Source: Meghimatium bilineatum
Lineage: Eukaryota > Mollusca > Gastropoda > Stylommatophora > Philomycidae
Assembly (NCBI GenBank): GCA_034231615.1
Contig: CM067306.1
Location: 67,673,579-67,737,578, forward strand
DNA length: 64,000 bases
Direction: 5' to 3'
Positions 1 through 64,000 of this stretch are shown here, one piece after another (position 1 is the first letter of the stretch; the number at the start of each line of letters is the position of its first letter). The notes beneath the pieces were generated by a model. The model was not told where the DNA came from. It saw only the letters and a program-made list of their open reading frames with translations, and made no database searches. The translations under genes were made by a program, and so were the position numbers.

Positions 1-241
1 TTTGTGTTGCCTTCGAGAGATGTACATTGAATGATCCTGGCAAAAACTGTCTCCATATGTGTATTTTATTCAGAACATTGTTCAGCTGGCAACACAAATG
101 ATTTGACATCATCATTTTCTATGTAACACTGTTCAGCATTGTAATTTACAGCTTGGCTGAGATATCTGACACCACATCTTGAATACAAATTGAAAAGCTA
201 AAGCGCTTTGCCAGGAAGATCCCCATAAATGACATCTGATT

Positions 242-363
242 AGTGCAAACATATTCCTGGAAGACAAAGTATGACTGCAAAACATCAAGTCATATCCTGT
301 TCAGTGCAAACATATTCCTAGAAGACAAAGTATGACTGCAAAACATCAAGTCATATCCTGTTT
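242..363. repeat. Two-copy tandem duplication, about 61-bp unit
   Basis: The segment beginning with agtgcaaacatattcct is present twice in a row with very few differences. The rest of bases 1-540 shows no exon that I can recognise. The next exon of the carbamoyl-phosphate synthase gene, carrying the FHPE motif, was looked for here and is not visible. Confidence 0.85.
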
Positions 364-631
364 AGAGCCTAGCTTCATAACTGTTGAACTTGTAGGTACT
401 GCTAATGTTTCAGTAACCTTGCCACAGGTAAGAGAAAGGTAAGATTTACACCAGACTTCAGAAGGAAAGACCTTGTGAAATCTGCAAAACATGAGTCTTT
501 AAAACAATCTTCTTCTTCTTCTTTATGTCCTCATATACCTTTCGGTGTTGAGAGGAGAGTGAGTGTACGGTCTTTAACTCTTCTATTTTCCTCTTCTGCT
601 GTTATATCTTCCTCTTCTGCTGTTAGGTCTT

Positions 632-738
632 CCGCCAAAATGGCCGACTAGAACGAATGTGTACTCTTTACGGTGCTCGATTAACGGTTGTTCCTTCCCG
701 AAAGTAATGGCAACCTACGGGAATATTGTGCCTAGAAA
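632..738. repeat. Dispersed repeat family C, copy 1
   Basis: About 105 bp resembling 18548-18650, with the shared landmarks aatgtgtactctttacgg, ttgttcctcc/ttcccgaaag and tattgtgcc. Two diverged copies in one window suggest a dispersed element. Its class is unknown to me. Confidence 0.5.
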
Positions 739-771
739 TTTCCAATGGATTAATTGAAAACTACACCTGTT

Positions 772-988
772 TGGTCATATAAAGAGACATAACTGTTTAG
801 AAAGACAAATAATGGAGGGAAGAGCACCTGGGATGAGGAGAAGGGGCAGACCAAGAAGATGATGGACTGACGACATTAAAGATAACATGAATACATCGCT
901 AGAAAATGCAAGCCACATCGCCCAAGACAGAGAGAGGTTCAGAGAGTTCATTGGGAAGACAACATTCTGGAAGGAATACGTCACATGA
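772..988 (+). mobile_element. LINE 3'-terminal fragment (end of ORF2)
   Basis: Reading plus, this encodes a typical C-terminal tail of non-LTR reverse transcriptase proteins: GHIKRHNCLERQIMEG, then RRRGRPRR, a WTDDIK box and an RERFREF box. It lacks the reverse transcriptase core and has one in-frame stop inside the arginine-rich part, so it is a dead 5'-truncated copy. The GRPRxRWxDxI pattern is shared by RTE/CR1-like LINEs. The exact clade cannot be told from this much. Confidence 0.7.
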
Positions 989-999
989 CAGCTGTTATA

Positions 1000-1815
1000 T
1001 TTCCGAGTGTCTCTAATGCACTATCTATCCAATTTTTATGAGGACATCCAATAGGTCTTCTGTTTTCCTATTGTTTGTTAAGGGTTTCTTGGAAAATACT
1101 TTGCTCTTTCTGACTGATTATGTGGCCGAACATTTAACTTGTTTCTGAATATATTCTAATGTTGACATGATCCCTAATTGTTTCCTTAGTTCTTCATTCC
1201 CGATTTTGTCTCTCAAGCTAACTCCAATCATACGTCTTACACATTTCATTTCAGTAGTGTTAATCTTATGAATTGTTCTAGATCCAATGTCCAAGTTTGA
1301 TACTGATAACACAGCGTTGGTAGAAAAATGGTGCTGAAAGTGCTTTCTTTGTTTCTAGTGTAATATCTTTGTTGTGTAGTAAAGGTGTTAATTGACCAAT
1401 GATCTGACAAGCCTTATTACATCTTGCATCTATTTCTGCTTCTTGTTTATTGTCATATCTCAATGTACTGCCAAGATATTTGAATCCACCTACTTGTTTT
1501 AGTTGTTTATTGTTTATCTGGATGTTGATGTTCTCCTTTTCTCTTGCAATATTCATTACTTCTGTTTTGTCTATGTTGATTTTCATTCCAAATTTCTTGC
1601 CTGTTGTGTCTATTATGCTTAGGTTGTCATGCAGGTTTTTTATGCTGTTGTGGAATGGTTACACCTGGTCATTTGCAAAAAAGCAGTTCATTATTTCATT
1701 TGAGTTTGCTGTTTTGTTTATATGGTCCATGTATGTAATAAAAAGTAGTGGAGACAATACACATCTCTGTTTTACTCCTGTACTAATCACAAAGTCTTCT
1801 GTGTAGCCTGCTACA
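1000..1815 (-). mobile_element. LINE reverse transcriptase fragment (RTE/CR1-like)
   Basis: Minus-strand reading gives, in order, the RT core (VKQRCVLSPLLF, then a decayed catalytic box where FADD reads FFANDQ), the palm/thumb (MKINIDKTEVM, FKYLGSTLRYD) and the C-terminal region (EMKCVRRMIGV). Several frame changes and stops break it. It is 5'-truncated near 1815 and abuts the opposite-strand LINE end at 772-988. It lies in the intron 3' of exon 8 of the carbamoyl-phosphate synthase gene. Confidence 0.8.
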
Positions 1816-2263
1816 CAGAAACAATATGGTTAAAAAAAGTAAAGTTCTTATTGTGAAATGAAATTCTTCAGAAGGATTTGAGAATACCATGGACAGAGAA
1901 CAAAATAATCAAGAAGTTTTGTGTGAACATTGAAAGTCAAAAAGGGTTGGCTACTGAACAACATCACAGCAAGAAATATAGAGAGACAATGACATATAAA
2001 AATGTGTAATGAAGGCATGCAGGAAAATTAGGTCAAAATGAAGGTAGACAAGAGACATCACAGAGTGTTTAGAGACAAAAACTTGTCAGAAATAATGAGT
2101 AATTATACATGAATTGTCAGAGATAAATAGTAACTATGGTATAAATGGTTTGTTAAAGATAAAGCAACCAAAGTGCAGCAGAAATTGGTATATGATGACA
2201 CAATATATCTGGATTAAATGTGTCTAGTCTATTTTTTTCCTATTCAATTTTATTTTCCTTTAC

Positions 2264-2405
2264 CTCATTAGATTTGTCATTAGCATTGACAAAAACGACC
2301 TGCCAGTCTGGAGGTAGAGTATTGCTGTCAACAGCGTAGCCATGGTTCTGCGATGTGATGAAGGCCTCACCACTTAACAGATTCACCACTGGTTGGTTAT
2401 GACCT
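2264..2405 (-). CDS. CPS1: Carbamoyl-phosphate synthase (CPS I/III type), coding exon 8: C-terminal part of the GATase domain
   Basis: This exon encodes [37 protein letters not shown] and ANDKSNE, residues about 316-363 of the protein. It closely follows the glutamine amidotransferase (GATase) domain of vertebrate CPS1 and of CAD, and the LP-x-W-x-x-x-FVN stretch is nearer CPS1. The acceptor AG is at 2406-2407 and the donor GTAAAG begins at 2263. The exon opens with one base that completes the split codon from exon 7 and ends in phase 0. The catalytic His and Glu (FHPE in the family) would be in the next exon, which lies left of this window or is not recognisable here. Confidence 0.93.
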
Positions 2406-2508
2406 CTGTGAATGAAAAGTTGAACCTGCAGGTCAAAGTTCACTGTAAAGCATGTACTAGAAAAGTAATTGTGCTAGATTCAAATAATCAAGCATCATCT
2501 CTATAGTG

Positions 2509-5477
2509 CAGTGGTGGGCAAACTTTTTGTGTAGAGGGCCACATTGAAAATTGTAAAGCTATTAGAGGGCCGCATATAATATTATGTATATTTTTGTTTA
2601 AAATTCTCGGTAAGTAATCAATTAAATATTTTTATTGTAAAGAAAGGTAGTTTTACATAATGTAGATAACTTCTGAAATAAATTACATTTCTAACAGACT
2701 TACACTATAACAGTATATTTTCTAATATGGATAAAAGGTTTTGCAAATATCTTAATAACATTTGAAAAATATTATGTTGCATACAGTTACAATATCGGTT
2801 CATATCAATAGTTTTAATGAAGATTTAAAAAAACACCATACACATACAGTCACAAGAGTTACAACTTTATTGATATTATTAATTTCTAATGAGATGTATG
2901 TAATTGCTTGTAAGATGTTATACTTCCTTTGAAATCTGGAACAAGTTTACTTGTAGAAATTTGCATGACTGCATTTAAGTTGCAATCAGATAATAAAGAC
3001 CTATTCTTAGATTTGTTGATTTTTAAGCAAGAAAATGCCCGTTCACAAATATATGTAGATCCAAATAATGACAAAAATTTAGCTGCAAAGTTTTTCAAGT
3101 TTAGGAATGATTGTTCAGGCGAAGAACAATAGAAATCCAACAAACAGTCAGACTTAAATTTTTCCTTCAGGTAATGATTGGCTTATAATTCAAGCAACTC
3201 CAACTGTATGTGCTCTGTGGCTTTCTTTATCAGCTTCTGCACTGAGAGGAGAACTGATAACATTTAAATGCTGCTCCAAGTTCTTGAAATCTTGGAATCT
3301 TTTTCCAAATTCTTCAACCAATACATCTAACTGAGCTTTGAGTTTTTTACTCATTTCATCAGAAATAGTTTCTTGATTCAGCAAAGGGAAGTGACAAAAC
3401 ATGTTTTCACTTGCTTGTCTGGAAAACAGTGAGAGTTTGGCTTGAAATGATTTTACATGAACATACATTTCATGTGCAAACAAACCATTGCCCTGGAGTT
3501 TAACATTCAGTTCATTTAACTTTTCCATTATTTCAGTGGCAAATATAAAGTCAAGCTTCCACTCTGCATCAACAATGTTAGCATTGAAGTCACATTCTAT
3601 GTCCTTTATCTCTAGAAACATTACTATTTCTTCTCTAAGATCCCACACTCTCCTTAAAACCTTTCAGAGACTCAACCATCGAACTGTACTGTGGTACAGG
3701 ACATCAGAATGTTCAGTTTCTAGATCGTCTAGTAATGATCTGAACTGCCTGTGATTGAGTCCTCTTGATCTGATGAGGTGTATGACACTGACAACTGGGT
3801 CAATAACATGCTTAATTTTTAAAACAGATTTACACAAACTTTCCTGATGAATTACACAGTGAAGTGGCAATATTACATGGTCAGGATATTCTGACCTAAT
3901 CCTATCATTGATCAACTTTATCAGTCCTATATTTTTTCCAGTTAAAGCACAAGCACCAACAGTTGTAATACTGGCCATCTTGTTCCACATTAATCCAGTT
4001 CTTTCAATACAGCTACTAACAGCATTTAATATATCGAGGCCAGTGGCAGTGTCTTTGATCAACTCAACACTCAGTAACTCTTCAAAGAGTTTAAAAGAAT
4101 TGCTTATTCCACATATAAAAACGAATAATTGAGCAGTATCCTGTACATCAGTACTCTCATCCAATGCAAGAGAGTACCACAAAAAATGCTTACTTGCATC
4201 TTGAAATTGAAGGGTCAAATCTTCACTTATCTTTCCACATGTCTGACCACAGTTCTTCTGGATAATGCAATACTGTCAAATTTGTTGTTTTGTTCTGGAC
4301 ACAATGTTTGTTGCATCTAGTAAACATTCCTTAATAAATTCACCATAAGAAAATGGCTTGTTGTATTTCACAATTTTGTGTGACAACACCAAACTGGCCT
4401 CTGTTGCGGCATCTTGAATTGAAGACTGTTTTGTAAACACAGTTTGTTGTTTCTCCAGACTTTTTACCAACTCCATGCATTTTCTTTTGCTTTCTTCAGA
4501 TATTAGATTGTGTCCGAAATTGGGATGTTTTGTCTGGTAATGTCTTTTTAAGTTATATTCTTAAAAAACAGCCACTGATTCATAACACAGCAAGCAAAAA
4601 GATTTGTTGCCAACTTGCATAAAACAATATTTGGTAATCCATTCGTCTTTGAAAACCCGTCTCTCGTCTTCAATCTTACGTTTTTTTAATGCACTCATTA
4701 TAAAAAAATATCTTAAAATGTTGCAAAATTAACTAAACACAAATGTGCTTCCGACAGCACAAATATAATTATTTAGATTTAGAAAACTCGGTTGCAATAT
4801 AAATACGAACTTTATGAATGGAAACAACAAACGTGATGGTTATTAAAACACCGGGAATTCCCCAGGCACTGCGCAGCTTAAATGATTGCAAATTGAGTAT
4901 TTGTGCATTCCATTCATAGGATATGAGGGGGGGAGGAGGTTATTTCTGATGATACATTATTGTTGTAAGGATGTATTATTAATTGTAACAGCTTTTAGCA
5001 ATATTCTATTTTGTATGAAACATCTTTTTAATATAAACTAAACATATACCCTTAAGACATAATGCTTAAAAGTTAAACAAATTTAATTATAATTTGAAAG
5101 GCAATTTTCAATCTTTATAAAATTATATCGTCTGAGTACTTATAATCATTGAGAAACATTCAGCCAATCAAATTACGTCAATTCTAGTATAGTAAATTAC
5201 TAAATATTAAACACTCATATTAAACGTAGTAAAATTTTATTGACAATATATATATATATATCAATATTAATATTTAAATGATGTCAAATTGGGAAAAAAT
5301 ATTGTAAATTTAATATATAAGAAAGTCGAATTAAATTCCAATGGATTTCTGCGTAATATTAATGGGAAAAAAATCAATTGTGACGATCGTTTGTGTATTT
5401 AAAAATGTGCTTGAGGGCTGCAAAATATTCAATGGCGGGCCGCATGCTGCCCGCTGGCCGTAGTTTGCCCACCCCTG
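2509..5477 (-). mobile_element. hAT-family DNA transposon, full length with TSDs
   Basis: The 2969-bp element has imperfect terminal inverted repeats: CAGTGGTGGGCAAACTT at the left and, on the other strand, CAGGGGTGGGCAAACTA at the right. It is flanked by an exact 8-bp duplication ctatagtg (2501-2508 and 5478-5485), the target-site size expected for hAT. The subterminal GGGCCGCAT motifs are also typical of this group. It sits inside the intron between exons 7 and 8 of the carbamoyl-phosphate synthase gene and carries one decayed transposase gene on the minus strand. The intact duplications suggest a moderately young insertion. Confidence 0.95.
2886..4698 (-). pseudogene. hAT transposase pseudogene (ZBED/GTF2IRD2-like)
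   Basis: The start ATG is at 4696-4698, beginning MSALKKRKIEDERRVF. A BED-like zinc finger follows (FCLLCYES then LKRHYQTKH), interrupted by a TAA at codon 46 (4561-4563). Downstream are the RNase H-like catalytic region (SLALDESTDVQDTAQLFVF, LPLHCVIHQESLCKSV, YHSTVRWLS), the helical insert (LNVKLQGNGLFAHEM, HFPLLNQE) and the C-terminal hAT dimerisation block (FGSTYICERAFSCLKINKSK). At least three frame breaks or stops separate these parts. The order and motifs match the GTF2IRD2-like hAT transposases common in animal genomes. It would have cut and pasted the surrounding element. A close relative is at 63623-64000. Confidence 0.9.
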
Positions 5478-5577
5478 CTATAGTGTATTGTTGTAGCTAT
5501 GTACATCAACTCTATAGTGTATTGTTGTAGCTTTACAATTATGTGCATTGTGTGAAGATGTGTAGGCATATGTTGAT

Positions 5578-5880
5578 TTCTGACCTATTTGCAGACACTC
5601 CTCTTCTGCATTCAATCTCACACTCCTGCATATGAACATGATAAGTCTAGAACAGAATACATCATGTCATGGTTTACAGCTTGGCTGTGATACTTGTGTC
5701 GTGACCTGACATATTTGACTTCATCAGCATGTCTTCTGGGTCACTGAACCATCTAGGGAATGGGACAAATAACCCTACACCAACACCTTCTTAGTTGTCT
5801 CTTATGATGTGCATCACAGGCCACAATGTAATATTATTTGCTTCCCATTTGAGCCCCAGTAAAACTTGGAGCAATTTACA
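5578..5880 (-). repeat. Dispersed repeat family A, copy (SINE-like)
   Basis: This is one of about a dozen roughly 300-bp copies in the window. Landmarks on the plus strand are ttcttctgcattcaatctc, tcatggtttacagcttggctgtga, cttctgggtcactgaacca, ctagggaatgggacaa and a tail near tttgcttcccatttgag. Every well-preserved copy has a TTC-rich end next to the ttctcaaactcctg motif. I read that as the GAA tail of the sense strand, so the sense strand is minus here. Confidence 0.65.
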
Positions 5881-5924
5881 GAACCTAATGGTGATATATA
5901 ATTTTGTACATAAATATTCTTTGT

Positions 5925-6070
5925 TCTACATCATAAACACATGTTCGACATTCTACATCATAAATACATGTTCTACATTCTACATCATACATCATAAACA
6001 TATGTTCTACATCCTATTTCACAAGCCCTTGTTCTACATTCTACATTATAAAACCCTTGTTCTACATTCT
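5925..6070. repeat. Degenerate tandem repeat (acattctacatcataaa)
   Basis: Irregular repetition of tgttctacattctacatcataaacaca occurs in the intron just 3' of exon 7. Unit length varies between about 20 and 30 bp. Confidence 0.6.
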
Positions 6071-6109
6071 ATATCACTCTCAAGACCTCATCAGAACTAA
6101 ACAACTAAC

Positions 6110-6213
6110 CTGTTGCCAAGGGGAAGTTTATAGCTGGAGCCTCCAGCAGCAAGAGCAGTCAGCTGGTTTCCCATGCAAATCCCAAAAACTGGCTCAGATC
6201 TGTTCTGTATCAC
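6110..6213 (-). CDS. CPS1: Carbamoyl-phosphate synthase, coding exon 7: GATase nucleophile exon
   Basis: This exon encodes [18 protein letters not shown] followed by [24 protein letters not shown] is the nucleophile elbow of class I glutamine amidotransferases. The Cys is residue 294 of the joined protein, the position at which human CPS1, as I recall it, has Ser294 and has lost glutaminase activity. The M-G-N after it is CPS I/III-like; CAD has L-G-H. The acceptor AG is at 6214-6215 and the donor GTTAGT starts at 6109. The 104-bp exon leaves a split codon completed by exon 8. With Cys present the enzyme should take ammonia from glutamine, as a type III CPS does. Confidence 0.93.
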
Positions 6214-6284
6214 CTGGAAATGTAATTCAATATTAAATTATTTGGAAAATATGTTAGGGGAGATCACTCAAATTGAAAAATCCT

Positions 6285-6510
6285 TTTCTGCGTTGATTCT
6301 CAAACACCTGCTGATCAGCAGGATGTAGTCTGAAGAATGAAATGGTAATGTGTCATGGTGTTCAATTTGAATGTTGCATCTGCACTTGTCCAGACTTTGA
6401 TTTCAGCATGTAGTGTCTGCACTTGTCCAGGCCTTGTATTCAGCATGCAGTGTGTGTACTCATCCTAGTCTGAAACATCTGATTTTTCAGCATGTCCTCT
6501 TGGCCACTAT
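6285..6510 (-). repeat. Dispersed repeat family A, diverged copy
   Basis: Landmarks are tgttgattctcaaacacctgctgatcagcagg, gatgtagtctgaagaatg and, after a local duplication of tctgcacttgtccag, the segment cagcatgtcctcttggccac followed by ggatgaggacaacc. It is more decayed than the copy at 5578-5880. Confidence 0.5.
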
Positions 6511-6699
6511 TGGATGAGGACAACCAACTGTGGTAGCGTGAAAGGTCGCTTATAGTTATATCCAAGCGTAACATACATGAATGTAGATATGAAACAACGT
6601 TGCAACTCTGTAACTCCAAATTCCCATATAGTGAACTTTATTTACCACATTCGTCAAATAAAGAAAAAGCATAATATCAATTCTCAATGAAAATCTGAC

Positions 6700-6900
6700 A
6701 GTCCAATAATTCTGGAATCTATCAACAATAGGTGTATCCAATATTCTGGAATCTTTCTACAAAATACTTGTATCCAATAACCTAGACTCTGTCAACAAAA
6801 TATGTGTATCCAATTTTGCTGGAATCTTTCAACAAGATACGTGTATCCAAATATTCTGGATCTTCAACCAAATAAGCGTATCCAAAAGTATGGATCTATT
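6700..6900. repeat. Minisatellite, about 36-bp unit, 5-6 copies
   Basis: Units begin tgtatccaatattctggaatc and end with caacaaaatac. The copies are diverged. Confidence 0.75.
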
Positions 6901-6956
6901 CTGAAAATACAGAGTCTCCTTCTTCGGGCACCAGTCCGGCGCTGGCCCAATTCAGA

Positions 6957-7148
6957 CTCCCCAGTTCCGAGCACAACCGTGCACCTCAACTCCCAGAGCT
7001 CGAATCCTCTAGTCCCGAGCACAACTGTGTGCTCCGAACTCCAAAACTCAACTGCCCTAGTCCCGAGCACAACTGTGCACTCCGAACTCCCAAATTCAAC
7101 TGCCCAGTCCTGAGCACAACTGTGCGCTCCGAACTCCAACTCCCAACT
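6957..7148. repeat. Minisatellite, 48-bp unit, about 4 copies
   Basis: Units contain gagcacaactgtgcactcc followed by gaactcccaaattcaactg. The array is GC-richer than its surroundings. Both strands read open because 48 is a multiple of three, but I see no gene in it. Bases 7150-7765 after it hold no exon. A short stretch at 7590-7680 resembles one end of family A. Confidence 0.85.
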
Positions 7149-7767
7149 GTAAAAACTGGTCTACCCCAACTAACTAAAAAACTCCTTCCCCCAACTCACC
7201 ACTTTCAACCAATCTCTCTGTTCATTCACATCACAATCACCTTATCCATCCCGATACGTACTTAAAAGTCTGAATCTAATCCGGCGATTTCTCTGTGTTC
7301 TGTTACCGCCGGCAATGTTGACTGCGGTGTACAATTTGGGCGTGTTCGTCCTTTTGTGTTTCAAGTTGCCATTAACATTTTTGGACAGACGGGTAAAGAT
7401 TCATTATATGATATCAATCCCCGTTAATTACTACCCTCTGCTTTCAGTGGTCCTAATGTGTCCCGGTCTGTCCACTTCTCTATTATCCCCAAAAGAATGT
7501 GTGAGACTCTCTACTCTCATATTACGGTACAACTCCCAAGAGGTTGGGAATTCGGACATGGTGATACTATTACACAACTTCATTTTCAAACCCCCTTAAC
7601 TACTTCTTACAACATGCAATATAGGTCATAGTGTTGCTTTTCTTTTCTCCCCTTTCAGACCTAGCAACATGTGTGGAAGGCATGATGATGACCACATCAC
7701 CCCCATTGTACTGCTACTAATAAAAAAATATACAGGCCAACCTATTCCTAAACAAATGTTCAAAATG

Positions 7768-7866
7768 TTTCAAGCATACACCAGCTAACAATCCAAATGT
7801 TACAACCATACACCAGCTAACAATCCAAATGTTACAACCATACACCAGCTAACAATCCAAATGTTG
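7768..7866. repeat. Minisatellite, 32-bp unit, 3 copies
   Basis: The unit containing caaccatacaccagctaaca then atccaaatgtt is repeated three times almost without change. Confidence 0.9.
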
Positions 7867-7915
7867 CACTTTCAATAAATAAATATTAAAATTTACACCT
7901 TTTAAATAAACATTT

Positions 7916-8132
7916 AGTGGAGTGCATGGCTGTGTGGTTAGAACGCTGTTCTCAGACCATTTAGGTCTCAGATTCAGTCCACGGTAGGGACACGATTTTT
8001 TCTTTCGTAGGTACAATCAAAATTCTTCCTGTACATGTCATGGCATCTGCTATGGCAAAGCGGCCTTTATTTCCACAGCCCACAGAAAACCTCCTTGCCC
8101 TCCTTCACAGGAAAACATGCAGTAACGAAAGT
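7916..8132 (+). mobile_element. tRNA-derived SINE, copy 1
   Basis: The element starts agtggagtgcatggctgtg and ends catgcagtaacgaaagt, matching 20569-20776 over its whole length. The head has an A-box-like atggctgtgtggttagaacg and a B-box-like segment, best kept in copy 2 as ggttcaattca. The tail is A-rich. An 11-bp direct repeat aaataaacatt flanks it (7904-7914 and 8145-8155). The neighbouring AT-rich array contains similar words, so this duplication is suggestive only. Confidence 0.82.
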
Positions 8133-8171
8133 TTATTTAAAAAAAAATAAACATTCCAAATAATTATACCT

Positions 8172-8325
8172 TCAAGACCGCTGAAGATGGATATGTTGGG
8201 CCACTGGTGCAAATAAAACAGTGACACAATGCATTTCCATTCTCTGAACTACATCCTACTGGAAATCTAGTAGGACCATTGTTCTTCTACAAGAGAGACC
8301 CAGTGGGAGTTTGAGAATGAACGCT
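8172..8325 (+). repeat. Dispersed repeat family B (SINE-like), copy 1
   Basis: About 155 bp, with tgaagatggatatgttgg, aaataaaacagtgacacaat, ctctgaactacatcctac and the end gagtttgagaatgaacgctg. Three more copies are at 17580, 49742 and 60246. The other copies carry a GAA-triplet tail after gaacgctg, which defines this as the sense strand. Confidence 0.7.
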
Positions 8326-8334
8326 GTAGTAATA

Positions 8335-8840
8335 TGAAACTTCAACAAATAATCATTTGAATTTAAAACCTCAGATAAAAAACATTTCAATTGTTTATAT
8401 CATAAGAAAAATTTTAATTTTACACCTTCGATAAAAACATTTCAATTGTTTACATCATAAGAAAAATTTAAATTTAACACCTCCAATAAAAATATTTCAA
8501 ATGTTTAGTTATTAAAAAAAACCATTTCAATTGAATACCTCTGATAAAAAAATTCAAAATATTTACACCTCCAACAAATAAACATTCAAAATTAGTAAAA
8601 CTCCAACAAATAAATATTTCAAATATTTGTATCTCCACTCACAAACTTCCCAAATTTGTATATCCTAAACGCACAACATTCAAAATATGTACTCATAATC
8701 ATTACAAATATGTAAACTGCACACTAATAAACATTACACATATTTAAATTACACAATAATTCTAAATTTGTAAACCATATACCCACAAACATTACAAATT
8801 TGTAAAATATATATCCACAAACATTTCAAATTTACCAACA
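8335..8840. repeat. AT-rich degenerate tandem repeat, about 50-bp unit
   Basis: The motif acctccgataaaaacatttca followed by attgtttacatcataag recurs with strong divergence up to the exon at 8850. The SINE copy at 7916 and family B copy at 8172 seem to be inserted near its left part, since similar words occur at 7870-7915. Confidence 0.65.
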
Positions 8841-8849
8841 AAACCTTAC

Positions 8850-8978
8850 TTTACGCAGGTTCTTGATAGTGTCTGTAGCTAAGGCAGGATCACCAGGTCC
8901 ATTGGAAATAAATAAACCATCATAAGGCTCTTCTGAGAAATCATAATCCCAGGGGACTACCTTGACCTCTGCCCCTTG
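8850..8978 (-). CDS. CPS1: Carbamoyl-phosphate synthase, coding exon 6: start of GATase domain
   Basis: This exon encodes [33 protein letters not shown] and TDTIKNLRK, residues 239-281. SNGPGDP is the conserved oxyanion-region glycine motif of the GATase domain; CPS1 has GGPGNP and CAD has SNGPGDP. The acceptor AG is at 8979-8980 and the donor GTAAGG starts at 8849. The exon is exactly 43 codons, phase 0 at both ends. The SNGPGDP form, together with the Cys in exon 7, agrees with an active glutaminase site. Confidence 0.93.
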
Positions 8979-9214
8979 CTGAAAAAGCCATCATATGAAT
9001 AATTGAGTAGAAAGGCAACATTGTCAAGACACTGTTTTATATTCTTCTTCTTCTGAGTACAAACATTCATAGATTAACTGGAACATTTATTGAAGTAAGC
9101 ATTCATATAGAACTGTCAAGATCTTTAGAGTTTCCATAGAGTGTTGCTTGTGGCAGTCTAAACATTCTTTTGTCGTCCATCTATACTGAGGTAGATCTAT
9201 TTTGTCATTAAAAT

Positions 9215-9622
9215 GTCAAATTTCAAACATAAAATGTCAATATCTGAACAGAAATGATGTCTTTGAGATGTGGCTAAATAGAAGAATAGGAAGAACTTCA
9301 TGGAAAGAAGAGAAAACAAAGAGGTTCTAACAACATATTGTATGAAGACAGCTAACAACACTTCAGATGAAAAAAGGAATCTAAAGGAAATATAAGATTT
9401 TGAGCATATTAAAAGACATAACTCCTTGTTGAAGACCTTACTTGAGGGTAAATTCGAGGGGAGCTGAGCAAGAAGTAGGAAGAGATACATGTAAGAGAGA
9501 AACATTAAAAGATGGACATATTACAGTCTAGCAGAGTGCACCACCAAAGCAAGAGACAAAGGATGTTGAATGTTCCTTGCAGCTAATCTTCTGTGTGGAG
9601 ATGGTACTCAGTAAGAATGATG
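9215..9622 (+). mobile_element. LINE 3' end fragment (GATG-tailed family)
   Basis: It matches 30353-30755 and 42232-42632: VFEMWLNRRIGRTSWKE, then the signature of tctagcagagtgcaccacc, then caagagacaaaggatgttg and gtggagatggtact. It is 5'-truncated and broken by stops. Its final bases (agtaagaatgatg) run straight into the 34-bp array that starts at 9624. Confidence 0.75.
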
Positions 9623-9623
9623 T

Positions 9624-12585
9624 CTGGACATCTCTAGGGGCAGGATAATGAGACCACTTGGACATCTCTAGGAGCACGATAATGAGACCTCTTGGACATC
9701 CCTGGGAACAAGATAATGAGATCACTTGGACATCTCTGGGAGCAAGATAATGATGGAATTTTAACATCTCTGGGACCAGGATAATGATGGCACTTGAACA
9801 TCTCTGGGAGCAAGATAATTAGGAAACTTGGACATCTCTGGGAGCAAGATAATGAGGAAACTTGGACATCTCTGGTAGCAGGATAATGAGACCACTTGGA
9901 CATCTCTAGGGGCAGGATAATGAGACCACTTGGACATCCCTGGGAGCAAGATAATGAGACCACTTGGACATCCCTGGGAACAAGGTAATGAGACCACTTG
10001 GACATCTCTGGGAGCAAGATAATGAGGAAACTTGGACATCTCTGGGAGCAAGATAATGAGGAAACTTGGACATCTCTGGGAGCAAGATAATTAGGAAACT
10101 TGGACATCTCTGGGAGCAAGATAATGACACCACTTGGACATCTCTGGGAGCAAGATAATGAGACCACTTGGACATCTCTGGGAGCAAGATAATGACACCA
10201 CTTGGACATCTCTGGGAGTAGGATAATGAGGAAACTTGGACATCTCTGGGAACAAGATAATGAGACCACTTGGACATCTCTGGGAACAAGATAATGAGAC
10301 CACTTGGACATCTCTGGGAGCAAGATAATGATGGAATTTTAACATCTCTGGGACCAGGATAATGATGGCACTTGAACATCTCTGGGAGCAAGATAATGAG
10401 GAAACTTGGACATCTCTGGGAGCAAGATAATGAGGAAACTTGGACATCTCTGGGAGCAAGATAATGACACCACTTGGACATCTCTGGGAGTAGGATAATG
10501 AGGAAACTTGGACATCTCTGGGAGCAAGATAATGAGGAAACTTGGACATCTCTGGGAACAAGATAATGACACCACTTGGACATCTCTGGGAACAAGATAA
10601 TGATACCACTTGGACATCTCTGGGAGTAGGTTAATGAGGAAACTTGGACATCTCTGGGAGCAAGATAATGAGATCACTTGGACATCTCTGGGAGCAAGAT
10701 AATGATGGAATTTTAACATCTCTGGGACCAGGATAATGATGGCACTTGAACATCTCTGGGAGCAAGATAATTAGGAAACTTGGACATCTCTGGGAGCAAG
10801 ATAATGAGGAAACTTGGACATCTCTGGTAGCAGGATAATGAGACCACTTGGACATCTCTAGGGGCAGGATAATGAGACCACTTGGACATCCATGGGAGCA
10901 AGATAATGAGACCACTTGGACATCCCTGGGAACAAGGTAATGAGACCACTTGGACATCTCTGGGAACAAGATAATGAGACTACTTGGACATCTCTGGGAG
11001 CAAGATAATGAGGTTACTTGGACATCTCTGGGAGCAAGATAATGAGGAAACTTGGACATCTCTGGGAGCAAGATAATGACACCACTTGGACATCTCTGGG
11101 AGTAGGATAATGAGGAAACTTGGACATCTCTGGGAGCAAGATAATGAGGAAACTTGGACATCTCTGGGAACAAGATAATGACACCACTTGGACATCTCTG
11201 GGAACAAGATAATGAGACCACTTGGACATCTCTGGGAGTAGGATAATGAGGAAACTTGGACATCTCTGGGAGCAAGATAATGAGGAAACTTGGACATCTC
11301 TGGGAACAAGATAATGACACCACTTGGACATCTCTGGGAACAAGATAATGATACCACTTGGACATCTCTGGGAGTAGGATAATGAGGAAACTTGGACATC
11401 TCTGGGAGCAAGATAATTAGGAAACTTGGACATCTCTGGGAGCAAGATAATGATGGAATTTTAACATCTCCGGGACCAGGATAATGATGGCACTTGAACA
11501 TCTCTGGGAGCAAGATAATTAGGAAACTTGGACATCTCTGGGAGCAAGATAATGAGGAAACTTGGACATCTCTGGTAGCAGGATAATGAGACCACTTGGA
11601 CATCTCTAGGGGCAGGATAATGAAACCACTTGGACATCCCTGGGAGCAAGATAATGAGACCACTTGGACATCCCTGGGAACAAGGTAATGAGACCACGTG
11701 GACATCTCTGGGAACAAGATAATGAGACTACTTGGACATCTCTGGGAGCAATATAATGAGGTTACTTGGACATCTCTGGGAGCAAGATAATGAGGAAACT
11801 TGGACATCTCTGGGAGCAAGATAATGACACCACTTGGACATCTCTGGGAGTAGGATAATGAGGAAACTTGGACATCTCTGGGAGCAAGATAATGAGGAAA
11901 CTTGGACATCTCTGGGAACAAGATAATGACACCACTTGGACATCTCTGGGAACAAGATAATGTTACCACTTGGACATCTCTGGGAGTAGGATAATGAGGA
12001 AACTTGGACATCTCTGGGAGCAAGATAATTAGGAAACTTGGACATCTCTGGGAGCAAGATAACGATGGAATTTTAACATCTCTGGGACCAGGATAATGAT
12101 GGCACTTGAACATCTCTGGGAGCAAGATAATTAGGAAACTTGGACATCTCTGGGAGCAAGATAATGAGGAAACTTGGACATCTCTGGTAGCAGGATAATG
12201 AGACCACTTGGACATCTCTAGGGGCAGGATAATGAGACCACTTGGACATCCCTGGGAGCAGGATAATGAGACCACTTGGACATCCCTGGGAACAAGGTAA
12301 TGAGGAAACTTGGACATCTCTGGGAGCAAGATAATGACACCACTTGACATCTCTGGGAACAAGATAATGATACCACTTGGACATCTCTGGGAGTAGGATA
12401 ATGAGGAAACTTGGACATCTCTGGGAGCAAGATAATTAGGAAACTTGGACATCTCTGGGAGCAAGATAATTAGGAAACTTGAACATCTCTGGGAGCAAGA
12501 TAATGAGGCAACTTGAACATCTCTGGGAGCAAGATAATGAGGAAACTTGGACATCCCTGGGAACAAGATAATTAGACCACCTGGA
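9624..12585. repeat. 34-bp minisatellite, about 87 units, with higher-order structure
   Basis: The unit is ggacatctctgggagcaag then ataatgagaccactt. Because 34 is not a multiple of three, each minus-strand frame passes through all three registers of the unit and stays open, which creates spurious overlapping reading frames of up to 584 codons. A variant doublet (gatggaattttaacatctc) recurs at 9752, 10330, 10704, 11452 and 12064. The spacings are 578, 374, 748 and 612 bp, which are exactly 17, 11, 22 and 18 units. The array fills most of the intron between exons 5 and 6. Confidence 0.97.
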
Positions 12586-13484
12586 CCACATCTTTTATAT
12601 TTTTGATGATTGTCGGTACAATCAATCACATTTTCAGTACGATCAATCACATTTTCAGTACAATTAATCAAAGTACAAACTAGAATTCCCCCCCCCCCAC
12701 ACCGTCTCTGAGAGGTGTGAATTTCTTGGGACAAAGCCTCCTACTCAGGATACAATTGCAACAATTGTAATAATTGCAATAATTGCAAAACTTATTATAA
12801 TAAGACCGTATGATTGATATGTAGATTTAGTCTATCTGTCTATACTGTTAACTAGATTTTTTTGTATCTGTTTGTGGGCTGTAAAATGTGTTTGCGTTCT
12901 TCCTACATATTACTCCAAGGGAGTAAACCTTTAAGATGGTAATATGACACAATATTTTCTGTTATCACACTTTAAAAAAAAAAGTCCTTCACTTCTGTGT
13001 TAATTTTCATGCTTATTACACAAGTTGATGATATGCCTGGATGACATTGCATATTGTTATCTACTCCTAATAACTTGCAAATATGTGGCTTCTGAGGTCA
13101 AAGGTTTAAGATACAAAAATAAATTTCGGCTCAAGATTTTCCTATCTGGCAAACATAATTTCTACTAGGATGGTAACATTAATCATAGAATGGTATCAAT
13201 GGTTTTCTTGAACAATCTTGTAAGTTTCCACTATCTTTTAAGAAGTTTTGTTCAAAGTTCTTAAAAAAGTAGTGGATAAATAATCATTGAATCATAGCCT
13301 GGATTTAGCAACATTTATAGTCAGTATAGGAGGATAAAATTTACACTGTTCAGTATCATTATCAGTGCATGACTTCAACAGGATATTTATATGATGTTTG
13401 GACCATTAAACAATCTAACTAGCCACTGTGGTGAAGTAATTATGAAACTTGCCCACTGACCCACATAATCCAAGTTTCTTCATC
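12586..13484. other. Intron sequence without recognised features
   Basis: Near the array end there are three short repeats of cagtacaatcaatcacattt and a nine-base C run near 12690. The rest is AT-rich intron with no coding or mobile signature that I can recognise. Confidence 0.6.
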
Positions 13485-13755
13485 TTCTTCTGTGTGTGTT
13501 CTCAAACACCTACAGACTAGAAGTAATCTCAAGAACAGAATGCATTATATCATAGTCTAAAGTCTGGCTGTGATATCTGAACCCTTTGACCTGACACGTC
13601 TGACTTCAGCATGGCTTCTGAGTCACTTTATAAGATGGAATAACCAATTCCCACCAAATGCCTCCTTAGTCACCTCATACAACATACATGGCAAGTAACT
13701 GTGTTGCCATTCTTTGCTTCCACTTCAGGCACCGTGGAAACATGCACAGATGTGT
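13485..13755 (-). repeat. Dispersed repeat family A, copy
   Basis: Shared landmarks are tgtgttctcaaacacctac, gtctggctgtgatatctgaacc, tgacttcagcatggcttctg, ctccttagtcacctcatac and accgtggaaacatgcaca. It is a well-preserved full-length copy. Confidence 0.7.
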
Positions 13756-13774
13756 TATGATAATGATGCTTTTG

Positions 13775-13966
13775 TTATTGGTGGTTAATTTTTTTAATGG
13801 CTTGGATGAGAGTCCTCTTTTCCTGGTAGGTTATTTCTTAGTCTTTTTGTTCCTGTGTTGCTCCATCTTTTGCTTGCATATCTGACTTAATTTCCTGGTA
13901 ATGCCACAGTGGGATTGGTATCCACTGTAGCACTACCCATCTTTCGAAGCTCACTTCTAAAAGGGA
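13775..13966 (-). mobile_element. LINE RNase H fragment
   Basis: Minus reading gives VVLQWIP followed by a broken HCGIPGNE-type segment, then AKDGATQEQKD and EITYQEKRTLIQAI. This is the C-terminal part of the RNase H domain seen in the LINE at 24415-26459. Only about 64 codons remain. It lies just 3' of exon 5 of the host gene. Confidence 0.8.
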
Positions 13967-14003
13967 CAAAATTCAAAAAAAAGTATTGATGACAGTTACT
14001 TAC

Positions 14004-14093
14004 CCTGACAAGATGTCTGATCATATTTTCTTTGATACCACAATCCAAAGCTATCACTTTGATACGGTTTCCTTTTCCAAAATATTTAATTTC
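14004..14093 (-). CDS. CPS1: Carbamoyl-phosphate synthase, coding exon 5: linker to GATase domain
   Basis: This exon encodes EIKYFGKGNRIKVIALDCG and IKENMIRHLVR, residues 209-238. It corresponds to the CPS1 stretch with YGKGN, then VxAVDCGIKNNxIRxLVKRG. The DCGIK motif opens the GATase fold. The acceptor AG is at 14094-14095 and the donor GTAAGT starts at 14003. The exon is exactly 30 codons, phase 0 at both ends. Confidence 0.93.
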
Positions 14094-14095
14094 CT

Positions 14096-15560
14096 GGTAT
14101 GAGGGAAGATGTACAACAAATCTCAGTAATTATAAATCAAATTTTTAAACAATAGACATGACAGCAACATAAGTGTCAACTAGTACGGATTTTCCGTATT
14201 GATATGGATTTCGGGCCCAGAAAAATTTATTTAAATATTTTAAAAAAACAATTTACTGAAATTTAAAGACCAAATAACTTTTTTAAAAACCATTTCTTTA
14301 ATCTCACATGCACATATTAAACATGTTCATGGGTAAAAAAAAAGTTCTTTTAGTGTTTAATATGGACGTTTTGATTTAAATAGGGGCCTATGCATATAAA
14401 TTGTAAAAAAAAAATTCAAGTTTGTGAGCGCCAGTGTCTTTTCTTCAGGCATGTTGTAGGAGGCAAGTAAGGAAAGTTGGGGGATAGGCTGACAACCTGT
14501 CACCTGTGAAACAAGTCATCATTCTCACATCGTGTCTCAATTTCTTCTTTTGTTGTCTATCAAATAATCTCCATGGATGATGAAGAGATGCAAGCTAGTT
14601 CTCATTGCATCCTCGTCCTTTTGTGGTAGACAACAATCACATGTTAGATGTGCCATGTGGTAGACAACCTCTAGGTGATGGGGAATGTTAGATATGCCAT
14701 TTCTGTGGATGGGTCAACAAATCTGACAGAAGAATGATGAGATCGTTGACCCACACACGTGAGCTGTACTCCTGGCAAGATGTGATAATCCTAGGATACT
14801 GCTGCTGTAGAATGCCTCCCTTCTGGGACTAAATGTGCATCCATAAACATCTGTTAAACTGGGTGTCACCTTTGTTAACAACAGAAAGGAACTCTACTTT
14901 TGTCAGAAGAACAGTGAGCTGTCAAGAGCTACCTGCTCACAGTTAAAGGGATTATTTTATCATCATCATGTGTCAAGAGCTACATAAAGAGATTATTTCA
15001 CAATTATCATGTAAAGGACAGCTACTGTGCTGTCAGTGCTTGAAAGGAGAGTAAAAAATGTTGGTTGCTGGCGGTTAAAAAAAGGTTGGTTGCTGATCCA
15101 GTGGTCCATGGACTCATGCACTTTGTATTACTGGGAAGTCTGTGGATTTTCGGCCCACCCAGGGCCAGAGAATAACTATCACACCTCCAGGAAGGTAGGT
15201 TTCAACCTATGCACTGCTCTTAGCCACTGTAGCCAAGATAGGGTTCACTGTGCTCATTTCCCGCTACCAATTGACTACTGGTTATGCCAAACTTCTCTAT
15301 TGCTCCAGGCATGCAACCAAATGTTCAAGTCGAAAGGATTGTCACGTCCTGAGTCACTGTGCCTCTATGATGGGTTTCAGCCATAAGAAAAAACAGTGCT
15401 GCCAGTTTCCTCCTCCCCAGTGCTGCACAGTACACCTCTGGCTCCCTCCCAACAACAGAGGGTGCATACATATTCAGGTAAATATGAAACAAATTTCAAC
15501 AACAAAATAAAAGCATAATTGTATAGATGACATGCCATGAAACTTCTCTAAGAAGATAAC
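14096..15560. other. Intron sequence, unassigned
   Basis: Intron 4-5 is mostly AT-rich to 14420. From about 14430 to 15500 it is a less AT-rich block with a short run of related phrases (gtagacaaca, gatatgccat). Open stretches around 15027-15510 have no family resemblance that I can see, and I do not call a gene. Confidence 0.5.
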
Positions 15561-15564
15561 CTCA

Positions 15565-15862
15565 ATATAACGGCATGTCATCCACTAAGGTTTTCTGTTG
15601 CATGGGTGGTATGTTTAGTGGACCATTGGTGAGACCCACAGATGCAACCACACGCGTTATGAAGTCTGATGTGTCTGGCAGATATTGCAACCAAAGCTGC
15701 AAACCATGACATAACATTCTCCAGACTTTAAAAATAAATTTCATTACTGTGTGTTTTCCTGTTTAAGGAGTGCAACAAGGCTTTTTTGGATGTCCATTCT
15801 CCGGACTACATCCTGCTAATGTACAGGAGTTTGAGAACAAACACAGAAGAATTTTCCAAAAC
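15565..15862 (+). repeat. Dispersed repeat family A, inverted copy
   Basis: This is the only clear family A copy in the opposite orientation. Reverse-complement landmarks are tgtcatggtttgcagcttt (15691-15720) and the end motif caggagtttgagaacaaacacagaagaa at 15820-15850, read directly on plus. A short unrelated segment appears to interrupt it near 15740-15780. Confidence 0.6.
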
Positions 15863-15920
15863 TACTGTTGAAATTGTAGACATCACTAATACATCCAATC
15901 AAGAATGGAGTGGGTGGTTC

Positions 15921-15945
15921 GGGGGGGGGGGGGGGGGGGGGGGGG
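15921..15945. repeat. Homopolymer of 25 G
   Basis: An uninterrupted run of G. The true length may differ because such runs are hard to sequence. Bases 15946-16397 beyond it hold no recognised feature. Confidence 0.95.
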
Positions 15946-16399
15946 ATTATAATGCTGAAACATTCCCACCACCCCAAGGGAAAAAATAAAATTTGTAGTG
16001 CTGGGAAAAAGGTAAAATGGAGGATTACACTCACCCTTCTTTCTCCCCCTCCCCCATGTTTTTCCCCAGAAGAAGATCACGAAAAAAGAAGTGATCAATT
16101 TTATTTTTATTTAAATTTCTTTAAATTCTACTGTTGACCAGCAGACCATGGTTTCACGTTTGCTCACTATCCAAGGTTTGAAATATTCATTATTCCCACG
16201 GTTCACTCAGGTACAAGAAAGTATGGTACCAGTGCTCATTTTCTGGTGTTCATATTCCACAAAGGTTAGGGAATGCCATCACCACTGATCATGTATGGTT
16301 GATGACTTTAGACTGTTTCTGGTCAACCATTGACTATGCAGCTAGCACTTATGGGAAAACTGTTATGACACTGATTCATAACTCAGCTTGTCTTGAGCT

Positions 16400-16550
16400 T
16401 TACAGTCAACTTGAATATAGCATACTTGACCGTTAACAGTCAACTTGAGTATAGCATACTTGACCTTTACAGTCAACTCAAGTATAGCATACTTGACCTT
16501 TACAGTCAACTTGAGTATAGCATACTTGACCTTTACAGACAACTTGAGTA
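16400..16550. repeat. Minisatellite, 33-bp unit, 4-5 copies
   Basis: The unit tacagtcaacttgagtatag then catacttgacctt is nearly perfect in each copy. Confidence 0.92.
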
Positions 16551-16767
16551 AATCAAAACCCTAGATTATGTCCTTCAAACCTGTCCACACTATCAGGATG
16601 TCTGAAACTGACTGACCAAGGAGCCACACTAGAAAACTAACTCTAGGACATGAAAAATAATATAAATCATGCCACAAGTTTAATTTAAAAAATATAAGTG
16701 TTGAAGTCTCAGAACACAGAGTGTGCTGTACTCCAGGCACACAATACATGCTCAATCTCCTGCAGCT

Positions 16768-17035
16768 TCTTGTGTGCTCTTTCTCAAATTCCTGTAGATT
16801 AACAGGACGTAATTGTGAGAAAAAAATGAACTGTGCCATGGTTTACAGTTCGGCTGTGATATCTGAACCTTTCAGCTCACTCTTTCATTATTAATATTTT
16901 TTTTATCCCTATGACTTTCCATGAGATGGGATAGGATGGAATGCTCACAATCAAAATGTACTTATGGCAGGTTATTGTGTTGCTATTCTTATTCTTTGGT
17001 TCCCTCTTGAACCCTGACAAAACACTGGCACTCTC
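16768..17035 (-). repeat. Dispersed repeat family A, copy
   Basis: Landmarks are tctttctcaaattcctgtag, attaacaggacgta, catggtttacagttcggctg, gagatgggata and ttattgtgttgctattctta. Confidence 0.6.
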
Positions 17036-17083
17036 ACCTACAAATGCTTTTTTGGTACTTACCTGTTAACCATGCTCCTGCAT

Positions 17084-17290
17084 TGTAATGTGAAACAAAT
17101 TGTAACGTGAACAAATTGTATGTGAAACAAATTGTAATGTGAAACAAATTGTAATGTGAAACAAATTGTATGTGAAACAAATTGTAATGTGAAACAAAAT
17201 GTAATGTGAAACAAATTGTATGTGAAACAAAATGTAATGTGAAACAAATTGTATGTGAAACAAATTGTAATGTGAAACAAAATGTAGCTC
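17084..17290. repeat. Minisatellite, 15-17 bp unit (tgtgaaacaaattgtaa)
   Basis: About 13 units alternate between a form with aatg and a shorter form with atg. Confidence 0.9.
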
Positions 17291-17579
17291 AACCAAGGGA
17301 GGAAAGAACAATTAACATAATGTACAAAGGGAAGCAATCAAAACAGACAAAAAAACATTTATTGGAATAAAAAATTTGAAAAGAAGTTTATTTATTCTAG
17401 GGAACAGTATACTGTGATGTCATATTCCAAATGACAAAAAAATTGTCTAACCAGAAGAAAATATACTGCCTATTTGTCAGTTCTTGCAAGTTTCACAACA
17501 TTTTAACAACAATAAAAGAGTTCTGTGTGTGAATGAAACATGATGTCATATTTACATGTGCTGTTGTCAATACAAGATT

Positions 17580-17737
17580 TATCTTCTTCTTTAGCATTCA
17601 TCGTCAAACTCCCGCTAGATCTCTCTTGTAGCAAGACAATGATTTCACTAGATTTCCAGCACGATGTAGTCCAGAGAATGGTAATGCATTGTGTGACAGT
17701 TTCATTTGTGCTAATGGCATAACACATCTGTCTTCGG
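17580..17737 (-). repeat. Dispersed repeat family B (SINE-like), copy 2
   Basis: The plus strand shows cttcttctttagcattcat, aactcccgctagatctctc, agatttccagcacgatg and cacatctgtcttcggctg. This is the reverse complement of the copies at 8172 and 60246. Confidence 0.7.
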
Positions 17738-17832
17738 CTGAAAGATTTATCTATCAAGTAGAATTTTGTAAACAAACAAAAAACAAGATTGGGTGAGCAT
17801 GGTTAACAGAAAAGTACCACTTTTTTATATTT

Positions 17833-17970
17833 GCATTTGTTCTCAAATTCCTGTCAGCTAACAGGATGTAGTTCAGAGATCGGAATGTACAGTTGTGTCA
17901 ATAAGAGCTTGACTGTGATATCTACACCATTCAACTTGACACATCCAATTTCAGCACTGCAGTTTTTAGT
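17833..17970 (-). repeat. Dispersed repeat family A, partial copy
   Basis: It keeps tttgttctcaaattcctgtc, taacaggatgtagttcagag and gcttgactgtgatatctac, then fades before exon 4 of the host gene. Confidence 0.55.
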
Positions 17971-18073
17971 ACCCAATTGCAAGGAATCTTGACACAATTT
18001 GTTTCAATTTAAAATAAGATTTTTCTATTACAAAAGTCTTAAAACAGTTTCAGCAGTACTTTTTTAAACTTAC

Positions 18074-18313
18074 TTTTGTAGAGACTTCTTGGATGAGGTT
18101 TCTGAGATTAGGGTCTTGGAAATCAATGGGAGAGTCATCAAACTCAATCTTTCCAAGCACTGTACCTTCATCTCGGACAATCTTTGTAATCATGCGAGTA
18201 TCAATGCCATATAAAGCAGGAATGCCATCTTCTTGTAGCCACTGAGACAAGGTCTTGACAGAATTCCAGTGGCTTGGTTTATGGCAGTAATCTTGAACAA
18301 GAAGACCAGATAC
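18074..18313 (-). CDS. CPS1: Carbamoyl-phosphate synthase, coding exon 4: small-subunit domain
   Basis: This 80-codon exon encodes [55 protein letters not shown] and LIQEVSTK, residues 129-208. It tracks CPS1 closely: [41 protein letters not shown] and AEVSTK. CAD differs in this region (LREQGSLLGKL), so CPS I/III is the better assignment. The acceptor AG is at 18314-18315 and the donor GTAAGT starts at 18073. Both ends are phase 0. This is the part of the protein that corresponds to the N-terminal interaction domain of bacterial CarA. Confidence 0.96.
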
Positions 18314-18401
18314 CTAGTGAAAGACAAGATCAAAATACAATTTTGAAATTTGAATTATTGCTGCCAATCTAAATTTATAATTCATTCTTGATATTTGTGC
18401 G

Positions 18402-18541
18402 TGTGAAATAAAACATTTATGTGTGAAATAAAACATGTCTGTGTGAATAAAACATATAGGCTGATGTATAGGAACGAAAATATTTATGTGTGAATACAAT
18501 ATTTATGTGTAAATAAAATATTTATGTGTGAAATAAAACAT
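18402..18541. repeat. Minisatellite, about 20-bp unit (tatgtgtgaaataaaacat)
   Basis: About six units with small length changes, in the intron 5' of exon 4. Confidence 0.8.
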
Positions 18542-18547
18542 CTGGAC

Positions 18548-18650
18548 CAAGATGGTGAGAGATAACGTATGTGTCCTCATAAGGTAATAGATATTCAATT
18601 GTTCCTCCTGAAAGCAATGACAAACTAAAAAAGTATTGTGCCAAGAATGT
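18548..18650. repeat. Dispersed repeat family C, copy 2
   Basis: It resembles 632-738 through aagatggt, aacgtatgtgtcctcataagg, ttgttcctcctgaaagcaatg and gtattgtgccaagaa. Confidence 0.5.
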
Positions 18651-19393
18651 CATTATGGATGTGTCCCAACATCAACAGCAGACATCCAAGAAGCGGAAAA
18701 AGTGTATGACCAGTTACAGACAACAATAGATAGTACCAAGAGACAAGATATATTAGATATATATTGGATGATTTCAACAACAAGTTAGGAGAAAGCAGAC
18801 TAGGATACAAACATACTAACAGACAAGATATATTAGTTATAATTGATGATTTCAACACCAAGTTAGGAGAAAGCAGACTAGGATACAAACATACTAACAG
18901 ACAAGATATATTAGTTATAATTGATGATTTCAACACCAAGTTAGGAGAAAGCAAACTAGGATATGAATATAAAGTGAAGGGCAGATTTGGACTAGAAGAT
19001 AGAAACAATCAAGGAGAAGCATTAATTCACTTCCGCCTGATAAAAAAAAATTAACCATCTCAAATGCCCTATTCCCATGGTACCTGCGGAGAATGTGTAC
19101 TTGAAGGTCCCTTGACAGAGTAACAAGAAACCAAATAGACTATATCTTGAGACAACAAAGACGAAGATCAAACATCTCAGCGTACAACATATACCCGCGG
19201 GTGCATAATGCAATTCCAATCACAAACTATTAGTATCAAAGTTCAAACAAAAACTCAAGAAAAGTCAGGGGTAAAACAGCCAACATCTATGACTCCTCAA
19301 TCATCCCAGCCAATTACAACATAGAGATTAAAAGCAGATTTTCAATCTTGCAAGAGGAACAAGAAGGATTATCAGTAGAGGTATTAAAACTAT
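18645..19393 (+). mobile_element. LINE endonuclease-domain fragment
   Basis: Plus reading contains an endonuclease core of the exonuclease-endonuclease-phosphatase type used by LINEs: IIDDFNTKLGES (family GDFNAKLG), then VTRNQIDYILRQQRRR and a connector that resembles the region between endonuclease and RT. The core has been tandemly repeated (see 18741-18963) and the frame is broken several times. No RT domain follows. A 39-bp array begins where the LINE homology ends. Confidence 0.8.
18741..18963. repeat. 78-bp in-frame tandem repeat inside the LINE endonuclease
   Basis: The segment encoding DILVIIDDFNTKLGESRLG plus YKHTNRQ is present nearly three times. The 78-bp unit keeps frame (26 codons), so the catalytic DFN motif is repeated. 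Confidence 0.9.
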
Positions 19394-19745
19394 TAAACAG
19401 CAAGGCATTCAGCTTCCAAGACTAGAACTAATAAACAGAAAGGCATTGAGCTTCCAAATTTAGAACTAATCAACAGTAAGGCATTGAGCTTCCAAGACTA
19501 GAACTAATAAACAGAAAGGCATTGAGCTTCCAAGACTAGAACTAATAAACAGAAAGGCATTGAGCTTCAAAGACTAAAACTAATAAACAGAAAGGCATTG
19601 AGCTTCCAAATTTAGAACTAATTAACAGCAAGGCATTGAGCTTCAAAGACTAAAACTAATAAACAGCAAGTCATTGAGCTACCAAGCATAGAACTAATAA
19701 ACAGCAAGGCATTGAGTTTCCAAATTTAGAACTAATCAACAGCAA
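19393..19745. repeat. Minisatellite, 39-bp unit, about 9 copies
   Basis: The unit is aacagaaaggcattgagct then tccaagactagaactaataa. It follows the LINE fragment directly, and its first unit overlaps the last readable LINE residues (KLLNSKAFSFQ), so it probably grew from LINE sequence. Confidence 0.9.
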
Positions 19746-19774
19746 TTGATGATCAATAACAATTTACAAATATT

Positions 19775-20160
19775 CGTATTCTCCAACTCCTGCAGATGTA
19801 CTGATGTAGGACAGAGAACAAATATTTGATGTCATGAAAATGTCCAGAAATTAATTATCTATAATCTTCTTCTACAGAGTTCATTCTCAAACTCAACTCT
19901 CAAAGATGGATATAGTCTGGGGAACAGAATTGGTTTACAGCTTGACCACAATATCTGTTGAATATAATCTGGGCAACAGAATATTGGTTTACAGCTTGAC
20001 TACAATATCTGTACTTCTCAGTCTGAAACATTCAACTGAACATTGCACGGCATCTTTGGTCGGGTGAACTTGACATTTTACAGTGTGACATCACCAACCT
20101 CATGCCCATCCCTCCTTAGTTGCCTCTTTATAACTATGACAGGTATGATAGATAACAATT
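19775..20160 (-). repeat. Dispersed repeat family A, rearranged copy
   Basis: The 5'-to-middle part occurs twice: ttggtttacagcttgaccac at about 19921 and ttggtttacagcttgactac at about 19984. Then come gtctgaaacattcaactgaa and ctccttagttgcctctttat. Bases 20160-20568 beyond it show nothing recognisable. Confidence 0.5.
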
Positions 20161-20568
20161 TTATTATTCTTTGCTGCTACAGCACACATATATTTGTGTT
20201 CTGTAAAAAACCTGCATTCTTGTTGTACTATTTCAATAGGTAGGAACAGAGAAAATAATAGATTGTACAGTTCACAATAAAATGAAAATTCTTGTTTCAA
20301 CCAAATGAGCTTTATCAAGAAACAATAGAAGACAAACTGACAACACTAAATTAAACTAGCATTGCAAAGTCAAATACTCTATGTTAGGGATGTGCAGGAA
20401 GGGATTTTTTTAGCTGTCTGCATTGCAAAGAAACTGCACTAAAGAATAGTAACAACAATCATGGATACTATAACATTTTTATACAGTACACATGAAAGAC
20501 TATTAAATAGAAAACAAGTGTAGGGATGAGAATGAAACAAAAAAGCTATTTGATATTTAACCATGTTA

Positions 20569-20776
20569 AGTGGAGCGCATGGCCGTGGGTTAGAACACCA
20601 TTCACAGACCCTTGTGGTCCCAGGTTCAATTCACGGTTGGGACAGGATTTTTTTCTTTTGGAGGTACAATCAAAATCCTTCTTGTACAGGTCGCGGCGTC
20701 TACTATGACAAAGCGGTCTTTATTTCCACAACCCATAGAAAGACCCCCACACAGGAAAACATGCAGTAACGAAAGT
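20569..20776 (+). mobile_element. tRNA-derived SINE, copy 2
   Basis: Starts agtggagcgcatggccgtg. The B box is ggttcaattca, and the A-box region is atggccgtgggttagaaca. The body contains ttgtacaggtcgcggcgtct, caaagcggtctttatttcc and the end catgcagtaacgaaagt. Sequence left of it (ccatgttaag) and right of it (gttaagtggacatcc) together rebuild one unit of the adjoining 49-bp array. The SINE therefore landed in the first array unit, with a short duplication of gtta or gttaagtgg. Confidence 0.85.
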
Positions 20777-21700
20777 GTTAAGTGGACATCCTTTAACAAT
20801 ACAAGCTAGCATAAGAATTGTACATGTAAAGCAGACATCCTTTGACAATACAAGCTAGCATAAAAATTGTCCATGTAAAGCAGGCATCCTTTGACAATAC
20901 AGGCTAGCATAAGAATTGTCCATGTAAAGCGGACATCCTTTGACAATACAAGCTAGCATAAGAATTGTCCATGTAAAGCAGGCATTCTTTGACAATACAA
21001 GCTAGCATAAGAATTGTCCATGTAAAGCAGGCATCCTTTGACAATACAAACTAGCATAAGAATTGTCCATGTAAAGCAGGCATCCTTTGACAATACAAGC
21101 TAGCATAAGAATTGTCCATGTAAAGCAGGCATCCTTTGACAATACAAACTAGCATAAGAATTGTCCAAGTAAAGCAGGCATCCTTTAACAATACAAGCTA
21201 GCATAAGAATTGTCCATGTAAAGCAGGCATCCTTTGACAATACAAACTAGCATAAGAATTGTCCATGTAAAGCAGGCATCCTTTAACAATACAAGCTAGC
21301 ATAAGAATTGTCCATGTAAAGCAGGCATCCTTTGACAATACAAGCTAGCATAAGAATTGTCCATGTAAAGCAGGCATCCTTTGACAATACAAACTAGCAT
21401 AAGAATTGTCCATGTAAAGCAGGCATCCTTTGACAATACAAACTAGCATAAGAATTGTCCATGTAAAGCAGGCATCCTTTGACAATACAAGCTAGCATAA
21501 GAATTGTCCATGTAAAGCAGGCATCCTTTGACAATACAAGCTAGCATAAGAATTGTCCATGTAAAGCAGGCATCCTTTAACAATACAAGCTAGCATAAGA
21601 ATTGTCCATGTAAAGCAGGCATCCTTTAACAATACAAGCTAGCATAAGAATTGTCCATGTAAAGCAGGCATCCTTTAACAATACAAGCTAGCATAGCATT
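20777..21700. repeat. Minisatellite, 49-bp unit, about 18-19 copies
   Basis: The unit is gtccatgtaaagcaggcat, ccttt(g/a)acaatacaa, gctagcataagaatt. Units are more than 95% alike by eye. The array ends only 20 bases from the 5' splice site of exon 3, so the donor GTATGG is closely followed by satellite. Confidence 0.96.
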
Positions 21701-21719
21701 ACCAATATTAAATCCATAC

Positions 21720-21864
21720 CTGAATTCTATCAGACTCCACATTTGTCAAGAGTCCATATTCATCTTTCTCTGTAGTGCTAGGCACACCATAGTTCCCAAT
21801 AATTGGGTATGTCAAGGTCAGAATTTGACCTCTGTAGCTAGGATCTGTCAATGCTTCGGGGTAG
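21720..21864 (-). CDS. CPS1: Carbamoyl-phosphate synthase, coding exon 3
   Basis: This exon encodes [39 protein letters not shown] and TNVESDRIQ, residues 81-128. It matches the family block GYPEAxTDPxYxGQILxxxxPxIGNxG. The acceptor AG is at 21865-21866 and the donor GTATGG starts at 21719. It opens with one base completing a Gly codon from exon 2 and ends in phase 0. Confidence 0.95.
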
Positions 21865-21967
21865 CTGCAAAAAAATACAAAGAGTTACCTGTACTGACAA
21901 AAACAATGGAACAAATAATCAATGAGAGATGGCTAGTCTTCTGCACCAAAGTCATTGGTCATACATG

Positions 21968-22088
21968 TTCATCCACGTTCTTCTGTGTTAATTCTCAAGC
22001 TTCTGATAATTAGCGGGGGATGCAGTGTCCAGAGAATAAAAGGCATTATTATGGTTTATAGTTTGTCTGTGATTTTTGCACTTTTTGG
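21968..22088 (-). repeat. Dispersed repeat family A, partial copy
   Basis: It contains ttcttctgtgttaattctc, gtgtccagagaataaaag and atggtttatagtttgtctgtg, then ends where the 28-bp array starts. Confidence 0.55.
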
Positions 22089-22089
22089 G

Positions 22090-22248
22090 CTGAAATATCT
22101 CATTTATTCATCAATATCTCAGCATTTAGGGTGTACCATCAATATCTCAGCATTTAGGGTGTACCATGAAGATCTCAGCATGTAGGGTGTACCATCAAGA
22201 TCTTAGCATTTAGGGTGTACCATCAATATCTCAGCATCTAGGATGGCT
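22090..22248. repeat. Minisatellite, 28-bp unit, left part
   Basis: The unit tcaatatctcagcatttagg then gtgtacca is repeated about five times. Two or three more units occur at 22668-22730, on the far side of a LINE fragment. Confidence 0.88.
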
Positions 22249-22662
22249 ATTGTCTATTCCCAGGAGGTGGTGTCGTAGCTTCTACACTTGCTATTGATCG
22301 TATGGGTCTGTGGAGCAGATGTAGTCTGTGTTCCAGAGAGCCAGGTGTGTTGCTCTGGTTGAGGTGTAGTCATTTATTCAGGATGGTCTTAATGTTGTCT
22401 ATCCACCTTTTCCTAGATCTGTCCCTGGCTCTGTATCCTGATTCCATCTTGTTATAAACTCTTATGGGAATTGATCGTTCCTCCTCATAAGATGTCCAAA
22501 CCATTTTATATGTTGTTTCTCTATATATTTGATGCATGGTGTGGTACCTATTATCTTTCTGATGTTCTGAATGCGCATTTTGTCAAGTTTGGTGACTCAA
22601 ATAGCATTCCTTAGATATTTCATTTTACAAGTTTATATCTTTCTCTTATGTGTCAATTGCCA
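22249..22662 (-). mobile_element. LINE 3' fragment inserted in the 28-bp array
   Basis: Minus reading gives KMKYLRNAI, VTKLDKMRIQNIRKIIG, CIKYIEKQHIKWFGHLMRR and an RSRKRWIDNI-like end. That is the C-terminal region of an RTE/CR1-like LINE ORF2 with several frame breaks. Array units lie on both sides, and taggatg occurs at each junction (left near 22241, right near 22661), a possible target duplication. Confidence 0.75.
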
Positions 22663-22667
22663 TATAG

Positions 22668-22730
22668 GATGTTCCAACAACATCTCAGCATCTAAGATGC
22701 ATCAACAAGATCTCAGCATCTAGGATGTGA
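22668..22730. repeat. Minisatellite, 28-bp unit, right part
   Basis: The units caacaagatctcagcatctag and gatg(c/t) continue the array seen at 22090-22248. Bases 22731-23262 beyond it are intron with nothing I can name except the duplicated splice-donor phrase near 23224. Confidence 0.8.
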
Positions 22731-23262
22731 CGATGATGTTCCTCCTTTGCAAGTGAAGATGAGCATGGCATGAAAAACAATAAATGTGATGAACAAGTAG
22801 AAAAAAACTAAACATTTGTGATTGTCTAATTTGGTTTGTTTGTGAGTTTGTTGTGAGTTCTTCGCCGGACACTATGCCAACCAGCTGCTTACATTTAATG
22901 AAGTTAATATTGTTATGCAATAGATTTCTGGCAATGACATGGCAGATTAGCAAAGAAAGGTGCAAGACAAGAACAGCCAGACATCGTAACGACCATGCAC
23001 ATAGTTAAAGAGATGTTGAAATCTGTGAATAAAGAGCTTGGCTGATCAGATGGCCAATAATAATAATAAAAATACTAATAATGATAATAACCCGTTACGG
23101 TCGTCGGGGGTGCCACACTGGAGACATCAGCACAAAAAAGACATCTAAACATCCCTATCCTCAGCATTTGATGAAGTGTAGAAAAATCATGTCCAGACCC
23201 ATTCCTGGATGTTTAGAACTTACCCAACCAAGATGTCAGTATCTAGAACACCTAGGACTTAC

Positions 23263-23372
23263 CCAACAAGACCGGTGTTGAAGACAATCTCACCAGCGGT
23301 GGATACTGGAGTCCCAAATGAAATCCCTGTCATACGCGTGCCATTTTTCAGAATAAGGTGAGCTTTGATTGG
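23263..23372 (-). CDS. CPS1: Carbamoyl-phosphate synthase, coding exon 2
   Basis: This exon encodes [31 protein letters not shown] and NTGLVG, residues 44-80. It matches the start of the mature CPS1 small-subunit domain (HIVLEDGTKMKGYSFG, SSVAGEVVFNTGLGGY). The acceptor AG is at 23373-23374 and the donor GTAAGT starts at 23262. The exon is 110 bp and splits a Gly codon with exon 3. A second copy of the donor phrase (TTGGGTAAGT) lies 39 bp downstream at 23222-23223. Using it would read straight into a TAA, so the upstream donor is the coding one. Confidence 0.95.
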
Positions 23373-23662
23373 CTGAAAATAAATCAAAGTAATTAAGTAT
23401 TTTAAGTAAAGTTAGCCCATAGCATTTAACTGCCATAGGGATGTGAGATAATAGCAATCTCACATTTCAGTGCCTTAGCTATATGAGGGTGGTAGCCATC
23501 TCCTCTCGCAGTCTTTACATTTTCGTGTTTGAATATTTGAAAATGGTTTAGTCATTGTTATTTTTATGTTTCTACGATTCTATGACATCTATGAGGGCTT
23601 TCAGGCAAAGGACGAAACAGTGGTTGTGAAGTGATCGACCAGGAAGATGCATATAACATGAA

Positions 23663-24262
23663 CAGAACAAGATAACAAATACAGAAAACTGGAGATGAAC
23701 AGACCAAAATAACAAATACAGAAAACTGGAGATGAACAGACCAAAATAACAAATATAGAAAACTGGAGATGAACAGACCAAGATTACAAATACAGAAAAC
23801 TGGAGATGAACAGACCGAAATAACAAATACAGAAAACTGGAGATGAACAGACCGAAATAACAAATACAGAAAACTGGAGATGAACAGACCAAGATTACAA
23901 ATACAGAAAACTGGAGATGAACAGACCAAGATTACAAATACAGAAAACTGGAGATGAACAGACCAAGATTACAAATACAGAAAACTGGAGATGAACAGAC
24001 CGAAATAACAAATACAGAAAACTGGAGATGAACAGACCAAGATTACAAATACAGAAAACTGGAGATGAACAGACCGAAATAACAAATACAGAAAACTGGA
24101 GATGAACAGACCGAAATAACAAATACAGAAAACTGGAGATGAACAGATCGAAATAACAAATACAGAAAACTGGAGATGAACAGATCGAAATAACAAATAC
24201 AGAAAACTGGAGATGAACAGATCGAAATAACAAATACAGAAAACTGGAGATGAACAGATCAA
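23663..24262. repeat. Minisatellite, 37-bp unit, about 16 copies
   Basis: The unit is acaaatacagaaaactggag then atgaacagaccgaaata, with an alternate ending aagatt. The two endings are interspersed, which suggests mixing by unequal exchange. Open minus-strand frames are produced by the 37-bp period and are not genes. Confidence 0.95.
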
Positions 24263-24414
24263 GATCTAGTGAACACATAGCTAGGATATTAAAGATAAAG
24301 TGGCAGAACTTTACTTTCCCAGAATATCTGGTTCCCATGAACTTAGGGTGAGTCAACCTAGGAGCAGTTGAACACTATCATTATATTGACATCATCATCA
24401 TATTGACATCATCA

Positions 24415-26459
24415 TCACATGCCCCAGAATCTGAGAAGCTATTGGTGCCAGAACAAGCTGGGTTTAGAGAGTGTAACAGCACAGAAGACAAAATAACATT
24501 CCCAGATCATAGAAGACGCATTTCAAGAAAATAAAAAAGTTGTCACCCTATGGATAGATCTTCCAAAAACTTTTGACAAGGTCTGGAAAGATGGACCGAT
24601 AATAAAGCTGCAAAGAAAATGAATAGGGGGCAACATGTGCAAGTGGATCCGTTCCTTCTTACACAATAGGAAAGCAAGAGTCACCATGGAAGGATACAAC
24701 AGCAAAAAAGTTCTCCTAAAACATGGAGTTCCTCAAGGCTCAGTATTGTCTCCAACTCTATTTCTTGTCTTCATAAATGATATAATTTGTGAATTGCCAC
24801 AAGGTGTAAGAGCTGCAATGTATGCTGATGACTTGGTGGTGTGGTGTGTAGAAGAACATCTAAAGATCGCCAACAAAAAAATACAAAACGCAGCAGACAA
24901 CATAGCAGCATGGGCAGATAAATGGATGGTAAAGATAAATGCTGAAAAGTCTTCAACAACACTCTTCACACTCTCAAATAAGGACAAAGCAGGAGAGATA
25001 AAACTCGGAAATGTACATATCCAAACAGAAGACGAGCCGGTGTACTTGGGCACTACGCTAGATAAGAGACTGACATGGAGGCCTCACATTGAGAAAATAG
25101 AAGCAAAGGCAAGAAAGAAACTTGCCTTCCTGATGAAATTGGCAGGAACAAACTGGGGGGCCAATGAGGCAACTTTGAAGAAGGTATATACTGGTGCAAT
25201 TAGACCAGTACTAGAATATGGATCAACAGCATGGACTTCAGCAGCCAAATCCCATCTACAACCCTGAACAAGGTACAAAATCAAGCACTTCACCTTATCA
25301 CAGGTGCCATGAAGACCTCTCCCATAAATGAAATGGAAAAAAATTACAGGCATCCCCCCCCCTTACCATACAGGCGAGACACTAAGACCATGGTACATGC
25401 AGAAAAGTACAAGAGCATGCCAGCACATCCAATGAGGGCCAGACACAGTGACCTAGCCAGTGGAAGACTGAAGAGAAGCATTTTATACACCGATCCAAAA
25501 AACTAAACAGAAAATATAAGGATGAACTACCAGACATAACAAGAGAGATATCACCAACACTTTTTCCAGTTCCGTGGGAGCAATACCCAAATCTCACTAT
25601 CAGAACCACCATAAACAACTACCACACTATGATAGAACTGAATAATCTTCAAAAGAAAACAACAGTAGGCAACATGATTGAATATATGTACCACAGAGAA
25701 ACATGGATACAAGTATATACCGACGGATCAGCAACCAGAGCAGTGAAGAATGGAGGTGCTGCGTGTACATAAAATATCCAGAAAAAGAAAATGAATCCAC
25801 ATGCTCACCAACTGGAATATTCTGCTCCAACTACTCTGCAGAAGTAGACTTTAAACATTGCTGCAGAAATAATTAAAACACAACAAGTCAATGCCAGCAG
25901 GTGGTATTTTTACTGATGCTATGTCTGTCCTACAAGCCCTTGACAGCGATAAGCTGCCAGACCTGAAGAAAGCCATAGGAGAAGTGAGCATCCAAAGAAG
26001 GGTAGTACTGCAGTGGATACCATCCCACTGTGGCATACCAGGAAATGAAGAGGCAGACAGACTGGCAAAGGATGGAGCAACACAGGAACAAAAAGACCAA
26101 GAAATCACCTACTAAGAAAAGAAGACCCTCATCAAAGCCATCATGAAAGTCGACCACCCAAAAGACAATTACCACTGTCTCAACAGAGCAGAGCAGGTTA
26201 TTATCTTCCGCCTCAGAACAGGACACAACAGATTAAACAGCCACTTAAATAGACTAAGACTGGTCCCATCACCACTGTGCCTTTGTGGGCAGGCAGCACA
26301 GACCACTGAACATATCCTGCAAGACTGCAGCACACTAAACCAGTTAAGGGAAGAACACTGGCCCACAGAGATGGATATCCACAGAAAGATGTATGGGAGC
26401 ACTGAGGAGCTTTCAAATACAGCAGCATTTATTAAGAAAACAGGACTTGCTGTGTAGAC
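24415..26459 (+). mobile_element. RNase H-bearing LINE, 5'-truncated (I/Jockey-like group)
   Basis: Domains in order are: RT start (PEQAGFRECNSTEDKI near 24440); RT core open from 24635 with VPQGSVLSPTLFLVFIND and YADDLVVW; thumb (EPVYLGTTLDKRLTWRPHI, LEYGSTAW); then, after frame breaks, RNase H (YTDGSA, TDAMSVLQAL, LQWIPSHCGIPGNEEADR); and a C-terminal zinc-finger-like segment (PLCLCGQAAQTTEHILQDC) ending KKTGLAV at 26457. ORF1 and the endonuclease are missing. The RT catalytic box and the zinc-finger Cys/His are intact, but stops and frameshifts between 25267 and 26143 make it dead. Its 3' tail resumes at 27232 (cgaacgagaagaagaag) after another LINE inserted in it. Confidence 0.93.
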
Positions 26460-26471
26460 ATGTCAAACTCC

Positions 26472-27219
26472 TGCAGGTGTATATATAGAAATATCCACAC
26501 AAGCTTAGAGACACAATCAGAACACCAACAGGAAAATTCTGCAATAATTATGATGCAGAAATCCAGGCAATTAGTGTGGCAGCTAAAAAACTGCTGAACT
26601 CCAACTCTGACCTACAGCCTGTGGTATTCCTGACAGATGCAAGGTCAGTGCTTCAAGCTCTCCAGTCTGGAAAACTAACAGACTTGAAAAAACTACTTAG
26701 CGAATTGTCTTACCAGTATAGGGTAACCATGCAGTGGATACCCTCTCACTGTGGAATACTAGGAAATGAAAAAGCATACCAACTGGCTAAGGAAGGTGCT
26801 GCCGAAGACCAACCAGATATTCCAATCACCTACCATCAGAAAAAACAGATGATCAAGTCAATAAGAAAGCCACAAACACCAACACAAGATGACTATCACA
26901 TTATGAACAGATCAGAACAAGTTATAATTCTACGTCTCAGAACAGGACACAATCAACTCCGCAGTCACATGTATACAAAGTTCAAGATTGGCAACACGGC
27001 CATGTGTACATGTGGACAGGCAGCACAGAGTGCCAAACATATACTTCAAGAGTGTTCTGAGCATGAAACGCTGAGGCAGACATATTGGCCAGAGGAAACA
27101 ACACTGGAATCAAAGCTCTATGGGACACTGTATGAACTACAAAAGACAGTGAGTTTTATTAAGGAGACAGAATTACAGATATAGACATGTTTCAAGTGAA
27201 CGAAAGAAGAAGAAGAAAA
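26472..27219 (+). mobile_element. Second RNase H LINE, nested in the 3' tail of the first
   Basis: The 748-bp insert is flanked by an exact 12-bp duplication atgtcaaactcc (26460-26471 and 27220-27231). It carries one long open frame, 26576-27184: FLTDARSVLQALQSGKLTD, VTMQWIPSHCGILGNEKAY, EQVIILRLRTGHNQLRSHM and AMCTCGQAAQSAKHILQEC, ending KETELQI. The 3' end is gaacgaaagaagaagaagaaa. It is 5'-truncated within RNase H, as expected of target-primed reverse transcription. It is related to but clearly diverged from its host LINE. Confidence 0.95.
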
Positions 27220-27249
27220 ATGTCAAACTCCGAACGAGAAGAAGAAGAT

Positions 27250-27600
27250 CATCATATGCACACCAGAAACATATGCACACCATCATTATATGCACACCAG
27301 AATCATATGCACACCAGAATCATATGCACACCAGAAGAATATGTACACCATCATCATATGCACATCATCATCATGTGCACACCAGAAGCATATGCACACC
27401 AGAAGCATATGCACACCAGAAGCATATGCACACCATCATCATGTGCACAACAGAAGCATATGCACACCAGAAGCATATGCACACCAGAAGCATATGCACA
27501 CCATCATCATGTGCACACCAGAAGCATATGCACACCAGAAGCATATGCACACCATCATCATGTGCACACCATCATCATATGCACACCAGAATCATACGAT
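27250..27600. repeat. Minisatellite, 17-bp unit (atatgcacaccagaagc), about 20 copies
   Basis: It starts immediately after the GAA tail of the outer LINE. Two unit variants, ccagaagc and ccatcatc, alternate. All three plus frames stay open, an artefact of the period. A decayed continuation (accctagcatcacatgga) runs to about 27765. Confidence 0.93.
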
Positions 27601-27867
27601 ACTAGTATCGCATTGACACCAGTATTATATGGACACAAGCATCACATGAACCCTAGCATCCTATGGACCCTAGCATAACATGAACCCTAGCATCACACGG
27701 ACTCTAGCATCATATAGACCCTACCATCATATGGACAGCGGCATGACATGGACGTCACATGGGAATGAAAGGGAAGTGGTAGAAAATTGGTGCTTCAAGT
27801 TAGAAGAAAATATGAAACAGCCAGAAATACATGGAGAACTCTGGAACAGATTTTGAGAGAGAATAAT

Positions 27868-28375
27868 CACAGTTGGAGTAAAGTGCAGAGACTAACCACA
27901 TTTTGTAGCAAACATCTACAGAGATTAACCACATTCTGTAGCAAATATCTACAGAGAACAATCACGTTTTGTAGCAAACATCTACAGAGGTTAACCCCAA
28001 TTTTAGCAAACATCAACAGAGATTAACCACATTTTTAGCAAACATATACAGAGAACAATCACATTTTGTAGTAAACATCTATAGAGATTAACCACATTTA
28101 TAGCAAACATCTACAGAGATTAACCACATTTTGTAGAAAATATCAACAGAGATTAACCACATTTGTAGCAAACATCTACAGAGAACAATCACATTTTGTA
28201 GCAAAGATCTACAGAGAACTCATATTTTGTAGCAAATATCTACAGAGAACAATCATATTTTGTAGCAAACATCTACAGAGATTAACCACATTTTGTAAAA
28301 CAGATCTACAGAGATTAAACACATTTTGCAGCAAACTTCTACAGAGATTAACCACATTTGCAGCAAACATCTACA
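27868..28375. repeat. Minisatellite, 33-bp unit, about 15 copies
   Basis: The unit is cacattttgtagcaaacatc then tacagagattaac. It lies about 160 bp downstream of the first coding exon's donor site, in intron 1. Confidence 0.93.
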
Positions 28376-28533
28376 TGGATAATGTTTATCAAAAATATGA
28401 AAGGTAATACATAAACAAAAGGAACGAGCTAAGATAAAATGACCATGGAATAAACTGGATTACTGCCCTATGTGTTCGTACAAACAAAGCAACTACAAAT
28501 GACAGAGACATGTGAGCTGACCATCAAGCATAC

Positions 28534-28662
28534 CTTCTTGGATTCAGAAGCTGCTGATCTCTGGCTGATGTACTCATATTTGTTCTTATGGCTAACCAAA
28601 GTTGAACTGACAGCCCTAGCTTTGAGCCTGGAAGAAGTGTTTAACAACCGTAATATCGTCAT
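28534..28662 (-). CDS. CPS1: Carbamoyl-phosphate synthase, coding exon 1: start codon and mitochondrial presequence
   Basis: The ATG at 28660-28662 begins MTILRLLNTSSRLKARAVSS, then TLVSHKNKYEYISQ and RSAASESKK, 43 codons. The first 27 residues are rich in Arg, Lys, Ser and Leu with no acidic residue, a typical mitochondrial targeting peptide. That agrees with CPS I/III being matrix enzymes, unlike cytosolic CAD. The donor GTATGC starts at 28533. The exon ends in phase 0, which fits exon 2, and the joined text [14 protein letters not shown] aligns with the presequence/mature junction of CPS1. Counting from this ATG puts the nucleophile at residue 294, the number I recall for the matching serine of human CPS1, which supports the start choice. 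Confidence 0.9.
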
Positions 28663-28694
28663 AATGGCTGCGTGCCACTGTGGATAAGCACTAC
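28663..28694 (-). other. Possible end of 5' UTR with upstream splice acceptor
   Basis: A pyrimidine-rich tract ending TTTTCATTATAG lies just upstream (AG at 28695-28696). It would make a 32-base leader before the ATG if a non-coding first exon exists further right. I cannot identify that exon or a promoter. The 45-bp array begins only about 40 bp away. Confidence 0.4.
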
Positions 28695-28734
28695 CTATAA
28701 TGAAAACAAAGATGAAAGATAAATGGCAATTTGT

Positions 28735-29105
28735 AAATGTTGTTTCATGAACATTATTTCATGATAAATGTCAGTTTGTAAATGTTGTTTCATGAACATT
28801 ATTTCATGATAAATGTCAGTTTGTAAATGTTGTTTCATGAACATTATTTCATGATAAATGTCAGTTTGTAAATGTTTCATGAACATTATTTCATGATAAT
28901 GTCAGTTTGTAAATGTTGTTTCATGAACATTATTTCATGATAAATGTCAGTTTGTAAATGTTGTTTCATGAACATTATTTCATGATAAATGTCAGTTTGT
29001 AAATGTTGTTTCATGAACATTATTTCATGATAAATGTCAGTTTGTAAATGTTGTTTCATGAACATTATTTCATGATAAATGTCAGTTTGTAAATGTTGTT
29101 TCATT
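28735..29105. repeat. Minisatellite, 45-bp unit, about 8 copies
   Basis: The unit is gaacattatttcatgataaa, tgtcagtttgtaaatg, ttgtttcat. It lies directly 5' of the first coding exon of the host gene. Confidence 0.96.
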
Positions 29106-29114
29106 CTATTGTCT

Positions 29115-30352
29115 ACTGTCAATCACCAGGTGGAAGCTGGTTGATAGCATCCACACTTGCCGTTAAGGTAGGAGTGGGAGTTGTAAGTTTCTGTTCAAGG
29201 TCAGATGTGATGTTTGAGTCCTACTGAGTCCGTGTCTGTGGAGGGTGGACGTGATGTTATCGGTCCATCTCTTTCTTGGTTTTCCCGTTGCACTGTATCC
29301 AGCTGATCGTTTATTATAAGCTCTCAGTGGTAATTGGCTTGGGTCCATTCTCTTAAGGTGACGAAACCACTTTATCTTCTAACGTTCTATATATTCGACA
29401 CAAGGCATTATTTCTACTTTTTTCCCCTGATATCCTTGTTTCTTACTCTGTCCAGTTTGGTGACCATAGCTGATTTCCTCAAACATTTCATCTCACATGT
29501 GATGATTTTTCTCTGCTGTGAGGTTGTTAAAGACCATGTTTGACACTGGTAACAAAGTGTTGGTATGAAAATTGTAAATACTATCTGTCTGTTTATGCAC
29601 ATTTTGATATTTGGATGAAGGAGTAATGCTGAAAGGTGATATGTCACTGTGTTTACTTTCCGACTTCTTGATTCTATTTCTCTGTCTAGTTTCCCCATTA
29701 TCTGAATTAAAAGAAACACTTCCTAAATATTTGAATTATTTTGTTTGTTTCACTACTGAATTGTCTATTGTAATATCTATTGTTGTTAGTGACTTGCTGA
29801 TTTTCATAACTTTCGTCTTTTATATGTTAATTTTCATGTTATACTTCTTACACGCTGTTGACTATGCTAAATCTATGTGGATTTGCATGTTTTCTTATTC
29901 ATTGTATATCAGGCTTTGATTGTCAGCGAACAGACATTCATTGATTTCACTTGTGTTTTCATCTACTGAGTTATCTGCATTGTTTATATTTTCCTCATTT
30001 AGAATAATAGCTTATTTCGTTATTCTATCCATATAGATATGGAAAAGTAAAGGGGAAAACATACATCCCTGTTTGGCCCCTGATTTAGTTTCAACAGTTT
30101 AGGTTGTTCCATCTGCTGTTCTCACTGCACTGATGCAATTTTAGTATAGTGCTTATATGTTATCTAATAGCTGATCACTGATGCTGTACTTCTCTAATGT
30201 TTCCCAGAGAATATTCCTATCTAATCTATCGAATGCCTTTTCCTGGTCTATAAATTTAGTGTTGATATCTTGATTGTATTCAGTAGATCTTTCACTTAGT
30301 TGTCTCATGTGAATAGTGCGTCGGTGCAGCTAGCCCCTCTTCTAAAATCATT
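29115..30352 (-). mobile_element. LINE ORF2 fragment (RTE/CR1-like), RT to 3' end
   Basis: Read on minus, it runs from RT motif 1 (DFRRGASCTDALFT near 30340, then EKAFDRLDRNILW) through GAKQGCMFSPLLFHIYMDRI near 30050, the thumb (TLCYQCQTWSLTTSQQRKI, EMKCLRKS) and the tail (GKPRKRWTDNITSTLHRHGL near 29270). Many stops and frame changes break it. A LINE of the opposite orientation abuts it at 30353. Confidence 0.85.
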
Positions 30353-30755
30353 CACTTAAACTATCCTATATTAATGTATGGTTCAGAAACATGGAAAATA
30401 AAACAATTATAATACAGAATTGATGCCTTTGAGATGTGGATATATATAGAAGAATTGGGAGAACATCAAGGAAAGAGAAGATAACAAGCAAAGATAATCT
30501 ACCAACACTTTGTGTGAAGATAGAATTATTAAAAGAAATAAAGATCAATCAAATAAAATATTTTGTTGAAGAACTTACTTCAAGGTAAAGTCGAGGGCAG
30601 GCGAACAAGAGGTAGGCAGAGATACAAGTGGGAAAGTAACATCACTAGATGGAAAGGGTACAGTCTAGCAGAGTACACTACCAAGACAAGAGACAGGGGA
30701 TGTTGGAGGTCTGTTGCGGCCAACCTTCGTTGTGGAGACGGCACGTGATGATGAC
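30353..30755 (+). mobile_element. LINE 3' end fragment (GATG-tailed family)
   Basis: Plus reading gives LNYPILMYGSETWKIKQL, IDAFEMWIYRRIGRTS, GRRTRGRQRYKWESNITRW, YSLAEYTTKTRDRGCWRS and VAANLRCGDGT, followed by a tgatgatgacgatgatg tail. Two other copies of this 3' end are at 9215 and 42232. It is 5'-truncated and has internal frame breaks. Confidence 0.85.
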
Positions 30756-30769
30756 GATGATGTGAAGGT

Positions 30770-31305
30770 TGTAGAGGGATTGAGAAAATTTCAACATTAT
30801 TCTAATAACTGTCATGTTTTTGGGTCTGAGGAAAATGTAGTATAGCCTATGTTGACTGAATTTATTGGAATACATTTTTTTTTAAATTTGTAATTTGTTT
30901 TGCACATAGTCTACCGTGTGTGGCAGTTTTCACGAATTACATATTATTGTCAATCCTGGTTTCAACAACATGACGTCAAACTAGGTCAAGGTCCTTGTTG
31001 TGCTAGCGCAATCAAAAGTGCACCAAAACTGAAGAGCTCCACGCTACAATAAAAACCGACATTATCATGATAACCTGTTTAACAAATAGTTTATAAACTT
31101 CGCAATACCTTTCGTGTTGTTTGCTTATGTAAGGTTTACTTATTGTGGGTTCTTACACTATGCTATCAAAGACCTTCCCCAGAATATAATCCTGCGCGCT
31201 GATCCATGAACATCTAGATGTAGGCCTTTTCTAAAACAGTATCTCTTTTCCAAACTATGATCGTATATTTGAATGGCCAACCGCTACATAAGAATGATGT
31301 GGTCA
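30770..31305. other. No recognised feature
   Basis: AT-rich sequence with scattered GC patches near 30960-31030. I see no exon, mobile signature or tandem repeat. Confidence 0.5.
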
Positions 31306-31309
31306 GCAT

Positions 31310-31665
31310 CATGCCCGTCGCTTTACTATGAAAACTTCTACATTAGTTTTCTTGGTTGTCCATGCAATTCTCATATTCTTCTTAAAAACCATATCTCAGT
31401 TACCCCCAGCTTATCTTGTACACTTTTTGTTCACTGTCTATGTTTCGCATCCATAAAGAAGGACTGGCTCACTTCCAACGTAGTTCGCGTATGAGTAGAT
31501 ATTACTCTATTGCACAGAATGTTTCACATTTTTTGAAATGTTGATTTGGTCTTTGCTATCATGTTGTTGATCTCATTGGATCACCTGCCATCTAATGTTA
31601 AAATGGTGTCAAAATACTTCACTTTATCCACTCCATTTAATTTTGCGTGATTGTTATTAATACTT
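31310..31665 (-). mobile_element. LINE RT thumb fragment
   Basis: Minus reading gives VKYFDTILTLDGR, SNEINNMIAKTKSTFQKM, TLEVSQSFFMDAKH and TEIWFLRRI. These are equivalents of the KYLGxxLxxDGRCxxEIxxRIAxAKxAF stretch of LINE reverse transcriptases. It is strongly decayed. Confidence 0.7.
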
Positions 31666-31879
31666 CATTTTGGCGGTGTGTATTTGAATATTTACTCAAA
31701 AAATAAATTCAGAATCTACTTTTCACTAACTATATAAAGTATTTCATTATCCCATGTTTTCTAAGCAGTTACGTCTTTCGTTCACAACAAGCTGGTGATT
31801 TATGTGTAGAGTGCGCTGTTTACAGTATTGATCCTACATACACAATAACACGGCATATTTCACTACAAATAGTAAGTTC

Positions 31880-32270
31880 AAGGTGAAGGTAATTGACGTA
31901 GTGTGTTGTCTTGCCAATGATGGCTATGTCCAAGACCTAGTTCCGGAGTGAGACGATTACAAATTGGTGTTGGTTAGAATATGGAATGAAGTAAATCCAT
32001 AGAAATTGTTTACATTAATGGATTTTCCCAATACGACGGATAATGTAATATTCAAAATAATGGACATGAAGAATGAAGGGAGAATACAAACAGGAACTCC
32101 AAGAAACGCACATTTTTTAGAAATGGAGTTCACACTCATCTTGAAGAGAGATTAGTAACACGTTCAGACACTTCAATACCAGTCTACGGACTGATTAACC
32201 TGGTGAGAATACGGGACAGTGGAGTGATAAAACCAGACGACCTTAAAGAGATTGAAAAGCATTGAAATGT
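31880..32270 (+). pseudogene. Degraded coding remnant, unrecognised family
   Basis: Plus reading contains long protein-like runs such as DYKLVLVRIWNEVNP, KLFTLMDFPNTTDNVIFKI, MDMKNEGRIQTGTPRNAHF and LINLVRIRDSGVIKPDD. The composition is that of a real globular protein and not of a repeat, and the run is far longer than chance open stretches in this AT-rich DNA. I do not recognise the family. It is broken in several places. A mobile-element or virus-derived fossil gene is as likely as a host pseudogene. Confidence 0.5.
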
Positions 32271-32486
32271 ATGAGTTACCTCATATGTTCTCCGTCCCTC
32301 TCAAATGGATCTCAGAAAAAAATATTCTTTGTAAAAACAAGACACCCCTAGAGACCTTCTAACTCGTGAGAATAAAACAAACTGATTAACCACTGCTCCA
32401 GGGGGAAACCACTGCGACAGGGAGATTCCCAAGTTGTATACCACGACTTAAAGACTAGTTAATCTCCCCCTTTGTCATTCTGCTCA

Positions 32487-32690
32487 GCTACACCCTGCTA
32501 GAAACATATTATGTCATATATTTTGTTGCTACATTCTGCTAGAAACATATGTCATCTATTTTGTTGCTACATTCTACTAGAAACATGCCATCTGTCATCT
32601 TACTACATCTCGCTAGCAACATATTATATCATCTGTCTTGCTGTAAAATAAATAAATGAACATATTATATCATCTGTCTCGCTGTAAAAA
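32487..32690. repeat. Degenerate tandem repeat, about 40-bp unit
   Basis: Units contain gctacattctgctagaaacat and gtcatctattttgtt, about four or five copies. Confidence 0.75.
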
Positions 32691-32699
32691 ACCACTCTC

Positions 32700-33056
32700 C
32701 GTACAACCAAAAATAACTACTCCGCAAACCACAAATAACCACTCCACACAACCACAAATAACCACTCCGCACAACCACAAATAACCACTCTGCACAGCCA
32801 CAAATAACCACTCTGCACAACCACAAATAACAACTCTGCACAACCACAAATAACCACTCTGCACAGCCACAAATAACAACTCTGCACAACCACAAATAAC
32901 AACTCTGTACAACCACAAATAACCACTCTGCACAACCACAAATAACCACTCTGCACAACCACAAATAACCACTCTGCACAACCACAAATAACCACTCTGC
33001 ACAACCACAAATAACCACTCTGCACAGCCACAAATAACCACTCTGCACAAGCACAA
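32700..33056. repeat. Minisatellite, 23-bp unit, about 15 copies
   Basis: The unit is aataaccactctgcacaac then cac. Minus-strand frames remain open through it (reading WLFVVVQSGYLWLCRVVICG), which is a product of the period. Confidence 0.95.
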
Positions 33057-33067
33057 AGAAGAAAGTT

Positions 33068-33640
33068 TTTTCCCCAAAATAAACCTCCTACAATTGATTA
33101 ACTTCGTATCTACGGTCCTGCCAAGGAACACATAAATAAACCTCCTACAATTGATTAACTTCGTATCTACGGTCCTGCCAAGAAACACATAAATAAACCT
33201 CCTACAATTGATTAACTTCGTATCTACGGTCCTGCCAAGAAACACATAAATAAACCTCATACAATTGATTAACTTCGTATCTACGGTCCTGCCAAGGAAC
33301 ACATAAATAAACCTCCTACACTTGATTAACTTCGTATCTACGGTCCTGCCAAGGAACACATAAATAAACCTCCTACAATTGATTAACTTCGTATCTACGG
33401 TCCTGCCAAGGAACACATAAATAAACCTCCTACAATTGATTAACTTCGTATCTACGGTCCTGCCAAGGAACACATAAATAAACCTCCTACACTTGATTAA
33501 CTTCGTATCTACGGTCCTTACAAGGAACACATAAATAAACCTCCTACACTTGATTAACTTCGTATCTACGGCGCTGCCAAGAAATACATAAATAAAGCTC
33601 CCACTCCTGATCAACATTATGTCTACGGTCATATCAAGGA
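33068..33640. repeat. Minisatellite, 57-bp unit, about 10 copies
   Basis: The unit is ataaacctcctacaattgat, taacttcgtatctacgg, tcctgccaaggaacacata. The 57-bp period is 19 codons, so the minus strand reads a repeated TKLINCRRFIYVFLGRTVD peptide joined to the 23-bp array in one 320-codon frame. No promoter, splice or family support makes this a gene. Confidence 0.95.
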
Positions 33641-33954
33641 GAACATAAATAAAAGAAAGATACCCAACATAAATAGCACATCACAATTCAAGATGTGGCT
33701 TACATATTACACAAATGTAATTATACCCGGTGGCAGGAGACGTCCACCTGTTTGGGAGCTCAATAAACAATCCACAGGAATCATTTGACTTTAATCTATG
33801 TAAATGTGGATGGGCGTGTACAGAAGCTAGCGTCGTCCAGGAGAGTGTACAATGTATAGTTTCACACAATCTATAGTTTCACACAATGTATAGTTTCAGC
33901 GCTGTTTGACTGAAAATGTCGGATATTTGATATTTCTATTTCCTTCTGTCTTGG

Positions 33955-34205
33955 TTGTTAAACGTCCCGCTGGTTATAGCAAGATGTAGTCCGGAGAGCG
34001 GAATGCGTTTTCTCATAAGTTACAGCTTGGATGCAATAGCTCTGGCTTTTGGCCCGACACATCCGACTTTGCATGCCTTCTGGGTCACTTTAGAATTCCC
34101 TGGGATGGGTCAGTCAACCCTAAAAACCTTACTGCATTCCTGTGACATGCATGGCAGGTCACAGAATTGCTCGCATTGTTCCCCTTTCGTGGCCCGGTAG
34201 CACGC
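33955..34205 (-). repeat. Dispersed repeat family A, copy
   Basis: Landmarks are gatgtagtccggagagcgg, agttacagcttggatgcaat, cttttggcccgacacatccg, cttctgggtcactttag and tgcatggcaggtcacag. Confidence 0.7.
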
Positions 34206-34275
34206 GAGTGTGTAGACTCTGCCGGCACCACGTGGGTGTGTAGACTCTGCCGGCACCACGTGGGTGTGTAGGCCC
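34200..34275. repeat. Short tandem repeat, 29-bp unit
   Basis: The unit gtgtgtagactctgccggc then accacgtggg occurs two and a half times, growing out of the end of the family A copy. Confidence 0.85.
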
Positions 34276-34374
34276 TGAACAATACAAATTAAATAAAATA
34301 AATGCACGAAATACCCGGTATCATAATTGAAAATGTTACTTACAGTACACACACAAAACACATTACATAGAAGG

Positions 34375-34733
34375 GCGCAACTAAGGATCAACTCTTCACT
34401 GTGACCTTTGTTCTAGTTTCAAGGTATAACCTAACCTTTCCAGTGTGATTGCAGAAGTGATAATTAAAATTAAAGTATGTTATTTGAAACGGAATATTAA
34501 TTTGGCATTAGCATTTACATTAGGGAGTGGGATAAGGGTTAGGATCAGTTATAAATTAAATAATTAATTAGTTATAATTAAAAATGTAGTTGATATCGTT
34601 TGCATCGGGAGATGTGACGTCACGGCAGCCATTAATTTCATTGGTGTTACACGGAAATCCATGACGTCTTTTAGTTAAAAATGTAAACGTGTGCTATTTA
34701 TAGCACAGTGAAGAGTTGATCCTTAGTTTTACT
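34375..34733. mobile_element. MITE with 25-bp perfect inverted ends and a 9-bp TSD
   Basis: The sequence at 34379-34403 (aactaaggatcaactcttca then ctgtg) is the exact reverse complement of 34704-34728. The 9-bp catagaagg occurs at 34366-34374 and again at 34734-34742, directly outside the element. The inside is non-coding and AT-rich, with a TTAGGG-like phrase (gggataagggttagg). A 9-bp duplication points to the Mutator-like group, with hAT (8 bp) the alternative. Surrounding words (cttacagta, aaacacatta) are parts of a decayed local repeat into which it inserted. Confidence 0.85.
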
Positions 34734-34742
34734 CATAGAAGG

Positions 34743-35080
34743 ATGGCTGTACTGTACCACAAAATACCGGTATCCGAATTCAAATAACCAAAACAGTACC
34801 AGTATTAGACAGTATAAAGAGACAAAAGATCAAGTTGATCAAGTAGTTTTCACACGTTTCCAGACTACTAACAGATAGCACGCCACACATAGCCATGACA
34901 AAAGGGTCACAGCGTATACATAGATAATTCAAAGTGCTGCTTACAGTAATATAAAACACATTATAGTATACACAATACATCACATGTACTTACAGTAATA
35001 TCAAACACAAAGTATACAAAACACATTACAAGTACTTACAGGAATGGCTGTACCACAAAGTGAGATGTTTGTTAGATGTA
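34743..35080. repeat. Decayed local repeat
   Basis: The phrases acttacagtaatat, aaaacacatta and ggctgtaccacaaa recur irregularly here and left of the MITE (34320-34370). No gene is seen to 35299. Confidence 0.5.
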
Positions 35081-35299
35081 CATCAATTATGCTAACACTT
35101 CTGTCACACCTATCCCCTTGTCAAATACTTATCAAGAATTCAGGAGCCCCACCCCCAATTGTCAATTTTCCCCCAGACACCCTCCCCTCCAATTGTTGAT
35201 GTTATTTATGAACGGCCTACCATCGCCACATTTCTACATATTTTACGGCTAACTCAATGGAATCTATATTTGACTAAATCAATGTGCATATTAAAAAAC

Positions 35300-35412
35300 A
35301 AAAAATTCTTCCTGAACACGTCGCGGCGACAGTTATGGTAAAGAGGCCTTTATTTCCACATCCAAAAAAGCCTCCCTGAACAGGAAAAGTGAAAACACGC
35401 AGTAATGAAAGT
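35300..35412 (+). mobile_element. tRNA-derived SINE, copy 3 (3' half only)
   Basis: It matches the 3' half of the SINEs at 7916 and 20569: cttcctgaacacgtcgcggc, aaagaggcctttatttcc and acacgcagtaatgaaagt. The tRNA-like head is missing. Confidence 0.8.
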
Positions 35413-35515
35413 AACGTTTGAATGTGAATATAACACGCAGTAATGAAAGTAACGTTTGAATGTGAATATAACACGCAGTAATGAAAGTAACGTTTGAATG
35501 TGAATATAACACACA
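35389..35515. repeat. Minisatellite, 38-bp unit, grown from the SINE 3' end
   Basis: The unit acacgcagtaatgaaagtaa then cgtttgaatgtgaatata is repeated over three times. Its first 18 bases are the SINE terminus itself, so the array was seeded at the SINE/flank junction. Confidence 0.9.
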
Positions 35516-35519
35516 GATT

Positions 35520-36515
35520 AGATTCAGTGAACAAGTACAGCAGTAGAAAATATGCGGGATACACTAAACCACTCACCCTGACAACATAAAACTCGTTTTC
35601 CAGGTGCAGGGAAACAAATCAAAGAATAACAGTATTTGCTATAATGACCTGAATATGTGACTTATTCTTGATAGCTGTCTCACACACGACACGACTATGT
35701 TCAGAAATGAGCCAGCAAAAGCCTTCACGGTTACAAAAATCGCGGTGGTGTTGACCTAGCAATAGTTCGTTACTCGAATTTTAAAAAAAAAATAGTTTTA
35801 TTATCCCATGAACCATTAAGAAGTCGAACAGGCTACATCGTACTGACGACTGAAATAACCTCTTGACCTGCTTACAGAGATAGGTTGTACAACGGAAAAA
35901 TTGGAGTCAATACACACGTGTAGAAACAGGGATGGCTTTATATCTCCCTATCTGATACAATCTGTACCCCCTACCGCCCTAATTCTGTTCATATGTGGTC
36001 TATAATATATGCCTATATTACATCATAATTCAGTATCTATATTTTGTTTTCTGCACGTAAGAAATTTTCTAAGAGTATTGTTGTTGTTATATTGTTGAAT
36101 AGTTGGACAATGGAGTAGATCAGGTTATTGACAATATCGTTAATATGGCCATGTATGTGTGTTTTCTTTCACTAGTCAACGCTGTCCCAGTATGGAATAC
36201 ATCAAAGTTGTCCCAGTTTGACTATTATGGAATGAATGAAAGTTATCTCAGAGAAACAGGGTTAGGGGATGTGCATAAAATGCGCCAACCATTTGTTGCC
36301 AATATTTGACACCCCCTCCCAATCAACAAAGTGTCATAAATTCAGGCACCTCCCTTCTCACTGCAAACAATTGAACTGTCCTTACTCCAAAAATGTACAG
36401 GAAAAGTAAGACAAAAAAAAGCACATTATATTCCAGATATATGAGAAAACAAAATTTTCTAATTTAGTTGACGTCAACTTTTGTCACCCCACCTTCCCCT
36501 TGTCAACAATTGTAC
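35520..36515. other. No recognised feature
   Basis: A 68-codon open frame at 36103-36309 (MDNGVDQVIDNIVNMAMY...) has no family I know and no repeat structure. Two stretches with gtca and caccccc-type phrases (about 35090-35200 and 36300-36500) resemble each other loosely. I make no gene call. Confidence 0.4.
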
Positions 36516-36519
36516 AACG

Positions 36520-37240
36520 TCTTCGATTTTTTGCTGTAGAAATGGCATTAACCTACAGACTAAGCTGAAATTTTACAGGGTAGTGGTACTTCCAGTGCTG
36601 CCTTACGCTAGTGAAACATGGACTGTGTACAGACGTCATGTGAGAAAAAAACTCAATCATTTTCACACAACTTGTCTCAGAAAAGTTATGAACATCAGAT
36701 GGCAAGACAAGATTCCAGATACCACTGTCCTTGATAGATGTGGTATCCCAAGCATTGACACGATCCTGATGCAGAAACAGATTCGTTGGGCAGGTCATTT
36801 GATGCGTATGCCAAATAATCGTCTGCCAAAGATACTTCTATATGGTGAGCTGGTACACGATCTCAAGGTGGCCAAAAGATCTCCACAAGGAAAAGTTAAA
36901 GGACTCACTGAAATCCTTTGAAATAGACCACGATACATGGGAAGAACGCACAAAATAGATCTACATGACGTTCTACAATTTAAAAAAACGCATCATCTTG
37001 TGAAAAGAAGAGAAATTCAGCAGCACAACAGCGGAGAGCAGCTAGAAAGTCACGGATAGACCAAGATCCGCCTACAGTCATAATTCGATGTCCGAACTGT
37101 CCAAGAACATTTACAGCTCGAATAGGGCTCATTAGCCATCTACGAACTCATAATCAAGGACATAACTAAAATTGAATTTTCAAAAGTGGATGTAACAAAT
37201 GGTCATCTTCACTTGTAATGGACAAACAACAACAACACAA
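36520..37240 (+). mobile_element. LINE 3' part (RTE/CR1-like) encoding a terminal C2H2 finger
   Basis: Plus reading gives LQTKLKFYRVVVLPVLPYAS, ETWTVYRRH, LDRCGIPSIDTILMQKQIRW and AGHLMRMPNNRLPKILLYGE. After a frame break come the KRxxRDxxK-type tail and CPNCPRTFTARIGLISHLRT(H), a single C2H2 zinc finger that some LINE families carry at their C terminus. The 3' end is a short AAC tail (caaacaacaacaacac). Another copy of the family, inverted, is at 40217. Confidence 0.88.
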
Positions 37241-37284
37241 CTTCTTCAGAATAGCCCCCCACCCCAATAGACGACGCAATTTTT

Positions 37285-37455
37285 GGACAGTTCCTTATGC
37301 TGTTGAATAAAAACATGAAGTCTGTATTACTTTATGGCTCAGAAACATGGTATGCAACCCAGAAAATCATATCAAAACTGCAGATATTTATATATAGATG
37401 TCTCTGTCCTTTACTTCTCAGAAAAAGTCCTGACGTCAACCTTCTGTGGAATATA
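37285..37455 (+). mobile_element. LINE RT thumb fragment
   Basis: Plus reading gives LLNKNMKSVLLYGSETWYAT then LQIFIYRCLCPLL, the usual LYGSETW block, running directly into the GA-rich array at about 37456. Confidence 0.75.
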
Positions 37456-37660
37456 ACCTTAGAGAGAGAGAGAGAGAGAGATATAGAGGTCCAGACTTCT
37501 GTCAAATATACCATCAGAGAGAGAGAGAGAGAGATAGAGGTCCAGACTTCTGTCAAATATACCCTCAGAGAGAGAGAGAGAGATAGAGGTCCAGACTTCT
37601 GTCAAATATACCCTCAGAGAGAGAGAGAGAGATAGAGGTCCAGACTTCTGTCAAATATAC

Positions 37661-37702
<42 letters not shown>

Positions 37703-37856
37703 CCAGACTTCTGTCAAATATACCCTCAGAGAGAGAGAGATAGAGGTCCAGACTTCTGTCAAATATACCCTCAGAGAGAGAGAGATAGAGGTCCAGACTT
37801 CTGTCAAATATACCCTCAGAGAGAGAGATAGAGGTCCAGACTTCTGTCAAATATAC

Positions 37857-37894
<38 letters not shown>

Positions 37895-37974
37895 GTCCAG
37901 ACTTCTGTCAAATATACCCTCAGAGAGAGAGAGAGATAGAGAGAGATAGAGGTCCAGACTTCTGTCAAATATAC

Positions 37975-38010
<36 letters not shown>

Positions 38011-38030
38011 GTCCAGACTTCTGTGGAAAA
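37456..38030. repeat. Compound array: 30-bp spacer alternating with GA microsatellite
   Basis: A constant spacer (ggtccagacttctgtcaaat then ataccctca) alternates about eleven times with GA tracts of variable length (about 10 to 35 bases). Total unit length therefore varies while the spacer stays almost unchanged. Confidence 0.95.
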
Positions 38031-38569
38031 CACACCTAAAACACCGGGATAGATCGCAGAAATTGTGTAGTATCAGGAACTAAAGATGACATAAAACAAG
38101 CCGCTCTATACATGGCCACATTAACGGACTGGATGCATGGGGGTGGGGGGGGGGGAGAAGGATTGATCGCAGAAAAAGAATGGGTTTATTTTCAATAGGT
38201 AAAAGGAGATTGCATTCAAGATTTTACACAAGAAAAACAAACAATATCTAATTCAAAAATACGGTCGAGACGATACAGAAAAACAAGTGACAAACGCAGA
38301 AGGAATTTTTTTCAAATAGGATACAGGGAAATATTACGTTTCAGCTCTGACCTAATTGTCCTAGTTTTGAGTTTCCATGTAAATACAAACTGGATTAATC
38401 GATGAACAAAATATTAGTAGTTATATATTTGTCAATAATAATATGAGGTTTTAATTTGAACACACATGTGACTTCAGCAGGAACAGCAGGAAGGCCACTT
38501 TCCCTTTCATGTTGGAAATATTCTTACTACTCCTAAGAAAATCTGTATTGTCTTACAAGACACTTAATA
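38031..38569. other. No recognised feature
   Basis: It begins with a G run near 38140-38155. I see no coding, mobile or repeat signature. Confidence 0.5.
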
Positions 38570-39760
38570 GAACTAATGTTGTCTTACAAGACTCTTTGTT
38601 TATAGCTTGGGTTAAATTCACTTTTCTTCCTTAAACCCTACTTCTGGATCACTTGAACCACCTAAGAAATGTGACAGCCACACCCACCTATACCCCTCTA
38701 GGGAATCTGACAGCCAACTTCACCCCGAATACCTAACCTGGATCACCTGAACCCTCTAGAGAATGTCACAGTCAACTTCACCCCGAATACCTGATCTGGA
38801 TCACTTGAACCCTTTAGGAAATGTCACAGTGAACTTCACCTCGAATACCTCACTTGGAACAATTGATCCCTCCGGGGAATGTGACAGTCAACCCTCTAGG
38901 GAATGTGACAGAAAACCCTAATCCACCAACACCCTATCTAGATCACTTGAAAGCTTTAGGTAATGTGACATCAAACCCTATGCAGAATATGCACCCATCA
39001 ATACCCCATCTGGATAATTTTAACACTCAAGGGAAATGTGACAGCCAAACCTCTAGGAAAATGTGGCAGCCAATCTTCTAGGGAAATGTGACAGCCAATC
39101 CTCTAGGCAAATGTGACTGCCAACCCTCTAGGGAATGTGACAGCAAACCCTCTAGGTAAATGTGACAGCCAACCCTCATCCCCGAATACCTCATCTAGAA
39201 CACTTGAACCCTCTAGGTAAATGTGACAGCCAACCCTCTAGGGAAATGTGACTGCTAATCCACTAGGGAAATGTGACAACCAATTTTATAGGTAAATGTG
39301 ACAGCCAACCCTCACCCCAGAATACCTCATCTAGAACACTTGAACCCTCTAGGGAAATGTGACAGCCAACCCTCTAGGGAAATGTGACAGCCAACCCTCT
39401 AGGTAAATGTGACATCCAACCCTCACCCCCGAATACCACATCTAGAACACTTGAATCCTCTAGGGAAATGTGACTACTAATCCACTAGGGAATGTGACAG
39501 CCAACTTTATAGGTAAATGTGACAGCCAACCCTCACCCCCGAATACCTCATCTAGAACACTTGAACCCTCTAGGGAAATATGACAGCCAACCCTCTAGGG
39601 AAATGTGACAGCCAACCCTCTAGGGAAATGTGACTGCTAATCCACTAGGTAAATATGACAGCCAACCCTCACCCCCGAATACCTCGGGTATTTGCTTGAC
39701 ATGTCACATTGCTGCTGTTCCATTGTTTTCTCACTCAAGGCCACGGAAACGCAAAAGCGA
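38570..39760 (-). repeat. Family A element with internally amplified middle
   Basis: The left part (about 38595-38690: tttatagcttgggttaaatt, cttctggatcacttgaacc) and the right part (39695-39760: cttgacatgtcacattgctg, aaggccacggaaac) are the two ends of a family A copy. Between them is about 1 kb made of two alternating words: ctctagggaaatgtgacagc (about 25-bp unit) and cacccccgaatacctcatc plus tagaacacttgaacc. Both words match the middle of ordinary family A copies (ggtcactgaaccatctaggg, aatgggacaa). Confidence 0.8.
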
Positions 39761-40216
39761 TTGTCATAAACGAAGGTGATTGCACTAAGTGTGCAAATAT
39801 CGCAGCATGGCTTATATCAACAATAATTACACTTCAGGGATAAATTTCATCATCATCATACTTCAGATATAGGCACATTCCGAGCAAACGAAAGAATAAG
39901 AATCATCAGGTGCAGTCTCCACATCAAAGGTTGCCTACAACATAATCTATTTCATTGATGGTGCAACTGTATAGATGCATCTTGCCTATCCCATGATGTT
40001 CACCTTCGAACTTCTATCTCTGCCTACCTCTTTCTCGCCAGCCCTCAATCCCATCCCACGATGATTGTCTCCCACTTGTCTATCTCTTGCTCGTCGGCCA
40101 TCAACTTTTCAAGCTGAGGTCCTCATCAACATTTATATAAACCTATCTACACGATATTTATACAGATCTATGTCAACAATATTTATGAACAGAACATTTA
40201 TATAGATCTATGTACA
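39761..40216. other. No gene; decayed repeat around 40100-40216
   Basis: Phrases of the type catttatatagatctatgtac recur several times and continue on the other side of the LINE insertion at 40663-40700. Confidence 0.5.
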
Positions 40217-40662
40217 TAAAATCTATATTGTTGTTCGTCCATCACAAGTGATGATGACCATTTATTACATCCACTTTTGAAAATTAAATTAGAGTTGTCC
40301 TTGATTATGAGTTCGTAGAGAGCCCTATTCGAGCTGTAAATGTCCTTGGATAGTTCGGACATGGAATGACGACTGTAGACGGATCTTGGTCTATCCGTGA
40401 CTTTCTAGCTGCTCTCCGCTGTTGAGCTGCTGCATTTCTCTTCTTTTCACAAGATGATGCGCTCTTTTTTATTTTAGAACGCCATGTAGATCTATTTTGT
40501 GCAAGTTCTTCCCATGTATCGTGGTCTATTTCAAAGTGGCACCCTCCATTTTGTCTGACACCCTCCGACCATTTGGTTATTTCTATTTCAAAGGCTTTCA
40601 GTGAGTTCTTTAACGAGTCCTTGTAGCGCTTCCTTTGGCCACTTTGAAATCGTTTACCCTTC
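40217..40662 (-). mobile_element. LINE 3' fragment (same family as 36520-37240), inverted
   Basis: Minus reading gives KGKRFQSGQRKRYKDSLKNS, DHDTWEELAQNRSTWRSKI, AAAQQRRAARKSRID and CPNYPRTFTARIGL, an altered finger with Tyr at the third position after the first Cys. It includes a short duplicated segment (FEIEITKW...HFEIDHDTW). Its AAC tail is at 40228. tctatgtaca flanks it (40207-40216 and 40663-40672), a likely 10-bp target duplication in a local repeat. Confidence 0.88.
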
Positions 40663-40697
40663 TCTATGTACACAACATCTATATAGATCTTTGTACA

Positions 40698-40772
40698 CAG
40701 TATGTATGTATATGAGATGGCGAGTATGTATGTATATGAGATGGCGAGTATGTATGTATATGAGATGGCGAG
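40698..40772. repeat. Minisatellite, 27-bp unit, 3 copies
   Basis: The unit gtatgtatgtatatgagatg then gcga is repeated three times. Confidence 0.85.
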
Positions 40773-40819
40773 GCATGCGAATGAGCTGATAGAGATGGGG
40801 TAACATAATGAGAATAAAC

Positions 40820-42222
40820 TGGTAGAGATGACGAAAAAGATAGGAATATTTTGAGAATGTAAACAGATTAATAAATAACAGCAACAATGAAGATGATCTA
40901 TATATTTCGGGAAAGTTTAACGCAAATAGAGAAGGAATATAGGAATATAAAGGACATTTCGGCGACACATGAAATAAGATTAACGACAACGGTTATAAAC
41001 TAATAGACACATGCATCCAGCACAACCTCTTTGTAACGAACACATTCTTTAAACATAGACAGTCACAAGTGTACACATAGTATAAATGGAACAGATTGGA
41101 ATGCAAGAGCCAGATAGACTTCATACTTACAAAAAGAAACAATAGATGAAAAATAACCGACGCATCAGGAATACCTAACCTGCATCGAGACGCTGCCCAT
41201 AATGCAGTAATAATAATAGCCAAAACAAACAGAGCGAAAAAAATAACAAGAAAAGCACAATGCACCAAGGGCAACTAGATACATAGGAATTGGAAGATTC
41301 AACAAGCGCGAAAAATATAATATATCCAGGAAGTTAACGAAAAATATAATATATCCAGGAAGTTAACGAAAAATATAATATATCCAGGAAGTTAACGAAA
41401 AATATAATATATCCAGGAAGTTAACGAAAAATATAATATATCCAGGAAGTTAACGAAAAATTCACTAAGCTACCAGAATACACCCAGCACATAGAAGAAT
41501 ATAAATATCCAAAAAATGCAGAAAGGAAATATCTAAAAAAAAAATGCCATCATGCAAAGAGCAGGAAACATATGCAGATATAAATGCCATAAATGTGCGA
41601 AACCAAAAATAACAGCTTGATGGACAGAAGAGGTAAAGAACGCAACCACAGATAAGAAATAAAATTACAAGAACTGGACAACAAGCAAAACGCACGAAGA
41701 TTGCTTAGCATACAATACAGCAAAGTTAAAGCTGCATACCTTTAACATGGATATAAATATAGAAAAGACCGAAGTAATGAAGATAGGAAAAACAAAGAAA
41801 CAGCAATATACATATTGGAAATAATAGACTTAAACAGGTGACAGAATTCACATACCTAGGGAGTAGCAAAGAAATACACAATAGATGTAGTACAGTATAC
41901 CAAGCCCTAGAGAAAATGACACCAATCTTCATAAACAAAATGTAGGTTTAATCACCAAAATAACAATATTCAAAACAATTATTATGCACACGCTGTGCTA
42001 CCAAAGCCAAACATGGACAACGACAGCACATGACAAGCGTAAACTTGTGATATCTGAAATAGCTATGCTACACAGATACAGTGAAGACAGACCTAGAGGC
42101 CGACCACGAAAACGATGGACCACCGAAATAAAAGAGGCGATAAATTCCACAATATACTCAGCACACAAGTGGGCCGTCTCCAGAAAACTCTTCTACTCCT
42201 GACGCTGAAAGGCAGCAAATGG
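40820..42222 (+). mobile_element. LINE relic: endonuclease through 3' end
   Basis: Plus reading shows the endonuclease end (SGKFNANREG, NGYKLIDTCIQHNLFVTNTF, SQIDFILTKRN, DAAHNAVIIIAKTNR), then a 29-bp array, then RT-palm/thumb words (NIEKTEVMKIGKTKK, VTEFTYLGSSKE, HTLCYQSQTWTTTAHDKRK) and the tail GRPRKRWTTEIKEAI. Most of the RT is deleted and frames change often. It is an old copy. Confidence 0.85.
41307..41460. repeat. Minisatellite, 29-bp unit, 5 copies, inside a LINE
   Basis: The unit gaaaaatataatatatccag then gaagttaac is identical in all copies, so this amplification is much younger than the LINE it sits in. Confidence 0.95.
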
Positions 42223-42231
42223 TTTAGCGAA

Positions 42232-42632
42232 TAGATAGCTCCCTAAATAAACAGTTAGAAGACAGAGTTGATGCCTGCCTTTGAGATGTGGGTATATAGA
42301 AGAATATGGACAACAGTATGGGAGGAGAAGAAAACAAACAAAGAGGTGCTAAAACACGTAATATGAAGAAAGAATTACTAAGAGAAATAAAGATCAGGCA
42401 AATAAATGTAGACACATTAAAAGGCATGACACCTTATTGAAGACTTTACTTGAAGGTTAAGTGAAAGGGAAGCGAGCAAGAGGTAGGCAGAGACATAAGT
42501 GGGAGAGTAACATCACAAGATGGACAAGTTATAGTCTAGCAGAGTGCACTACAAGACAAGAGACAGGGAATGCTTGAGGTCTGTTGCAGCCAATCTTCGT
42601 TGCGGAGACGGTACTTGATGATGGTGATGATC
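42232..42632 (+). mobile_element. LINE 3' end fragment (GATG-tailed family)
   Basis: It contains gatgcctgcctttgagatgtgg, gcaagaggtaggcagagaca, tagtctagcagagtgcac, ttgaggtctgttgcagcc and cggagacggtacttgatg with a gatgatggtgatgat tail. It is the same family as 9215 and 30353. Confidence 0.85.
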
Positions 42633-42639
42633 AGAGACC

Positions 42640-42949
42640 ATCGGGTCAGATTTGAACTCCGCTCCGGTCTAATTGACAAGAATAGTGCAAACGGGTACCG
42701 GTTGTGATCCGGCCACTTTCTCGGTAACAACTTTGTCGTGAACGTGGGTTGGGGGGGGACGGAGCCGGAGCGAAACTGTTGGGGAAAAATGGGAGAGGGA
42801 TGAAAGAGAGTACGGAAAACGAAGTGAAAGAAGCACTACTAGGCTAACACAATCATTCCCACTGTCCAGGTAGCTGGCGGTTGTGGTGTCAAAGCAACGC
42901 TAGGCTAAGAGAACCTGATTCTGAAAGCGTTCCCCACTGAATATGAATG
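42640..42949. other. GC-richer block, unassigned
   Basis: This block stands out by composition (ctccgctccggtctaattg, acggagccggagcgaaact). It holds no exon or mobile signature that I know. Confidence 0.4.
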
Positions 42950-43335
42950 ACAAAGACGAATAGATCAAGTCGATACATTAAGTCAAGAGTATGGACTGGA
43001 TATAAACATCCAGAAAATAACCAAAAAAAATATGATAATCAGCAAAGTCACAGAAGAACAAGAGCTAAACATAAAATACATGGAGACATATTTTTTCGAC
43101 AATAAGTAGAACATTATCAATATTTTGGACACATAATTACAAATGACGGCAGATGTGAAACAGAAATTAAAAGGAGAATAGGAATGGCTAAAAGTAATTT
43201 AAATGACATGAGGAAAATAGTAACATCTAAATAAATTACAACCAAGTAAAAATGAGAATTATAAAATGCTGCATCTATTCTATATTAATGAATGGCTAAG
43301 AAACATGGAAAAATAAAACCAGATATAGCAGAAAA
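42950..43335 (+). mobile_element. LINE RT thumb fragment
   Basis: Plus reading gives RRIDQVDTLSQEYGLDINIQ, then in other frames HIITNDGRCETEIKRRIGMA and KSNLNDMRKIVTSK. It ends where a new LINE copy starts. Confidence 0.8.
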
Positions 43336-44640
43336 ACAATGCTGATTCGTAGAAGGAAAGGCACAAAAAATGCCCTATACATAGTAAGAACACTAATGGA
43401 GAGGGCCATAGAAGTACAACAAGACCTTTATCTGTGCTTCATAGATTGCAGCAAAGCATTTGACAAGGTGAAGCATTCAGAAATTATAAAACTGCTATAA
43501 AATCTTAACGTTGATGGGAAAGATCTAATAATAGTTATAAATATGTATGGGAAACAAACGGCTGCGATGAGAGTTAACAACACTATAGGCAGATTTCAAA
43601 AGATAGAAATGGGTGTCGGGCAAGGTTGTGTAATGTCACAGGAACTTTTCTTCCTGTTTAAAGAATACATTATGCGAAATATAGAAGATATACCCGGAAT
43701 ACAAGTGGGAGGATGCAATATAAATAACTTGAGATATGCTGTCGACGTAGTACTGATCGCATGAACTAGAAGCCCTGTTTAATAATGTAGTGAAAGAAAG
43801 TAAAAACAAAGGCTTCTGTTTAAACAAGATGAAAACAAAAATAATGGTTGTATCGAAGAGACATACACCACCAAGATGCAACATAATAATTAACGAAATA
43901 AAATTAGCACAAGTTGAAAAACTCAAATATCTTGGCACCCTGTTACCATCAGAAGGTAGATGCTCAAGTGAGATAAAGAGTCGAACAGCACAAGCCAAAT
44001 CAGCATTTAAAAAAAAAGAAAAAAAATGAGAACCATTTTGTACAATGAAAGACTATCAATGCAGACCAGAAATTCGAGTGCTGAGATGTTATATCGAACC
44101 AATTCTTTTTTATGGATGTGAAGCATGGACTGTAAAAAAAAATTCAAAGCGAATTAGAGGCTACAGAGATGTGGTTTCTGAGAAAAATGATGAAAATACC
44201 ATGGACAGCTAAGAAAACTAATGCAGAGGTTCTCATTGATGCAGGCGTAAAAAGATCAATCATATCAAACATTAGGGGCAGACAGTCAAGATTTCTAGGC
44301 ATGTGCTGAGAAGAACACAGCTTGAACACTTTATAACCACTGGAAAGATCAAGGGGAGAAGAGATAAGGGACAACAAAGAAAAAAGTTACTAGATGGACT
44401 TGTATTGTGGCACGGTAGAAATTCACCAACCGAGCTTATTGACAACACAAGAGACAGAGAGTCGTGGAGAAACATGAAACAGTTTTTGAAGACATTACGT
44501 GAAGGTAAAGTCGAGGGGAAAGAGCAAGAGGTAGGCAGAGATTTATAATCTAGCAGAGTGCACCACCAGAACAAAAGACAGGGGATGCTGGAGGTCTGTT
44601 GCAGCTAACCTTCGTTGCGGAGACAGTACGTGTTGAGGAT
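43336..44640 (+). mobile_element. LINE ORF2 fragment with a chimeric 3' end
   Basis: RT motif 1 (FVEGKGTKNALYIVRTLMER, FIDCSKAFDKVKHSEI) is followed by VGQGCVMSQELFFLF, a catalytic box decayed from YADD to YAVD, and the thumb (VEKLKYLGTLLPSEGRCSSE). From 44040 it closely matches the inverted LINE at 48474-48960 (KDYQCRPEIRVLRCYIEPIL). At about 44475, after ESWRNMK, it switches to the 3' end of the GATG-tailed family (REGKVEGKEQEVGRD and the ctagcagagtgcacc signature). Frame breaks are numerous. Confidence 0.85.
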
Positions 44641-44644
44641 GACT

Positions 44645-45470
44645 GTCCAGGCGGAAAGAAGTGGAAAGTGGAAAGAAGACCACCCCAAATATAATACAGA
44701 TGATGGGTATTACCAACTATCTAGAAGAGACCAGGTTATCCTGCTGCGCATCAGAAATGGTCACAACAAAATGAGACATCACCTATACACCAAATTCAAA
44801 TATAAATAACCCAAATATCGGAGGATGACCGACAAAAAGGAAGTGCCGCAGTAACCATACAAATAGAGGTGAATGCAAATAAAGTAAATAGGTTACTACA
44901 TCAATATAAAATAATAAAATATAGAAAATAACAATAAATAAAAGGAACAAACACAACAGTCAAGGTGTCGGTCCAATTGGGACCTTTAAAGACAACAAAA
45001 ACAGATAAGATTGTGTTGCACTGGATCTGGTGTGTCTTTTTGTTAATTTCCTGGTGGGAAAGATCCATTTTGTTTATATTCGTTATGGTCTTTTGTTCTT
45101 AACTGTTTTTGTTGTCTTTAAAGGTCCCAATTAGACCGACACGTTGACTGTTGTGTTTGTTCCTTTTATTTATTGTTATTTTCTATATTTTATTATTTTA
45201 TATTGATATAGTAACCTATTTACGTTATTTGCATTCACACCAAATTCAAATAGGTACAACTGTGCTTTGCCATTGCAACTTGCGAATTGACAGCAGAACA
45301 TCTTACAAGAACGTCTCCAGTATGCAGACCTGAGAAACAAGTCATGACCCACCCCAATCAGCGTCAAAGAGAAACTGTATGGAACAGTGGAAACTAAAAC
45401 AGACAGCAGCTCACATTCAAGAATCCGGCGTTCCAACCTGACTGAGCGATGATCACCGAAGAATAGTGTT
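44645..45470 (+). mobile_element. RNase H LINE 3' fragment, split by an inverted-repeat insertion
   Basis: The left part reads WKEDHPKYNTDDGYYQLSRR, DQVILLRIRNGHNKMRHHLY and TKFKY and stops at 44802. The right part resumes at 45253 in the same family (IGTTVLCHCN, the CxC of the zinc finger). Between them lies the 434-bp insert with the palindrome. The 16-bp acaccaaattcaaata occurs on both sides (44787-44802 and 45237-45252). Confidence 0.85.
44803..45236. mobile_element. Foldback-like insert with 136-bp inverted arms
   Basis: Arms 44869-45004 and 45103-45238 are reverse complements with about four mismatches in 136 bases. They enclose a 98-base loop. A 66-base non-palindromic stretch (44803-44868) precedes the left arm. 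The insert is flanked by a 16-bp direct repeat. There is no coding capacity. It could be a foldback/MITE-type element, or a cDNA that snapped back on itself during LINE integration. Confidence 0.8.
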
Positions 45471-45472
45471 GC

Positions 45473-45950
45473 AATATTGTAGGTCATATTGTTGCATTAT
45501 GGCAGGGCGTATTGTTGCATTATGGCAGGTCATATTGTTGCACTATGGCAGGTCATATTGTTGTAATATTGTAGGTCATATTGTTGCATTATGGCAGGTC
45601 ATATTGTTGCACTTTTGTAGGTCATAGTGTTGCATTAACGCTGGGCGTATTGTTGCATTATGGCAGGTCATATTGTTGCATTATGGCAGGTCATAGTGTT
45701 GCACTATTGTAGATTATATTGTTGTATTATGGCAGGTCATAGTGTTGCGCTATTGTAAGTCATATTGTTGCATTATGGCAGGTCACATTGTTGCATTATG
45801 GAAAGTCATATTGCTGCATTATGGCAGGTCATATTGTTGCAATATGGCAGGTCATAGTGTTGCATTAAGACAGGTCATATTGATGCAATATGGCAGGTCA
45901 TATTGTTGCATTAAGGCAGGTAATATTGTTGCAATATGACAGGTCACAGT
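45473..45950. repeat. Minisatellite, 23-bp unit, about 21 copies
   Basis: The unit ggcaggtcatattgttgcat then tat begins directly after the decayed 3' end of the split RNase H LINE. Confidence 0.94.
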
Positions 45951-46261
45951 GTTGATATTGTTTGCTCCCCTATCTGTCCCCTCAATAACACAGAGGGACA
46001 CACTTTCTTGATAGCAATTACAACTTATTTTTGATATGTCCAATCACGAGTAGGGAGTGTTGCACCATAAACTACAACAAGAACCGCTGATGTTGCACTA
46101 CAATATCAGTTAGCTCCGCCCAATAACCCTTTCAAGGAAAAACGTGGCTGGAGAAACACAATGGAAACTGACTTCAAATGTCAAGGCTATGGGGCGTGTG
46201 TTTGTCAACCAACATTTCGTTCATAACAACTTTCTGTAATCTGTTTTTGACATACTTTTTA

Positions 46262-46610
46262 TTCCACATCTGTGTTTGTTCTCAAACTCCTGTAGATTAG
46301 CAGGATATAGTCCAGAGATCAGGATGTGTTATGTCTCAAACTCCTGTAGATTATCAGGATATAGTCCAGAGAATGGAATAAATAGCGACAATAGAATATA
46401 GATATGTTGCGATATCTGCGTCTTTCGGGCTGACAATCCGACTTGAACATTTATTCGGATCACTTTGACCCTTTATGGGATAGAACAACCCACCTACAAA
46501 ATATTCTTATTTGCTACTAACGACATACAAGGCAGGTAGCAGCGTTTGCTAATATTTGCTACCCAGTCGTTCAATGGAAACACACGGTTATGTTCTCAGA
46601 CTCCAACCAC
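46262..46610 (-). repeat. Dispersed repeat family A, copy with internal duplication
   Basis: The phrase tctcaaactcctgtagatta followed by caggatatagtccagaga occurs twice in succession. Later landmarks are ctttcgggctgacaatccg, tcggatcactttgaccc and atacaaggcaggtagcag. Confidence 0.7.
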
Positions 46611-46721
46611 TCTAAATGTAAGCAGGGGAACAGCATTTTATTTGTTAAATGAGTTGTCTTGACTTAGAACTTGACTTGGATATTGATATATTTCGAGCCA
46701 ACTAAATCGGATTCAGCCTAA

Positions 46722-47156
46722 CATTTTGTGTGTGGCTGAGCCACCTACGAATTAGATAACAATTTCACACACAACCTGTGACTGAGCCACCTACGAATTA
46801 GATAACCATTTCACACACAACCTGTGACTGAGCCACCTACGATTTAGATAACCATTTCACACACAACCTGTGACGGACAACATTTCACACACAACCTGTG
46901 ACAGACAACACTTCACACACAACCTGTGACGGACAACATTCACACACAACCTGTGACTGACAACATTTCACATACAACCTGTGACTGACAACATTTCACA
47001 CACAACCTGTGACGGACAACATTTCACACACAACCTGTGACGGACAACATTTCACACACAACGTGTGACGGACAACATTTCACACACAACCAGTGACGGA
47101 CAACATTTCACACACAACCTGTGACTGACACCTACGAATTAGATAACCATTTCACA
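46722..47156. repeat. Mixed minisatellite, 28-bp unit with a longer 46-bp form
   Basis: The common unit is caacatttcacacacaacct then gtgacgga. A longer unit with gagccacctacgaattagat starts and ends the array. Confidence 0.92.
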
Positions 47157-47429
47157 CACGTAGAACCTTCCATTGTCGCTTTTTAGAACATCTGCCTATC
47201 CTTTTTATCTCTTATGAATATTTGTCTAATGTTAAGGGACGCCCATTTCATCAGGGACCATTGGACAAGCTGGCACACCCTAGTCGGAACACAGCTATCA
47301 ATAAGACATGGACCCACCCCCTGGCTTTCTTTATTAGATATTTCGTTTATGATTATGGCTATTAACCGACGTTATTGCACTCCGGGCTAACCTATAGCAG
47401 ATCCGTCTTCTCTAGAAGATCTCCAGGTG

Positions 47430-47562
47430 TTATGTCCCTATACATGTTTATAGTCTACAGGTGTTATGTCCCTATACATGTTTATAGTCTCCAGGTGTTA
47501 TGTCCCTATACATGTTTATAGTCTCCAGGTGTTATGTCCCTATACATGTTTATAGTCTCCAT
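47430..47562. repeat. Minisatellite, 34-bp unit, 4 copies
   Basis: The unit caggtgttatgtccctatac then atgtttatagtctc is virtually identical in all copies. Confidence 0.94.
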
Positions 47563-47604
47563 AAGAAACAATTTTGATCTTCCTCGATGGTAAAATTTAT
47601 GCAC

Positions 47605-47865
47605 AAAATGTGACGTTTAACATTTAATATGTCATCTATTCTGGAGGCACATTTTTAAATTTAATATGTCATCTATTCTGGAGGCACATTTTTAAATTTA
47701 ATATGTGATCTTTTCTGGAGGCACATTTTTTAATTTAATATGTGATGTTTTCTGGAGGCATATTTTTTAATTTAATATGTGATGTTTTCTGGAGGCATAA
47801 ATAGACACATTTTTAAATTTAATATGTGATGTTTTCTGGGGGCATAAATAGACACATTTTTTTCC
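47605..47865. repeat. Minisatellite, about 38-50 bp unit, 6 copies
   Basis: Units contain tttaatatgtgatgttttctg then gaggcacattttt. Later copies carry an extra aaatagac. Confidence 0.9.
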
Positions 47866-48420
47866 TGGTACTCCATTAGCACATCACATGTTTTGTGGTC
47901 TACAATAATTGCCTGTATCTATTCATGTACAATGATAGCAGGAGCTACTGACATCATTTGGGTAGTTCAAGGTCAGACAAGTGTTTTCGTAAACAGTGCA
48001 TATGTAAGGATTATGTTACGGAATCTTGGTAGTCGATAATCGAAGGGATTTCACACACACGCATGCATGCATGGACACACACACACATCAATACACAAAC
48101 ATGTATCAAATTGGAATGCCCCTCCCACTTCCTTCTGTTCACACACCATCAGGGTTGCCACAATGATGGAACTGTTTATACCCAAATTTTATTGCAAAAC
48201 ATTTACAGACTCGTAAATTGTGCACGAAAAAGATATTCACCAGATATAGGTCCTCTTAATAGCATCACACAACAAATCAATCATCTTAACTGATACAACT
48301 GTTTCCAGCTTTCCTTTGGCCCCATTTAGGTAATGCTTTATGTTAGTAGGCAGTGAAAAACCCCATCAGCCAAATATGACAAGATGAGTGACGATGTGTG
48401 ACTAATGAGCAGGATTTACA
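47866..48420. other. No recognised feature
   Basis: I looked for exons and LINE words on both strands and found none that I can support. Confidence 0.45.
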
Positions 48421-48423
48421 TAA

Positions 48424-48433
48424 TCAATCAATT

Positions 48434-48467
<34 letters not shown>

Positions 48468-48468
48468 G
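48424..48468. repeat. (ATCA)n microsatellite, LINE 3' tail
   Basis: About eleven ATCA units lie directly against the 3' end of the minus-strand LINE at 48474. On the sense strand it reads as a TTGA tail, a simple-repeat tail of the kind many RTE/CR1-type LINEs end in. Confidence 0.88.
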
Positions 48469-48473
48469 TGCCC

Positions 48474-48960
48474 CATGCCGAATGGCGTAGGCGATCATGT
48501 TTCTTCACAATTCTCTGTCCCTTATGTTGTCTATAAGCTCGATTGGTGAGCTTTTACCGTGCCACAATACTAGTCCATCTAGAAACTTTTCTTTTTGTCG
48601 TCCCATATCCCCTCTCCCTTTGATCTTTCCAGTGGTTATTAAGTGTTCAAGCTGTGTTCTTCTCAGCACATGCCCTAGAAATCTTGACTGTCTGCTCCTA
48701 ATGTTTGATATGATTGATCTGTTTACGCAAGCATCAATGAGATCATCTGCATTAGTTTTCTTGGCTGTCCATGGTATTTTCATCATTCTTCTCAAAAACC
48801 ACATTTCTGTAGCCTCCAAGTCACTTTGAATTTTTTTGTTTAAAGTCCATGTTTCACATCCATAAACAAGAATTGGTTCGATATAACATCTCAGTACTCG
48901 AATTTCTGGTCTGCATTGATAGTCTTTCATTGTACAAAATGGTTGTCATTTTTTTTGTAA
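48474..48960 (-). mobile_element. LINE 3' fragment (TTGA-tailed family)
   Basis: The minus strand has one open frame, 48505-48930: MKDYQCRPEIRVLRCYIEPI, LVYGCETWTLNKKIQSDLEA, TEMWFLRRMMKIPWTAKKTN and GKIKGRGDMGRQKEKFLDGL. It then reads on to IAYAIRHGT and the TTGA tail. It is the better-preserved relative of 44040-44475 and looks young. It is 5'-truncated to the RT thumb and tail. Confidence 0.9.
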
Positions 48961-49019
48961 TTTGGCTTGTGCTGTTCGGCTCTTTTTACATAATAAAACG
49001 CGTGTGAATCCAGTGAAAT

Positions 49020-49095
49020 GCATTTGAAATATAAAATTTCTAGTAACAATCTAGATAATGAAATACAAAATTTCTAGTAACAATCTAGATAATGG
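49020..49095. repeat. Two-copy tandem repeat, 37-bp unit
   Basis: atataaaatttctagtaaca and atctagataatg occur twice in succession. Confidence 0.8.
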
Positions 49096-49124
49096 ACCTA
49101 TGTTTCTTGCCTTGTCATTTGACA

Positions 49125-49475
49125 GATGTTGAGATAATGCTGTTCCTCTTCGCAAGCGAAAATGAGTATGTCATTAAGAAGGGTCAACTCAGAACTGGAC
49201 ACAATAAATTAAACAGCCATATGTATACACAATTTTTAATTGGCACAACAGCAAAGTGTACATATGGACACGTCAACCAGACTTCAGAACATATACTTCA
49301 AGAATGTGCAAATTATGACACATTAAGATGTACATACTGGCCTTCTGATACACTTATGAATGTTAAACTTTATGGTACAAAACAAGAAATGGAAAACACT
49401 GTCCAATTTACACCAGAAACAACACTGCAGATATAGACATTATTAGCGAACGAAAGAATAAGAAGAAGAAGGGCC
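49125..49475 (+). mobile_element. RNase H LINE 3' end fragment
   Basis: Open frame with GQLRTGHNKLNSHMYTQFLI, GTTAKCTYGHVNQTSEHILQ, ECANYDTLRCTYWP, ending ETTLQI, then tail gaacgaaagaataagaagaag. The zinc-finger-like C-x-C has become C-x-Y, so the site is damaged. It resembles the nested copy at 26472. Confidence 0.88.
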
Positions 49476-49741
49476 AAATTTGGTTACATTGTTTGTGAGA
49501 CCTCAGATGGGTAATGTGTTGTCAATCCGGTCCTGTTTCACTGTGAGCAGGAATGTAGTAGGTCTTGAGATCAGGGAAAAGTCTGGTCTCTACTTTTCAT
49601 TTCCTATGAGTCGCAAGTAACGTTCTACCTTGTTAGAAACTTATAATATCCGCTCTGATCTGACCGATGGCTTTCTTCAGAAGCTTGTGTCAAACGAGAA
49701 CGTCGACTGTATAGAAGACCTAAGTGCTGAAAGTAAACAAG

Positions 49742-49903
49742 CATTCTTCTTCTTCAGCGTTCATTCTCAAACTCCTGCTGGATCTCTCTAGTAGCAGGAC
49801 CATGATCCATTCTAGATTTCCAGCAGGATGTAGTCCAGAGAACGGAAATGCGCTGTGTCGCCGTTTAATTTGCGCCAATGGCCCGACATATCCGTCTTCG
49901 GCG
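49742..49903 (-). repeat. Dispersed repeat family B (SINE-like), copy 3
   Basis: The plus strand shows ttcttcttcagcgttcattc, tcaaactcctgctggatctc, gatgtagtccagagaacgg and cgacatatccgtcttcggc. It is a well-preserved copy with the TTC (antisense GAA) tail. Confidence 0.75.
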
Positions 49904-50167
49904 GGAAACAAGCATTCAATTGTTACGTTTTTGATTATTGTCTTGGTTGCCTTTGATTACTATTTATATACTTGGAGTTGCCTGCCATAAATAGCCAAGA
50001 CCTAGCAACGAAGCGCACGGAAATAATGAAATCAGCCTTGTAGGTTATGTGTGCACATGTCTGTACTGGAGCCCAGTCATGGGCCAATTATGCAATGTTT
50101 GACACTAGTTACAACATCGCTCAGAGTGGATTGCTAGGTGGGGGGGGGGAGGGTGAAAGAAAGGAGT

Positions 50168-50397
50168 CACTATGAAAACTAGAAACTTCCATTAACTGCG
50201 GGCTTAGTTTGACAATGTAAAACTAGAAACTTCCATTAACTGCGGGCTTAGTTTGACAATGTAAAACTAGAAACTTCCATTAACTGCGGGCTTAGTTTGA
50301 CAATGTAAAACTAGAAACTTCCATTAACTGCGGGCTTAGTTTGACAATGTAAAACTAGAAACTTCCATTAACTGCGGGATTAGTTTGACAATGTAAA
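50168..50397. repeat. Minisatellite, 44-bp unit, 5 copies
   Basis: The unit aactagaaacttccattaac, tgcgggcttagtttgac, aatgtaa is identical in nearly all copies. Confidence 0.96.
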
Positions 50398-50454
50398 AAC
50401 GGAAAGAAGGATTCAGGATTTTAAATATAAGTGCTAGAGATGTTTGTTAGAGAA

Positions 50455-51290
50455 TTAGTTATATTCTTCTTATTCTTCTTCTCCGATCAGTTTCCTATCC
50501 TCATAAGTCTATGCAGGAAGTTGGGCCGCCTCCATGAATTCAAACGTCAGCATGAGGTCCTCACGGTTGCTCCACAGCTTTATTTTCAGATCTGTCTCTT
50601 GGTGCCATATTTTAGTTCTCACTTCATCTAAGAATGTGTCTGCAGAATGTGTTCTAGAGTCTGGGGACACTTTTGACATGGGCATTGGTCAGTTTGGACA
50701 GCCTTCATTGTGTGGAGATGTGCTTGTAGTCTACAGTGTGTGCAAAAATTGTGGTTTGCTGTGACCTGCTTACCTTTAGAATGGGGTCCTGTGGAAAGTT
50801 AATGTCTGTTCTCTGACTCCATGTATATTTGTATTTTATTTTGATGAGAGTTTTTGCTTCAGTCAGTGATATTCTGAGTTGGAATTGTTCCTTTTTTTTT
50901 GCACCTGCTTTTGCCAGTCTGTCAGCTGCTTCATTTCCTGCTATTCCACAGTGTGCAAGGATCCACTGCAGCACAACTGTATTGTTAACAGACGTTGATT
51001 TACAAGTTCTACAGTTGTGTTTGTTAGGACACCTTTAGGTTCATTTTGGATGTGGAGTACTGAAATGCAGTCTCACAGGAAGACTATATTAGCTCATTTG
51101 AGTCTGTTCCTCTAAATCCTTTGATTTTTCTAAGATTTCTTGTAGCTCTCCCCATAGTTTGTTGACAATTTGCCAGTAGCTATTGAGAGTTCTAAATTTG
51201 GAGTGTTTGGTATGATTATTAGTATCCCATATCCTCCTTTCTTTACTGTATCCTCTGATGATCCATCTGTGAAGACGTGATATAGAATAC
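50455..51290 (-). mobile_element. RNase H LINE 3' part, inverted
   Basis: Minus reading starts with the RNase H strand (SRLHRWIIRGYSKERRIWDT near 51270), continues to LQWILAHCGIAGNEAADRLA (50974 downward) and ends in a tail with a GAA-type 3' end (ttcttcttattcttcttctc at about 50463 on plus). Frames break between the domains. It differs enough from the LINE at 24415 to be a separate subfamily. Confidence 0.88.
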
Positions 51291-51524
51291 AATTAGTTTA
51301 TGTAATTATTTATACAGAATAGGCCTACAAGAAAATATCTAGAATCTTATCTAGAAACACGTTTGGCAGTGGTGAAACGGCGTTCACTTGTTTTGTATGA
51401 ATGTTCTTGATTTTTAGCTTAAGCACCACAGCAGCACATCGAGATGTAGTAGTTTTAACACTGACTACCACAACGGAGGTATGAATGTGCAACGAAACAC
51501 GACTCACTTTAAAAAATGACGTTG

Positions 51525-51715
51525 ACTGCAACAGTCAAGGGTAGAAGGACAAGAGGTGGTAAAAAAGATCCTACATTTATAACATCTAAGAATGGCCTAG
51601 GCTTGATTTCTACATTCCTCCGAAAGGTTGAAGATAAAAGTGTTTGGAAGACATTTTGTGCTGATGTCTTCCATGTGGAAACACGACGATCAGGATGTGT
51701 TATGTATCTTACTAT
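51525..51715 (+). mobile_element. LINE 3' end fragment
   Basis: Plus reading gives VKGRRTRGGKKDPTFI, LGLISTFLRKVEDKSVWKTF and CADVFHVETRRSG, the usual C-terminal tail (GRRxRGxxRxxWxxxI, L...VEDRxxWR) in open frame. It abuts the 41-bp array that starts soon after. Confidence 0.7.
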
Positions 51716-51734
51716 TATTATTATTTTGACAACA

Positions 51735-52918
51735 GTTCCAAAAGAAACAATTCTACCAACAACAACATTACTTGCTGTTATGACCAGACAATTCTACCAA
51801 CATTACTTGCTGTTGTGACCAGATAATTCTACTAACAACAGCACTACTTGCGGTTGTGACCAGACAATTCTACCAACATTACTTGCGGTTGTGACCAGAT
51901 AATTCTACTAACAACAACACTACTTGCTGTTATGTTCAGACAATTCTACCAACATTACTTGCGGTTGTGACCAGATAATTCTACTAACAACAACACTACT
52001 TGCTGTTATGTTCAGACAATTCTACCAACATTACTTGCTGTTATGACCAGACAATTCTACCAGCATTACTTGCGGTTGTGACCAGATAATTCTACTAACA
52101 ACAACACTACTTGCTGTTGTGACCAGATAATTTTACTAACAACAATGATACTTGTTGGTGTGACCAGACAATTTTACTAACAACGATACTTGTTGGTGTG
52201 ACCAGACAATTTTACTAACTACAATGATACTTGTTGGTGTGACCAGACAATTTTACTAACAACAACGATACTTGTTGGTGTGACCAGATAATTCTACTAA
52301 CAACAATGATACTTGTTGGTGTGACCAGACAATTTTACTAACAACGATACTTGTTGGTGTGACCAGACAATTTTACTAACTACAATGATACTTGTTGGTG
52401 TGACCAGACAATTTTACTAACAACAACGTACTTGTTGGTGTGACCAGACAATTTTTCTAACAACAATGATACTTGTTAGTGTGACCAGACAATGTTACTA
52501 ACAACAACGATACTTGTTGGTGTGACCAGACAATGAATGTTGCTAACAACAAGGATTCTTGATGGTGTGACCAGACAATGTTACTAACAACAACGATACT
52601 TGTTGGTGTGACCAGACAATGTTACTAACAACAATGATACGTGTTGGTGTGACCAGACAATGTTACTAACAACAACGATACTTGTTGGTGTGACCAGACA
52701 ATGTTACTAATAACAATGATTCTTGTTGGTGTGACCAGACAATGTTACTAACAACAACGATACTTGTTGGTGTGACCAGACAATGTTACTAACAACAATG
52801 ATTCTTGTTGGTGTGACCAGACAATGTTACTAACAACAATGATTCTTGTTGGTGTGACCAGACAATGTTACTAACAACAATGATACTTGTTGGTGTGACC
52901 AGACAATTTTACTAACAT
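51735..52918. repeat. Minisatellite, about 41-bp unit, about 29 copies
   Basis: Units carry actaacaacaatgatacttg then ttggtgtgaccagacaatgtt. The left third uses a different subtype (acttgctgttatgaccaga with ttctaccaacatt), and the right part is more homogeneous. Confidence 0.95.
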
Positions 52919-52919
52919 C

Positions 52920-53374
52920 ACTATTTGCGACCAGGATGACTCGTGTTTTCAGCAATTTAAACATGAAAACGTGTTGAAAAAAAACTGTTACATTTTAAAA
53001 TTGACCAAATATACAATAATATCCTAAGTTTTATTTAAATGATCAAATTTCTAAAATCTCGCCATGCGATAGCAAATATGGCAATTCGGCAGATTCTTTT
53101 CGAAAATGACTACTATCGTAATATCGAGTTTTCGAAGCTAAGGTCACAGCTGAGAGATAAATATTCTTAGTATATAAAAGTTACCTAACCACAGATAGTT
53201 CAAAAACTCATATCTTGCTAGTGTGACTAGCCACTCTGTGTTCTCATATCTCGTTCAAGATTGATTTTTTTATTGTTTATTTCTGCACTACATGTTAAGT
53301 TTTGTTCAAGTTTATTCAACACTTTGAAACATTGTTGCCGTCATTTTCAGTGTGTGTGTGTTTTTTCCCCCTTC
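52920..53374. other. No recognised feature
   Basis: AT-rich sequence. No repeat or coding signal is seen. Confidence 0.45.
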
Positions 53375-53645
53375 GTCTTCGATCGTTCTCAAGCTCATGC
53401 TGGTAGCAGGTTGTAGTTGTTTAATGAACGGAATGAGTTGTGTCATGGCTTACAGCTTGTATGCGATATTTGCATTTTTCTGCTGGACACATCTGACTAC
53501 ACGGTTTTTGGGTCACTTCGTGATGGGGCAGGTTATCCACATAACTTAATCGCCTTAGCCGCGCACCACGACATGAATGGTACGCTATGGTGTTGCTATT
53601 CTTTGCTGAGCCCAGCCATAACAGGAACAATTATTTTACTGAGTT
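53375..53645 (-). repeat. Dispersed repeat family A, copy
   Basis: Landmarks are cgttctcaagctcatgctgg, tgtcatggcttacagcttgt, tctgctggacacatctgac, ttgggtcacttcgtgatggg and tggtgttgctattctttgct. Confidence 0.7.
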
Positions 53646-53907
53646 ACTTCTAGTTGTTTTTATTTGATGTTCCTGTCGTTATGTGTTGTAGACCACAGAA
53701 TAGTGTTGAAACTTCCACCTACCATACATGTCGCAAGAGGCAGCTAGGAACGTTAAGCATAAAGTTGACTGCATTACTCCATGATATTCTGTGATTAAGA
53801 ACCATGTCTAGACTCTGCTGGCAGCGAATCAAATTATACATATGTCACATTTCTAGAGATTTTATTTCACAAATGCAAAGCCTCTTCCCAAGGTAGAATA
53901 ATGATCC

Positions 53908-53973
53908 AGCTTGTGTCTCTGCCCCAGCTTGTGTCTCTGCCCCAGCTTGTGTCTCTGCCCCAGCTTGTGTCTC
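53908..53973. repeat. Minisatellite, 18-bp unit, 4 copies
   Basis: cagcttgtgtctctgccc is repeated four times without change. Confidence 0.93.
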
Positions 53974-54124
53974 TGCACTTTTATATTTTACATGCACATT
54001 GAGTCAGTTATCTACTTCTGGAACTCTAACATGCAAGACTAACACCAATGATGAACTGAAAAAAACATGCCAGACATAAGGAAATAAGAGTGATAGATTC
54101 GTAGTTCCTCGGGAGTTCTATCAT

Positions 54125-55010
54125 TATTATTATTTTATCCTTCTAGAATTTTATCATGCTCTTTCCAGTATTTTATCATGTTCCTTCTAGTATTTTATCA
54201 TACTTCTTTTAGCATTTTATCATATTCCTTCTAGCAATATATCATGTTCATTCTAGTATTTTATCATGTTCCTACTAGTAATTTATCATATCCCTTCTAA
54301 TCTTTTATCATGTTCCTTCAGGCATTTTATCATGTTCCTTCTGGAATTTTATCATGTTCATTTTGTTATTTATGCATTTTCATTCTAGAATTTTTGACGT
54401 TTCTTTTAGTATGTTATCATGTTCCTTCTGGTATTTTGTAATGTTCCTTCTAATATTTTATCATGTTTCTTCATGTATTTTATCTGGTATGTATCATGTT
54501 CCTTGTAATATTTTATGTTTCTTATGGTATTTTATCCTGTTCCTTCTTGTATATTATAATGTTCACTCTGGTATTTTATCACGTTCCATCTTGTATTTTA
54601 TCATGTTCTTTCTAGTATTATATCATGTTCCTTTTATTATGTTATCATGTTCCTTGTGTTATTTTATCATGTCCCTTATAGTATATTATCATGTTTATTC
54701 TTATATTTTATCATGTTCATTCTGGTAATTATCCTTTCTTCTTGACTTTTATCATTTTCCATCTAGTATCCTATCACACTCCTTCTGATATTTTAGCATG
54801 TTCATTCTAGTATTTTATCATGTTTCTTCTAGTATTTTATCATGTTCCTTCTGGTATTTTATCATGATTAATCTAGTATTTTATCATGTTCCTTCTGGTA
54901 TTTTATCATGATTAATCTAGTATTTTATCATGTTCTTTCTGGTATTTTATTATGTTTATTTCAGTATTTTATTTTATCTTGTTCATTGTAGTATTTTGTC
55001 ATTAACAATA
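54125..55010. repeat. Degenerate minisatellite, about 22-bp unit, about 40 copies
   Basis: The unit attttatcatgttccttcta then gt varies widely between copies, an older array than the others. Plus-strand frames remain open by chance. Confidence 0.93.
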
Positions 55011-55239
55011 GTTTTGAACTAGAACTTTTCGAAACCGTGTCTCTATGTTGCATTCTTGCCTCTAAGGGTTTCTAATTAATATTGAAACTTTGTGATAGTA
55101 TCTAGTTGCGGAACCCTTCACAGGCAGGTGGTTTCACAGTAAGAAGTGAGAACCCTTCACAGATAGCAAGAGATGGACGGCGTGAAATGCAACACGTTTT
55201 GCTCTTGTGTAAATGTTGTCACTACGAACGCTAGTGACA

Positions 55240-55375
55240 CACAATGCGAATGTGTGTTTATCTAAGAACGTGTCAAGCGACGATGAAACACAAACGTGTG
55301 TTTTTATAGGAACGTGTCAAGCTATGATCAAGTGCAACGTTTGTTTACCTAAGAACATGTCAGATAATAGACAGA
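55240..55375. repeat. Degenerate tandem repeat, about 55-bp unit
   Basis: aacgtgtcaagc(g/t)a(c/t)gat and gtgtgtttatctaagaac recur two and a half times. Confidence 0.7.
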
Positions 55376-55904
55376 CGGGAATCATACCAGGTAGAAGCGT
55401 TCTGGTTGGACTGAGGCAACGTGGGTTTATTGTAACAAGAAGGATCAATTTCTGATTGGCCAGAGGTTTTCCTCTGGGGAAATGAAAGCTTTTGATTGGT
55501 TGGAAGTTTGGAGGAACTTAGGAGTGGAGGAGGAAGGAGGATTGCATTATCGACTGCCGAGCAGGGCTGTCGCATTTCACTCCGGAGGAAGCAGTCCACA
55601 GGAGAGTCCCCGGAGACATTCCCCAGAGTCAGTACTTGTCTCCCCGGAGAGACAAGTCCTAGTTAGTTTGGCAACAGTCACAGAGTCAGATAGTCGGTAT
55701 ACTCTCTAAGACTTAGCTTAGAAACCGAGTGAAGCAATTCCTGGATGTGTTAGCGTAATTTGTAATCTGAGATGATTATAATATTGCCCAGTTGCAGATA
55801 ATTTAGAATTAGTCTGCAGAGTTGAGGACGAATTCGAATAAGACTAGATTGTAGCTTGTGCCTTGTGTTTATTTGCCTCTCTTATGAGTATGATGCTAAC
55901 AAGT
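55376..55904. other. GC-richer unassigned block
   Basis: It contains two CCAAT-like words (gattggccagagg, gattggttgg) and gccgagcagggctgtcgca. It could be regulatory or the end of an old mobile element. I found no paired terminal repeat or coding domain to decide. Confidence 0.35.
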
Positions 55905-56035
55905 TCTAGTGAATATTGAAACTTGTCTATGGAGTGTATTCTTGTATTTCTAGCAAGTTCTAATGAATATTGAAACTTGTCTCTGTGGTGTATTCTTGTA
56001 TTTCTAATAAGTTCTAATGAATACTATAACTTTCC
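55905..56035. repeat. Tandem repeat, about 65-bp unit, 2 copies
   Basis: aagttctagtgaatattgaa, acttgtct and gtattcttgtatttcta are repeated twice and partly a third time. Confidence 0.85.
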
Positions 56036-56229
56036 AGTGACAAGATTAAAGGAACTCATTTATTGTGGATCTGAGATAACAAAAACGGAATTTGTCCGTG
56101 AATGAAAGAGAACTTCCACGCCAATAGTGGATCAATCTACTTTGAGAGAGAAAAAATCTCAGAACAACTTATTTTCTACTTTCGCTAGCATAAATAAATT
56201 GGTCCCACTTTACCATTACGGCGAATTAG

Positions 56230-56338
56230 AATTCGTTCCAGCTAACTATGTCAAGAGTACGTTCCAGCTAACTATGTCAAGAGTACGTTCCAGCTAACTA
56301 TGTCAAGAGTTCGTTCCAGCTAACTATGTCAAGACTTC
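56230..56338. repeat. Minisatellite, 27-bp unit, 4 copies
   Basis: cgttccagctaactatgtca then agagta is repeated four times. Confidence 0.93.
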
Positions 56339-57238
56339 GTCTAATTTCCTAGCTTGCTACTTTTCTTTAAAACTCAAATGAAAGTGAACACTTGGTCGTG
56401 AACACACAATTCGGAGTCGGATTATGGTATCATGTTCATCTAGCTCATTGACATATTTACATACTCTTTAGAAGCCAGCTTCTTACAGCATGTTCCCTTT
56501 ACCTATTTGACACTTTCTAAAATTATATTGACAATCGAACAATGTAACCTTACACAAGATCTAATTTATTAACGAGATCAGTTACATAACTTAATAATCA
56601 CAGCGGTAACGCATAAAAAAGCAAATGTAAATCATACTGACTAATAAGGCACATATAGAGTGATGCAATGTGTTTTAAAACATAAAAGGACCAGATTCAA
56701 GCAACCTTGTCATAAAGGAAGGCCCATCAATCTCAAGTGCCAGTGTGCTTTCCCAGGTACGTGCAATGAAAGGATATTGTTGTATAAATGAACAGAGTTC
56801 AGAAAATTATTGCTGCTTATTTAATTTTTGTAATAGTGTTATGACTAATAGAAGTCAAAATAGCTGGAATAAAAAACTAAAATGACTGGGGGCTAGTCTA
56901 GTCCTACTAGTCCAATGATCAACACCATTGCTAGTAATCTAGTTAGCACCCAATTTGCATTTGTCGCCAGCAACAATCGATAGTTTAGCTTGTGTTTGAT
57001 GTGCAAGTTTAACCTGTGTTTGGTGTGCATGTTTATTGATTTCATACCTACGTCCAGATTTATCTGCGTGTTGTTCTGATCTTACATAATGTATAAGGCT
57101 ATTAGATTTTATAAAGTGATCTCATGCAAAGCATATCACTAACGTTGGCAACATGTGGCCTGTTTCAAATGTAGAATAAATTGCGTATAATCTATCAACG
57201 TTCAGATCAAATCATGGATTTAAAGAACGAGAGATACT
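56339..57238. other. No recognised feature
   Basis: AT-rich sequence with one short duplicated phrase (gtttgatgtgcaagtt/ gtttggtgtgcatgtt) near 56990-57030. No gene is seen. Confidence 0.45.
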
Positions 57239-57239
57239 G

Positions 57240-57478
57240 AGGTTAAAATAAACAACACTCAATCTATCAACTTTCCGATGATGAAATAAACAACACTCAA
57301 TCTATCAACTTTCCGATGATGAAATAAACAACACTCAATCTATCAACTTTCCGATGATGAAATAAACAACACTCAATCTATCACCTTTCCGATGATGAAA
57401 TAAACAACACTCAATCTATCAACTTTCCGATGATGAAATAAACAACACTCAATCTATCAACTTTCCGATGATGAAATA
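57240..57478. repeat. Minisatellite, 38-bp unit, 6 copies
   Basis: The unit aaataaacaacactcaatct then atcaactttccgatgatg is nearly identical throughout. Confidence 0.96.
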
Positions 57479-57479
57479 A

Positions 57480-58520
57480 TCCCTTCTGCTGTGAGTAGGT
57501 AGCTCTTAAAAGTATGTAACCTTCCTGATATAAACCGTGGCCGACTGCCGGTATAAGAAGATCTATCACCTAAAACGTAAACATGAACTAGTTTCCGATT
57601 TTTGAGTTTTATTAGTTGGCATTGGCTATTTTTGGTATGCGACTCCAAGTATGTAAATAGCGACCAATCAAAATCCTAACAATAATCAAAATTTAACGAA
57701 CGGGGTCCAGATTAATTCAGTTATAAGGCATGTAGTACTATCAGTAGACAGGCATAAGCACATGTTCCCTCAGTGAGTAAGCAGGTAACACCCGAACTCA
57801 TATTAGGTTAGTTATCTCAAAGTCATGGTCGTGTTAAAAGGAGTTTATGCCTGACCAATCGGCGATATAGAAAAAAATGTTCGATAAATTAAGTTCGACC
57901 ACATTCGTTGGGTGTTTTTTTTCTATTGTTTGGCTTTTTTTTTCTATATGCTTGCCAACTATCTGGGTTTATGGATGCCTAATTAGTCCCCGAATGGAGG
58001 CGTTCCAGTACAGCAATATCCCATGGTCACCACGTCCTGCCAGGAGCGTAGCATAAGCCTTTGTAAACTACTTAATCATTATTCTGTCAAATCTATTGAC
58101 CAATCTGAATTGAAGTTACACCTAGCATGCATTCCACGGCACCTAGAAGTCTGACACAAAAGGACACTAAGGTGCAATGTCCGTTGACCTGCATCTCTTT
58201 GTCGTCCACGGGGAGCATTTGACAGAAGACAAAAGTTAGAAATCGAGATAAGACTGTCACGATGATTTTTATCACAGGTGACAAGATCGCATCACTCAAT
58301 TCTTCTTAATCGTCTCCTACGGCATATCTGGAAAGAAGATAGTGGTCTCATTCTTTAAACTCTGAATTAGAAGTCCAGGATCCGTTTGCCAGACTGGCAT
58401 TCAAAGTTCAGGTGAGGCCACCGATTTGAAGATAGCGACTGTGTTAGAATGAAAGACACAATCTACTAATGTTCAAGTCAAACAATCAATAAGAACTGGG
58501 ATGGGCTGTCTCCATTTACA
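57480..58520. other. Unassigned, with one small open frame
   Basis: A 68-codon minus-strand frame at 58093-58299 (MSDAILSPVIKIIVTVLSRF...) begins with a hydrophobic stretch but has no family I know. Bases 57620-57690 resemble, in inverted orientation, 49960-50010 (ctatttatatacttggagt), a minor dispersed repeat. Confidence 0.35.
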
Positions 58521-58524
58521 AGTA

Positions 58525-58890
58525 TATGCCATGTAAAGCACATAATTTATTTGCTATATGCCATGTAAAACACAGAATTTATTTGCTATATGCCATGTAA
58601 AACACAGAATTTATTTGCTATGTGCCATGTAAAACACATAATTTATTTGCTATATGACATGTAAAACACATAATTTATTTGCTATATGCCATGTAAAACA
58701 CATAATTTATTTGCTATATGACATGTAAAACACATAATTTATTTGCTATATGCCATGTAAAACACATAATTTATTTGCTATATGACATGTAAAACACATA
58801 ATTTATTTGCTATATGACATGTAAAACACATAATTTATTTGCTATATGACATGTATAACACATCATTTATTTGCTATATGACATGTATAA
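58525..58890. repeat. Minisatellite, 32-bp unit, about 11 copies
   Basis: The unit tatatgccatgtaaaacaca then taatttatttgc has two main variants, gccatg and gacatg, that alternate. Confidence 0.95.
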
Positions 58891-59108
58891 GATAAGAGGT
58901 TGTCTTCATTTACAAGTATACAGTATGTGGTTTTTCTTCTAAATGCCACCCCAACAATGTAGTTTGATTGGTACCGCCTAATGCGGTCGCCTCTCTGCAT
59001 CATAACACGGCACAGCCCTGAACGTCTAGCTTCATGTCTAGCTTGTAACTTATCACGCAACACCCAAGAACAACAGATGTTTGATACTGAACGTAGGTTA
59101 TCTAATAA

Positions 59109-59500
59109 ACATTCTTGAGACTAACGGGAATTGAACCAGTCCGTTCAACACCAAATCGCCTAGCAACTCTCATACACGGGTTTTTTCATACTTGACTAAA
59201 CGCATCTCCAAAAAAAAAGATGCGATTTTATCAAGACATTCAAACTGTGCACTCAATTGACTGAGAACGGACCAATCGAGACAAGGACTATCACAACAAC
59301 AACGGGCATCCCGTAGAGGTATCGAAGTATCCTCAGTACCAACAAACAAATAACATCCGTATTAGTTCTGCAAGGGCCAATAGGTCTTCTGGAGATGCTG
59401 TTAGTCAAGTACGAAAAAACCCGTATACGAGAGTTGCTGGGCGATTTGGTGCCGTTGAACGGACTGGTTCAATTCCCATTAGTCTCAAGAATTTTTAATT
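59109..59500. repeat. Inverted repeat A (arms about 95 bp) with tRNA-like B box
   Basis: Bases 59109-59204 and 59405-59500 are imperfect reverse complements (ttcttgagactaa(c/t)ggga, attgaaccagtccgttcaac, caaatcgcc(t/c)agcaact). On the sense reading (minus on the left, plus on the right) each arm contains ggttcaattccc, a good pol III B box, about 30 bases after gcgatttggtg, a weak A box. It is too short for a tRNA, so a decayed SINE head is more likely. Confidence 0.7.
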
Positions 59501-59680
59501 TACTCTGGCTTTCTTCTTGAATTTAGTTGCATAAGCAATTATTCGAAGCAAAATTGAACTGTCTGTATATGTTATCCATGTTTACAAGAAGACCTATTGG
59601 CCCTTGTAGAACTAATCCGGATGTTATATGTTATATGCTTGTTGTTACTGAGGATGCTTCAATACCTGTATGGAATGTTA
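59316..59680. repeat. Inverted repeat B (arms about 80-95 bp), interlocked with A
   Basis: The left arm 59316-59395 (gtatcctcagtaccaacaa, attagttctgcaagggcca, ataggtcttctgga) reverse-complements 59583-59680. Its left arm lies inside the loop of inverted repeat A and its right arm outside, giving the order A, B, A', B'. Confidence 0.7.
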
Positions 59681-59689
59681 TACGGTGAT

Positions 59690-59965
59690 TATAGTACTTG
59701 GTACTGTGAAACCAATTCTTTTAATACTTGGTACTGAAGAACCGGTGATTATAGCACTTGGTACTGTGGGTCCAGTGCAATAGCCAATTCCTATAGTACG
59801 TGGTACTGTGCAACCAGTGGTGCAACCAATTCCTATAGTACTTGGTACTGTGAAACCGCAGCAGTCAATTCTTATAGTACTTGGCACTGTGAAACTGCAG
59901 CAGCCAATTCTTATAGAACTTGGTACTGACGGTCCAGTATAACAGCCAGTGCTTATAAGTACTTA
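59690..59965. repeat. Degenerate minisatellite, about 36-60 bp unit
   Basis: The phrase agtacttggtactgtgaaac and caattcttatagtacttgg recur about seven times with gaps. Confidence 0.85.
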
Positions 59966-60245
59966 GTGGTACGATATGTTGATAGGCACAAAACTGAAAT
60001 TTATTTTCTACAATCAACCAATCACATGCATTGTATTAGTATGAACTGTATAATAAACCAATCACATGCATTGTATTAGTTTGGAATGTACATAATATTC
60101 AACATAACTAATTAACTATACAAATTAGCTATCCGATATGGCCATCACAATGAATACAACCTATCATTTTCTTCAAATAAAAATCATACTTATATTATTG
60201 GGTGCATTGTTGTCACTGATATTTGGATACTTGAATCATTATATA

Positions 60246-60404
60246 CCCCCGAAGACGGATGTGCCATGCCATTGACGCAAATAAAACGGCGACACAACCC
60301 ATTTTCATTCTCTGGATTACATCCTGCTGGTAATCTAGTAGGATAATTGTCCTGCTAAAAGAGAGATCCAGCGGGAGTTTGAGAATGAACGCTGAAGAAG
60401 AAGT
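60246..60404 (+). repeat. Dispersed repeat family B (SINE-like), copy 4
   Basis: It runs cccgaagacggatgtgcc, aaataaaacggcgacacaac, ctctggattacatcctgctg and agcgggagtttgagaatgaa, ending cgctgaagaagaag. The GAA tail sets the strand. Confidence 0.75.
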
Positions 60405-60764
60405 AGAATAATTATATAGTGATTAAGGTGACCTAACAAAATAACAAAAGACTGATACAAACATTCTTTTGTTATGCATATTTTAAATGTATATTTTTGA
60501 AATATGGAAAACATTTCCGCATCATTATATATGCACAATAGTTATACAAGTCAATCCTATTGTACCGATTGTGTTCTGGTATCTGCAGAAGTATATTGCC
60601 CCCAAATGGGATGCACAGATCCGGAGCTATCTTATTTCTAAGATCACTCGGAATTTCATATTAAAATTACGAGAAAACGGTGCAAATAGAAAGAAAATAT
60701 GAATAAATTATTTTAAAAAAAAAGTCTAATGAAGCCCATTTTAAATAAATGTTTAATTCTATTG
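60405..60764. other. No recognised feature
   Basis: AT-rich sequence. No supported feature. Confidence 0.45.
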
Positions 60765-60985
60765 CAGATACAGTGTCTCTAGTTACCTCTATTGCAGATA
60801 CAGTGTCTATGTTAACTTCTAGTGATGATACAGTGTCTCTAGTTACCTCTATTGCAGATACAGTGTCTATGTTACCTTCTAGTGCTGATACAGTGTCTCT
60901 AGTTACCTCTATTGCAGATACAGTGTCAATGTTAACTTCTAGTGATGATACAGTGTCTCTAGTTACCTCTATTGCTGATTCTGTG
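60765..60985. repeat. Minisatellite, 60-bp unit built of two 30-bp halves, 3.7 copies
   Basis: Halves are ctattgcagatacagtgtct and ctagtgatgatacagtgtct with linkers agttacct or atgttaact. The 60-bp period keeps frame on both strands (plus SIADTVSMLTSSDDTVSLVT), so both strands look open. No flanking gene supports coding use. Confidence 0.95.
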
Positions 60986-61385
60986 TTTATGATTAACATT
61001 TATAGTACTTTCATTTTTTTCAGCTCTTTCTAGACTCCCCACCCTCCCTTCCCAGAGAAGGATGTCCGTGTCTGATTTAGACAGAAATGCTAGACTGTGT
61101 GTGGCGGGAGATAATCTATTGAATTAACGGTGCGTTCAATGGTGCAGTTTTCGCCCTTTGTTTTAAGATTGCTCGAAGAGTTATTATAGGATGTTTTTTG
61201 GAGATATGCAGTTTCAACCACAGATACGAGCCACTATGGGTCATATCGGGGTACATGGTTATTACGAGAGGTGGGGGGGGGTAGTAGGTCAAAGTTCAAG
61301 TAGTCTCTCAATTACTTTCGTTAGAAGAACTAAAACATCTATTAGGAAACTAACAGATAAACAATCCAAGGGACAGGACATCATC
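60986..61385. other. No recognised feature
   Basis: Unique-looking sequence with a G run near 61275. No exon or mobile signature. Confidence 0.4.
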
Positions 61386-62367
61386 AACATCGATCTGATA
61401 GGCTAGATATTAAGACCATGATCCAAGCAGAAAAGCACACGAATATGTCAGATCAGCTAACCAAATGAAGACTAGATTCAGTGATTTAGATAGTGGAGGG
61501 GTGAAATGAAGCAGTCTTATTCCCGATCCCTCCAAAAAACCACCCCAAACTAAACAGATAGTAAAAGGATGAACTACCAGACTTTACAAAAGAAATAACA
61601 CCAGCAATGTTTGCAGTTCTGCGGGAGCAATATCAAAGTCTCACTATCAGAACAGCCATAAACAACACTTAGACTATGACAGAACTGAATAATCTCAGAA
61701 TTATAGAATTTAATAAGAAAACAACAGTATGCAGCATGATTGAAGATATGTACCTCAGAGAAGAATGAATACAAGTATATACCGACGGATCGGCAACCAG
61801 AGCAGTAAATAATGTAGGTGCTGGAGTGTATAATATCACGAGAAGGATAATGAATTAACATGTTCACCAACTGGAATTTTCTGCTCCAAATATTTTGCGA
61901 AAGTAGAGACTCTAAACATTGCTCCAGAAATAATTAAAAATACAACAAGCCATTGTCAACAAGTGGTGTTTCTTACAAATGCAATGTCTGTTCACTGACA
62001 GAGATAAACTGCCAGGCTTGAAGGAAGCCATACGAGAAGTGAACATCCTAAGAAGAGTAATACATGTAGTACAGTGGATACCAACCATCCCACTGTGGCA
62101 TACCAGGAAATGAAAAGGTAGACATGCTGGCAAAAGATGGAGCAGCACAGTAACAAAACGACCAAGAAACCACCTACCAAGAAGAGGACCATCATCAAAG
62201 CTATTAGTAAAGTCAACCACCAAAAAGACAAATTTTTCGACAGAGCAAGTTACCATCTTCAGCACCAGGACAGGACTAAATAAAACAGCCACTTAAATAG
62301 ACTAAGACTGGCTCCATCATTTCTATGTCCATGTGGGAGGGCAGCACAGACTGTAGAACATATCTTG

Positions 62368-62810
62368 CAAGACTACATTACACTAAACCAGTTTGTGTGG
62401 AAGGCGCACTGGCCCCACAAGACTACATTACACTAAACCAGTTTGTGTGGAAGGCGCACTGGTCCCACAAGACTACATTACACTAAACCAGTTTGTGTGG
62501 AAGGCACACTGGCCCCACAAGACTACATTACACTAAACCAGTTTGTGTGGAAGGCGCACTGGCCCCACAAGACTACATTACACTAAACCAGTTTGTGTGG
62601 GAGGAGCACTGGTCCCACAAGACTACATTACACTAAACCAGTTTGTGTGGGAGGAGAACTGGTCCCACAAGACTACATTACACTAAACCAGTTTGTGTGG
62701 AAGGCGCACTGGCCCCACAAGACTACATTACGCTAAACCAGTTTGTGTGGAAGGTGCACTGGCCCCACAAGACTACATTACACTAGACCAGTTTGTGTGG
62801 TAGAAACACT
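62368..62810. repeat. 50-bp minisatellite, 9 copies, amplified LINE zinc-finger segment
   Basis: The unit is caagactacattacactaaa, ccagtttgtgtgg, aaggcgcactggcccca, and starts every 50 bases exactly from 62368 to 62768. It corresponds to the LINE text QD(Y)ITLNQ..HWP, once present in an ordinary copy (26321-26360). Since 50 is not a multiple of three the frame is lost. Confidence 0.97.
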
Positions 62811-62974
62811 GGCTAACAATCTGTGGTAGGGCAGCACAAACCGTGGAACACATCTTGCAAGACTACATTACACTAAACAAGTTGTGGAGTAGCACTGGTC
62901 CACACAGAAAGATATGCAGAAAGATGTATGGGAGTCTTGAGGATCTTTCAAATATAGCAACATTTTTTTCCGTA

Positions 62975-63218
62975 CTGAAACTCTGTAGACACGTTAAACT
63001 CTGTAGACATGTTAAACTCTGTAGACATGTTAAACTCTGTAGATATGTTAAACTCTGTAGATATGTTAAACCCTGTAGATATGTTAAACTCTGTAGACAT
63101 GTTAAACTCTGTAGATATGGTAAACTCTGTAGATATGTTAAATTCTGTAGATATGGTAAACTCTGTAGATTTGTTAAATTCTGTAGATATGGTAAACTCT
63201 GTAGATATGTTAAACTGC
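62975..63218. repeat. 18-bp minisatellite, about 13 copies, in the LINE 3' UTR
   Basis: The unit ctctgtagatatgttaaa derives from the LINE phrase tgtgtagacatgtcaaactc just after the stop codon (26450-26470 in the sister copy). In frame it reads the repeated peptide MLNSVD, which has no meaning. Confidence 0.95.
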
Positions 63219-63288
63219 GAACGAGAGAAGGACTATAGACATCACTGAGTGTCTGAGCTAGTCCCTCTTCAGAATAATTCTACGGTCA

Positions 63289-63378
63289 TATCTTGAACAC
63301 AGATCTTGAACACAGATCTTGAACACAGATCTTGAACACAGATATTGAACACATATCTTGAACACAGATATTGAACTA
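63289..63378. repeat. 13-bp minisatellite (atcttgaacacag), 7 copies
   Basis: Seven units in a row, two with the variant atattgaacacag or acatat. Confidence 0.93.
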
Positions 63379-63391
63379 CTGATAAAGGATC

Positions 63392-63622
63392 TCATACACA
63401 GATGAATGCCCATGTGGATCAGGAACCCAGACCCCGGAACACATACTTCAGGACTGCCCAATATACAAAGAGCAAAGACAGTATACCTGGCCAGAGGATA
63501 CAGACTTGAGGCAAAAGCTATGGGGTAGCCGCTCTGACCTGGAGAATACAGTGGACTTCGTCTTGACGACAGGCCTGCCGGTATAGCATGACCACATATG
63601 CTGAACGCAGAAGAAGAAGAAG
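63392..63622 (+). mobile_element. RNase H LINE 3' end, inserted against or into the hAT copy
   Basis: Open frame with DECPCGSGTQTPEHILQDCP, IYKEQRQYTWPEDTDLRQKL, WGSRSDLENTVDFVL and stop after TGLPV at 63587, then gctgaacgcagaagaagaagaag. The zinc-finger-like C-x-C...H...C is intact. The next base begins hAT transposase sequence in the same orientation. Confidence 0.9.
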
Positions 63623-64000
63623 ATATTCATTGGATTTTCCAATTCTTTTAAACTCTTTGAAGAGTTACTGAGTGTTGAGTTAATCAAAGACACTGCCACT
63701 GGCCTCGATATATTAAATGCTGTTAATAGATGTATTGAAAGATCTGGATTAATGTGGAACAAGATGACCAGTATTACAACTGATGATGCTCGTGCTTTAA
63801 CTGGAAAAAATATAGGACTGATAAAGTTGATCAATGATAGGATTAAGTCAGAATATGCTGACCCCGTAATATTACCACTTCACTGTGTGATTCATCAGGA
63901 AAGTTTGTGTAAATCTGTTTTAAAAATTAAGCATGTTATTGACCCAGTTGTCAGTGTCATACACCTCATCAGATCAAGAGGACACCATCACAGGCAGTTC
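63623..64000 (+). pseudogene. hAT transposase fragment, second copy, runs off the window
   Basis: Open in one plus frame from FIGFSNSFKLFEELLSVELI through LMWNKMTSITTDDARALTGK, LPLHCVIHQESLCKSVLKIK and VIHLIRSRG. It equals the catalytic middle of the transposase at 2886-4698 with only scattered differences. It keeps TTDD where the first copy reads TTVG. The left end is cut by the LINE tail at 63622 and the right end by the window. The BED finger and N terminus are not seen to the left, so either the LINE is a longer nested insertion or the hAT copy was already truncated. Confidence 0.9.

Follow-up and report, generated by a model that had tools for sequence, protein, structure and literature searches.

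A probable glutamine-using mitochondrial carbamoyl-phosphate synthase of the CPS I/III group in Meghimatium bilineatum

Our analysis indicates that Meghimatium bilineatum carries an intact, single-chain and presumably mitochondrial carbamoyl-phosphate synthase (CPS) that belongs with the CPS I/III orthologues and is most probably in the glutamine-using (CPS III-like) state. Judging from the sequence, we put the probability of this reading at about 0.86. The gene lies on contig C9, one of the 32 contigs of a 1.61 Gb genome, and its first eight coding exons fall in the window, the stretch of 64,000 nucleotides that was analysed (C9:67673579-67737578). An initial annotation had proposed a CPS III-like enzyme from these exons, and that reading is supported by the tree, by the lack of fused domains on C9 and by a glutaminase triad accompanied by Gln298. 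The gene is well preserved but expected, since CPS III has already been described in invertebrates. It gives the first urea-cycle enzyme, in an apparently glutamine-using state, complete and at base resolution, alongside a CAD sister gene and partner genes of the same genome, and it fits the published view that ammonia-only CPS I derived from CPS III.

All eight exons in the window were recovered on the minus strand where the annotation had placed them, exact to the base. Joined, they give 1089 nt, or 363 residues, in frame, with compatible phases and with the Cys at residue 294. The coding exons, in window positions unless C9 is named, are:

28534..28662, minus strand: coding exon 1 (residues 1-43), with the start codon and a predicted basic presequence
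23263..23372, minus strand: coding exon 2, opening the small-chain (S1) domain
21720..21864, minus strand: coding exon 3, small-chain domain, containing Ser89 (CarA Ser47 position)
18074..18313, minus strand: coding exon 4, carrying [20 protein letters not shown]
14004..14093, minus strand: coding exon 5, where the glutaminase domain begins, with Lys229 (CarA Lys202 position)
8850..8978, minus strand: coding exon 6, glutaminase domain, SNGPGDP
6110..6213, minus strand: coding exon 7, GICMGNQ, which includes the catalytic Cys294 as well as Gln298
2264..2405, minus strand: coding exon 8, SQNHGYAVD, the last before 27 further coding exons left of the window
C9:67672363 down to 67618503, minus strand: these 27 coding exons, which continue the CPS gene

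The CPS1-type text on exon 4 and the GICMGNQ motif on exon 7 were as annotated. For the exons left of the window, we took 100 kb and used tblastn with E. coli CarA/CarB and stretches of human CPS1; remaining exons were also placed by reading frames and splice sites. The next exon, predicted to contain FHPE, was found 1.2 kb away (C9:67672363-67672286). The full model comprises 35 coding exons (4518 nt) for 1505 residues, is free of internal stops and spans 83,738 bases (83.7 kb), from C9:67702240 to a stop at C9:67618503. Its last exon, of 37 codons, follows the MGS domain and ends in the stop. As modelled, the gene is intact. All 34 introns are GT-AG; since the boundaries were selected from sites of this type according to how well they fitted the human and E. 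coli proteins, this is a consistency check and not independent proof. The introns are also rich in tandem arrays, including one in which a 3′ splice site is repeated.

Similarity to human CPS1 is far beyond chance, with a phmmer E value of 1.1e-132 for the N-terminal part of the protein against 5dot. Human CPS1 was the first-listed match in six of six PDB searches with parts of the protein; because no CAD synthetase chain was among the matches listed in those searches, this ranking alone cannot separate CPS I/III from CAD. Over aligned known residues, identity was 67.5% to human CPS1 (842/1247), 58.7% to the aligned part of the same genome's CAD (731/1245) and 41.6% to E. coli CarA/CarB (590/1419). 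We compared these four sequences, with no fish or invertebrate CPS III among them, in a tree of 1135 gap-free columns in which the human row was a composite (1249 of 1489 residues known) and the CAD row was tiled from unspliced tblastn pieces. Pairing with human CPS1 was best (AU p = 0.976), and pairing with CAD (p = 0.0153) or with E. coli (p = 0.0397) was rejected. Of the site patterns dividing the sequences two against two, 44 favoured CPS1, 12 CAD and 15 E. coli. On these four sequences, the protein is orthologous to CPS I and not to CAD, as a CPS III would be, and the earlier placement outside CAD held.

Profile searches of the genome located the CPS genes. Matches to the CPSase small chain (CPSase_sm, three) and to CPSase_L_D3 (two) fell at the same two loci, on C19 and C9. 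CPSase_L_D2, with 21 matches on C4, C9, C12, C14, C19 and C25, did not help in counting CPS genes; since this domain also occurs in biotin-dependent carboxylases, we relied on the other two profiles. The C19 locus is CAD, a separate gene that serves pyrimidine synthesis. All three dihydroorotase matches (TIGR00857) were on C19, each a single exon below the whole-protein cut-off. The five OTCace_N matches (PF02729) were on C19 (two), C14 (two) and C22 (one), and the six OTCace matches (PF00185) on C14 and C22 (three each). None of these 14 matches was on C9; the fused dihydroorotase that would have spoken against the annotation did not appear there. These searches score just the best exon candidates, and PF00185 gave no match at CAD on C19 either, so the lack of a match counts for little, and more weight falls on the stop codon, 37 codons past the MGS-domain exon. 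Within the C-terminal 197 residues, MGS was the sole Pfam match. Thus the protein, like CPS III, is predicted to be a single chain with glutaminase and synthetase parts that stops after MGS.

We aligned the glutaminase site with CarA. The triad Cys294, His378 and Glu380 is present in full. Ser89, Lys229, Gly265, Gly267, Gln298, Asn336 and Gly338 match CarA Ser47, Lys202, Gly241, Gly243, Gln273, Asn311 and Gly313, positions that we take to line the CarA site; opposite Ser89, Cys294 and Gln298, human CPS1 has Ala88, Ser294 and Leu298. The residue at Cys+4, reportedly described as glutamine-binding by Saeed-Kothe and Powers-Lee in 2003, is the conserved Gln298. At Cys+1 the protein has Met295, where CarA and the genome's own CAD (GICLGHQ) have Leu, and at the tunnel position, CarA Gly293, it has His318, as does the CAD. 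Loss of the catalytic Cys or of glutamine-binding residues, which marks CPS I, was not seen at Cys294 or Gln298, and Cys+1 is Met295. Residues 1-421 scored 439 bits (cut-off 307) against NCBIfam TIGR01368, the glutamine-hydrolysing small chain, a bacterial and archaeal model whose match is no proof of activity.

The annotation had read the glutaminase Cys as a sign of CPS III. Cys294 is indeed there, but a Cys alone is not diagnostic, and we rejected it as sole proof of glutamine use because the CPS of bullfrog and Alcolapia keep the triad (PMC4655335, PMC7657897). According to passages of PMC4655335, bullfrog CPS1 has the full triad yet cannot use glutamine, and it regains glutaminase activity once the Lys at the Thr295 position is changed to Leu; the same source treats Cys+1 as a glutamine-binding residue and states that Gln318 blocks the ammonia tunnel of human CPS1. 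In Alcolapia, the accessible text of PMC7657897 describes a conserved triad, one of two glutamine-binding residues missing and a preference for ammonia. The stronger point here is that Gln is kept at Cys+4 while Cys+1 is Met where the frog has Lys. Because Gln298 is kept, Met is milder than Lys as a replacement and the own CAD has the tunnel His as well, glutamine use by the enzyme is likely. Efficient binding of glutamine is not certain, given Met instead of Leu at Cys+1.

The N-terminus reads as a predicted mitochondrial presequence. Residues 1-28 contain six Arg or Lys and no Asp or Glu, a composition found in none of the 1434 28-mers from the rest of the protein, by a criterion set after the residues had been seen. 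Conservation sets in at almost the same point as in the human enzyme, with residue 47 aligned to residue 46 of 6uel. The amphipathic (helical) moment was matched or exceeded by 290 of 5000 shuffles and lends the presequence weak support. Thus, the basic character that the annotation had assigned to this segment stood, while its amphipathic moment proved just mildly unusual.

At the other end of the protein, we compared the N-acetylglutamate (NAG) contacts of human CPS1 listed in PMC4655335. Nine are kept: human Asp1322, Thr1391, Thr1394, Trp1410, Asn1437, Pro1439, Thr1443, Asn1449 and Arg1453, at residues 1322, 1393, 1396, 1412, 1437, 1439, 1443, 1449 and 1453, respectively. Thr1394 and Trp1410 were matched by spacing, as the gapped alignment had put Val opposite Trp1410; also by spacing, the backbone contact Ala1393 is Arg. 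Four contacts differ, with Gln1368 replaced by Lys1370, Arg1371 by Tyr1373, Lys1444 by Gln and Phe1445 by Tyr. Tyr and Lys in place of human Arg1371 and Gln1368 are the sole unexpected detail of the gene. As reported in the available part of PMC4655335, Arg1371Leu and two further changes tested increase the NAG constant of human CPS1 by about two orders of magnitude. On this ground, we raise the tentative and on balance doubtful idea that the NAG switch is altered, such that a glutamine-using mitochondrial CPS that responds weakly to NAG, or binds another ligand, would serve as a largely constitutive source of carbamoyl phosphate for arginine and urea. Lys1370 might compensate for the lost Arg1371. 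The change in the pocket offers a concrete, testable handle on variation of the allosteric switch among animals.

Three other explanations of the gene were weighed. The same gene could encode an enzyme that, like CPS I, uses mainly free ammonia, its triad kept and its glutamine binding or tunnel lost, as in bullfrog and Alcolapia. In the available portions of PMC4655335 and PMC7657897, a kept triad is compatible with no glutamine use or with a preference for ammonia, and the Met at Cys+1 and His at the tunnel position could be read in this way. However, Gln298 is kept, Met is mild beside the frog Lys, and the His is common to the own CAD, whose family uses glutamine; we consider an ammonia-dependent enzyme unlikely.

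Much less probable is that the locus is a decayed or unexpressed copy. The intron arrays, including the one that repeats a 3′ splice site, would suit such a copy, but the frame is open through 35 exons, the catalytic residues are kept, and in the CPSase_L_D3 search this is the sole CPS besides CAD; we rejected decay on the 35-exon model without internal stop. That the locus represents the CPS portion of CAD or a CAD duplicate, that is, a cytosolic CPS II for pyrimidines, we regard as next to negligible. Although the two proteins share 58.7% identity over the aligned part, the C9 protein is nearer to human CPS1, a stop codon lies past the MGS-domain exon, and the first 28 residues are acid-free. 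In addition, two of the five OTCace_N matches are on C19 and the other three on C14 and C22. A CAD fragment was rejected on the tree (AU p = 0.015) and on the dihydroorotase matches, three of three on C19 and none on C9.

Among known systems, the glutamine-using CPS I/III reading places the protein closest to the CPS III of fish and invertebrates, with which it shares a single chain, a predicted presequence, the Cys-His-Glu triad, Gln at Cys+4, an MGS-type C-terminal domain and the lack of dihydroorotase and ATCase domains. Met at Cys+1, and Tyr and Lys where human CPS1 has Arg1371 and Gln1368, may set it apart, on a comparison with human CPS1, the own CAD and CarA/CarB. With CPS I (human CPS1, PDB 5dot/6uel) it shares the orthologue group, 67.5% identity, domain order, most NAG-site residues and nearly its length (1505 versus 1500 residues), but it has Cys294, Gln298 and Ser89 where the human enzyme has Ser294, Leu298 and Ala88. 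Its own CAD (CPS II) also has glutaminase and synthetase domains, the Cys in GICLGHQ and the tunnel His; in contrast, CAD is separate and has dihydroorotase and ATCase-type matches, whereas the C9 protein begins with a basic presequence and stops after MGS. The domains and glutaminase residues of E. coli CarA/CarB align at 41.6% identity, although these are two chains in E. coli and one here. CPS III is known from fish and invertebrates (PMC2566978, PMC6022934), and PMC2566978, in the part available, cites a 2005 study that by its title concerns urea synthesis in the giant African snail. Besides these two, we found few relevant reports on CPS III in molluscs or snails, and the accessible text of a lungfish paper (PMC4378924) contained nothing further on catalytic residues.

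A mechanism can be proposed from the observed residues and domains. The presequence would bring the enzyme into the mitochondrial matrix, where Cys294, His378 and Glu380 would hydrolyse glutamine. The ammonia would move to the first ATP-grasp domain, where bicarbonate would be converted to carbamate; the second ATP-grasp domain would then phosphorylate the carbamate to carbamoyl phosphate, with the C-terminal MGS-type domain as the putative site of NAG action. Carbamoyl phosphate could then feed ornithine transcarbamylase (OTC), leading to citrulline, arginine and urea. That the animal makes arginine or urea by way of this enzyme, as the annotation supposed, is something we still infer, with partner genes present at the exon level.

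Exons matching the NAGS, OTC, ASS, ASL and arginase families are present in the same genome. The NAGS family gave one match, at C9:47.96 Mb, and none in 14 control genomes, all prokaryotes; we take this exon to encode a NAGS-like stretch. A candidate OTC exon on C14 contains FLHCLPRK, presumably the OTC motif. The ASS family had three matches, on C10, and the ASL family five, on C12, none above the whole-protein cut-off. Six arginase-family matches were distributed over C5, C7 and C8, some of which may be agmatinase-like.

The carbamoyl-phosphate synthase (CPS) gene carries, upstream of exon 30 and to the left of the window, a tandem array that repeats the 3′ splice site of this exon together with its opening ~14 codons (C9 is contig CM067306.1):

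C9:67632058-67632930 (locus L034, about 8480-9350), in intron 29 and the beginning of exon 30: repeated 3′ splice site array

By the pattern used, the array in intron 29 holds seven acceptor-like copies, the closest lying 58 bases upstream of the true exon 30 acceptor. Since their frames mostly stop, directly after ...PFI in five of the seven and later in one, these copies look like decoy acceptors; the remaining copy has no stop within 28 codons.

Minisatellites are dense in the window (1-64000), with 67 TRF rows scoring at least 150, some of which describe one array repeatedly. Arrays in the window include:

9625-12586: 34-base unit, 87 copies (TRF)
20787-21695: 49-base unit, 18.6 copies (TRF), 25 bases away from exon 3
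28718-29104, within region 28663-29104: 45-base tandem array

The end of the 45-base array is close to an acceptor-like site directly upstream of the CPS start codon. An untranslated first exon farther upstream is therefore possible.

A scan covered 20 open frames, and the window contains:

24623-27181, plus strand, intron 1: open frames with matches to reverse transcriptase and RNase H
1281-1658, minus strand: weak reverse transcriptase trace, under the family cut-off

The intron 1 frames represent a retrotransposon, either a remnant or a copy.

Elsewhere in the genome, on contig C22, is a second gene resembling OTC:

C22:26927800-26934360 (loci L055 and L056): second OTC-like gene

It reads FLHPLSTHN where the copy on contig C14 has FLHCLPRKQ, although the exon is otherwise alike in both. 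The C22 copy has thus lost the Cys of FLHCLPRKQ, the usual ornithine-site Cys.
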